Source of the DNA: Planctomycetota bacterium
GTDB lineage: Bacteria > Planctomycetota > Phycisphaerae > Phycisphaerales > SM1A02
Reading direction: 5' to 3'
Assembly: GCA_016872915.1 (NCBI GenBank)
Contig: VGYQ01000019.1
Coordinates: forward strand, 1-39,063
DNA: 39,063 nt
The notes beneath the pieces are model-generated. The model was not told where the DNA came from, made no database searches, and saw only the letters and a program-made list of their open reading frames with translations. Position numbers and translations under genes: made by a program. Shown one piece after another: positions 1-39,063 of the stretch. How positions within the stretch are numbered: position 1 is the stretch's first letter; each line of letters opens with the position of its first letter.

Positions 1-50
1 GCGCGGACCAGTCGCGCCGCAGGCGCGCGAGGCTTGCATCAGCAGGCTGT

Positions 51-94
51 GTGCGCCGAAGGCGCACGAGGATGAGCGCGCAGCGCGCATCCTC
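51..94. terminator. Hairpin cluster downstream of the pagL-like gene
   Basis: Two inverted repeats lie just past the 3' end of the minus-strand gene that stops at 99. One is a perfect 7-bp stem with a 3-nt loop (51-57 with 61-67). The other pairs 68-73 with 89-94 and has GCGCGC runs inside. A third GC-rich repeat lies near 13-28. None is followed by a clear T-run, so intrinsic termination is plausible but unproven. Bases 1-50 hold no gene that I can recognise. Confidence 0.35.
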
Positions 95-98
95 GCCG

Positions 99-707
99 TC
101 AGAATGGCACGCTCAACATCACATACCCCATAAGACTGTTCCTCCCCGGATTCGCCTCACCGGTATTCGCGTTGGAGATGTGGTACCAGCGTGCGCCGAC
201 CATGAGTCGCAGGTCCGGTGCCACATCAAACGAGACTCCCCCACCCGCCTGCGGCGTGAAGTTGAATGATGTTCCGCCGGATGGTGTGTTCACGGTTGTC
301 GCGATTACACCGGAGCCCGCGTCCGCGTAGAGCGACCATGTGTCGTAGGCGAGGAAGTGCCAGCGGAAGAGAATGGTGCCGCCCCCGCCCCATGCGTTCG
401 CCACAGGCTGTGCGATGTAATCGCCTTCGATCTGAAAGTCGACGGAGAGGTTGTCGATGATGAAGTAGGAGGCGCTGATGCCGAACTCGACCTGCTCAGC
501 GGCTTCGAAGTCCGTCATGCCGCCGAGCAGCACTTGCCAGCGCCATGTGTCCTTCGTGCCGAACGCCGGCTTGGTCGGTGCTGCGTTCGTCGGTTCGGTC
601 GGCGCGATCTGCGCGCCTGCGTTCACGACAGGTTCGAAAGTGAACGCTGGGGTCTCTGCGTGCGCAGCGAAGCAGAGGCAGAGGGCAAACGTGGCGGAGA
701 GCCGCAT
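99..707 (-). CDS. PagL-like (acyloxyacyl hydrolase family) outer-membrane protein
   Basis: A 202-residue protein with an N-terminal signal peptide (MRLSATFALCLCFAAHA), alternating beta-strand segments and a terminal Phe, as expected for a small outer-membrane barrel. Near the C-terminus it carries YHISNANTGEANPGRN, which matches the lipid A 3-O-deacylase (PagL) His-x-Ser motif (H176 and S178 in this numbering). PagL of Pseudomonas uses a Glu 14 residues after the His; here that position is Asn, so deacylase activity is uncertain. I chose the start at 707 because it begins the signal peptide directly and has a -10-like hexamer 9 nt upstream. In-frame starts at 728 and 755 would run into the terminator hairpin. 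The family call is fairly safe; the enzymatic role is not. Confidence 0.72.
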   Translation of the reverse strand: MRLSATFALCLCFAAHAETPAFTFEPVVNAGAQIAPTEPTNAAPTKPAFGTKDTWRWQVLLGGMTDFEAAEQVEFGISASYFIIDNLSVDFQIEGDYIAQPVANAWGGGGTILFRWHFLAYDTWSLYADAGSGVIATTVNTPSGGTSFNFTPQAGGGVSFDVAPDLRLMVGARWYHISNANTGEANPGRNSLMGYVMLSVPF

Positions 708-716
708 GGTGTCGGG

Positions 717-722
717 AAGGTA
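717..722 (-). promoter_or_regulatory. -10-like element of the pagL-like gene
   Basis: TACCTT on the minus strand, 9 nt before the ATG at 707, matching the TANNNT-to-start spacing seen at ten other transcript-first genes here. It lies downstream of the terminator-like hairpin, so the gene could be transcribed separately from the RNA upstream. Confidence 0.4.
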
Positions 723-729
723 GTGCATG

Positions 730-766
730 AAAAAGCCGCTCGGTCGCTCCGACACGACCGAACGGC
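730..766 (-). terminator. Rho-independent terminator just upstream of the pagL-like gene
   Basis: On the minus strand a 12-bp stem (755-766 with 735-746, one T:G wobble, 8-nt loop) is followed at once by five T residues (734-730). It points toward the pagL-like start 23 nt further on. No protein gene on the minus strand lies before it, so it ends either a short RNA or an attenuated leader. Confidence 0.6.
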
Positions 767-818
767 GTTTCGATCAGCCTCGCTGCCGAGGCTGCAAAGA
801 AGGCAACCAATTGGGGGA
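730..818 (-). ncRNA. Candidate small RNA or attenuator leader
   Basis: A sigma70-like promoter (825-854) would start a transcript near 818 that ends at the terminator at 730, about 89 nt. It would have a C-rich unpaired 5' end, a perfect 8-bp hairpin with a 4-nt loop (787-794 with 775-782), an 8-nt linker and the terminator stem. No open reading frame explains this structure. It could be a free small RNA or a premature-termination leader of the pagL-like gene. The fold was drawn by eye and I know no family match. Confidence 0.35.
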
Positions 819-824
819 CTCATC

Positions 825-854
825 ACGCTATCCTGCCCCGTGGCGCGGAGTCAA
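825..854 (-). promoter_or_regulatory. Promoter for the candidate small RNA
   Basis: On the minus strand TTGACT (849-854) lies 18 bp before TAGCGT (825-830). The -35 matches consensus at five of six positions and is the best -35 I noticed in the window; the -10 is weaker. Confidence 0.4.
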
Positions 855-944
855 CACCTGCGCACTTTCAGGCCTTTTTTCGCCTTTTTCCCATTTTCTC
901 GCATGCCCAAAGCACCCTGCACTTCCCCCGCCAAGCCCCCCCCC

Positions 945-1379
945 ATGGAGGCGCGGATCGATGTCGTGCTCTGCGTTCTGCTACGCAGTGTGCAGGGACG
1001 CGTACAGGTGCTTGTGGCGCGACGCGCACTCGACAGTGAGATCCTTCCGGGAGCCTGGGAGTTGCCGGGCGGCAAGATTGCGCCGGGCGAGAGCGCGCGT
1101 GACGCCGGGGCACGCGAACTGCTGGAGGAAGTTGCGGTGGACTGCACCGATGCCGCACACGAATGGCAAGACCTCGGTGTCGTAGACCCTCCTCCGCCCG
1201 AGGGTCGACCTGCACCCCGCTTCCACATGCAGGCTGTGCAGCTGCCAGCCGGCGTTGTGCCGAAAGCGATTGCAGCGCGTTCGATTGCTTGGGTCCAGGT
1301 CAAGTCGCTCGCGGATGTTGACTGGCCCGACACAACCCGTCCCGCAATCAATGCTGTGATCGCCGCGCACGGGCGCTAG
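945..1379 (+). CDS. NUDIX hydrolase (MutT-like)
   Basis: A 144-residue protein with a NUDIX box, GX5EX7REUXEEXGU, seen as GGKIAPGE followed seven residues later by RELLEEVAV; the usual Gly near the end is Ala. Before it stands WELPGGK, typical of MutT-type sanitising phosphohydrolases. Such enzymes hydrolyse nucleoside diphosphate derivatives linked to another moiety; the substrate cannot be told here. The start at 945 gives a normal family N-terminus. An in-frame ATG at 903 would add 14 residues rich in Pro and would place a run of nine C (936-944) inside the gene. No purine-rich ribosome binding site precedes either start; a pyrimidine-rich tract covers about 868-901. Confidence 0.85.
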   Translation: MEARIDVVLCVLLRSVQGRVQVLVARRALDSEILPGAWELPGGKIAPGESARDAGARELLEEVAVDCTDAAHEWQDLGVVDPPPPEGRPAPRFHMQAVQLPAGVVPKAIAARSIAWVQVKSLADVDWPDTTRPAINAVIAAHGR

Positions 1380-1402
1380 GGAGCGCGCAAGGAATTTGGT
1401 TG

Positions 1403-1981
1403 TCAGGGAAGAGGCGGCAAGACTTCCGTCGGCGGCACGGGAACCTCTGCAGACCCCTTCCCCGGCAGCGCTCCCTGCGCCTCGCCGGAGCCCATCTCCG
1501 CTGGCTTCAGCGAGGGGGCCTTTTTCACTGCCTTGCTCTCGTTCGCAGCACCACCTCGAGGAGCTGTTGCGGCGTCGGCAAGAGTCATGTCTTCCAGAAC
1601 GGCCGTTCGCATCAAGTGAGCACGGTCCAAGAGACTTGGAAAACTGTCATCTGCCGGCACGAAGGTGAAATGCCACTCCACGCGGCTCTCAAGATCGAGC
1701 GGCGCAATCTCGCTGACAAAATCTGCGCCAACAAAATCCCAGAACGGTGCAGACGCTTTGCCGGAACCCACAATGGACTCGTACCCATCGAGCTTCAAGC
1801 GCACGTCATACTCGCCGTAAAAAAGAAAGTCGACCTCACAGGGCGTTCGCCCGACCTCGCGTTCGTTCACGTACACGAGCGCTTCCGACGGCGTCGATGT
1901 GATCGCGATGGTGCGCCGGACGCATGCGGGCGCAGCCAACACCAGCAGCAAGAGTCCGAAGCTGAGAGCCGTTTGACGCAC
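1403..1981 (-). CDS. PEGA-domain lipoprotein
   Basis: A 192-residue protein starting with GTG. Residues 1-20 form a lipoprotein-type signal (FGLLLLVLAAPAC, Cys at 20). Residues about 26-66 form a PEGA domain (ITSTPSEALVYVNEREVGRT, then DVRLKLDGYE), a small beta-sandwich common in surface and periplasmic proteins. The last 50 or so residues are Pro/Ala/Lys-rich and probably disordered. It is divergent from lptB with only 43 bp between the starts, so the two promoters lie back to back. No enzymatic role is suggested. Confidence 0.75.
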   Translation of the reverse strand: MRQTALSFGLLLLVLAAPACVRRTIAITSTPSEALVYVNEREVGRTPCEVDFLFYGEYDVRLKLDGYESIVGSGKASAPFWDFVGADFVSEIAPLDLESRVEWHFTFVPADDSFPSLLDRAHLMRTAVLEDMTLADAATAPRGGAANESKAVKKAPSLKPAEMGSGEAQGALPGKGSAEVPVPPTEVLPPLP

Positions 1982-1988
1982 GGGCGGC

Positions 1989-1994
1989 AGTCTA
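1989..1994 (-). promoter_or_regulatory. -10-like element of the PEGA lipoprotein
   Basis: TAGACT on the minus strand, 7 nt before the GTG start, would give an essentially leaderless transcript. Confidence 0.45.
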
Positions 1995-2009
1995 TCGCCG
2001 CGGCGCGCT

Positions 2010-2015
2010 TACACT
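2010..2015 (+). promoter_or_regulatory. -10-like element of lptB
   Basis: TACACT, 9 nt before the lptB ATG. The same hexamer precedes the response-regulator gene at 23697. It lies 15 bp from the divergent element at 1989-1994. Confidence 0.45.
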
Positions 2016-2024
2016 CCGTGCGTC

Positions 2025-2759
2025 ATGCCACTCCTCCAAGCGCATGGGCTGGTGAAGAGCTACAACGGTCGCCGCGTCGTCGATCAGGTGTCGTTTCATG
2101 TCGATGCAGGCGAAATCGTTGGGTTGCTCGGCCGCAATGGCGCTGGAAAGACCACCAGTTTCCGCATGGCGATCGGGATGATCACCCCAGAAGCGGGATG
2201 TGTGACATTCGACGGCAAGGATGTCACGAATGAACCGATGTATCGCCACGCCGCTGCAGGCATGGGCTATCTGTCGCAGGAGCCGAGCGTGTTCCAGCGA
2301 CTCTCGGTGGAAAACAACCTGCTCGCGATCCTGGAGACGCGACCGCTGACCTATGCACAGCGGCGGAAGGCATGCGATGATTTGCTGGGACAGTTCGGGC
2401 TGCAACATAAGCGTCGCGAACAGGCGCGCACATGCTCGGGTGGTGAGCGCCGAAGGCTCGAGATCGCCCGTTCACTGATTACCAAGCCGCGGCTGATTCT
2501 TCTGGACGAACCATTCGCGGCAGTCGATCCGCACACCGTGGAAGAGTTGCAGGGCGAGGTACGGCGACTTGCGGAGCAAGGCATTTCGATCCTTGTGACC
2601 GACCACAACGTGCAGCAGACCCTGCGAATCTGCAACCGCGCATACATCATTCACGAGGGAAAAAATCTGCGCGACGGCGAACCGCGTGAAATCATCAACG
2701 ATCCGCTGGTGCGCGAGGCCTATCTGGCTTCGACCTTCCGTGGCGACGAGTTTGGCTAA
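2025..2759 (+). CDS. lptB: LptB, ATPase of the LPS export ABC transporter
   Basis: A 244-residue ABC ATPase of full LptB length. Walker A is GRNGAGKT (residues 36-43), the signature is CSGGE (137-141, with Cys instead of the usual Leu), Walker B is LILLDEP (157-163), and a switch His lies in VTDHNVQQT. The text around these (GLVKSYNGRRVVDQVSF, YLSQEPSVF, DEPFAAVDP) is characteristic of LptB rather than of LivG-type ATPases. LptB powers the LptFG permease that extracts lipopolysaccharide from the inner membrane. The matching permeases are encoded about 17 kb away (19520-22305). The gene appears to be transcribed alone; corC converges on its 3' end. Confidence 0.9.
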   Translation: MPLLQAHGLVKSYNGRRVVDQVSFHVDAGEIVGLLGRNGAGKTTSFRMAIGMITPEAGCVTFDGKDVTNEPMYRHAAAGMGYLSQEPSVFQRLSVENNLLAILETRPLTYAQRRKACDDLLGQFGLQHKRREQARTCSGGERRRLEIARSLITKPRLILLDEPFAAVDPHTVEELQGEVRRLAEQGISILVTDHNVQQTLRICNRAYIIHEGKNLRDGEPREIINDPLVREAYLASTFRGDEFG

Positions 2760-2765
2760 ACCACT

Positions 2766-4034
2766 TCAGTCCCGCTCAACCGCAACGGCTTCCACATGCA
2801 CCGAGGCCACGCGTGTGGGCGTGGCTGATGTGACGGTGAAACGTCCACCGTAAGCCGCGAAGGTTTCGCCGATCTGCGGAATCCGTCCGAAGTGTGACAG
2901 CAGCAGACCAGCAATGGTCGAGTATCCATCATCGGGCGGCAGGAGAAGGCCTGTCTCGGCCGCCACCGTTTCCACGGGAATCCGCCCATCGACCTGCCAG
3001 CCCGATTCCGCATTCCCTGCGATGACCGGTTCGATCTCCGAGTTCGGTTCGTGCTCGTCATAAATCTCGCCCACGATTTCCTCAAGCACGTCTTCGATCG
3101 TCACCAAACCAGCCGTGCCGCCAAACTCGTCCACCACGAGCGCAAGATGAACCTCCGTGCGCTGGAACTCGATCAAAAGATCGCTGACAGCCTTGCTCTC
3201 TGGAACGCGCGGCGGCTGCCGCAGCAGCGGCCGGAGCACGAATCCGTCGGGCGGCGTGCCAAGCAGCCGCACCAAGTCTTTCACGTAGAGAATGCCGACA
3301 ACGTTGTCGAAACTTCCCTCGTACACGGGGATGCGTGAGTGTCCCGCCGTGGCAATGAATGCCCGAATGGCCATGATGTCGTCGGTGTACGCGATGCCCT
3401 CGATCTGCGTCCGGGGCGTCATCACCTCTGCAACCACCGTATTTCGAAACTCCACTGCATTTCGGATGATGGTGGCTGCAAGCGGATCGATGCCACCTGC
3501 GCGTGCCGTGTCGGTGATCGTGTGCATCAGATCCTGCTCAGCGCGCTCATCGAGCGGCATGGCTAAGAAGAGCCGCCGTACCGCTTCATCGATACCGCGC
3601 CCCAACCACAGGATCGGATAAACCGACCAGAAGATCACGACCAACAGTGGATGAAACGTTGTAATGAGTGGAACTCCGGCATAGCGGGCGATGGCTCCTG
3701 CGGCGACAGTGCTCGTCGCCCACAGCACGGTTCCAGCCAGCACGAGCGCTGTCAACACATCTGGAAGCGGCAGCCGCGTCGGCACACCCTGATGCAACAC
3801 TTCGAGCATCAGCAGCAAAGCCGTCAATCGTCCGAAGGTGCGGTAGAACGCCACGGAATGCTCAAGCGGCGTGGTATTCGCTGCAATCCAGTCTGCAGCG
3901 CGCTCTCGCCCAGATCGCGCGAAGCGGCGGTGCAACTGACTGATGCTCGTTTGCCCCAACGCGAGATTGAGCGCCGACAGCAGCGTCGTCACCAACACGA
4001 CCGCGAGGAAGATTGTGAGGTAGGCCGACTCCAT
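2766..4034 (-). CDS. CNNM/CorC (HlyC) family membrane protein with CBS pair
   Basis: A 422-residue protein with hydrophobic segments near residues 3-25, 60-82, 88-112 and 128-150 (CNNM transmembrane domain), a pair of CBS domains from VMTPRTQIEGI through VTIEDVLEEIVGEIYDE, and a C-terminal CorC_HlyC domain (GWQVDGRIPVETVA). Family members are implicated in magnesium or cobalt efflux and are often misnamed hemolysins. The gene follows ybeY by 14 bp on the same strand; an operon neighbour of this kind is common for ybeY. A possible TAACCT -10 overlaps the ybeY stop codon, 11 nt before this start. Confidence 0.85.
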   Translation of the reverse strand: MESAYLTIFLAVVLVTTLLSALNLALGQTSISQLHRRFARSGRERAADWIAANTTPLEHSVAFYRTFGRLTALLLMLEVLHQGVPTRLPLPDVLTALVLAGTVLWATSTVAAGAIARYAGVPLITTFHPLLVVIFWSVYPILWLGRGIDEAVRRLFLAMPLDERAEQDLMHTITDTARAGGIDPLAATIIRNAVEFRNTVVAEVMTPRTQIEGIAYTDDIMAIRAFIATAGHSRIPVYEGSFDNVVGILYVKDLVRLLGTPPDGFVLRPLLRQPPRVPESKAVSDLLIEFQRTEVHLALVVDEFGGTAGLVTIEDVLEEIVGEIYDEHEPNSEIEPVIAGNAESGWQVDGRIPVETVAAETGLLLPPDDGYSTIAGLLLSHFGRIPQIGETFAAYGGRFTVTSATPTRVASVHVEAVAVERD

Positions 4035-4048
4035 CAGTGTGCGTCAGG

Positions 4049-4488
4049 TTAGACGCGTCCGACCCCGAGCGTGTGCAGTACTTCCCTCTCTGCCGTCCGC
4101 ATGCGTGCACAGCTCTCATCCGTATCGTCCGTATGTCCCGCCGCATGAAGAAGCCCGTGCACGAGATACAGCGCCAACTCATCCACGCCTGCGTGCCCAA
4201 GTTGTGCTGCTCGTCGCTCCGCCTCATCATGGCAGATCGCCACATCCACCTCGAGCCCCCCAGCTCCCTGCTCCACAAACGCCAGCACATCCGTTGTGCC
4301 CGCCTCCTTCGCGTAGCGTTCGTGCAAGACCTCCATGGCCGCATCGCGAAGGACACGCACCGACACCCGTGCGAAGCGCACGGACTCGAGCTGCGTCACC
4401 GCATCTACTGCTGCCACGGCGAGACGCTGCCAGTGTGCCGCATCGACCGGCGCCTCGCAGACGACGTCAATCAGCGTGGTGGGAGCGT

Positions 4489-4492
<4 letters not shown>
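4049..4492 (-). CDS. ybeY: YbeY endoribonuclease / rRNA maturation factor
   Basis: A 147-residue protein starting with GTG inside a GTGA overlap with the nuoF stop. It shows the YbeY region TTDVLAFVE, then the metal-binding signature HGLLHAAGHTDD. In Escherichia coli three His residues bind zinc; here the first two are present and the third position is Asp. YbeY acts in 16S rRNA 3'-end maturation and ribosome quality control. Its position directly after nuoF with a 4-bp overlap implies translational coupling to respiratory-complex genes. Confidence 0.85.
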
Positions 4493-5831
<1,339 letters not shown>

Positions 5832-5835
<4 letters not shown>

Positions 5836-6080
5836 GGGCTGTTCCTGTCTGGCGTGCCACTTTCGTGCACGCGTAACTCGGGTGCGGTGACGATTTGATC
5901 AATGACGATGCGCCGGAGGGTCACATCACCCACCTGCTTTTCATGCATGACGGCATGAACGGTATGCGCGTCGCGCGGCAGAGGCGTGACGGGCGTCCGA
6001 ATGGCCTTCAGAACATGCCCCACAAACGCACCACAGTTGTGCGCCAACGAGGGCTGCGGCTCATTCGGGGCACTGCTCAT
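5832..6080 (-). CDS. Unknown 82-residue protein inserted between nuoE and nuoF
   Basis: I do not recognise this protein. It overlaps the nuoE stop by ATGA (6077-6080) and the nuoF start by ATGA (5832-5835), so it is very probably translated and coupled to both. It has no signal peptide or membrane segment, one Cys (HNCGAFVG, near residue 16), a possible helix (GHVLKAIRTP) and a Val/Ile-rich stretch in the middle (LRRIVIDQIV) that suggests beta strands; the ends look disordered. It could be an accessory subunit or assembly factor of the NuoEF module, or an unrelated passenger. Confidence 0.7.
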
Positions 6081-6628
6081 CCGTGGGAGTCCTTGACCGG
6101 CGCCTTCATCGCCTCATCGATCAGCGCATCCACGCGCTCGACCGTGAGGCGTTCATGCAGCGTGTCATTGAACAGCGCGACAGGCGCGGTGTCGCACGAC
6201 CCGAGGCACTCAAGCGTCAGCAACGTAAATCGCCCGTCTTCCGTTGTCTCATGCGGCTCGATGCCGAGACGCTCACGAACGCGGTCGAGAATTTCTTTGT
6301 GGCCGCAGACCTCGCACGCGAATGTGTGACAGACGCCGATCACGCACTGCCCCACGGGTTCGGTGGTGTATTCCTCGTAGAAGGAGACCGTATCGAGCAC
6401 TTCACTCGGCGCGATGCCGAGGAACGAGGCAATCTCCAGCATCGCCTGCTGCGGGATGTGTCGATAGGTGTGCTGCACATCGTGCAGAATCGGCATGAGT
6501 GCACCGTGCTTCACGGCGTACTTGGGCAGGATCGTTTCCGTCCACCGCTGCAGCATCTGCGGCGTACACCAAGGCTGCGCCCGTACGGGCACCTTCATCG
6601 TTGCGGAGGGCTTTGTCTTCCAGGACAT
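6077..6628 (-). CDS. nuoE: NADH-quinone oxidoreductase subunit E
   Basis: A 183-residue thioredoxin-fold 2Fe-2S protein. The four cluster ligands are C100 and C105 (CHTFAC) and C141 and C145 (CLGSC), the usual CX4C...CX3C spacing. HIPQQAMLEIASFLGI and VLDTVSFYEEYT are typical NuoE text. It passes electrons near the NADH site with NuoF. The start is preceded by a purine-rich site (CGGAGAA) in the 19-nt gap after nuoD, as for a gene inside an operon. Confidence 0.96.
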   Translation of the reverse strand: MSWKTKPSATMKVPVRAQPWCTPQMLQRWTETILPKYAVKHGALMPILHDVQHTYRHIPQQAMLEIASFLGIAPSEVLDTVSFYEEYTTEPVGQCVIGVCHTFACEVCGHKEILDRVRERLGIEPHETTEDGRFTLLTLECLGSCDTAPVALFNDTLHERLTVERVDALIDEAMKAPVKDSHG

Positions 6629-6647
6629 GGTCTGTGTTCTCCGTTGG

Positions 6648-7937
6648 TCAGCGGTCCAGTTCCGCCGCGATGATGTTCAGCGATCCGAGCACGGCGACCG
6701 CATCGGCGAGCTGGTGCCCCTCGATCAATCGCGGGAAGAGCTGGAAGTTGTAGAAGATCGGCGGGCGCACACGAACGCGGAATGGACAGCGACCACCGTC
6801 TGCGACGATGAGGTAACCAAGTTCGCCGTTAGGTCCTTCGATTGCGCCATATGCCTCGCCCACGGGCGTCTCAAAGCCGCGGTTGTGCATGACCAGTTCG
6901 AACTGCTGGATCGTGGCTTCGATCGATCCGTACACATCGCCCTTGTCCGCCATGCGAACCTTGTTGTCGCCCACCGCATCGATCGGCCCCTTGGGGATTC
7001 GGTCAATGAGCTGGCGGATGATCGTGACCGACTGCTTCATCTCTTCGAGCCGCACGTGGTATCGCGCGAGGCAGTCGCCCGTGGTAGCCACCGGCACGGA
7101 GAATTGAACGGCGCTTGCGCCCTGCCCATCCCAGTTGTCTGCGAAGCACAGATACGGGTCGTCCTTGCGAACATCGCGTCGCACGCCCGAGGCGCGGGCA
7201 CATGGTCCGGTCGCACCCCATGCGATGGCGTCCGCTTCCGGCAGTGCACCGACGCCTTCGAGACGCTCCGTGAAGATGCGATTGCGGTTCAGCAGCGTCT
7301 CCACATCGCGCAGCGCCTTCGCCATACGCACATCAATGAACTCGCGCACCATGCGAACAAACACATCATCATCGGGCAGATCGCGCCACGCGCCGCCGAC
7401 GCGCGTCCAATCGGGATGGAAGCGCTGCCCAGAGACATACTCGAGGATGTCGTAGATGAATTCGCGCTCGTTGAAACCGTACAGGAAGCTGGTGAACGCG
7501 CCCAAGTCGAGTCCTGCCGCGCCCACGCACAACAGATGGTTCTGAATGCGCCCCAGTTCCCCCATGATCGTGCGGATCACCTTGCAACGCGGGGTCAGGT
7601 TGATCCCCATCAGACGTTCGCACGCCTCATGCCATGCGACATCGTTGCAAATCGGGGACGCATAGTCCATGCGGCTGATCGTGCAGACGTACTGGTTGTA
7701 GTCGTGATGCTCGCCGAGCTTCTCGAAGCCCGAGTGCAGGTAGCCGATGTGCGGCGTGGCTCGGGCGACGCGCTCTCCATCGAGTTCAAGCACCAGCCGA
7801 AGCGTGGTGTGCGTCGCGGGATGTTGCGGACCGAAGTTCAGCACCCAACGGTCGGGCGACTGAAAGTGATCCTTGAGATACTCGGTGCTCTCGATGTCGA
7901 GTCCGTAGCCCTCATCGGGCTGCAAGGTGAACGGCAT
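6648..7937 (-). CDS. nuoD: NADH-quinone oxidoreductase subunit D
   Basis: A 429-residue protein with NuoD landmarks: NFGPQHPATHTTLRLVLELD near the N-terminus, PHIGYLHSGFEKL, MGELGRIQNHLL, and the C-terminal AVLGSLNIIAAELDR. This 49-kDa subunit lines the quinone site of complex I. The reading frame is open 50 codons further upstream, but that part reads as random Cys/Arg-rich sequence overlapping the permease gene, and the ATG at 7937 fits the family. A TATACT element lies 9 nt before that ATG. nuoA, nuoB and nuoC are not adjacent. Confidence 0.95.
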   Translation of the reverse strand: MPFTLQPDEGYGLDIESTEYLKDHFQSPDRWVLNFGPQHPATHTTLRLVLELDGERVARATPHIGYLHSGFEKLGEHHDYNQYVCTISRMDYASPICNDVAWHEACERLMGINLTPRCKVIRTIMGELGRIQNHLLCVGAAGLDLGAFTSFLYGFNEREFIYDILEYVSGQRFHPDWTRVGGAWRDLPDDDVFVRMVREFIDVRMAKALRDVETLLNRNRIFTERLEGVGALPEADAIAWGATGPCARASGVRRDVRKDDPYLCFADNWDGQGASAVQFSVPVATTGDCLARYHVRLEEMKQSVTIIRQLIDRIPKGPIDAVGDNKVRMADKGDVYGSIEATIQQFELVMHNRGFETPVGEAYGAIEGPNGELGYLIVADGGRCPFRVRVRPPIFYNFQLFPRLIEGHQLADAVAVLGSLNIIAAELDR

Positions 7938-7946
7938 GGGACCCAA

Positions 7947-7952
7947 AGTATA
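7947..7952 (-). promoter_or_regulatory. -10-like element of the nuoD-E-x-F operon
   Basis: TATACT, five of six matches to the -10 consensus, 9 nt before the nuoD ATG and inside the 19-bp gap after the permease gene. It suggests that the nuo operon can start its own near-leaderless transcript. Confidence 0.5.
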
Positions 7953-7956
7953 GGAA

Positions 7957-9744
7957 CTACCCCCGGAACACGGCGCCCAAACGCTTCCCCAAAACGGAAC
8001 TCGCCGCAGCGAGCGTGGCGGCAAGCAGCAACATCGCCCATGTCCCCATCGCGCTCGCGATGGCTGGGCCGTCTCCGAGGCGGTCAAAGAGCGTGTAGAT
8101 CGCCTTCGTCACCGGGTAGTTCGCTTCCCGCTGAGCGAGCAGCAGCGAATCGGAAACTTCCAACATGGACAAACTGAACGCCAACAGACCCCCCGCAACC
8201 ATGTTTGCCGCCACCAACGGAATCACCACGCGCCGCAGGGTGCGCACGGGTCCCGACCCGACGCTCGCCGCAGCCTCCTCGAGATCGACCGGCGTCTGCT
8301 CAAGCCCTGCCACCGTGGAACGCACCACGTATGGCAGCCGCCGGATTGCATAGGCAATGATCAGGAATGGCACCGGGTTGGGCGTCGCACCGACAATATT
8401 GCCCATCGCCGCGAGCGGTGCGCTCGAAAACCACTCCCACCACGCAGCGGGCAGGACCGCCGACAGCCCACTGAGCCACTCGGGCGCCCGCCCCGCAAAC
8501 GGCCACGCAAGGCTCATCGAAACGAAGCCGAACGCCATGACGAGTCCAGGCACGGCGATCGGCAACATGATGAGCGCATCGAGCAGCCACCGCAGCGGCA
8601 ACTTTGTGCGAACCAAAATGCGAGCCGCCGCCACGCCAAGAATGAGATCGATCACCACCGCGCAGCCGGCAAGGAAGAGCGAGTTGCGCACAGCGCCTGC
8701 CGCGAGGGGATGCTGAAGCGCCGCGGAAAAGTTTTCAAGCGTCCACGCCTGCGGCAGCACCGTGCCGTACCAACTCCCTGGAACGCTGAGCGCACTCAGC
8801 ACGACACCAATATGTGGCAGACATGCGATGCTGCACACACCACCCATGAGCACCCATGCGCCCAATGTTCCGCGCACTCCGAGCACGCGCTCCGTCCGAC
8901 GCACGGACGCCTTGGTCGATGCGCCACCACGCGCCCGTCCGAGCGTGGCGCGCCCCACGAGATAGATCGCAGTCGCCACCGCGAACATGAGCAGCGTGAG
9001 CGCATACGGCTGGCGCGATGTCTCGATCTCCTTCAGTCCATCGAAGATCTGCACGCTCGTCACGGAACGGAAGCCGAACATCAGTGGTGTACCGAGTTCC
9101 GTGAAACTCCAGACAAAAACGATCGTCGCGCCCGCGAAGAAACCCGGGCGAAGCATGGGCACGGTGATCCGTCGAAACCGCCGCCACGGTCCAGCGCCAC
9201 AGTTGCGCGCAGCCTCCTCCATGGCAGGGTCGATGTTCGCCAGCGCCGCCAGCACATTCAAGAACAGGATCGGATAGAGATGCAGCGCCTCGAGCAGGAT
9301 GATGATGCCGACTCCACCTCCGGTGAGCAGATCCAATGGTGGTCCGGTGCGTCCGAGGTGTCGCAGCAATGCGTTCAGACTGCCCTCGTGACCAAGGATC
9401 GCCTCCATGCCGATCGCACCGACAAATGGCGGCAGGATCAGCGGCGCGAGAAGCAGTGCGTTCAGCAGTCCCTTGCCGCGGAACGCACACCGCGCGCTCA
9501 CGAGCGCCACCGGGAGCGCGATCAACGCAGCGAGCAGTGTGGTACATGCGGCGATGAAAAGTGCGTTGCGAAGCCCCGCCACCAGCTGCGGATCGCGAAG
9601 CACATCCCTCACATGAAAGAGCGTCCAACCACTGTCATCATGGAGTGCGCCGGAGACCGCGTGCCCGATCGGCACGATCAGGAAGCAGGTCAGGACTGCA
9701 AACAGGACGCCCATGATGAGCGCATCGGTTCGCCTCGGTCGCAT
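7957..9744 (-). CDS. Fused two-domain ABC permease, iron(III)/FbpB-like
   Basis: A 595-residue protein with about twelve hydrophobic segments and two binding-protein-dependent permease modules. Each half ends in an EAA loop that contacts the ATPase: EEAARNCGAGPWRRFRRITV in the first, EEAAASVGSGPVRTLRRVVI in the second. This fused layout and the phrases around it resemble ferric iron permeases (FbpB/SfuB type), though thiamine or putrescine systems share the fold. Neither a binding protein nor an ATPase gene is adjacent, so partners must be elsewhere. The start at 9744 removes 68 upstream codons that overlap the protease gene and is preceded by a TACTCT element. Confidence 0.82.
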   Translation of the reverse strand: MRPRRTDALIMGVLFAVLTCFLIVPIGHAVSGALHDDSGWTLFHVRDVLRDPQLVAGLRNALFIAACTTLLAALIALPVALVSARCAFRGKGLLNALLLAPLILPPFVGAIGMEAILGHEGSLNALLRHLGRTGPPLDLLTGGGVGIIILLEALHLYPILFLNVLAALANIDPAMEEAARNCGAGPWRRFRRITVPMLRPGFFAGATIVFVWSFTELGTPLMFGFRSVTSVQIFDGLKEIETSRQPYALTLLMFAVATAIYLVGRATLGRARGGASTKASVRRTERVLGVRGTLGAWVLMGGVCSIACLPHIGVVLSALSVPGSWYGTVLPQAWTLENFSAALQHPLAAGAVRNSLFLAGCAVVIDLILGVAAARILVRTKLPLRWLLDALIMLPIAVPGLVMAFGFVSMSLAWPFAGRAPEWLSGLSAVLPAAWWEWFSSAPLAAMGNIVGATPNPVPFLIIAYAIRRLPYVVRSTVAGLEQTPVDLEEAAASVGSGPVRTLRRVVIPLVAANMVAGGLLAFSLSMLEVSDSLLLAQREANYPVTKAIYTLFDRLGDGPAIASAMGTWAMLLLAATLAAASSVLGKRLGAVFRG

Positions 9745-9753
9745 TGGGACGCA

Positions 9754-9759
9754 AGAGTA
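9754..9759 (-). promoter_or_regulatory. -10-like element of the ABC permease
   Basis: TACTCT on the minus strand, 9 nt before the ATG at 9744, in the 73-bp gap after the protease gene. Confidence 0.4.
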
Positions 9760-9817
9760 GAGCCTGCGCGGTTGGGCGCGGGGATTGCCTCCCAGCGGCG
9801 ATCGACAACCCTTTCGA

Positions 9818-11413
9818 TCAGCCCCAACCCGACAGCAGAACCGTGAGATCCTCGCCGTTGGTCGTGCCGTCGCGGTTGATATCCCCAAGGCCGGGCAACC
9901 CCCATCCGCCCAGAAGAATCGTGAGATCCAATCCCCCGACCGCACCATCCTGATTCAGATCTGCCGCACGTGGCGACACATACCACGCCAGCGCGAAGGG
10001 CGTGCCCGCCGTGCTCGAACCACCACGGGTCATCTGAATGATGTAATCGCCTGGCGCAAGGTCGCGCACATACAGGTGTTCGATGTTGTCGACCGCAGAT
10101 CGGCTCGCCACATTGCCCGATCCGTAGAAGGCCGTGCCCGCCTCGCCCTCGAGCGGCACCGCGATGCCGTCCGTGCCGATCCGCAGCAGCGCGAGGCTGA
10201 GGTCCGCCACGAGCGGAACGGCAGTCGAGTTTGTTGCCACGCGGTTCCACGCCGCGATCACCGACAGCTCGGGGGCTGACTGCGAGATCGTGAAACGCCA
10301 GAATCGAGTTGCGTTCACGGCAGGAAGGTTTTCGAAGTCCCAGCCGATGATCGAGCCTGCCACCGCGGCGGCTGCGCTCGTCGCGCCCGCAAACTCACCG
10401 CCCGTGAGAATTTGATGACTGCGGTCGATATTGACCAAGTCTGCACCCGACACTGGATCGAGTGGCTTCACCGTCGAGCCGCGCTGCGTGCCGGAGGCAA
10501 CCGGATTGTTCGTCCATCCGGCGCGGTGCGTCGCGCCCGCAAGCAGACACGCCTTGATGACCGTGGTTTCGTCCGCATTCGGATTGCTTGCGAGCGTGCT
10601 GAGTGCCGTGTCGTACAGAAGGACCGCTGCGGCGCCAACAACCGGCGCTGCCCAACTGGTGGCATTTCCAGGCGCAACGATTTGCGGCATCATCCGTCCC
10701 GGACCATCCGCCCCCACGGGCACATCACCACGCGAATGCTCGCCATCCATACGACCGACCGCCAGTCCGTTGTAACCCATCGCCATCAGTGGATAGGTCT
10801 GGCTCGTCGCACCGTTGTTCATACCAACGCAGTACAGCGTGTCGTCGCGGTTCATCTGGAAGTCAGCTCTGCGCAGGATTTCGAGATCACCCGCCGTGGG
10901 TGTGGTTCCCGAGAGGCCGCCGATCCAGCTGTGGTTGTAGACCTTCATCAGCGACGACGGCGGGGTCACGGGTGCGACCGACGATCCCTGTCCATAGCGA
11001 AGGTGCGATGAGATGAAACTATTCACCTCATACAGGTAGATCGTGCCAACTCCGCGCGCGATGCTGTTGTTGCCGTAGTACACGCCCGCCACAACTGTTG
11101 CGTGCGAGCTGACGGCGGGCGTTCCACTCTGTGCGGAGAATGTCTTGCCAGAAAACTCGGGCAATGTCTGGTTGGGCCCGTACGGAACAGGCGTGCCGCT
11201 TGCCTCCGGCGCCTCACACTGCGCAGCACGAACTCCCGCACCGATCGGCACAGCCGCGCCGAGACGGGCGACGAGTTCCTCATAGCCAATGTCATCGGCG
11301 AGGACGCTCGCTGAGCACAAAGTCGATGCAACAGCAGCCGTCCCGAGGACTGCCACTTGGCGCACTTTGGAGCACGCAAACTGACATCGAAGCCTCCGCA
11401 AGCGCTTGTGCAT
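9818..11413 (-). CDS. Secreted subtilase-like (S8) protein with dockerin-like C-terminal tag
   Basis: A 531-residue exported protein whose signal peptide ends near SASVLA. The subtilase pattern is recognisable: SSHATVVAGVYYG fits the catalytic His block, VGMNNGATS fits the oxyanion Asn block, and GNATSWAAPVVGAAAVL fits the catalytic Ser block. The Asp block aligns to IGAGVRAAQCEAPE, where Glu takes the place of Asp. The middle and C-terminal parts contain beta-rich text like a P-domain or pre-peptidase domain (DIEH-type strands, DLAPGDYIIQM). The last 50 residues are two calcium-loop repeats (DLNQDGAVGGLDLTILLGGW and DINRDGTTNGEDLTVLLSGW), as in two other proteins of this window. Activity is likely but unproven. 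Confidence 0.78.
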   Translation of the reverse strand: MHKRLRRLRCQFACSKVRQVAVLGTAAVASTLCSASVLADDIGYEELVARLGAAVPIGAGVRAAQCEAPEASGTPVPYGPNQTLPEFSGKTFSAQSGTPAVSSHATVVAGVYYGNNSIARGVGTIYLYEVNSFISSHLRYGQGSSVAPVTPPSSLMKVYNHSWIGGLSGTTPTAGDLEILRRADFQMNRDDTLYCVGMNNGATSQTYPLMAMGYNGLAVGRMDGEHSRGDVPVGADGPGRMMPQIVAPGNATSWAAPVVGAAAVLLYDTALSTLASNPNADETTVIKACLLAGATHRAGWTNNPVASGTQRGSTVKPLDPVSGADLVNIDRSHQILTGGEFAGATSAAAAVAGSIIGWDFENLPAVNATRFWRFTISQSAPELSVIAAWNRVATNSTAVPLVADLSLALLRIGTDGIAVPLEGEAGTAFYGSGNVASRSAVDNIEHLYVRDLAPGDYIIQMTRGGSSTAGTPFALAWYVSPRAADLNQDGAVGGLDLTILLGGWGLPGLGDINRDGTTNGEDLTVLLSGWG

Positions 11414-11419
11414 GGCCCT

Positions 11420-11429
11420 ACCGTAGCAT
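11420..11429. promoter_or_regulatory. Overlapping divergent -10 elements (protease / dehydrogenase)
   Basis: ACCGTAGCAT reads as TACGGT on the minus strand, 6 nt before the protease ATG at 11413, and as TAGCAT on the plus strand, 19 nt before the dehydrogenase ATG at 11449. The two share bases 11424-11425, so transcription in the two directions would compete. The divergent starts are only 35 bp apart. Confidence 0.4.
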
Positions 11430-11448
11430 TGCCCCGCCTCAAAGCAAC

Positions 11449-12420
11449 ATGGAGTCAGAAAAACCACTCATTTTGGTCACAGAAAAGCTGGCAGATGCCC
11501 CCCTGGCGTGGTTGAAGCGGGTCGCTCGGGTCACGGAGGCAGCACCCGATACGGAGGCATTTTTGGCAGCTGCGTCGGGGGCACTCGGCTTGGTGGTCCG
11601 CACCTACACGACCGTGGACGATGCACTGCTCGCACGGCTGCCCGCACTCCGCGTGGTCGGGCGCGCAGGCGTGGGCGTGGACAACATCGATCTCGGGGCA
11701 TGCGCGCGCCGCGGGGTGATGGTCGTGAATACTCCAGATGCCAACACGCAGGCTGTGGTGGAGTATGTGCTCTGCCTGCTCTGCGATGCGCTGCGGCCGC
11801 GGGTATTTCTCGACCGTGCACTCGATCCGCAAGCGTGGAATGCGGCGCGCAGCGAGATTGCCGCACAGCGGCAGATGAGCGAACTCACCCTTGGCATTCT
11901 TGGGGTGGGACGCATTGGGACGCGCCTCGCGCAGGTCGCCGCCGCCATCGGCTTTCACGTGCTGCTTCATGATTTGCGCGACATCGACGCATCACAGTGT
12001 GGTGGAGGCGAGATCGTTCCACTCAGCAGGCTGCTGGCCGAAAGCCATGTCATCAGCATTCATGTGGATGGGCGGCCCTCCAATCGCAACTTTCTGAACG
12101 CCGATCGGCTCACGCAGTTGCGACCCGATGTGCTGCTCATCAACACGTCGCGCGGTATGGTCCTTCCTGCGAGCGATCTTGCACGGTTCCTCGGTGCGAA
12201 TCCCCTCGCGCGCGCCATTCTGGATGTGCACGACCCAGAACCAATCGCGGCAAACTGTCCGCTTCTGGGACTCCGTGCCGCGTTCCTTGCGCCGCACCTT
12301 GCAAGTCGAAGTGAGACCGCGATGGAGAACATGAGTTGGGTCGTTCGCGATGTTGTGACAGTGGCCCGAGGCGGCACTCCCAAGCATCCTGTGGACGCCA
12401 CCACCCTGTCGCACGACTGA
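11449..12420 (+). CDS. D-2-hydroxyacid dehydrogenase (phosphoglycerate dehydrogenase-like)
   Basis: A 323-residue NAD-dependent dehydrogenase. GRAGVGVDNIDL (71-82) and the Rossmann motif GILGVGRIGTRLA (149-161) are typical, and the catalytic set is complete: R235 (INTSRG), E264 (HDPEP) and H283 (APHLASRS). It resembles the first 320 residues of SerA but lacks the ACT regulatory domain, so it could be 3-phosphoglycerate dehydrogenase or another 2-hydroxyacid dehydrogenase such as a glyoxylate reductase. I therefore give no gene symbol. It starts 35 bp from the divergent protease gene and converges on hpnH. Confidence 0.88.
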   Translation: MESEKPLILVTEKLADAPLAWLKRVARVTEAAPDTEAFLAAASGALGLVVRTYTTVDDALLARLPALRVVGRAGVGVDNIDLGACARRGVMVVNTPDANTQAVVEYVLCLLCDALRPRVFLDRALDPQAWNAARSEIAAQRQMSELTLGILGVGRIGTRLAQVAAAIGFHVLLHDLRDIDASQCGGGEIVPLSRLLAESHVISIHVDGRPSNRNFLNADRLTQLRPDVLLINTSRGMVLPASDLARFLGANPLARAILDVHDPEPIAANCPLLGLRAAFLAPHLASRSETAMENMSWVVRDVVTVARGGTPKHPVDATTLSHD

Positions 12421-12421
12421 C

Positions 12422-12440
12422 GCGGACCCTGCGCGTCCGC
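12422..12440. terminator. Hairpin between convergent dehydrogenase and hpnH genes
   Basis: A 6-bp GC-rich stem (12422-12427 with 12435-12440, 7-nt loop) fills the 20-bp gap between the two stop codons. No T-run follows on either side, so it is at best a weak or bidirectional terminator. Confidence 0.35.
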
Positions 12441-13592
12441 TTACGCGGCAGTGTGCTCCACTTCGCGCACATCCTTTGCGAAGCCAAGCTGAACCAGATG
12501 CGCACGCGGGCCATGCGGCTTCGTTGCCTCCTCGTGCAAACGCTCGCGCGCGGCAGGATTCGCGTAGGTGTCGAACAGCATGGCCTTCACCGTTGCAAAC
12601 ATCCCAGGCAGCGCCGAGAAGGTGTAGTCCACCGCGCTCGGCTCATGTCCGCAGTGCACCATGCAGTTTTGACACTTTGGGTTGCCGGATGCGCGTCCGT
12701 AGCGATCCCACTCCGTTTCCTCCATGAGTTCACGGAAGGAATCTGCCGTCCCTTCATTGAGCAGGTAGCACGGCTTCTGCCATCCAAAGATGTTGAAGGT
12801 TGGATTGCCCCAAGGAGTGCACTCGAAGGAGCGGCGACCCATCAAGTATTCCAAGAAGAGCGGCGACTGATTGAAACGCCAGCGTCGCCGTCCATCGCGG
12901 CGGTTCGACAGAACCATCTCAAAGAGCTCATGCGTCTTCTGGCGCTTCAGAAAACTCTTCTGATCGGGCGCCTTGTCGTACGCATACCCAGGGCTGACCA
13001 TCATGCCTTCGACGCCAAGATCCATCATTTCATCGAAGAACTGTCGCACGGCATTCGGATCTGCGCCATCGAAAAGCGTCGTGTTGGTGGTCACCCGGAA
13101 GCCGCGCTCCACCGCGAGCCGGATGCCTTCGATCGCCTTCTGGAACGTCCCCTCACGGCACACCGCGAAGTCATGGTGCTCCTCGATGCCGTCCATGTGA
13201 ACGCTGAAGGTGAGGTATTTGCTCGGCTTGAACCAACCCGCTTCGAGCTTCTCCTTCAGAAGGAGCGCGTTTGTGCAGAGGTAGATGTACTTTCGGCGTG
13301 CGACCAGTTCACGCACAAGTTCGGCGATCTGCGGATGAAGCAGCGGCTCACCACCAGGGATCGAGACCATCGGCGCGCCGCACTCATCAACCGCCTGAAG
13401 GCACTCGGCGACGGAAAGTTCGCGCTTCAGAATGTGGGCCGGGTACTGGATCTTGCCGCAGCCGGCACAGGCAAGATTGCAGCGAAAAAGCGGTTCAAGC
13501 ATCAGGACGAGCGGGTACCGCTTGCGGCCTCGGAGCTTTTGCCCGAGCACATAGGTCGCAACGGTCCACATTTGGCTGATCGGAACTGGCAT
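12441..13592 (-). CDS. hpnH: HpnH, adenosyl-hopene transferase (radical SAM)
   Basis: A 383-residue radical SAM enzyme. The cluster motif CNLACAGC gives C38, C42 and C45 (CX3CX2C), preceded by RGRKRYPLVLMLEPLFR, a stretch very characteristic of HpnH. SIPGGEPLLHPQI, FSVHMDGIEEHHD and the late Cys cluster CQNCMVHCGHEP also fit. HpnH joins a 5'-deoxyadenosyl group to diploptene, the first step toward extended C35 hopanoids. No squalene-hopene cyclase or other hpn gene lies in the window. The ATG at 13592 matches the family N-terminus and has an AAGGA site; 51 upstream codons in frame look spurious. Confidence 0.93.
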   Translation of the reverse strand: MPVPISQMWTVATYVLGQKLRGRKRYPLVLMLEPLFRCNLACAGCGKIQYPAHILKRELSVAECLQAVDECGAPMVSIPGGEPLLHPQIAELVRELVARRKYIYLCTNALLLKEKLEAGWFKPSKYLTFSVHMDGIEEHHDFAVCREGTFQKAIEGIRLAVERGFRVTTNTTLFDGADPNAVRQFFDEMMDLGVEGMMVSPGYAYDKAPDQKSFLKRQKTHELFEMVLSNRRDGRRRWRFNQSPLFLEYLMGRRSFECTPWGNPTFNIFGWQKPCYLLNEGTADSFRELMEETEWDRYGRASGNPKCQNCMVHCGHEPSAVDYTFSALPGMFATVKAMLFDTYANPAARERLHEEATKPHGPRAHLVQLGFAKDVREVEHTAA

Positions 13593-13628
13593 GGGTGAGA
13601 GATTTCCTTGAACTTCCGAGGGTGGCGG

Positions 13629-13656
13629 ATCGTAGCAACCGCATGCTCCCGTGCAA
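13629..13656 (-). promoter_or_regulatory. Candidate hpnH promoter
   Basis: On the minus strand TTGCAC (13651-13656) and TACGAT (13629-13634) are 16 bp apart. The start site would lie about 30 nt before the hpnH ATG, leaving room for the AAGGA ribosome binding site. It contrasts with the near-leaderless arrangement of most neighbouring genes. The rest of the 281-bp divergent region (13593-13873) shows nothing else clear. Confidence 0.4.
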
Positions 13657-13857
13657 TGCACTTGCCCTCCCACACCCATCGCCCGCCGCGGCGGGGCTGC
13701 AGGCCGTGGCGAGTGCAGTGCACGCGGGGCTTGGCGCAGGTGCACGAGGAGCCGCGAAACTCACGCGGGCGATCGAGTCCAAGTTTGGCGCGGCGCGCGC
13801 CGTGTCGGCCCGGACGACTCGAAGCACGTCCATCCACGCAGCCCACGGAGAGTCAGG

Positions 13858-13863
13858 TACTTT
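13858..13863 (+). promoter_or_regulatory. -10-like element of the ECF sigma factor gene
   Basis: TACTTT, 10 nt before the ATG at 13874. ECF-type autoregulatory promoters have a different -10, so this may be a housekeeping start. Confidence 0.3.
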
Positions 13864-13873
13864 GCCCCTCACG

Positions 13874-14506
13874 ATGGCCGACCAAGGCATGGATGCCGCA
13901 TCGGATGAATCGCTCCTGACGCGCCACCGCGACGGGGACCCGGATGCATTCCGAACACTCGTTGAACGCTACCGCAGCGACCTGCACGGATTCCTCGCAC
14001 GCTTCCTTGGTTCGGGCGCCGCAGCCGACGATGTCTTTCAGGACACGATGCTGCAGGTCCACCTCTCGGCTGACTCTTTCGATGCAGATCGGCGCTTCAA
14101 GCCCTGGCTCTACACGATCGCATCGAACAAGGCGCGCGACTTTCATCGGCGCGCGAAGCGTCGACGTGCCGTGAGCTTGGATAAGCCGATGAGCGATGAC
14201 GATGGCTTCACCATGGGTGAACTCGTCGAGGCGCAGGACGAAGCGCCCGATGCGTTTGCAACGGCGCGCGATGAGAGCGCTTTGGTGAAGCAAGTGCTCG
14301 ATGGCATGCCGGCGCACCACCGCGAAGTGATCCTCCTTGGATATTTTCAGCGTCTCAGCTACCAGCAGGTGGCAGATGCACTGGGTGTTCCGCTCGGCAC
14401 GATCAAGAGCCGCATGCATGCCGCCGTGGCGATGTTTTCCACGCAGTGGCGGCGCCGCACGGGCGGTGGGCCAGGACACACGAACGATGTGAACAAGGGT
14501 GAGTGA
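13874..14506 (+). CDS. ECF-type RNA polymerase sigma factor
   Basis: A 210-residue sigma factor with region 2 at about residues 20-100 (DAFRTLVERYRSDLHGFL, DDVFQDTMLQVH, FKPWLYTIASNKARD) and region 4 at about 140-190 (MPAHHREVILLGYFQRLSY, VPLGTIKSRMHAAVA). There is no region 1 or 3. The tail is Gly/Asn-rich. The frame stays open upstream to 13595, but MADQGMDAASDESLLTRHRD is a normal ECF start and has a -10-like hexamer 10 nt before it. A membrane protein that may be its regulator follows 69 nt downstream. Planctomycetes carry many such sigma factors; the target genes are not visible. Confidence 0.88.
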   Translation: MADQGMDAASDESLLTRHRDGDPDAFRTLVERYRSDLHGFLARFLGSGAAADDVFQDTMLQVHLSADSFDADRRFKPWLYTIASNKARDFHRRAKRRRAVSLDKPMSDDDGFTMGELVEAQDEAPDAFATARDESALVKQVLDGMPAHHREVILLGYFQRLSYQQVADALGVPLGTIKSRMHAAVAMFSTQWRRRTGGGPGHTNDVNKGE

Positions 14507-14575
14507 CCGAGATGATCCACCAACACAAGAAGAACTCCTGATTCAGGGCGCAAACAGGATGCAACGGGAACAGAC

Positions 14576-15511
14576 ATGACCATGAATGATTCGCACCAAG
14601 GATTTGACGATGAACGCGATGCCGCAGCGCTCGAGTACTTGATCGAGGCAGGCTTTGACAGATCCTGCATCGGACGAATGCCCGCGGAGCTTCGCGCGAA
14701 TGCCGAGCGACTGCTGGGAGAATTGAGTGCCATCGATCGGTATCCGGTGGCGCCGCCAAGCGAACTGCTCGTGGAGGCGACTCTTGCGCGCGTTGCCCGC
14801 GCGGATGAACAGAATCGGGAACGCTGGCGTTTGCCGCAGTGGCACGTGCAGCGAAGCCGTTGGGGCCTGCCAAATCTCGTGGCGATCGCGGCGCTGCTGA
14901 TTGTTGCGGCAGGGGTTGCGATTCCCGTGACCGCGCAGGTCCGCCGCTCGCACTCGCAGTCGCTGTGCGCGAACAGCTTGCGAAGTCTCGGCGGTGGACT
15001 CGCTGCGTATGCGGCGGATCACCGTGGCATGCTGCCGATGACTGCCGGACTCGCTGGCTTCCTCGGCGGCCCGACGGAACAAGTACCGCCCATGGCGGAG
15101 AACGCGCGTCACCTCGAACTGCTCTCTTCGAAGGGCTACTGCCACGCCGACTGCACACGCTGCAATGGCGCACGCAACTTGTCGTACCGCGTTCCCACGC
15201 ATCGGTCGCAACTGCAGCTGGCCGCCACCGCGCGCAGTCCAGTCGCCGCCGACGCGAACCCCGTGCAGGGACTCGTCCAGCGCGGGGTGATGCCGCCAAC
15301 CTTCGACCTCAACTCGCCCAACCACGGTCAGTCTGGTCAAAATGTTCTGTTCTCGGACGGTTCCGCCATGTGGCTCGGTTCGCCGCGGCTCCAGGTCGCT
15401 CCGAACGCCCTGAGCGACAACATTTGGGTGATTCGTGGACCAGATGGCAGGGAAACAATCGATTTCCGCCGAGCCGGTCCAAGTGCGCTCGAAATCCTGC
15501 TTGTCAACTGA
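14576..15511 (+). CDS. Membrane protein, putative sigma-factor partner with pseudopilin-like outer domain
   Basis: A 311-residue protein with an N-terminal charged part (1-95), one transmembrane helix (about 99-120, LPNLVAIAALLIVAAGVAIP) and an outer part. Position after an ECF sigma gene and this topology suggest an anti-sigma factor, yet no zinc HX3CX2C motif is present. Right after the helix, CANSLRSLGGGLAAYAADHR with a following LP resembles the start of planctomycete pseudopilin-like proteins, and NHGQSGQNVLFSDGSAMWL (H250, D261, G262) resembles their H-X9-DG signature with one extra residue. A Cys/His cluster, CHADCTRC (189-196), could bind metal. The function is inferred from context only. 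Confidence 0.6.
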   Translation: MTMNDSHQGFDDERDAAALEYLIEAGFDRSCIGRMPAELRANAERLLGELSAIDRYPVAPPSELLVEATLARVARADEQNRERWRLPQWHVQRSRWGLPNLVAIAALLIVAAGVAIPVTAQVRRSHSQSLCANSLRSLGGGLAAYAADHRGMLPMTAGLAGFLGGPTEQVPPMAENARHLELLSSKGYCHADCTRCNGARNLSYRVPTHRSQLQLAATARSPVAADANPVQGLVQRGVMPPTFDLNSPNHGQSGQNVLFSDGSAMWLGSPRLQVAPNALSDNIWVIRGPDGRETIDFRRAGPSALEILLVN

Positions 15512-15544
15512 ACGCCCCGGAAGTCCATGAGTCTGCGCAAGGTG

Positions 15545-15573
15545 TTGCGCGGCGGCGCGGGTGCGTGTAGCCT
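15545..15573 (+). promoter_or_regulatory. Possible rpmI promoter
   Basis: TTGCGC (15545-15550) and TAGCCT (15568-15573) are 17 bp apart, upstream of rpmI. A short leader would carry the GAAGGTG site in front of the ATG at 15600. Confidence 0.3.
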
Positions 15574-15599
15574 GCGTGGCTCGACCGAAGGTGCCCACC

Positions 15600-15863
15600 A
15601 TGCCCAAGCAGAAGACACACAAGGGACTGACCAAGCGAATCAAGGTGACGAAGACCGGCAAGGTCCGCTTCTTCAGCCCCAACAGCCGCCATCTCAAGAG
15701 CAACAAGCGCGGTGTGACCGTGCAGACCTATCGCAAGGGTCGCTTTGCTCGTGATGGCGACATGAAGATGTACGGGAAGCTCCTGAACCGCGGCCTGCTC
15801 TCGCAGCAGCAGCATGCGGTGCGCAAGGAATCCCCCGCAGCCGCAGCGGCATCCGCCGACTGA
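15600..15863 (+). CDS. rpmI: Ribosomal protein bL35 with C-terminal extension
   Basis: An 87-residue protein whose first part (MPKQKTHKGLTKRIKVTKTG, then KVRFFSPNSRHLKSNKRG) is bL35 of the large ribosomal subunit. bL35 is usually about 64 residues; here an extra tail with MKMYGKLLNRGLLSQQQ and a final Ala-rich stretch extends it. A GAAGGTG ribosome binding site precedes the start; 13 upstream in-frame codons do not belong to the family. The partner rplT follows, but infC, which often precedes rpmI, is absent. A 6-bp hairpin with a 5-nt loop (15899-15904 with 15910-15915) lies in the gap to rplT and might mediate autoregulation. Confidence 0.92.
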   Translation: MPKQKTHKGLTKRIKVTKTGKVRFFSPNSRHLKSNKRGVTVQTYRKGRFARDGDMKMYGKLLNRGLLSQQQHAVRKESPAAAAASAD

Positions 15864-15957
15864 CGATTGCATCCGCATTGCCCGCCGGGATCGAAAGCCC
15901 GTTCGCAGTGAACGGCCCCGTCGAGCGTCCGCCGCGCCGCAAGGCACGGCCTGAGTA

Positions 15958-15964
15958 AGAGGAG
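15958..15964 (+). promoter_or_regulatory. Ribosome binding site of rplT
   Basis: AGAGGAG, 9 nt before the rplT ATG. It is a clear Shine-Dalgarno site for a gene inside an operon. Confidence 0.65.
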
Positions 15965-15973
15965 TTTTCTCCC

Positions 15974-16351
15974 ATGGCACGAGCACGCAAAGGCGCGGCA
16001 CGAACACAAGCCCGCCGCAAACTGCTGCGCGAAGCGCGCGGCTACTTCGGAACAAAGAGCAGACTGAAGCAACAGGCGAAGGTCGCGCTGATGCGCGCAG
16101 GGCGCAACGCGTGGATCCACCGCCGCCTCCGCCGCCGCGACTTCCGCAGTCTTTGGATCACGCGCATTACGGCAGCGTGCCGCATGCGCGGGATTCGCTA
16201 CAGCCAACTGATCGCCGCACTCGCCAACGCGAGCATCCTGCTGAACCGCAAGATGCTCAGTGAGATTGCGATCCATGACCCGGTGACCTTCGACACGCTC
16301 GCAGCCCATGTGAAGGGTGCGCAGCCGGTCGGAGGCGGATCCAAGAACTGA
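15974..16351 (+). CDS. rplT: Ribosomal protein bL20
   Basis: A 125-residue protein of normal length. Basic N-terminal text (RRKLLREARGYFGTKSRLKQ), AGRNAWIHRRLRRRDFRSLW and the C-terminal domain (YSQLIAALANASILLNRKML) identify bL20, an early assembly protein of the large subunit that in some bacteria represses its own operon. Its stop overlaps the start of the next gene (TGATG). Confidence 0.96.
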   Translation: MARARKGAARTQARRKLLREARGYFGTKSRLKQQAKVALMRAGRNAWIHRRLRRRDFRSLWITRITAACRMRGIRYSQLIAALANASILLNRKMLSEIAIHDPVTFDTLAAHVKGAQPVGGGSKN

Positions 16352-18450
16352 TGGCGTACGGGCTGCTGCTGCGGCCTGGTCGCATTTCATGGCTCGCGGG
16401 TGCGGCACTGCTTGCGGCGTTGGTTTGGTACGGCGGGACCGCAACACTTTCTGGTGAGAGCCGCGGCGCGGATGCCCTGCTCCGCGTGCTGATGCATCTT
16501 CCCTGCCCGGCCGCATGGATGCTGTCTGCACTCGGACTTGGTGTCGCGTGCGTCCGACTGCTCAGGCTCGGTGGTGTTCCGTGGCCCGTCGCGCTCGCGC
16601 TCGGTTGTGCCGCGCTGCTGACCATCGACTGTGCGGCTGGGACGCTCGGTGTCTTCTCGCACGCGCAGTCGCGGATCGCTTCGGCGGTGCTGCTCGTTCC
16701 TGGTTGTGTGCTGCTCTGGCGTTCGCTTGCACTGCAGCGACGCGGCGTCACCATGTGCCTTCGACTGCACACCGCCGATGCTGCGCCCGCGGGACTCTGG
16801 CTGGCATTCGCTTCGGCGCCGGCGCTCGCCGCGCTGCTGCTTGCCGCCGCTGGAGCGCCCGGCTGGATTTGGTCAACGGAGTTCGGCGGCTACGACGCCA
16901 TCAGCTACCACCTGCTGCTGCCACGCGAGTGGATCGCACTGGGCGGGATCGCAAGCCTGCCGCACAACATCTACTCCGCGCTTCCCTCGTTCATGGAAAG
17001 TGCGTTCATGCATCTCATGGCACTCCAGGGCGGTGCCACGGCGGGTGCGCTGGATGCACAAGTGCTGCACGCACTGTTCACCATCGCCGCGGCGTGCATG
17101 GTGAGCGAGATTGCTCGGCTGCTGCTTGGGCGCGAGCCGTGGACAGCGGCAGCACTGCTGCTTGGTGTGCCGTGGGTGATTGTGACTGGTTCGCTGGCAT
17201 ACGACGAGATGGCGATGCTGCTTTTGTTTGCCGCGCTGCTGTGGGGAGTGCTGTTTGCATGGGAGGAACGCCCCTCGCGTTCGTGGACGCTGGCACTGGC
17301 GCTGCTCGCCGCGGCTGCGATTGGCGTGAAGATGACCGCTGCGCTCTTCGTCGTTGCACCTGCTGCGCTGCTCTGGCTGTGGCGAGCCTTGCGATCGCAG
17401 CGCGGTATGGATCGCCGTGCAGGACAGCTGGTCGTGAGCATGTGCCTCGCTGCCTTTGTCGGCACTCTGGTGCTGTCGCCGTGGTGGCTTCGGACTGCGG
17501 CCGCGACAGGGTCGCCGGTGTTCCCTGCAATGGGCGATGGCGGTCTTGGTGAAGCACGCGCTCAGGTCTTTCATGCTGCGCATGGAGCGCTTCCGTCTGC
17601 CGACTGGCTCCGCGCGCTGTGGAGTGAGTTCCTCGCGGCTGGTCTTGGCCGTCCGCCCGAGGGCAGCGCGCCTGGCGCTGGTGCACCGTGGCGTCCGTTC
17701 TGGTCCGTGCTGCCGTGGATGGGCACCGCTTGCGCATGCGTGCTTCTTGCATGCGCAGAGTTTCGGCGCCGGGCATTTCTTTTATGCGTCGTGCTGTGTG
17801 TGCAGGTGGCGCTCTGGCTCCTGCTGACGCATGCCAAGGGACGTTTCCTGCTGCCCACTGCGGTGCCGCTGGTGCTGCTTGTCTCGATGGCTTTCTCGCT
17901 TGCGCTGCCGCGCGCGCAAACACTGGCGCAGCGCGCCGTGCTGTGTGTGCTGCTTGCCGCATGGTGCGCGCAGCCACTCTGGTGTTACGTGGTGGACGGC
18001 CCACGGATCGAGATCGATGTGGGCGGAAGGAAGGAAGGGCGATTGGTTGCTGCGGAGGGCATCGGAATCGAGAAGCTCTTCAGCGGCGAGGTCGGCGAGG
18101 AATCGCTTCCCTTTGCACTGCGGGTGCTGCCAGCCAATTCGCGCGTCGTCACGCTCGGTGCGAATGCCGTGTTCTGGTGGCCCACCGTGCCAACCTACGC
18201 GTCGGTGTGGAATGAGCATCCACTGATCCCCACATTGGAGGCGACCGAGTCGGGGACGGCCGCCACGCGTGCGGCAATGCGTGCACGCGGCTGGACGCAT
18301 GTAGTGATCGACGAGGTCATGCTGAATGTCTGGCGACGTGCAGGCTGGTTGGATCCACGCATTACCCCCGAGCGCGTGCGCACCCTGTGTCTGTCGCTGA
18401 AACCCGTGCGCATCGAGCCAGGCGGATCGCTCTTTGAGGTGACCGATTGA
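16351..18450 (+). CDS. Polytopic membrane protein, possible GT-C type glycosyltransferase
   Basis: A 699-residue protein with about a dozen or more hydrophobic helices and a soluble C-terminal part. A loop after the early helices has an acidic pair and a conserved-looking stretch (TEFGGYDAISYHLLLPREW, then LPHNIYSALPSFMESAFMH). This layout resembles ArnT/PMT-like GT-C glycosyltransferases that use polyprenyl-linked sugars, but the match is general and I do not recognise the family with certainty. The start overlaps the rplT stop (TGATG), so it may be co-translated with a ribosomal operon, an odd partner for an envelope enzyme. Confidence 0.65.
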   Translation: MAYGLLLRPGRISWLAGAALLAALVWYGGTATLSGESRGADALLRVLMHLPCPAAWMLSALGLGVACVRLLRLGGVPWPVALALGCAALLTIDCAAGTLGVFSHAQSRIASAVLLVPGCVLLWRSLALQRRGVTMCLRLHTADAAPAGLWLAFASAPALAALLLAAAGAPGWIWSTEFGGYDAISYHLLLPREWIALGGIASLPHNIYSALPSFMESAFMHLMALQGGATAGALDAQVLHALFTIAAACMVSEIARLLLGREPWTAAALLLGVPWVIVTGSLAYDEMAMLLLFAALLWGVLFAWEERPSRSWTLALALLAAAAIGVKMTAALFVVAPAALLWLWRALRSQRGMDRRAGQLVVSMCLAAFVGTLVLSPWWLRTAAATGSPVFPAMGDGGLGEARAQVFHAAHGALPSADWLRALWSEFLAAGLGRPPEGSAPGAGAPWRPFWSVLPWMGTACACVLLACAEFRRRAFLLCVVLCVQVALWLLLTHAKGRFLLPTAVPLVLLVSMAFSLALPRAQTLAQRAVLCVLLAAWCAQPLWCYVVDGPRIEIDVGGRKEGRLVAAEGIGIEKLFSGEVGEESLPFALRVLPANSRVVTLGANAVFWWPTVPTYASVWNEHPLIPTLEATESGTAATRAAMRARGWTHVVIDEVMLNVWRRAGWLDPRITPERVRTLCLSLKPVRIEPGGSLFEVTD

Positions 18451-18481
18451 CGCGTAGGCCGAATCCGATGACGATGCACCA

Positions 18482-19486
18482 GTGCGCGTAGTGCCCACCC
18501 ATTTCATGTGCCCTTCCGGAGCTGTGATCTGCACGGCAGTCGCCTGTGCCCCGCTGCTTCTGACGGGCTGCGCATCCACTCAGCAGTCGACCGAGTTGCG
18601 AAGCGTCTCGACTGAACCGACATCGACCGCCATCTCGTCTGCAGACGCGAGCGCGCGCCCTGCAGCCATGCTCGCCGGCGAAGGGATCGCATGGGAGGAA
18701 CTGCGCGCGCGGCTTCTCGAGAGCGCGGGCGGGCAGGCGCTTGAGGAACTGGTCCTTGAAGCGGCGCTGCGGAGCGAACTTCGGGCACAGGGGTTGGTGG
18801 TGGATGATGCGGCCGTGGAACGCGAGTCGCAGATCGCGCTCGATGCGCTCGCGCCCGATCCTGCGCGCGCTGCGCAGCTGCTCCAGGCGCTGCGTGATGC
18901 GCAGTCGCTTGGTCCCGTGCGTTGGCGCGCGCTCTTGTGGCGCAACGCTGCTCTCCGTGCACTCGCACAGCGAGAGGTGCGGCTGAGCGAGGAGGCAGTT
19001 CGGCAGGCGTTCGATGCGGCGCATGGTGTTCGGCGGGTGTGCCGAATCATTGTCGTTCCCGACATGCCCTCGGCGGAGCGCGTGCAGGGTCGGCTCGCCG
19101 CCGGCGATCCATTCGGCGAGATTGCATTCGTGGAGTCGAACGATGCGAGCGCTGCGCGAGGCGGACTGCTGCCACCCATCTCCAAAAGCGATCCATCGTT
19201 TCCCGCATCCTTCCGCGAGGTCCTGTTTGCGACGGAGATCGGAGGGCGTTCCCATCCGGTCCTGCTCGAGGGTGGCTACGCGATTTTGGAGGTGCGCTCG
19301 GAGGTGCCGTCCGATGGCAGCGACCCCGTTGCGACACGCGCTGCGGATGAACGCGCTGCACGGCGCGCCCTCGAACGTGTAGAGATGGACCGCCTCGCCC
19401 GAATGCTGCTTCGCCGCTCGAAGCCAACCATATTCGATGACGCGCTGCAGGAGAGTTGGCGGATGCGTCCCCGCACGCAGGAGTGA
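18482..19486 (+). CDS. Parvulin-like (SurA/PrsA type) lipoprotein
   Basis: A 334-residue lipoprotein: a hydrophobic signal ending in LLLTGC gives a lipidated Cys at 30. A helical region (about 60-180) is followed by a parvulin-type PPIase region: VRRVCRIIVVPD, then AGDPFGEIAFVESNDASAARGG, then FREVLFATEIGGRSHPV. Such proteins act as foldases for exported proteins. The GTG at 18482 supplies an Arg in the n-region; the next in-frame ATG (18506) would leave the signal without a positive charge. It lies 31 bp after the membrane protein gene and converges with the lptF/G operon. Confidence 0.78.
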   Translation: MRVVPTHFMCPSGAVICTAVACAPLLLTGCASTQQSTELRSVSTEPTSTAISSADASARPAAMLAGEGIAWEELRARLLESAGGQALEELVLEAALRSELRAQGLVVDDAAVERESQIALDALAPDPARAAQLLQALRDAQSLGPVRWRALLWRNAALRALAQREVRLSEEAVRQAFDAAHGVRRVCRIIVVPDMPSAERVQGRLAAGDPFGEIAFVESNDASAARGGLLPPISKSDPSFPASFREVLFATEIGGRSHPVLLEGGYAILEVRSEVPSDGSDPVATRAADERAARRALERVEMDRLARMLLRRSKPTIFDDALQESWRMRPRTQE

Positions 19487-19519
19487 GTGAGGCCTGCACG
19501 CGACCGCAGGAGAGGCGAC

Positions 19520-20653
19520 TCAGGTCTTGATCGTCGCGAAGCGCCAGGCCGCGATTGGCAGCAGTGCGATCACCGGCATGAGCACACCAACGGTGGGCGT
19601 CACCGCACCGACTGGCAGCGCGATGAAGATCATCGCCGTCAGCAGCAGCGGCAATCCGATACCCGCGCACAGAACGGCTTGCCCCAAGATGGGCCTCGGC
19701 TCTCGCATCGCGAAGAATGGCAGCGAGATCACGAGGACGAGCAGCGCAATAGCGAGCGATGAAAACCGTCCGACGGCGATGCGGCGCAGTGCGGATTGGT
19801 CGAAGGTTCCAGCCTCGAGCAGTTCACCAATCTGGCGCAGCGACAGCATGTGAGCTTGCAACATGTTCCTTCGCAAGGAGAGCGTGGTGGGATCGAGATC
19901 CGTCTTCAGGAACTCCGCAGGTCGCCGCTCAATCACGCGGGCTCGCGCCGACGTGGGTGAATCGCCGGGCCGGGCAGTCGTCGACTCAACGCCTTTCTCG
20001 AGGACCCAGCCCCCCCGCTCTGCGGACCAAGTCCCGCGCGGAGCTTCGATGCGTGCCCGCACCGCACCACCTTCGCGCACGATGGCATAGATGCCGACGA
20101 GCGACTGCGTGGCTGGATCGAAACGAGCTGCGTGGATGAGTGTGCCCGAGGCATCTGGCGCAAGCGGGAGTGCCCAGGATGCACTCACACCAGTGACAAG
20201 TTCCGAGTGCTCCATCAGGAGCCGGGTCGCCAGCCGCGGCAACATGACTTCCTGGTTCGCCAGCTGGAGTCCGCACAGCACCAACATGCCAAGGAGGAAA
20301 GGCCATGTGATCTTCTGCATCGATATCCCGGCTGCGAGCAACGCGACGAACTCGCGGTGACGAAGCATCGCGGACGCAGTGAATCCCATCGCGCCGAGTG
20401 CGACGAGCGGCATCATGTACTGATAAAACTGAAAGACGCGCGGAGAGTGAAACTCAACGACCAACTTGAGCGTGGGGAGAAATCCAGCGCGCCCCGTGCC
20501 GCCCGCGGCAGTCAGCAGTCGCGTGGCCGCATCGACGAAAACCTCCCACTGAATGAGGACATCGATGGACACGGCGAAAACGAAGAGAAGCGCAAAGAGC
20601 AACCAGAAGTTGCCGAGAAATCGAAACATGATGAAGCGGGTGAGGATTCGCAT
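19520..20653 (-). CDS. LptF/LptG family permease (second of pair)
   Basis: A 377-residue YjgP/YjgQ-type permease: three N-terminal helices (FLGNFWLLFALLFVFAVSID, YMMPLVALGAMGFTASAML), a periplasmic beta domain (about 130-270) and three C-terminal helices ending in VLMPVIALLPIAAWRF. LptF and LptG form the inner-membrane part of the LPS extractor driven by LptB. It starts 15 bp after the upstream permease. Which of the two is F and which is G cannot be settled by eye. A run of seven C (20010-20016) lies in the gene. Confidence 0.88.
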   Translation of the reverse strand: MRILTRFIMFRFLGNFWLLFALLFVFAVSIDVLIQWEVFVDAATRLLTAAGGTGRAGFLPTLKLVVEFHSPRVFQFYQYMMPLVALGAMGFTASAMLRHREFVALLAAGISMQKITWPFLLGMLVLCGLQLANQEVMLPRLATRLLMEHSELVTGVSASWALPLAPDASGTLIHAARFDPATQSLVGIYAIVREGGAVRARIEAPRGTWSAERGGWVLEKGVESTTARPGDSPTSARARVIERRPAEFLKTDLDPTTLSLRRNMLQAHMLSLRQIGELLEAGTFDQSALRRIAVGRFSSLAIALLVLVISLPFFAMREPRPILGQAVLCAGIGLPLLLTAMIFIALPVGAVTPTVGVLMPVIALLPIAAWRFATIKT

Positions 20654-20667
20654 GGATCATCCGCGCG

Positions 20668-22305
20668 TCAGTGGCGCGCCATCCTCCGCCCCACCCACAC
20701 GATCATCACGAGCAGCGCCAGATTCCCAGCCCACATCACACTCAAGCCAGAGAACAGCTTGCCTTGCCGAAGGATCGACTGCCCCGATGCGATCAGCAGC
20801 ACATTGGCGATCGACGGAATGAACGCGAGCAGAAAGATCGTCAAGGGGAGGCTGTGCTTCTTCCAGATCGCCAACATCGATCCAAGCAGCAGCATCAGCA
20901 GCACACTGACAGGCTGCGCACATCGCATCCAAATGTGCGAGAGTGCTTCGTAATACGTCCCTTTCAGCGCACGCTCTATGACAAAGACCACGGTATTGGC
21001 AGCTTGCGCGTACTGCGCCAGCGGCGGCTCCTTTGCTTGCGAGAGGGAACGCGCCAGGGCCAGCGCATCAAGAACCGTCGGCTCAGGCACACCATCGGCA
21101 ACGGAGACACCGGCAATCTCAGGGGGCCAACCCACCGCGCGGTCACTACCGCCACGGATATCGCGCGCACTTGGCTCCAGCAGCACCAAATCAAGCCGAG
21201 CAGGTCCGCCGCCGAACTGCCCGCCTGACTTGGTTGCCACGAGCGACGCGCCCACTGCCGACGCTTCACGCACCGGCTGGTCGCCCTCGAACTCGGTCAC
21301 TGCAATGCGCTTCAGCGGCGCACGTGGCACGAGCCCCTTGCCACCCAGTTGCGCATCGCGAATCTCATAGCGCCGGCCGGCATCACCACTCTCGAGGATC
21401 GCGACTCCGTTGGCCTGCAACTGCCGTTCCATGCGCTGCATCATCAGCCCCGGAAGAATCGGCGGCTCGTAGGCGCGGCGTTCCACCTGTGGCAGTGCGC
21501 CGCGGCTCGGCTCGCGAAGCACTTCAATCAGTTCGCTCCAAGGCAGAAACTTCGGGCTGCGTTCCCAGCCGACATCGAGCACGATCGGCATCGGCTCGAC
21601 CAGCGGCGATGCGGCGACCGCCGACTCACCGGGGCGCACGATCAACGTGTCGCGGAAAGCGACTTTGATGACCAGATCCGCGCCGCGGCCGTACAAATCC
21701 GCAGAGCCGGCAGCTGCGACAAATTCGCTGCCGACCTTCCCGCCACGCAGCATCTCGAGCGCAACAACACCTTCCATGCGGACTCGCCGCACACCTTCCG
21801 AGGAGCGGGAATCGTCGAGTGCGATGCGGTCCGCTGAAATCAGGTAGTTGCCCATCTCGAACGGCTCACCCGATCGGATGGTGCTCACGAAGACCTGCGA
21901 CGCATCCTCGGTGATCACGTCACTCATGTAGCCAAGAAAGCGCGGAATGGTCGTCTGAACGAGCACAAACATGAAAAGCGCGAGCCCCAATCCGAGCGCG
22001 ATCTGCGGCAGCAGGATGGTGCGGTACGGCAGTCCACTCACTGACATCGCCTGTACTTCGTTGTCCGACGCGAATCGATGCGTCACGATCGTGCCCGCAA
22101 ACCCGACTGCGAAGGGCAACGCGTATTGCAGCATTGGCACCATCGCCAGCACGATGTACTTGGCGATGCCACCCGGGCCAAGCAGATTGCCCGCGAGCGG
22201 CTTGATCACCGCGCCAAAGGCGACGACTGTCACGATCACAGCAGTCGTCAGCAGAATGACCTTGCCGAGTTCGGCGCTGAGGTGCCGAAAAAGGATCCAC
22301 GGCAT
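20668..22305 (-). CDS. LptF/LptG family permease (first of pair), enlarged periplasmic domain
   Basis: A 545-residue LptF/LptG permease. The N-terminal helices (VILLTTAVIVTVVAFGAVIK, YALPFAVGFAGTIVTHRF with ASDNEVQAMSVSGLPY) and the C-terminal helices (PVSVLLMLLLGSMLAIWKKH, LALLVMIVWVGRRMARH) are canonical. It is about 180 residues longer than Escherichia coli LptF or LptG, mostly in the periplasmic middle part, which contains Ala/Gly-rich stretches. It starts 18 bp after the response regulator gene, without its own -10-like element, so the three genes look like one operon. Confidence 0.88.
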   Translation of the reverse strand: MPWILFRHLSAELGKVILLTTAVIVTVVAFGAVIKPLAGNLLGPGGIAKYIVLAMVPMLQYALPFAVGFAGTIVTHRFASDNEVQAMSVSGLPYRTILLPQIALGLGLALFMFVLVQTTIPRFLGYMSDVITEDASQVFVSTIRSGEPFEMGNYLISADRIALDDSRSSEGVRRVRMEGVVALEMLRGGKVGSEFVAAAGSADLYGRGADLVIKVAFRDTLIVRPGESAVAASPLVEPMPIVLDVGWERSPKFLPWSELIEVLREPSRGALPQVERRAYEPPILPGLMMQRMERQLQANGVAILESGDAGRRYEIRDAQLGGKGLVPRAPLKRIAVTEFEGDQPVREASAVGASLVATKSGGQFGGGPARLDLVLLEPSARDIRGGSDRAVGWPPEIAGVSVADGVPEPTVLDALALARSLSQAKEPPLAQYAQAANTVVFVIERALKGTYYEALSHIWMRCAQPVSVLLMLLLGSMLAIWKKHSLPLTIFLLAFIPSIANVLLIASGQSILRQGKLFSGLSVMWAGNLALLVMIVWVGRRMARH

Positions 22306-22323
22306 ACGAGGGCGGACATGCGC

Positions 22324-23697
22324 TCAGCGCAGCCCGTACTCCTTCAGTTTGCGGTAGAGGGTGCGTTCACCGATTCCAAGCATCTGTGCTGCAAGCTCCC
22401 TGTTGTTCTCGGCAAGCGCCAGCGTCTGACGGATCGTTTCCTTTTCCAGCCTCTCGAGGTTGCGCCCCGCGAGACTGCCACCGCCCTCTGGCGCGCTCCC
22501 GTCGCTGCATACCTCTGCAGGAACGTCCTGCGCATCGATCACGGCCCCTGACTGCCCAACCAGCATGCGGTGAACGGCGTTCACCAGCTCGCGCACATTG
22601 CCCGGCCAGTGGTACGAGACCAGGCGCAGCATGGCCGACTCGCTGATGGATGGGATCGGACGCTCCAGTTCACGTGCGAACTTGCCCACCGCATGGCGCA
22701 CCAGCAGCGGAATGTCCTCGCGTCGCTCGCGCAGCGGCGGAATCGAGATTTCCACGCCGCGCAGGCGGTAGAAAAGGTCCTCTCGGAACTGCCCTTGCTT
22801 GGACGCCGCCTTCAGGTCACGGTTGGTGGCGCTGACGAAGCGGACATCCACCCGCTTTGCATCGTTGGCCCCAAGCCGCACGATCTCCCCCTTTTCAAGA
22901 ACGCGCAGAAGCTTCGGCTGCATCGACAGCGGCATGTCGCCAATCTCATCCAGAAAGACCGTCCCGCGGTCGCCGTACTCGAAAACGCCCTCTCGGTCTC
23001 GGTCGGCCCCAGTGAACGCACCCCGCACGTGACCGAAGAGCTGGTCCTCAAGCAGGCTCTCTGCTTGCCCGGCCGCGTTGAAAGGGACAAACCGCCGCTC
23101 TCGGCGCTTCGAGTGAAGGTGAATGGCGTGGGCGACCAGTTCCTTGCCCGTTCCGCTCTCACCCGTGATGAGGACCGGGATGTTCGTCGGCGCGACTTGG
23201 CGGATCGATTGAATCACCTGGCGGATGGCGGCAGAATCGCCGATGATCCCCTCAAAGCCATAGGCAGCATCGACTTGCCCGCGGAGCGCTACGTTCTGAT
23301 GGCGCAGGAGGACCGACTCCGCGGCCCGCTGCACCACATGACGAAGCAGCACCACATCGAGGGGCTTCTCGATGAAGTCATACGCGCCGCCCCGGAGTGC
23401 CTCCTTTGCCGTTGCCACATCTCCGTGGGCAGTCACCATGATGGCCGCCGCCCCCTGCTGCAGCGACCCGACCATTTCCAGCACTTCCAGCCCCGATCGT
23501 TCGGTCTCCATCACAAGGTCTGTGACGATGACATCGAAGTTGCCATGCCGCAGCTCGTCTTCCGCCGCCTTTCGGCTGTGCACCACGGTGCAGACATGGC
23601 CTGGCTTGCGCAGCGCCTCCGCCATGATTTCGGCGTGTTCCTTCTCGTCGTCCACGATCAGGACCTGCGCGCGGACAGCCTCTGATCCTCCTGCCAT
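22324..23697 (-). CDS. NtrC-family sigma54-dependent response regulator
   Basis: A 457-residue protein with a receiver domain (phosphorylatable Asp60, Lys111), an AAA+ domain (Walker A GESGTGKE at 179-186, sigma54-contact loop GAFTGA at 226-231, FLDEIGDMP) and a Fis-type helix-turn-helix at the end (ELAAQMLGIGERTLYRKLKE). It activates sigma54 promoters when phosphorylated. No histidine kinase gene is adjacent. The same frame is open far upstream, but that part is antisense to murC; the ATG at 23697 starts a normal receiver domain and has TACACT 6 nt before it. Confidence 0.93.
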   Translation of the reverse strand: MAGGSEAVRAQVLIVDDEKEHAEIMAEALRKPGHVCTVVHSRKAAEDELRHGNFDVIVTDLVMETERSGLEVLEMVGSLQQGAAAIMVTAHGDVATAKEALRGGAYDFIEKPLDVVLLRHVVQRAAESVLLRHQNVALRGQVDAAYGFEGIIGDSAAIRQVIQSIRQVAPTNIPVLITGESGTGKELVAHAIHLHSKRRERRFVPFNAAGQAESLLEDQLFGHVRGAFTGADRDREGVFEYGDRGTVFLDEIGDMPLSMQPKLLRVLEKGEIVRLGANDAKRVDVRFVSATNRDLKAASKQGQFREDLFYRLRGVEISIPPLRERREDIPLLVRHAVGKFARELERPIPSISESAMLRLVSYHWPGNVRELVNAVHRMLVGQSGAVIDAQDVPAEVCSDGSAPEGGGSLAGRNLERLEKETIRQTLALAENNRELAAQMLGIGERTLYRKLKEYGLR

Positions 23698-23703
23698 GCC
23701 CCG

Positions 23704-23709
23704 AGTGTA
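23704..23709 (-). promoter_or_regulatory. -10-like element of the response regulator-lptFG operon
   Basis: TACACT on the minus strand, 6 nt before the ATG at 23697, would place the first transcribed base at or next to the start codon. Confidence 0.45.
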
Positions 23710-23771
23710 CGGCGCACCGCGCGTCGCGACGGGTCTCAGGGAATTCCAAGCCGACCTACGCCGTATGCCGA

Positions 23772-23777
23772 TATTCT
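23772..23777 (+). promoter_or_regulatory. -10-like element of the murC operon
   Basis: TATTCT, 7 nt before the murC ATG; no Shine-Dalgarno site is present in front of this gene. Confidence 0.45.
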
Positions 23778-23784
23778 TCTCACC

Positions 23785-25287
23785 ATGAACACGCGCAAGG
23801 ATGCGGCGGTTTTTGGCGGTCGTCGCGTGCACTTCATTGGCATCGGCGGCTGCGGCACCAGCGGACTTGCGCGCATGATGCGCTCCCGCGGTGCATTCAT
23901 CACCGGCAGCGACGAGGAGGCGAGCGACGTCACGCGAGCGCTTTGCGTCGACGGCATCGAGGTCGAGGTGGGCCCCCCCGCTGCATCGGTCCCACCTGGG
24001 ACAGACCTTGTTGTGTTCTCTGCAGCCGTTCAAGAGAGCAACCCGCAACTCGCCGCTGCACGCAGCGCAGGGATCGAGTGCCTCAACTACGCGCAGGCGC
24101 TCGGCGTCGCGCAGTCTGGACGCACCGCAGTCTCCATCGCAGGAACGCACGGCAAGAGCACCACGACCGCTCTGCTGAGCCACTTGCTGATCGAGGCAGG
24201 ACTTGATCCGTCGGTGATCGTCGGCGCGCACTGCCCACAGTTTGGTGGCGGCACCAGAACAGGATCGGAGCGGATTCCAGCCGGCGCACTCGCGGGCGAG
24301 CCCGGGATCTTCGTCGCGGAAGCATGCGAGTTCAACCGTTCGTTCCACTCGCACCGGCCCACGCTCGCGCTGATCAACAACGTCGAAGAGGATCATCTTG
24401 ACTGCTACGGTTCGCTCGATGAAATCGTGAAGTCTTTCCGTGCGTTCGCGGGACTTCTTCCCGAGGCCGATTGCGGCGGGAAGTTGCTCATCGCGCATGA
24501 GGGGGCGCACCGTCGTGCCGTGGCGAGCGGGCTTGCGTGCGCTGTCCAGACGTTCGGATGGTCGCCCTCGGCCGACTACCGAGTGGAGTTCATTCCCGGC
24601 ACGAATGAGGGCGCGCTGTACCAAGCCGATGCATGCCTGGTGTCGTGGCGGGGGCACTTGATCGGCGAACACAACGCATTGAACGCCGCCGCTGCGGCGA
24701 TTCTTGCTTCTTGGCTCGGCGCTTCGTGGCGGGATATTCAACGCGGCCTGGAATCCTTCGCGGGCATTGACCGCCGCATGCAGAAGATCGGCGACTGCGA
24801 ATCGCCAAACGGCGCGCGTTTCACGGTCTTCGACGATTACGGCCACCATCCGACGGAGTGCGAGCGCACCCTCGCAGCGCTCCGCAGTGCGCATGATCCA
24901 CGGCGACTGATCTGCGTTTTCCAACCACATCAGCACAGCCGCACGCGCTTTCTTCTGGAACAGTTTGCGCAGAGCTTCGGGCGCGCGGATCTTGTCATCG
25001 TGCCGCCGATCTATTTCGTGCGCGACAGCGAAATCGAACGCACGCGCGTCTGCAGCGAGGATTTGGTGCAGCGACTCGTGGCGCGTGGCACGGAGGCGAT
25101 GGCGATCGAGGACTTTGGCGCGATCACGGATCGCATCACAGCCGATGCGCGCGATGGTGATCTCGTGGTTGTCATGGGAGCCGGGCCCGTCTGGAAAATC
25201 GCGCACGAATTGGTGCGCCGATACGGCACAGCCTCACGCGCTGCCGCGACCTGCCCGCCGCGTGCCGCAGCCAGCCCGACCGAGTGA
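23785..25287 (+). CDS. murC: UDP-N-acetylmuramate--L-alanine ligase
   Basis: A 500-residue Mur ligase. The N-terminal Rossmann part (HFIGIGGCGTSGLARMM) binds UDP-MurNAc, SIAGTHGKSTTTALL is the ATP P-loop, NNVEEDHLDCYGS is the central domain motif, and FDDYGHHPTE plus FQPHQHSRT mark the C-terminal domain. MurC adds the first amino acid of the peptidoglycan stem peptide in the cytoplasm. It is the first gene of a murC-murB-ddl-ftsQ-like run with gaps of 4 and 3 bp and then overlaps. Confidence 0.96.
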   Translation: MNTRKDAAVFGGRRVHFIGIGGCGTSGLARMMRSRGAFITGSDEEASDVTRALCVDGIEVEVGPPAASVPPGTDLVVFSAAVQESNPQLAAARSAGIECLNYAQALGVAQSGRTAVSIAGTHGKSTTTALLSHLLIEAGLDPSVIVGAHCPQFGGGTRTGSERIPAGALAGEPGIFVAEACEFNRSFHSHRPTLALINNVEEDHLDCYGSLDEIVKSFRAFAGLLPEADCGGKLLIAHEGAHRRAVASGLACAVQTFGWSPSADYRVEFIPGTNEGALYQADACLVSWRGHLIGEHNALNAAAAAILASWLGASWRDIQRGLESFAGIDRRMQKIGDCESPNGARFTVFDDYGHHPTECERTLAALRSAHDPRRLICVFQPHQHSRTRFLLEQFAQSFGRADLVIVPPIYFVRDSEIERTRVCSEDLVQRLVARGTEAMAIEDFGAITDRITADARDGDLVVVMGAGPVWKIAHELVRRYGTASRAAATCPPRAAASPTE

Positions 25288-25291
25288 TGCC

Positions 25292-26305
25292 ATGACGCCA
25301 GCCACCGCAAGCGCCAACGCCGCATTCAGCGATGTGCATACGTGGAGCGGCATAGATGCGGCGTTCCGCTTCCACGATCCGATTGGTGAGGCGACATGGT
25401 TCGCCGCCGGCGGATGCGCGGATGTCTTGGCAGTGCCGCGCTCCATCGCTGCGCTCTCCGAACTCTCGCGCCGCTGCGCCGAGGCGAATGTGCCGCTGCG
25501 TGTGCTTGGTCAGGGTGCGAATCTGCTTGTTCTCGAAGAGGGTGTCGATGGGGTCGTGATCGATCTCAGCGCACCTGTCTTCAGCGGCGCCACCTGGGAT
25601 ACGACCGATGGGAAGACAGCGGACAATCACACGGCCGAAACCGTGCGCATCGGCGCGGGTGCGGATCTCTTCCGACTGGTGCAGGATTCCAAGCGGCTCG
25701 GGCGCCGCGGGCTTGCACAGATGGCTGGCATTCCCGCCACGATGGGCGGCGCCGTTCGCATGAACGCAGGCGGCAAGTACGGCGATATCGCGCAGAGTTT
25801 GGAGCGAGTCGAAGTGGTGATGCGCGGAGGCGAGGTGCGGTCCATCGAGGCCGCGGATCTTCACCTTGATTACAGGCACTGCGAACTTCCCGAAGGCTGC
25901 ATCGTGATCGCGGCACACCTTCGCTTGCCGCACGACGACCCCAAGACGATCGAGGCAGAGGTGCACGAGATCTTTGAGTACAAGAAGCGGACGCAGCCCA
26001 TGGGCGCGAAATCCGCCGGATGCATGTTCCGCAATCCCACCCACCCGGCGACTGGCCAGCGCGAAAGCGCCGGCAAGCTGATCGATCAGGCCGGGCTCAA
26101 GGGACTGCGCGTTGGCAGTGCGTTTGTGAGTGAGTGCCACGGCAACTTTCTCGCCACCGACAAGGGTGGCCGTGCGCGTGACGTCCTCGAACTTTCGTGT
26201 CAGGTACAACAGCGGGTGCTGGCTCATTCGGGCTGGCGGCTCGAGCGCGAAGTGGTCGTGTGGTCGAGGCAGCAAGTTCCTTCTTTCCCTGAGGAGTGTG
26301 GGTGA
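25292..26305 (+). CDS. murB: UDP-N-acetylenolpyruvoylglucosamine reductase
   Basis: A 337-residue FAD enzyme that reduces UDP-GlcNAc-enolpyruvate to UDP-MurNAc. VLGQGANLLVLEEGVDGVV and GIPATMGGAVRMNAGGKYGD are the FAD-binding and substrate motifs, and AFVSECHGNFL is the usual C-terminal motif. The catalytic block reads SAGCMFRNP, with Cys where Escherichia coli has Ser. The start at 25292, 4 nt after the murC stop, excludes about 109 upstream codons that overlap murC in another frame. Confidence 0.94.
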   Translation: MTPATASANAAFSDVHTWSGIDAAFRFHDPIGEATWFAAGGCADVLAVPRSIAALSELSRRCAEANVPLRVLGQGANLLVLEEGVDGVVIDLSAPVFSGATWDTTDGKTADNHTAETVRIGAGADLFRLVQDSKRLGRRGLAQMAGIPATMGGAVRMNAGGKYGDIAQSLERVEVVMRGGEVRSIEAADLHLDYRHCELPEGCIVIAAHLRLPHDDPKTIEAEVHEIFEYKKRTQPMGAKSAGCMFRNPTHPATGQRESAGKLIDQAGLKGLRVGSAFVSECHGNFLATDKGGRARDVLELSCQVQQRVLAHSGWRLEREVVVWSRQQVPSFPEECG

Positions 26306-26308
26306 TCC

Positions 26309-27322
26309 ATGGCTGATATGTCGGTGCTGGTGTTGATGGGCGGGCCTGATGGCGAGCGCGAGGTGAGCATCAAGTCTGGACAGCGCGTCGCTGCGGCGCT
26401 GCGCGAAGCAGGTGGCTTCGAGGTGCACGAGCAGGTGATCGACCGGCCAACGCTCGAGGAAATCCGGGCGATGCCGGGCGAGGCGATCTTCCCCGTCCTG
26501 CATGGTCCGTGGGGTGAAGGCGGCGGACTGCAGGAACTGCTGGAAGCGGATGGACGACCGTATGTGGGGAGTCGTCCGCGCGCGGCGCGTGCGGCGATGG
26601 ACAAGGCAACCTCAAAGCTCTTTGCGCGCGCGTCCGGCATCCGCACGCCGCCTGCGCGCGTCCTTCATGCTGGCGAGCCATGCGATCTCCCCCTTCCGCT
26701 GGTGGTGAAGCCGGTGGCGGATGGATCAAGCCTTGAAGTGCATCGCTGCTTTGACGAAGCACAGTTGACGACCGCCCGCGCACGTTTCGATGCGATGGGT
26801 CAGCCGGCATTGGTGGAATGCCTCGTGCAAGGGCGCGAAATCACTGCTGGCATCTTGGAGCGCGATGTCCTGCCGCTGATCGAAATCCAGACGACGCAGG
26901 CGTTCTATGACTACGCCGCAAAATACGACCGCGATGACACGCAGTATCGACTCGATCCGGAACTCCCCGATGCGGTCCGCGACGAGATCGTGCGCGCAGC
27001 ACGCACCATCTACGAACGACTCGGTTGCCGCGACGTGGCACGTGCAGATTTCATGGTCGACGGCGATGGTGCGTGGTTCCTCGAGATCAACTCGATGCCG
27101 GGCATGACCGATCACTCGCTGGTGCCGAAAGCGGCTGCGCACGCGGGCATTGCCTTCCCCGATATGTGCAAACGATTGGTGGAACGCGCGGTCGTTCGCC
27201 TGCGCTCGGCTCGCCGACAGGGACGGTCGGGTCGTGGTTCGGTCGCGGTCAGCAGCGGCGAGAGTGCGGTTGCGGATGCGGGCAGTTCAGGAGCAACGGA
27301 GACTTCCGATGGCGCTGAGTGA
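26309..27322 (+). CDS. ddl: D-alanine--D-alanine ligase
   Basis: A 337-residue ATP-grasp enzyme joining two D-Ala for the stem peptide. VLMGGPDGEREVSIKSG starts the fold, FPVLHGPWGEGGGLQELLE, PLVVKPVADGSSLEV and FLEINSMPGMTDHSLVPKAA are diagnostic, the last holding the metal-binding Glu and Asn. About 40 residues at the C-terminus are an extra Arg/Ser/Gly-rich tail; its coding sequence overlaps the next gene by 14 bp. It follows murB by 3 bp; an internal ATG 9 nt further on is an alternative start. Confidence 0.95.
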   Translation: MADMSVLVLMGGPDGEREVSIKSGQRVAAALREAGGFEVHEQVIDRPTLEEIRAMPGEAIFPVLHGPWGEGGGLQELLEADGRPYVGSRPRAARAAMDKATSKLFARASGIRTPPARVLHAGEPCDLPLPLVVKPVADGSSLEVHRCFDEAQLTTARARFDAMGQPALVECLVQGREITAGILERDVLPLIEIQTTQAFYDYAAKYDRDDTQYRLDPELPDAVRDEIVRAARTIYERLGCRDVARADFMVDGDGAWFLEINSMPGMTDHSLVPKAAAHAGIAFPDMCKRLVERAVVRLRSARRQGRSGRGSVAVSSGESAVADAGSSGATETSDGAE

Positions 27323-28118
27323 CGGAACGCGAGCGGGGATCACCTACGGCAGCGCTGCGATCGTGGTGAGCGCGCTTGCGGCAATGGCACTGGGCTGGTG
27401 GGTGCCGGAACTCCGCCGACAGGCCATTGCGGCTCCCGGCGAGCGCATCGAGGTGGCGTTCATCGATCCACCCGTCTGGATGGCGCCGCAGGACTTGGCT
27501 CCGCTGCAGGAGTTGGTCGCTCGCGACGCGGGCCCCACGGCCGGCGGCCGCGAGGGGTTGCTGCGCGCGAAGGCGGCACTCGAGCAGTCCGGATGGTTTG
27601 ATGAAGTGCGCCAGGTCAGTCGCAGCGGTTTCAGCGGCATTGAAGTGGATGCGGTCTTTGCGGAGCCCGTTGCACTCGTCGTTCACTCCAACGCAGAGCA
27701 TCTGCTCGATACATCTTGCCGACGCATGCCGCGCAGTTACCCGGTTGGAATGGGACCGCGACTGACGCGGATTCTGGGTGTTGCGGCGTCCCCCCCCGCT
27801 CGCGCGGGTTCCGCCTGGAGCGGCGCGGATGTGATCGCGGGCGTCGAGATGGCGAAGTTGGTGGGTGTGCAGCGATGGCGCGGACAGGTCGAAGCCGTTG
27901 ACGTCGGCGACTTCGCCTCGTCAGGCAACGTGGCACTTCTCACGACAAAGCAGTCGCGCATCATTTGGGGTCGCATGCCTGGCACGGAAGCCGCAGCAGA
28001 AGTTCCATCCGCACAGAAATTGCGCTATCTCGACATGCTGGTGTCGCAGTATGGGCGCATCGACGGCGCAGGACCGCAGTCGATCGACTTGTCCGTGGAT
28101 TATGTCGGAAGCCGCTGA
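27309..28118 (+). CDS. FtsQ/DivIB-like division protein
   Basis: A 269-residue protein with a short cytoplasmic tail, one transmembrane helix (about 9-30) and an outer domain with beta strands. The ending KLRYLDMLVSQYGRIDG...IDLSVD resembles the end of FtsQ beta domains. Position after ddl is where ftsQ sits in the classical division and cell-wall cluster, which is the main argument. Sequence identity looks low, so I give no symbol. A run of eight C (27790-27797) lies in the coding region. It overlaps ddl and the next gene. No ftsA or ftsZ follows. Confidence 0.62.
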   Translation: MALSDGTRAGITYGSAAIVVSALAAMALGWWVPELRRQAIAAPGERIEVAFIDPPVWMAPQDLAPLQELVARDAGPTAGGREGLLRAKAALEQSGWFDEVRQVSRSGFSGIEVDAVFAEPVALVVHSNAEHLLDTSCRRMPRSYPVGMGPRLTRILGVAASPPARAGSAWSGADVIAGVEMAKLVGVQRWRGQVEAVDVGDFASSGNVALLTTKQSRIIWGRMPGTEAAAEVPSAQKLRYLDMLVSQYGRIDGAGPQSIDLSVDYVGSR

Positions 28119-28797
28119 ACTACCGCGCGGTTTAGTCGTCGCGGTGGGCTGCTGGTTCGCCTTCGCCTGTGCCGCAGCCTTTGCGCCGACTCTTCCGCTC
28201 CATCTTGCACCCTCCACGCTGACGCCCGGCATCTCCCAAACGCTGGTGCTCTGCACCATGGCGCTGTGGGTGGGTTGGCCCCTGCTGCGCCTGAGCGCAC
28301 CTCCAACCCGCGCGCCGTCGACGCAGGCACTCCTGGATGCAGTCACGCTGGCGTTCCTGATCCAACTGCCCTTGTGGCCGCTGCGACTGGGAACACCCTG
28401 GCCCGTGCAACGCACACTGCTGATCGACCTGCATGTACTGGCAGGGCTTGCATCGGTGACGGGCCTGGTGGCGGTCGGAACCGCCGTTTCGTCAGGTTGG
28501 GTGCGCGCCGCCGCGATGGCGGGTTGCATGGTTGTTGCCACGGGTGTGCACCTGCCGCTCGGAGCGATGGGCGGAGCGCCGCACGCCGCCTCCGCCATGC
28601 TGCCAGGCGGCATTCCCGCGCTGCTCGACCGCATGCGATCGAACATGACGATCCCAACGGTGGACGATTGGAGCGCCGCCCTTCTGCTCTGGATCGTGTC
28701 CGTCGTCACGGCGGTCGGTGGACTGCTGCTCGCCTCGCTGCTTGCACGCCTGACAGATGGCGCGCGCGCTGTTGCGAGCACGCGCAGAGTGGGATAG
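28102..28797 (+). CDS. Unknown polytopic membrane protein
   Basis: A 231-residue protein with six likely transmembrane helices (for example GLVVAVGCWFAFACAAAFAP, LLIDLHVLAGLASVTGLVAV and LLLWIVSVVTAVGGLLLASL). I do not recognise the family. It overlaps the ftsQ-like gene by 17 bp and so probably belongs to the same operon. It occupies the place of ftsA in the classical cluster order but has nothing in common with FtsA. The frame is open upstream to 27865, but that part is antisense-free overlap with the ftsQ-like gene and is unlikely to be used. Confidence 0.7.
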   Translation: MSEAAELPRGLVVAVGCWFAFACAAAFAPTLPLHLAPSTLTPGISQTLVLCTMALWVGWPLLRLSAPPTRAPSTQALLDAVTLAFLIQLPLWPLRLGTPWPVQRTLLIDLHVLAGLASVTGLVAVGTAVSSGWVRAAAMAGCMVVATGVHLPLGAMGGAPHAASAMLPGGIPALLDRMRSNMTIPTVDDWSAALLLWIVSVVTAVGGLLLASLLARLTDGARAVASTRRVG

Positions 28798-28800
28798 TGT
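28772..28800 (+). promoter_or_regulatory. greA promoter overlapping the upstream stop codon
   Basis: TTGCGA (28772-28777) and TAGTGT (28795-28800) are 17 bp apart, and the -10 ends 9 nt before the greA ATG. The first three bases of the -10 are the TAG stop codon of the upstream gene. Confidence 0.45.
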
Positions 28801-28809
28801 GCACCAGCG

Positions 28810-29274
28810 ATGGAATTCGTCACCAAGGCAGACAAGGAAAAGCTGGAGCGGCAACTCGCCGACTACCGCGCGCTTGACAAGGCGCTGACCGAGCGCATCG
28901 CCGAAGCGCGCGGACATGGTGACCTTCGTGAAAACTCCGACTATCACGCTGCGCGCGAAGACAAGTCGATGAACAACCTCCGAATCCGCGAACTCGAGGC
29001 GCGAATTGCCGCGTGCCAAGTGGTTCAAGAAGGCGAGATGCCCGCCGACATGGTGTTTCTCGGCGCTGTTGTGCAGCTCCGCGATGAGGCCAGCGGCAAG
29101 GTGGAGACGTACAAGATTGTGAGCACGATGAGTGAAACGCCCACGGAGTACCGCGAGGTGACAACCACGAGCCCGATGGGCACGGCACTGATGAAAGCCC
29201 GCATCGGCGAGACTGTTCGCGTCAATCTGCCCAAGGGTGAACGCCGTCTGACCATCGTGAACATCGTGCTGTGA
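28810..29274 (+). CDS. greA: Transcription elongation factor GreA
   Basis: A 154-residue protein with the N-terminal coiled coil that enters the RNA polymerase channel. Its tip, HGDLRENSDYHAAREDKS, carries the conserved Asp and Glu needed for transcript cleavage. The C-terminal FKBP-like domain includes TSPMGTALMKARIGETVRVN. GreA rescues backtracked polymerase. The gene overlaps the cls start by GTGA. Confidence 0.95.
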   Translation: MEFVTKADKEKLERQLADYRALDKALTERIAEARGHGDLRENSDYHAAREDKSMNNLRIRELEARIAACQVVQEGEMPADMVFLGAVVQLRDEASGKVETYKIVSTMSETPTEYREVTTTSPMGTALMKARIGETVRVNLPKGERRLTIVNIVL

Positions 29275-30779
29275 GCGGCGAAGCGGTCATGCTCGGGGGC
29301 ACGCTGACCGCGCAGACATCGTCCGTCTTGGAGTGGTTCCCCGCGGGTCGATGGGCTGTCGCGGTGGTCGCGATCGACATCACGCTGCGCACCCTGTTTG
29401 CATGCCTGGTGGTCGTGCGCAAGGGATCCCGTCCATCTGTGGCGATGGCGTGGCTGCTGGTGGTCATTGCCTTCCCGTTCGTCGGGATTCTGATCTATCT
29501 CCTGCTCGGTGAATCACGCCTTGGAAGCAGGCGTCGACGCATTCATGCGCAGGTGATCGAGGAAATGGACCGTGCCGAATTTCACCGCCACGAAGATCCG
29601 CGTGCACACCATTTGTCGCTTGGTCCGGGCGAGGCGCAGGTGGAACGCCTGGCACGCCTGGTCAGCCGCTCGCCCGTGCTGAGTGGAAACAGTGTGGATG
29701 TCGTTGGGCACCCCGACAAGACGGTCGAGGCGATGCTCGCTGATATCGATCGCGCGCAGTCGACGGTCCACCTGACCACCTACATCTGGCTGGATGACCG
29801 CGTGGGATCGGCGTTTGAGTCAGCGCTGCTCGCGGCTGCGCAACGTGGAGTGTGCTGCCGCGTGCTTGCCGATGGACACGGATCGAGTGGTTTCCTCGCC
29901 AGCGACTCCTGTCGCAGATTGCGTGCGGGCGGTGTGAAGGTGGTCGCTGCACTGCCGACCGCGGTGCTACGCGCCCTCGTGCATCGCATCGACATCCGCA
30001 ACCATCGCAAGTTACTCATCGTGGATGGCTTGATCGGTTGGATTGGATCGATGAACATCGCCGCCCCGGAGTTCGCATTGCAACCTCGGTTTGCACCATG
30101 GGTCGACTGCATGATGCGCATGCACGGGCCCGCCACGCGTGAGTTGCAACTGATCTTCGCCGAGGATTGGCTCCTCGACACGGGTGAGAACCTGGAATCG
30201 CTCCTTCGAGCCCCTCCGCCATTTCAGGAGCAGGGCATCCCCGTGCAGGTCATGGCATCGGGACCAAACTTCAACAACGACGCAGTCCGTTCGCTGCTGA
30301 TCGCCACCCTGCAGGTTGCGCGACGCGAGATCGTGATGACGACTCCGTACTTCGTTCCAGATCCGGAAATGTTTGGATCGCTGTGCGTCGCCGCGAGACG
30401 CGGTGTGGTCACGCATCTGGTGATTCCCAGGCGGAACAACAGCAGACTCGTCGCGTGTGCGAGTCGTGCGCGGTACCGCGCGATGCTTGATGCAGGCATG
30501 CGCATCCATGAATTCACCGGCGGCCTGCTTCATGCCAAGACCATCACGGTCGACGGATCGTTTGCGGTCATCACGTCGAGCAATCTCGACCGCCGCAGCT
30601 TTGAGATCAACTTTGAGGCGAGCGCCATCGTCTATGACGCGCGGTTTGCAGCGAAGGTGCGTGACATACAACAGAGTTACGTCGATCGCAGCGCTGAAGT
30701 CGTGAGTGCGGAGTGGATGCCCACGCTTCGGCAGCGGCTTGTCAACAACGCCGCCGCACTGCTTTCACCGCTGTTGTGA
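29271..30779 (+). CDS. cls: Cardiolipin synthase (phospholipase D superfamily)
   Basis: A 502-residue membrane enzyme with two N-terminal helices (about 28-50 and 57-80) and two HKD motifs: HRKLLIVDG (His 245) and HAKTITVDG (His 421), each followed by GS/SS and N. It condenses phosphatidylglycerol molecules to cardiolipin. The GTG start overlaps the greA stop (GTGA). Its 3' end overlaps the convergent ASPIC gene by 15 bp, so the two transcripts are antisense there. Confidence 0.92.
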   Translation: MSGEAVMLGGTLTAQTSSVLEWFPAGRWAVAVVAIDITLRTLFACLVVVRKGSRPSVAMAWLLVVIAFPFVGILIYLLLGESRLGSRRRRIHAQVIEEMDRAEFHRHEDPRAHHLSLGPGEAQVERLARLVSRSPVLSGNSVDVVGHPDKTVEAMLADIDRAQSTVHLTTYIWLDDRVGSAFESALLAAAQRGVCCRVLADGHGSSGFLASDSCRRLRAGGVKVVAALPTAVLRALVHRIDIRNHRKLLIVDGLIGWIGSMNIAAPEFALQPRFAPWVDCMMRMHGPATRELQLIFAEDWLLDTGENLESLLRAPPPFQEQGIPVQVMASGPNFNNDAVRSLLIATLQVARREIVMTTPYFVPDPEMFGSLCVAARRGVVTHLVIPRRNNSRLVACASRARYRAMLDAGMRIHEFTGGLLHAKTITVDGSFAVITSSNLDRRSFEINFEASAIVYDARFAAKVRDIQQSYVDRSAEVVSAEWMPTLRQRLVNNAAALLSPLL

Positions 30780-32474
30780 CGGTGGCGCGATCACCGTTCG
30801 GGCTCCGCGCACCACCGACTGCTGCGAGATACGACCATCTGGCCATGTCACGCGTACCTGCGGCAGTGCCGACCCCGCCGCCTTTGGGCCGAGTCCGAAG
30901 TGCACTTCGGCGGGTACGTTGGACTGAAAGGGACCGCCACCCACCAGCCACCGAACCTGTCGATTGGAGCCATCCAGCAGTTCGATCCGCGCACCGACAC
31001 CGCTTCGGTTGCCACGCGAGGCGGGATCATGCAGCGCAATGATCGCCCAGTCGTCTTTCACGTCGTGTGTGTTTCGAAGAATGCGCACCGGCTGATTGAG
31101 ACCGGCGATGACAGCATCGAGATCACCGTCGCGGTCGAGATCCGCCATCACGGCGCTTCGATCACGATGAGGTCTCTGCAGCCAGAGCTGGTCGGGTGAA
31201 AGCGTTCGGAACCGAGCGCCCTCACGCTCCATGACAAGCAGAGGCTGTGCATACTCGCTGTTGAGGGTCGACTTGGTGGCCTGCGGATACACATGACCGT
31301 TGACGACGAAGAGGTCCTCATCGGCGTCGTGATCGAGATCGACAAACGCAGCCGCCCACCCACAGAGCGTCCGCGATGGCGAACCGACCCCGAATCGTGC
31401 GGTGGCATCATCGAAGAATCCGTCCGCACGGCTGACCATCAGTGTGTTCGTGTCATCGCTGAAATTGGTGGTGAGCAGATCAGCGCGCCCATCGCCATTC
31501 ACGTCACCCACAGCGATTCCCATGCTGGCCTGCTCAAGCCCCTCGATATTGGTCGCCACGCCGACGCGGGTGCCAATGTCCTCGAAGCGCATGTCGCCCA
31601 AGTTGTGCAGCAGGAAGTTCGGGCGCGAGTCGTTGGCAACGAAGATGTCCACCCGTCCATCGCCCGTGAGATCGACCACAGCTGCATTCAATCCATAACT
31701 GGCGGCGGGCGTTCGAATGCCGCTTGTATCGCTGCGGTCCGCGAAGGTGCCATTGCCGAGGTTCTCAAAGAGCATGTCCGAAAGTGGCGTGATGCCCCGA
31801 GGACCATTGATCACTTGCAATCCGCGCAAGTTCGCCGGCGGCACTGGCTTCTTGGGGTCGTACTCGACGTATCGCGTCACGTAGAGATCGAGATCGCCAT
31901 CACCGTCGAAATCGGCCAGCGCAGCCGATGTGCTCCATCCCGTATCGCCACCAAGTCCCGCTGTGCGTGTGACGTCGGCGAATCGACCCTCTCCGAGATT
32001 GCGCCAGAGTCGATTTTGCCCGAAGCAGGCCACAAAGATGTCATCTCGATTGTCGCCGTCATAATCACCGACGGCGGTGCCAAAACTCCACGCACGATGA
32101 TCGATGCCCGACTGTGCGGTGACATCACGCCAGCGCATACTGCCGAGATTTTCGTACAGCCGTGCACCCGGTCCACTCGTGGGCGAACCGAGCGTTGCAC
32201 CGTTGGGGAAGAAGAGATCCCAGTCGCCGTCCGCATCGAAATCGATGAGCGAAACCCCGCCGCCTTTCACCTCCAAGATTTGTGTGCTCGGATCCGAGCC
32301 AGAACATGTGACAAAGTCGATGCCGCTGCCAGCGGTGACATCCTCCATTTGGATCGCGCTCGGCACATCGGCACCCGGCGTCTGTTGCTGTGGCAACGCG
32401 ATGTGCACCTGCGCGAGACTCAGAAGAACACCTGCCGAATATTCAGGGCGCAACAGCCAAAAACTGCGCATCAC
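30765..32474 (-). CDS. FG-GAP/VCBS repeat protein with ASPIC/UnbV domain (CRTAC1-like)
   Basis: A 569-residue exported protein. After a weak signal segment it has repeated calcium-loop units of the FG-GAP type, such as DFDADGDWDLFFPNG, DYDGDNRDDIFVACF, DFDGDGDLDLYVTRY and DVNGDGRADLLTTNF, which form a beta-propeller. The end (LLDGSNRQVRWL, PAEVHFGLGPK, VRVTWPDGRISQQ) is an ASPIC/UnbV domain. Its GTG start overlaps the stop of the TPR lipoprotein gene; an ATG lies one codon later. Pairing with a TPR protein is common for this family in Planctomycetes. The ligand is unknown. Confidence 0.87.
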   Translation of the reverse strand: MMRSFWLLRPEYSAGVLLSLAQVHIALPQQQTPGADVPSAIQMEDVTAGSGIDFVTCSGSDPSTQILEVKGGGVSLIDFDADGDWDLFFPNGATLGSPTSGPGARLYENLGSMRWRDVTAQSGIDHRAWSFGTAVGDYDGDNRDDIFVACFGQNRLWRNLGEGRFADVTRTAGLGGDTGWSTSAALADFDGDGDLDLYVTRYVEYDPKKPVPPANLRGLQVINGPRGITPLSDMLFENLGNGTFADRSDTSGIRTPAASYGLNAAVVDLTGDGRVDIFVANDSRPNFLLHNLGDMRFEDIGTRVGVATNIEGLEQASMGIAVGDVNGDGRADLLTTNFSDDTNTLMVSRADGFFDDATARFGVGSPSRTLCGWAAAFVDLDHDADEDLFVVNGHVYPQATKSTLNSEYAQPLLVMEREGARFRTLSPDQLWLQRPHRDRSAVMADLDRDGDLDAVIAGLNQPVRILRNTHDVKDDWAIIALHDPASRGNRSGVGARIELLDGSNRQVRWLVGGGPFQSNVPAEVHFGLGPKAAGSALPQVRVTWPDGRISQQSVVRGARTVIAPPSQQR

Positions 32475-33319
32475 TCCGCCTCCCCTCGTCCGCGCGCATC
32501 GACCCGCACTTGGACAGCGGACTGTTTCACGCGCGCAGCCTCCGCAGCATCGGCGCGCCCAAGACGATCGAGCGCACGCGCCAACTTGCCCCAGACTTCC
32601 ACATGATCTGAGTACAACTCCAAGGACTCTTCGAACAGTGAAACGGCAGGCTCGATCCGATCCGCACGGAACTCGATGTCGCCAAGCCTTGCGAGAATCT
32701 TTGCACGGTCGCGCACACGCCGCGGCGATGATCCCACGAGTTCGAGTGCGCGCTCCAGCGCTTGCTGCGCATCGCCGACTCGATCCTCGTCGAGGGCGAT
32801 CACTGCGAGACCGTAGTAAGAATCATCTGCAGTTGGGACGGCGGCAACATGAGACTGAAATGCCCGCTTCGCTTCATCGAGTTCGCCCAGTTGATAGTTC
32901 GCCCATCCCATGAAATGTTCGACATGCGTTCGCCCCGTGAAGGCCTGTCCCGATGCAAGGCTCGCCTGCAACAGCGGAAGCGCGCGCGCTGCGCGCTGCG
33001 TCTTCAAGTAGACAACGCCGAGCAGGAACTCTGCCTGTGCGGAGTCGGGTCGCTCTTGCAAGATCGCGGTCAACACAATCTCGGCATCCAGAAAACTGCC
33101 TGCGGCGACCAACTGCGACGCCACCGCCAGGTTCGGATGCATCTGCTGCTGTGCGATTGCGGAAACAGGCGGGTTCGGGTCGGGCTTGGCGACCTGTCCC
33201 GCTGGTTCCATCACCGCATGACTCTCGTCTTTCTTCGTGGTTTCTTGCGTTCTTGTCGGCTGGCACCCACACAGCAAAAGCATCGCAAGAACCACGGCGC
33301 CATGTCTTATTTGTCCCAT
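32471..33319 (-). CDS. TPR-repeat lipoprotein
   Basis: A 282-residue lipoprotein: MGQIRHGAVVLAMLLLCGC gives a lipidated Cys at 19, followed by a charged linker and several tetratricopeptide repeats (for example ASQLVAAGSFLDAEIVLTAI, FLLGVVYLKTQRAARALPLL, VWGKLARALDRLGRADAAEA). I prefer the start at 33319 because it begins the signal directly and has a -10-like hexamer 7 nt before it; an ATG at 33340 would add seven residues. TPR proteins act as scaffolds. The 4-bp overlap with the ASPIC gene suggests that the two products work together at the outer face of the membrane. Confidence 0.83.
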   Translation of the reverse strand: MGQIRHGAVVLAMLLLCGCQPTRTQETTKKDESHAVMEPAGQVAKPDPNPPVSAIAQQQMHPNLAVASQLVAAGSFLDAEIVLTAILQERPDSAQAEFLLGVVYLKTQRAARALPLLQASLASGQAFTGRTHVEHFMGWANYQLGELDEAKRAFQSHVAAVPTADDSYYGLAVIALDEDRVGDAQQALERALELVGSSPRRVRDRAKILARLGDIEFRADRIEPAVSLFEESLELYSDHVEVWGKLARALDRLGRADAAEAARVKQSAVQVRVDARGRGEAE

Positions 33320-33326
33320 GCAACCG

Positions 33327-33332
33327 AGGGTA
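33327..33332 (-). promoter_or_regulatory. -10-like element of the TPR lipoprotein-ASPIC operon
   Basis: TACCCT on the minus strand, 7 nt before the ATG at 33319. Confidence 0.4.
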
Positions 33333-33519
33333 GGACTCATTCTTTTTATGATATTGGCCCGTCTGAAGTGGCGCGCGCGTATCTCAGGGATAGATTTAAG
33401 GAAGTTTGGGTGCGGTTCGTCACCGTGCCTGGCATGTGGCTAGGTCAGACCTTGATGCCCTCGTGGGCGGGGTCCGAAGAGTTTGTGGGAGTGTCGCAGC
33501 TCCGGCTGTGCAACACCGA

Positions 33520-33538
33520 TACGGTTTTAGACAAGGAG
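33520..33538 (+). promoter_or_regulatory. Possible -10 and ribosome binding site of the di-heme gene
   Basis: TACGGT (33520-33525) is followed by AAGGAG (33533-33538), a strong Shine-Dalgarno site 9 nt before the ATG at 33548. The gene therefore seems to have a short leader with a ribosome binding site. The rest of the 228-bp divergent region (33320-33547) holds an AT-rich patch near 33341-33356 and nothing else recognisable. Confidence 0.45.
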
Positions 33539-33547
33539 ACTTGGCGG

Positions 33548-35212
33548 ATGGTCATGATGCCCGGCCTGCGAATGGGACTTGCAATCGCGCTTTGCCCCCT
33601 TGCAACAATTGCCTCCGCTGGCTCCACGGAAGTGCAGCCAGCGATGGGTGCCCCGCTCGCTGATCTGACCGCGGAACAGCTGGCCCGATTCGAGATCGGA
33701 AGGTCTCTCTATGTCACGCCCGTGGCGATGGAAGAGGGACTTGGACCGATCATGAACAAGAGCAACTGCGGATCCTGCCACGCCAATCCACTCGGCGGTT
33801 GGGGTGCGATCTCCGTCACGCGATTTGGCATGGAGAAAAAGGGCGTTTTCATGCTTTATCCAGGCGAAACGCAGTCGCTTGCCCAGTCCCTGAGCATTAG
33901 CGGCTTCTGCGCAGAAGCCATTCCATCGGACGCGTCCATCATTCGCACGCGCTTGACCAACAGTTCGATGGCGTTCGGCTTGGTAGAGGCAATCCCCGAT
34001 CACCAGATCGCGGCGAACGCTGATCCAGAGGACGTGAACGGCGATGGCATCAGCGGTCGCGTGCACTGGGTCCCTGCACTTGAGGACCCTGTGGGAAGTC
34101 CGCTTCGCGCAGGCCGATTCGGCTGGAAGGCGCAAGTCGCCACGGTTCTCACTTTTTCTGCCGATGCCGCGCGCAACGAGATGGGGCTGACCAATCGCTT
34201 TTTCCCAGAGGACAACGCACCCAACGGCGATGCAGCACGACTGGCAGTCTGCGATGACGTGGCCGATCCAGAAGATCTGGTCGATGCCAATGGCAGCGGT
34301 TTTATCGACAAGGTGACAGATTTCCAGCGCTTTCTCGCTCCGCCGCCGCAGACGCCGCGCAGTGGAATGGCCGGCGAAGTGCTCTTCAATCAGGTCGGCT
34401 GCACGCAGTGCCACGTTTCGCAGTTTTCGACCTCCACGAACCCATCGCTGGAAGAGGCGATCCGCGGCAAAACCATTCGCCCTTACTCGGACTTCCTGCT
34501 GCACGACATGGGGCTGCTCGCGGATGCGATCAGCGATGGCGACGCGACTGAATTGGAGATGCGCACCCCAGTTCTCTGGGGACTGCGGCGCCGAGATCCA
34601 ATGCTCCACAACGGTGGCGCATCCGGAGGATCGTTCACCAGTCGTGTGCTCACAGCGATCGCGCTGCATGGACCCTACGGGGAAGCCGCGGCGAGTGCAG
34701 CGGCAGTCGAAGCACTCAGCCCGGCTGACAAGGCACAACTCGTGAAGTTCCTTGGCTCCCTCGGTCGACGGGAGTTCGACTTCGATGGCGATGAGCACGT
34801 GAACCTCGCTGATTTCTTCGCGCTGCGAACCTGTCTTGCGCAAGGGGCAACGAATCCGAACGACGACTGCGCGGTTGGCGATATTGATCAGAACGGCGTT
34901 GTGAACACCGCCGATGTCGACATGTTTGTCGTGGCATTCGAGGGAGATGCCGTGGACTGCAACAACAACGGGTTCGCCGACCTCCGCGACATCGCGCTAG
35001 GTGTCAGCCAAGATTCGGACAACGATGGCATTCCCGATGAGTGCTCCAACTGCCCGGCGGATATCAATGGCGACAGCACCGTGGGTGGCTCGGACCTCAC
35101 GTTGGTCCTTGCAGGCTGGGGGTCTGCTGGAGACAGCGATATCAATGGCGACGGCACCACCAACGGGACGGATCTCGCTGCCGTCCTCGCCGCATGGGGA
35201 CCATGCCAGTAA
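33548..35212 (+). CDS. Secreted di-heme oxidoreductase (DHOR) with dockerin-like tag
   Basis: A 554-residue exported protein (signal ends near TIASA). Two c-type heme sites are visible, CGSCH (74-78) and CTQCH (285-289). Text such as RFGWKAQVATVLTFSADAARNEMG and LLHDMGLLADAISDGDA is typical of the DHOR family of putative peroxidases. After about residue 410 come calcium-loop segments (DFDGDEHVNLADFFALRTC, DIDQNGVVNTADVDMFVVAF), a DSDNDGIPDEC unit and a terminal pair DINGDSTVGGSDLTLVLAGW and DINGDGTTNGTDLAAVLAAW ending WGPCQ. The catalytic half should sit in the periplasm or outside; the tag suggests surface attachment or secretion. The long frame upstream of 33548 is not coding. Confidence 0.88.
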   Translation: MVMMPGLRMGLAIALCPLATIASAGSTEVQPAMGAPLADLTAEQLARFEIGRSLYVTPVAMEEGLGPIMNKSNCGSCHANPLGGWGAISVTRFGMEKKGVFMLYPGETQSLAQSLSISGFCAEAIPSDASIIRTRLTNSSMAFGLVEAIPDHQIAANADPEDVNGDGISGRVHWVPALEDPVGSPLRAGRFGWKAQVATVLTFSADAARNEMGLTNRFFPEDNAPNGDAARLAVCDDVADPEDLVDANGSGFIDKVTDFQRFLAPPPQTPRSGMAGEVLFNQVGCTQCHVSQFSTSTNPSLEEAIRGKTIRPYSDFLLHDMGLLADAISDGDATELEMRTPVLWGLRRRDPMLHNGGASGGSFTSRVLTAIALHGPYGEAAASAAAVEALSPADKAQLVKFLGSLGRREFDFDGDEHVNLADFFALRTCLAQGATNPNDDCAVGDIDQNGVVNTADVDMFVVAFEGDAVDCNNNGFADLRDIALGVSQDSDNDGIPDECSNCPADINGDSTVGGSDLTLVLAGWGSAGDSDINGDGTTNGTDLAAVLAAWGPCQ

Positions 35213-35271
35213 TGCTCACACGCCACTACTCTCTCACGCTCAGGAAGAAACGAACCACTTCGGAAACCCAC

Positions 35272-37812
35272 ATGACGCCCTCCACCACATCCGTTTCTCT
35301 CCTGTCGCTTGCGCTCGGTTGCCTGGCAACGACTGCTCACGCTCAGTGGGTGTCGTTCACGAACCAGACTGCCACTCGACTTGTGGCGCCGCCCGCGCTC
35401 ACTGGCCAAGACAACATCGAGAAGGACTTCGCCTTCGCAGACTTCGATCAGGATGGCGACATCGACTTGGTTGTCATGCGCAAGTTCCCAGGTTCCATTC
35501 AGTCGACCTGCACGGGCTGCGGGTTCTTCCGTGACTTGATCCTGATGAACGAAAATGGCGTGCTGACGGATCGAACCCAGATATACGGCACTGCGACAGA
35601 TGCCAGCGGATCACAGGGCATGATGGATGAAGTGAACGACCGCGATGTCGAGGCTTTCGACGTGGATAACGACGGCTGGATCGATCTCATCACCGCCACC
35701 ACCATGAGCGACACCGTGAGCGCGATGCTCGGGCAGCCGCGCGTGTACCGCAACCTCGGCGATGATGCGCAGGGCAACTGGCGCGGATTCCGCTTCGAAG
35801 ATGCGCGCATTCCGCTGCTTGTGGCGAAGAACGGCACGACGGCGAATCCTCGCTTCTGCGACCTCGCGGTGGCTGACTTCAACGGCGACGGCTTTGTGGA
35901 CCTGTACTTCGTGGACTATGACACTCCCGAGACAAGTGGCACGATCTGCATCGATATGAATAACGACGGCGATACGAGTGATGCCGGCGAGTGCCAGCAG
36001 TCACCTGCGGAAGATGCCGCGAAGGACTACGACAACAAGTTGCTTTACAACTGGGGAAACACCGCCGGCGGCCCTGGTCCCGGCTACTTCTATGACACCA
36101 CGAACACCAAGATGACTGCCACACAACTGGCGTCGGCGTTCGGCAACATGTGCATGGCCGGAGACTTCAATGTTGACGGACTGCAGGATGTATTGCGAGT
36201 GAACACGTTGACGGGAGGACAGGATGTTGCCGTGCTCACCAACCGCACGGGATCCTCGGGACCTGGACAGACTTGGTCGCTCAAGAGCGTTTACCCGGGG
36301 CTCGCACCGTACGGCATGAACATTGGAGATCTGGACAACAACGGTCGGCTCGATTTCGTCATCGCCGATGATGGACAGGATCGCTACTGTCTCAACACAG
36401 GCAGTGACAGCACGGGACAACCCAACTTCTCGATCAGTGTGATCGCCGACTCCCAAGGCGGATGGTTCGGTAACACGATCTCGATTGCGGATCTGAACCG
36501 TGACGGTCGCGACGATGTCATTGTCACCGACATTGATGCGGACCTTGGGCCGTTCTGCCCTTCGTCGGGTCGCCGCACCCAGATCTACAAGAACACGGGT
36601 GTTTCAAGCAACCTGCTCGACGAGGATGGCCTGATCCTCTCGACCGCAGATCTTTCCAACCTCTTCGATGTCGCTGTGTTCGACATCAACGGTGATCAGT
36701 GGCCAGACCTGGTGACCGGCGGTTGCGCGGGTCTCAAAGTGTTCATCAACAATCCGCCCATTGCTCTGACGTACGCATTCCCGTCGGGAGTTCCCAGCAC
36801 GATCCTGCGTGGGCAGACCACCGACTTCGCCGTGACCATCACGGCGAATATCGGCGGCATCGTCGCGAACTCCGCGCAGTTGGTCTCGCGAATCAATGGC
36901 GGCGCATGGTCGTCATCACCGCTGATTGCTGGCTCGACGGCCGGGTCCTACACCGTGAGACTGCCGGCGACGACATGCAGCGGACAGTTGGACTACTACC
37001 TGACCGCCACATCGACAACGACAGGCAACCCGGTCGTGAACTCCCCCGCCGCCGCGCCGGCGACCTTCTACTCGCCCGACACAATCTCAGGAACAGTCGT
37101 CATCGTGGACGAGACCTTTGAAGGTGCAACAACGGGCTGGACTGCCTCAGCCGATGCGGGTCTCACCGCTGGTGGCTGGCAGGTCGGTGATCCGCTCGGA
37201 TCGGTCAGCTCTGGCAGCCAGTCCGAGCCAGCCGATGACCACACGGCCGCGCCAGGCGTTCGCTGCTTCGTGACCCAACTCTCCACCTCGGGCCAGACCG
37301 CCGGCCAGCACGACGTGGACGGCGGCTACGCCTACCTCACCTCGCCCGCGTTCAACAACGGCGGGCAGGATGTGCAGATTTCCTACTGGAAGTGGTACTT
37401 CTGTTCGACCACGACCGCGCTTGATCCGTTTGACGTGCATGTATCGATCGACAATGGACCTTGGGTCTTGCTCGAGCGCGATGTGGGCAACACAGGCCAG
37501 TGGCAACAGAAAGTCAAGCTGCTCAGCGATGCTGGGCAACCTGGGCAGTCGTTCCGCATGCGGTTGGGGATTGCCGACCAAGGAACGGCCGGCGTTCTTG
37601 AGGGTGGCTTCGACGATCTGCGAATCACCCGCACGGAGTGCGTCACACCCTGCCCGACCGACATCGACGGCGACAACGCAACAGGCGGAAGTGATCTTGC
37701 CATGGTGCTGTCGGGTTGGGGTCAGCCCGGTATCACCGATCTTGATAGCAGTGGCACCACCGACGGCAGCGACATGGCGATGCTGCTGAGCGCGTGGGGC
37801 AACTGCAACTGA
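35272..37812 (+). CDS. Large secreted FG-GAP protein with dockerin-like tag
   Basis: An 846-residue exported protein (signal ends near TTAHA). The first 500 or so residues hold FG-GAP/VCBS calcium-loop units (DFDQDGDIDLVVMRKF, DVDNDGWIDLITATT, DFNGDGFVDLYFVDY, DLNRDGRDDVIVTDI, DINGDQWPDLVTGGC). A beta-sandwich region follows, then a lectin- or MAM-like domain (GWQVGDPLGSVSSGSQSEPA). The end is the paired tag DIDGDNATGGSDLAMVLSGW and DSSGTTDGSDMAMLLSAW, closing WGNCN. A start at 35212 (TAATG overlap with the di-heme gene) would add 20 residues with Arg and Lys, giving a longer but more basic signal; I cannot decide. It lies 59 bp after the di-heme gene and is probably co-transcribed. Confidence 0.83.
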   Translation: MTPSTTSVSLLSLALGCLATTAHAQWVSFTNQTATRLVAPPALTGQDNIEKDFAFADFDQDGDIDLVVMRKFPGSIQSTCTGCGFFRDLILMNENGVLTDRTQIYGTATDASGSQGMMDEVNDRDVEAFDVDNDGWIDLITATTMSDTVSAMLGQPRVYRNLGDDAQGNWRGFRFEDARIPLLVAKNGTTANPRFCDLAVADFNGDGFVDLYFVDYDTPETSGTICIDMNNDGDTSDAGECQQSPAEDAAKDYDNKLLYNWGNTAGGPGPGYFYDTTNTKMTATQLASAFGNMCMAGDFNVDGLQDVLRVNTLTGGQDVAVLTNRTGSSGPGQTWSLKSVYPGLAPYGMNIGDLDNNGRLDFVIADDGQDRYCLNTGSDSTGQPNFSISVIADSQGGWFGNTISIADLNRDGRDDVIVTDIDADLGPFCPSSGRRTQIYKNTGVSSNLLDEDGLILSTADLSNLFDVAVFDINGDQWPDLVTGGCAGLKVFINNPPIALTYAFPSGVPSTILRGQTTDFAVTITANIGGIVANSAQLVSRINGGAWSSSPLIAGSTAGSYTVRLPATTCSGQLDYYLTATSTTTGNPVVNSPAAAPATFYSPDTISGTVVIVDETFEGATTGWTASADAGLTAGGWQVGDPLGSVSSGSQSEPADDHTAAPGVRCFVTQLSTSGQTAGQHDVDGGYAYLTSPAFNNGGQDVQISYWKWYFCSTTTALDPFDVHVSIDNGPWVLLERDVGNTGQWQQKVKLLSDAGQPGQSFRMRLGIADQGTAGVLEGGFDDLRITRTECVTPCPTDIDGDNATGGSDLAMVLSGWGQPGITDLDSSGTTDGSDMAMLLSAWGNCN

Positions 37813-37827
37813 TACGGCTTTCCGAAG

Positions 37828-39063
37828 TCAGTGGGACTGCCGCTGCGGGTTGCCCTGCAGGTCGGGAGGCACGAGATCGATCACGCGGTCGATGGCGTTC
37901 ACGCTGATCTGCTGCATCGTGCCATCGGTCCAGCGAATGCGCATGGCCTGAACGCTGGTGCTGCTGCCAAGACCGACAACGGCAGGACCCGCACTCTGCG
38001 AGAGGTAACTACGGGTTGGAGTCAGCAACTGCCGCTGCATCCGCCCATCGTGCTCGATCTCAACCGTCGCGCCGATCCACTTCGCGGAACTGCACCGTGG
38101 ACGAAGCGACACCCAGTGGTTTGCCGTTGCCTGATCGTTGCGCAGCAGCGCCACCGCGCCGCCCGCCTGCGTCAGCACGAGATCCGCATCGCCGTCACCG
38201 TCCAAGTCGCCGAAGGCAAGCCCGCGTCCAACCCTCGGATCCGCAAGCGCACCGAGCTTCTCAGGAGGAACCTCCACAAGGCACGGTGCCACGCCACCTT
38301 GGTTGAGGAACACTTGACCGCGCTGCGCGTGTGTCTGCGACGATTGGATGCGAGCGATCTCATCCTCGATGTGCCCGTTCGCCTGTGCAATGTCCGCACG
38401 ACCATCGAGATCGAGGTCCACGAGCACGAGACCAAAGGTCAGCACGAGCCGCGTGGGTGCGGCGAGCCCCTCCACAACGGCGTCATCGGAAAAGAGCAGT
38501 GAACGCCCACGCGCCACAAAGAGCGAATCCGGTTCGTTCGCGAAGTTGCCAATGGCGATGGCAAGATCATCCCCTGCCGGCTGTGCGCCGGCGCGCAGCC
38601 AGGCGCTGTCGATGCCCATCGCGCCCGTTGCCGCACCATTGCGGTCGTAGGCGATGCCACTCGTCGTCGACTGATCGGAAAAACGCCCGGCTCCTCCTCG
38701 CACAAAGAGCCTGTTGGCAACTGTGTCGTTGGCGATCACGACATCGAGGCCGCCATCGACTTGCGGGTCGATGAAGCACAGCCCGAGCGCCTTGTCGGCA
38801 GGTCGGCCGAGCGTGGTGCGCGTGGCGAAGCCAGCATCGGCGGTGGCGTTCTCGAAAGTGCCATCCCCTCGGTTGCGCAGGAAGAGCGGGTCGTCGCCCT
38901 CGAATCCCGTGGGCGGTCCGTACGCGCGCCCGATGCCTGCAAGCCGGTGGTCGACCGCGCGGTCGATGGTGGGCGACCACCGCACATAGTTGGCCACAAG
39001 CAGGTCGAGATCGCCGTCACCATCGGCATCGAAGAAGCCGGCAGATGTGCCCCAGCGTGGGTG
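37828..39063 (-). CDS. FG-GAP/ASPIC (CRTAC1-like) protein, truncated by window edge
   Basis: 411 residues are visible and the frame runs off the right edge without a start, beginning with WGTSAGFFDADGDGDLDLLV. FG-GAP units (DADGDGDLDLLVANY, DLDLDGRADIAQANG, DLDGDGDADLVLTQA) precede an ASPIC/UnbV domain (IGATVEIEHDGRMQRQL, YLSQSAGPAVVGLGSS, MRIRWTDGTMQQISV). A GTG at 38997 is an internal codon, not the start. It resembles the protein at 30765-32474 and converges on the FG-GAP gene with a 15-bp gap. Confidence 0.85.
   Translation of the reverse strand, partial: HPRWGTSAGFFDADGDGDLDLLVANYVRWSPTIDRAVDHRLAGIGRAYGPPTGFEGDDPLFLRNRGDGTFENATADAGFATRTTLGRPADKALGLCFIDPQVDGGLDVVIANDTVANRLFVRGGAGRFSDQSTTSGIAYDRNGAATGAMGIDSAWLRAGAQPAGDDLAIAIGNFANEPDSLFVARGRSLLFSDDAVVEGLAAPTRLVLTFGLVLVDLDLDGRADIAQANGHIEDEIARIQSSQTHAQRGQVFLNQGGVAPCLVEVPPEKLGALADPRVGRGLAFGDLDGDGDADLVLTQAGGAVALLRNDQATANHWVSLRPRCSSAKWIGATVEIEHDGRMQRQLLTPTRSYLSQSAGPAVVGLGSSTSVQAMRIRWTDGTMQQISVNAIDRVIDLVPPDLQGNPQRQSH

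What the first reader, a model, noticed from the sequence alone, without database searches (positions are those of the whole stretch)
707..33332. Recurrent TANNNT hexamer 6-10 nt before start codons: widespread leaderless transcription
Eleven genes that look like the first of their transcripts have TANNNT ending 6-10 nt before the start codon: TACCTT (717-722), TAGACT (1989-1994), TACACT (2010-2015), TATACT (7947-7952), TACTCT (9754-9759), TACGGT (11420-11425), TACTTT (13858-13863), TACACT (23704-23709), TATTCT (23772-23777), TAGTGT (28795-28800) and TACCCT (33327-33332). If A and T are each near 20%, a hit in this five-position range is expected at about 4% of starts. Genes inside operons (nuoE, rplT) instead have GGAG-type sites. 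A -10 at this distance would start RNA at or 1-4 nt before the start codon. Leaderless promoters of this form are known in Deinococcus and Actinobacteria; here they would imply two initiation modes, leaderless for first genes and Shine-Dalgarno for internal genes.
Basis: partly seen in the sequence, partly recalled or inferred. Interest (0 to 1): 0.7.

Follow-up and report, generated by a model that had tools for sequence, protein, structure and literature searches.

The report
Leaderless promoters in a planctomycete
In this planctomycete bacterium many genes appear to start their messenger RNA exactly at the protein start, and a few pairs of oppositely facing genes seem to share a single seven-base promoter box.

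Summary
All 11 TANNNT boxes are where stated, 6-10 nt before an in-frame ATG or GTG. The box lies at 6-10 nt in 90 of 280 divergently placed genes against 2.8% expected, with a sharp edge at 6 nt; before out-of-frame ATGs it is rare (23 of 10,497). The same box stands 4-25 nt before 18 of 24 tRNA genes, so it behaves as a promoter -10 element, not a translation signal. Its outer bases, not its middle or exact spacing, are kept in the genus. A mixture model gives about 39% leaderless, 41% Shine-Dalgarno genes, graded rather than strict by operon position. Leaderless transcription is known; this planctomycete (probably Phycisphaerales) is a new member of a known kind. Unexpected extra: five divergent pairs share one symmetric TANNNTA box, start codons 17-19 bp apart; at pdxJ/phoU it is kept in the 6 of 6 loci fetched. 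No -35 consensus was found and no RNA ends were mapped.

The parts
717..722 (-). -10-like box TACCTT, 9 nt before ATG at 707 (PagL-like outer membrane protein gene 99-707)
   Evidence: PagL Pfam hit; both my start callers preferred 728
1989..1994 (-). -10-like box TAGACT, 7 nt before GTG at 1981 (PEGA-domain protein gene 1403-1981)
   Evidence: leaderless posterior 0.98; a TANNNT followed at 6-11 nt by a start codon on this side in 16 of 16 loci, own included (frame of the relatives' starts not checked)
2010..2015 (+). -10-like box TACACT, 9 nt before ATG at 2025 (ABC transporter ATPase gene 2025-2759, lptB-like by recall)
   Evidence: posterior 0.97; TACACT in 16 of 16 loci, own included
7947..7952 (-). 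-10-like box TATACT, 9 nt before ATG at 7937; 19 nt after the upstream same-strand gene
   Evidence: posterior 0.98; TATACT kept in the 85%-identical orthologue of G003
9754..9759 (-). -10-like box TACTCT, 9 nt before ATG at 9744 (transport permease gene 7957-9744)
   Evidence: posterior 0.88; Pfam
11420..11425 (-). -10-like box TACGGT, 6 nt before ATG at 11413 (dockerin hit below its cut-off)
   Evidence: my callers preferred 11356, so this start is unconfirmed; Pfam
13858..13863 (+). -10-like box TACTTT, 10 nt before ATG at 13874 (sigma-70 family ECF-type gene)
   Evidence: posterior 0.59; Pfam
23704..23709 (-). -10-like box TACACT, 6 nt before ATG at 23697 (NtrC-type response regulator gene 22324-23697)
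   Evidence: posterior 0.99; TACACT in 13 of 13 loci read, own included, spacers 6, 8, 10 or 11
23772..23777 (+). -10-like box TATTCT, 7 nt before ATG at 23785 (Mur ligase gene 23785-25287, murE-like by recall)
   Evidence: posterior 0.97; TANNNT in 17 of 18 loci with a 5' end, own included, with six different middles
28795..28800 (+). -10-like box TAGTGT, 9 nt before ATG at 28810 (greA); its TAG is also the stop codon of the upstream gene
   Evidence: posterior 0.72; a TANNNT box in 13 of the 13 nearest relatives (of 36 loci) but 9 to 44 nt from greA
33327..33332 (-). -10-like box TACCCT, 7 nt before ATG at 33319
   Evidence: my callers preferred 33211, so this start is unconfirmed
1982..2024 (.). 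43-bp divergent intergenic region holding two back-to-back boxes 15 bp apart

Best explanation
TANNNT is the -10 element of ordinary housekeeping-type promoters in this planctomycete. At a large share of genes it is placed so that RNA polymerase starts at the first base of the start codon (spacer 6) or within about 4 nt of it, giving leaderless mRNAs that ribosomes read from a 5'-terminal AUG or GUG. Other genes, above all those inside operons, use a GGAGG-type Shine-Dalgarno site. Shown: the box, its position, its enrichment, its presence before tRNA genes, its conservation, and the intact anti-SD. Inferred: the exact RNA 5' ends, the sigma factor, and the ribosomal mechanism (70S or initiator-tRNA-loaded ribosomes; recalled from the leaderless literature).
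For: Position: in 280 divergent genes the box counts at spacers 0-12 are 1,0,0,0,2,4,36,21,14,10,9,3,3; 90 of 280 at 6-10 against 2.8%. A start codon cannot precede the RNA start, which would explain the edge at 6. Controls: four shifted windows 6, 10, 7 and 9 of 264, opposite strand 9 of 264, out-of-frame ATGs 23 of 10,497, in-frame internal ATGs 30 of 6,977; TANNNT ranks first of 64 XYNNNZ shapes in all four gene classes. Pipeline controls, divergent genes: E. coli 3 of 40 (4.4 expected), D. deserti plasmid 6 of 34 (0.6 expected). SD in 7 of 85 boxed against 32 of 179 unboxed divergent genes. tRNA genes: box at 4-25 nt in 18 of 24, at 54-75 nt in 0 of 24. Orthologues with matching N-termini in same-genus G003 (48 of 99 reciprocal pairs; spacers 6-11): where own has a box 9 of 15 also have it, where not 1 of 33 (Fisher p 2.6e-5). 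Four gene families in the genus keep TA and T while, at murE and the PEGA gene, the middle changes.
Against: No RNA data. No clear -35: exact TTGAC at 16-19 nt from the box in 6 of 220 (0-3 in non-overlapping bins), a small excess only; TTGACA with one mismatch 8 of 220 against 0-7 elsewhere. Spacers 9-11 would place +1 further from the box than is usual (recalled), so leaders of a few nt are possible there; 6 of 13 ntrC loci have spacer 11. Only 1 of 6 random starts of the motif search found TANNNT by itself, though it had the best likelihood of the six and the seeded run the best of all. Same-strand genes 60 nt or more downstream, some of which must be first genes, are boxed in only 16 of 201. 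tRNAs of the relatives are few and mixed: same genus 3 of 6, but G053 0 of 4 and G038 0 of 1. One same-genus murE locus (L183) has TATTCC.
Confidence: 0.9

Rival explanations
1. TANNNT is an RNA-level translation signal (an A/T-rich ribosome or S1 site) on leadered mRNAs, not a promoter.
For: It sits at a fixed distance from start codons; PMC5397173 (passages) leaves leaderless and S1 signals unresolved for its one planctomycete.
Against: The same box precedes 18 of 24 tRNA genes, which are not translated; the mean leaderless posterior falls from 0.55 in 288 divergent genes to 0.17 in 148 genes that overlap the one before.
Confidence: 0.04
2. The boxes are real -10 elements but many transcripts carry leaders of about 1-10 nt, so translation is not strictly leaderless. 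(Overlaps with the best explanation at the short end.)
For: Spacer spread 6-11.
Against: Spacers 6 and 7 hold 57% of the model weight, which places +1 on or next to the start codon; the base at box+7 is not purine-rich when the spacer is 7-10 (27-42%), so initiation there is not favoured. The pyrimidine before ATG is general to all gene classes and does not discriminate.
Confidence: 0.12
3. The pattern is chance or an artefact of choosing starts.
For: At three of the 11 window sites my callers prefer another start.
Against: In some searches starts were chosen without upstream signal; decoy ATGs, shifted windows and opposite strand and two phylum members (G031 0 of 32, G037 1 of 49) show no excess.
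Confidence: 0.01

Closest known systems
Leaderless genes with a TA-like signal about 10 bp upstream (Actinobacteria, Deinococcus-Thermus; Zheng et al. 2011, PMC3160421, passages seen)
   Same: TANNNT core with an uninformative middle in a GC-rich genome, fixed distance to the start, SD used beside it; the 39% model weight here is like the 39.4% average given there for Deinococcus-Thermus (different methods).
   Different: Lineage: the word 'planctomycet' has 0 occurrences in that text; no -35 consensus was seen here.
GeneMarkS-2 class of bacteria with leaderless transcription in up to 40% of transcripts (Lomsadze 2018, as told in PMC9581028, passages seen; original not held)
   Same: Mixed leaderless and SD genome, at the upper end of that range.
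   Different: Whether that survey already holds members of this order could not be checked.
Bidirectional promoters with a shared symmetric -10 element and start sites most often 18 bp apart (E. coli, Salmonella; PMC12825309 and PMC10268837, passages seen; Warman 2021 not held)
   Same: TANNNTA reads as TANNNT on both strands; the first bases of the two start codons are 18 bp apart in 3 of the 5 pairs.
   Different: Both products are protein-coding and apparently leaderless, so the whole intergenic region is 17-19 bp; 'leaderless' has 0 occurrences in either paper.

Membership tests
Bacterial leaderless promoter (TA-like signal class) | TANNNT core at a fixed distance of about 10 nt before the start codon, far above chance | tested here: met
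   90 of 280 divergent genes against 2.8%
Bacterial leaderless promoter (TA-like signal class) | Favours genes that begin transcription units | tested here: met
   mean posterior 0.55 in divergent, 0.17 in overlapping genes; graded, and only 0.30 in same-strand genes 60 nt or more downstream
Bacterial leaderless promoter (TA-like signal class) | Shine-Dalgarno site not used by these genes | tested here: met
   SD in 7 of 85 boxed divergent genes against 32 of 179 unboxed
Bacterial leaderless promoter (TA-like signal class) | Box is a transcription signal | tested here: met
   18 of 24 tRNA genes carry it at 4-25 nt, 0 of 24 at 54-75 nt
Bacterial leaderless promoter (TA-like signal class) | RNA 5' end at the start codon | not testable with these tools
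   needs RNA 5'-end mapping
Bacterial leaderless promoter (TA-like signal class) | -35 element (not strictly required) | tested here: inconclusive
   exact TTGAC at 16-19 nt in 6 of 220; no consensus
Bidirectional promoter with shared -10 | Self-symmetric -10 element between divergent units | tested here: met
   5 of 128 divergent pairs; TA...TA ranks first of 16 symmetric shapes at candidate start pairs 15-23 nt apart (5 of 106; next 2 of 106)
Bidirectional promoter with shared -10 | Divergent start sites 18 bp apart | tested here: inconclusive
   start codons have that spacing in 3 of 5 pairs; RNA starts not mapped

The most novel reading that the evidence does not exclude
Double-leaderless bidirectional promoters: one 7-bp symmetric box (TANNNTA), with start codons 17-19 bp apart on opposite strands, serves as the -10 for two protein-coding genes whose mRNAs both begin at their start codons. 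The whole intergenic region is then the promoter, and RNA polymerase must choose one gene per binding event. pdxJ/phoU is the best case: the arrangement is kept in 6 of 6 loci fetched (own and five relatives, of 18 other genus genomes with pdxJ; 17 bp in five, 19 bp in one) although the box changed from TATCCTA to TATGCTA.
Probability: 0.65. Interest if true: 0.7.

Novelty: new member of a known kind. Interest (0 to 1): 0.5.

Why it matters
It adds a planctomycete genus, known here from environmental genomes, to the bacteria that rely heavily on leaderless mRNAs, and shows the trait strong in this genus, variable in its order and absent in two of four other planctomycetes sampled. That makes gain and loss of leaderless initiation testable within one phylum. 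Gene callers that look only for Shine-Dalgarno sites may misplace starts here (224 of 914 starts moved when the two signals were modelled). The shared-box pairs would be an extreme of gene packing.

Tried and rejected
A -35 consensus was sought and not found. Purine preference at box+7 was tested to separate true leaderless from short leaders; no enrichment, and the -1 pyrimidine proved general. TANNNT further upstream of SD-bearing first genes gave no sharp peak. Ribosomal protein bS21 was looked for as a possible correlate and is present in 21 of 21 genomes, own included, so it explains nothing. Five of six random starts of the motif search did not find TANNNT. The greA comparison was kept only as weak evidence because the box overlaps the upstream stop codon (TAG/TAA), so only its last three bases are free of coding constraint; the 23 more distant loci were left out of that count and do not show the same box at the same place. 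ntrC was read in 13 loci only, those whose ntrC match began at residue 1. My gene caller is home-made; genes with low score, at stretch edges or without 60-80 nt upstream were dropped (893 of 987 kept, 848 of these in the four classes; 914 genes, 843 in the four classes).
Full report
What was checked. The window is contig C19 of a 2.09-Mb, 108-contig genome, 90.6% complete. Its GreA is 94-95% identical to those of three named MAGs titled Phycisphaerae, Planctomycetia and Planctomycetota, so the organism is a planctomycete, probably Phycisphaerales; titles of relatives such as Baikal-deep and Erken suggest lakes (inference). The 16S gene ends with an intact anti-Shine-Dalgarno sequence. Gene names such as murE, lptB and ntrC are recalled labels laid on Pfam hits.

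Genome-wide test. I wrote a gene caller that chooses starts from coding signal and start codon only, and ran it on the window plus 60 stretches (1,236,663 bases, 59% of the genome). One setting gave 85 of 264 divergent genes with TANNNT at 6-10 nt, another 90 of 280, against a background of 2.8% (binomial p 5e-68). For all classes it is 172 of 893 against 1.7%. The histogram rises from 4 genes at spacer 5 to 36 at spacer 6. Four shifted windows (6-10 of 264), the opposite strand (9 of 264), in-frame decoys (30 of 6,977) and out-of-frame decoys (23 of 10,497) show no excess, and TANNNT is the most enriched of 64 shapes in each of four gene classes. E. coli run the same way gives 3 of 40 divergent genes with 4.4 expected, a D. 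deserti plasmid 6 of 34 with 0.6 expected. Same-strand genes 60 nt or more downstream of the last gene are boxed in only 16 of 201, fewer than divergent genes.

Two modes. A mixture model started from TANNNT and GGAGGN converged to a TANNNT motif (T 0.87, A 0.76, last T 0.99; spacers 6 and 7 commonest) and a GGAGGA-like motif, with weights 0.39, 0.41 and 0.21 for leaderless, SD and neither; of six random starts one found TANNNT and the seeded run had the best likelihood. By position the mean leaderless/SD posteriors are 0.55/0.27 in divergent genes (288), 0.30/0.48 in same-strand genes 60 nt or more downstream (200), 0.41/0.38 in between (100) and 0.25/0.53 within 20 nt (255); genes that overlap the one before have 0.17/0.61 (148). 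ATG is the start in 78 of 85 boxed divergent genes against 120 of 179 unboxed.

Why it is a promoter. tRNA genes have no start codon, yet 18 of 24 in the own stretches carry TANNNT 4-25 nt upstream and 0 of 24 at 54-75 nt; in relatives the numbers are small and mixed (G003 3 of 6, G018 2 of 5, G016 1 of 1, G037 1 of 2, G031 3 of 4, G053 0 of 4, G038 0 of 1). Among 48 orthologue pairs with matching N-termini (of 99 reciprocal pairs) between this genome and same-genus G003, 9 of 15 boxes are shared and 1 of 33 unboxed genes has a box in G003. In the genus, own locus included, murE keeps the box in 17 of 18 loci with six different middles, ntrC in 13 of 13, lptB in 16 of 16 (15 of them before GTG), and a box with a following start codon is found on the PEGA side in 16 of 16. 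No -35 consensus was found.

Phylogenetic spread. Divergent genes with the box in 178-200 kb each: same genus G003 14 of 49; same order G016 14 of 53, G018 5 of 38, G015 5 of 34; same phylum G053 6 of 40, G038 4 of 47, G037 1 of 49, G031 0 of 32. These are eight of the 56 other genomes given handles, chosen for long contigs. The trait is strong in this genus and one order member, weaker in others, absent in two.

Shared boxes. Of 144 divergent pairs with refined starts, 50 have both genes leaderless (posterior above 0.5); 26 of these, one overlapping pair included, have start codons less than 60 bp apart. Five pairs share one symmetric TANNNTA: pdxJ/phoU, xseA/recG, a bacterial globin with a protein without Pfam match, an M14 carboxypeptidase with a ChaN-type protein, and a GFO/IDH oxidoreductase with an FAD oxidoreductase. 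The pattern with flanking starts occurs 7 times in the 1.24 Mb and 5 of the 7 are at in-frame candidate starts of divergent pairs; TA...TA is first of 16 symmetric shapes there although it is the rarest overall. Caution: the signal-free caller chose both starts in only one of the five (L058); in the other four the model, which favours boxes, moved one start by 9-96 nt. PdxJ as read starts two residues before its Pfam domain, and the arrangement is kept in 6 of 6 loci fetched, own included (phoU recognised in relatives by eye from its N-terminus). One further such pair is in G003 and none in seven other relatives, the D. deserti plasmid or E. coli. In E. coli and Salmonella, start sites at shared -10 elements are most often 18 bp apart (PMC12825309, PMC10268837, passages), which matches the start-codon spacing of three pairs.

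Literature. Searches pairing leaderless, Shine-Dalgarno or start-site terms with planctomycete terms (listings, capped in most: 11 of 11, 20 of 328, 20 of 59, 10 of 537, 20 of 21 and 12 of 215 papers listed) showed no paper on leaderless transcription in Phycisphaerales. PMC5397173 (passages) groups one planctomycete genome with those showing a leaderless and/or S1 signal, PMC9581028 (passages) reports 21.6% of bacterial species as predicted users, and PMC10783764 (passages) lists Phycisphaerae only for its anti-SD type. A search for leaderless with bidirectional promoter or divergent genes (15 of 96 listed) showed no bacterial paper on the combination. Most subscription papers are not in the library, so absence there is weak.

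Noticed in passing
L060:6535-6553, L058:8153-8171, L093:15461-15479, L064:17057-17076, L067:17993-18013: Five divergent gene pairs share one symmetric TANNNTA box, start codons 17-19 bp apart; pdxJ/phoU (L060) is kept in 6 of 6 loci fetched, own included.
   Followed up: yes
window 1981-2025: Back-to-back leaderless-type boxes 15 bp apart in a 43-bp intergenic region; boxes on both sides in 16 of 16 genus loci, own included.
   Followed up: yes
window 28795-28800 and L022-L034 upstream of position 1001: The greA box overlaps the upstream stop codon and its distance to greA varies from 9 to 44 nt among the 13 nearest relatives, with an SD-like motif in L028-L030 and L034: a possible switch from leaderless to leadered.
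   Followed up: partly
G000:C4:41724-41786: The primary-sigma domain (PF00140) gives only one weak hit in this genome, while 12 of 12 same-genus genomes have a strong one, so the main sigma gene is probably missing from the assembly.
   Followed up: no
L025, L027-L029, L034 record titles: Several relatives are deposited as 'Singulisphaera sp. GP187'; the contig of one (L034, 473192 bases) has the same length as contig C1 of G003, placed in the window's genus, so the label may be wrong.
   Followed up: no
own divergent intergenic regions: Divergent start codons less than 60 bp apart in 28 of 128 pairs here and 6 of 23 in G003, against 0 of 23 in G037, 0 of 14 in G031, 1 of 20 in E. coli and 0 of 15 in the D. 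deserti plasmid (signal-free starts).
   Followed up: partly
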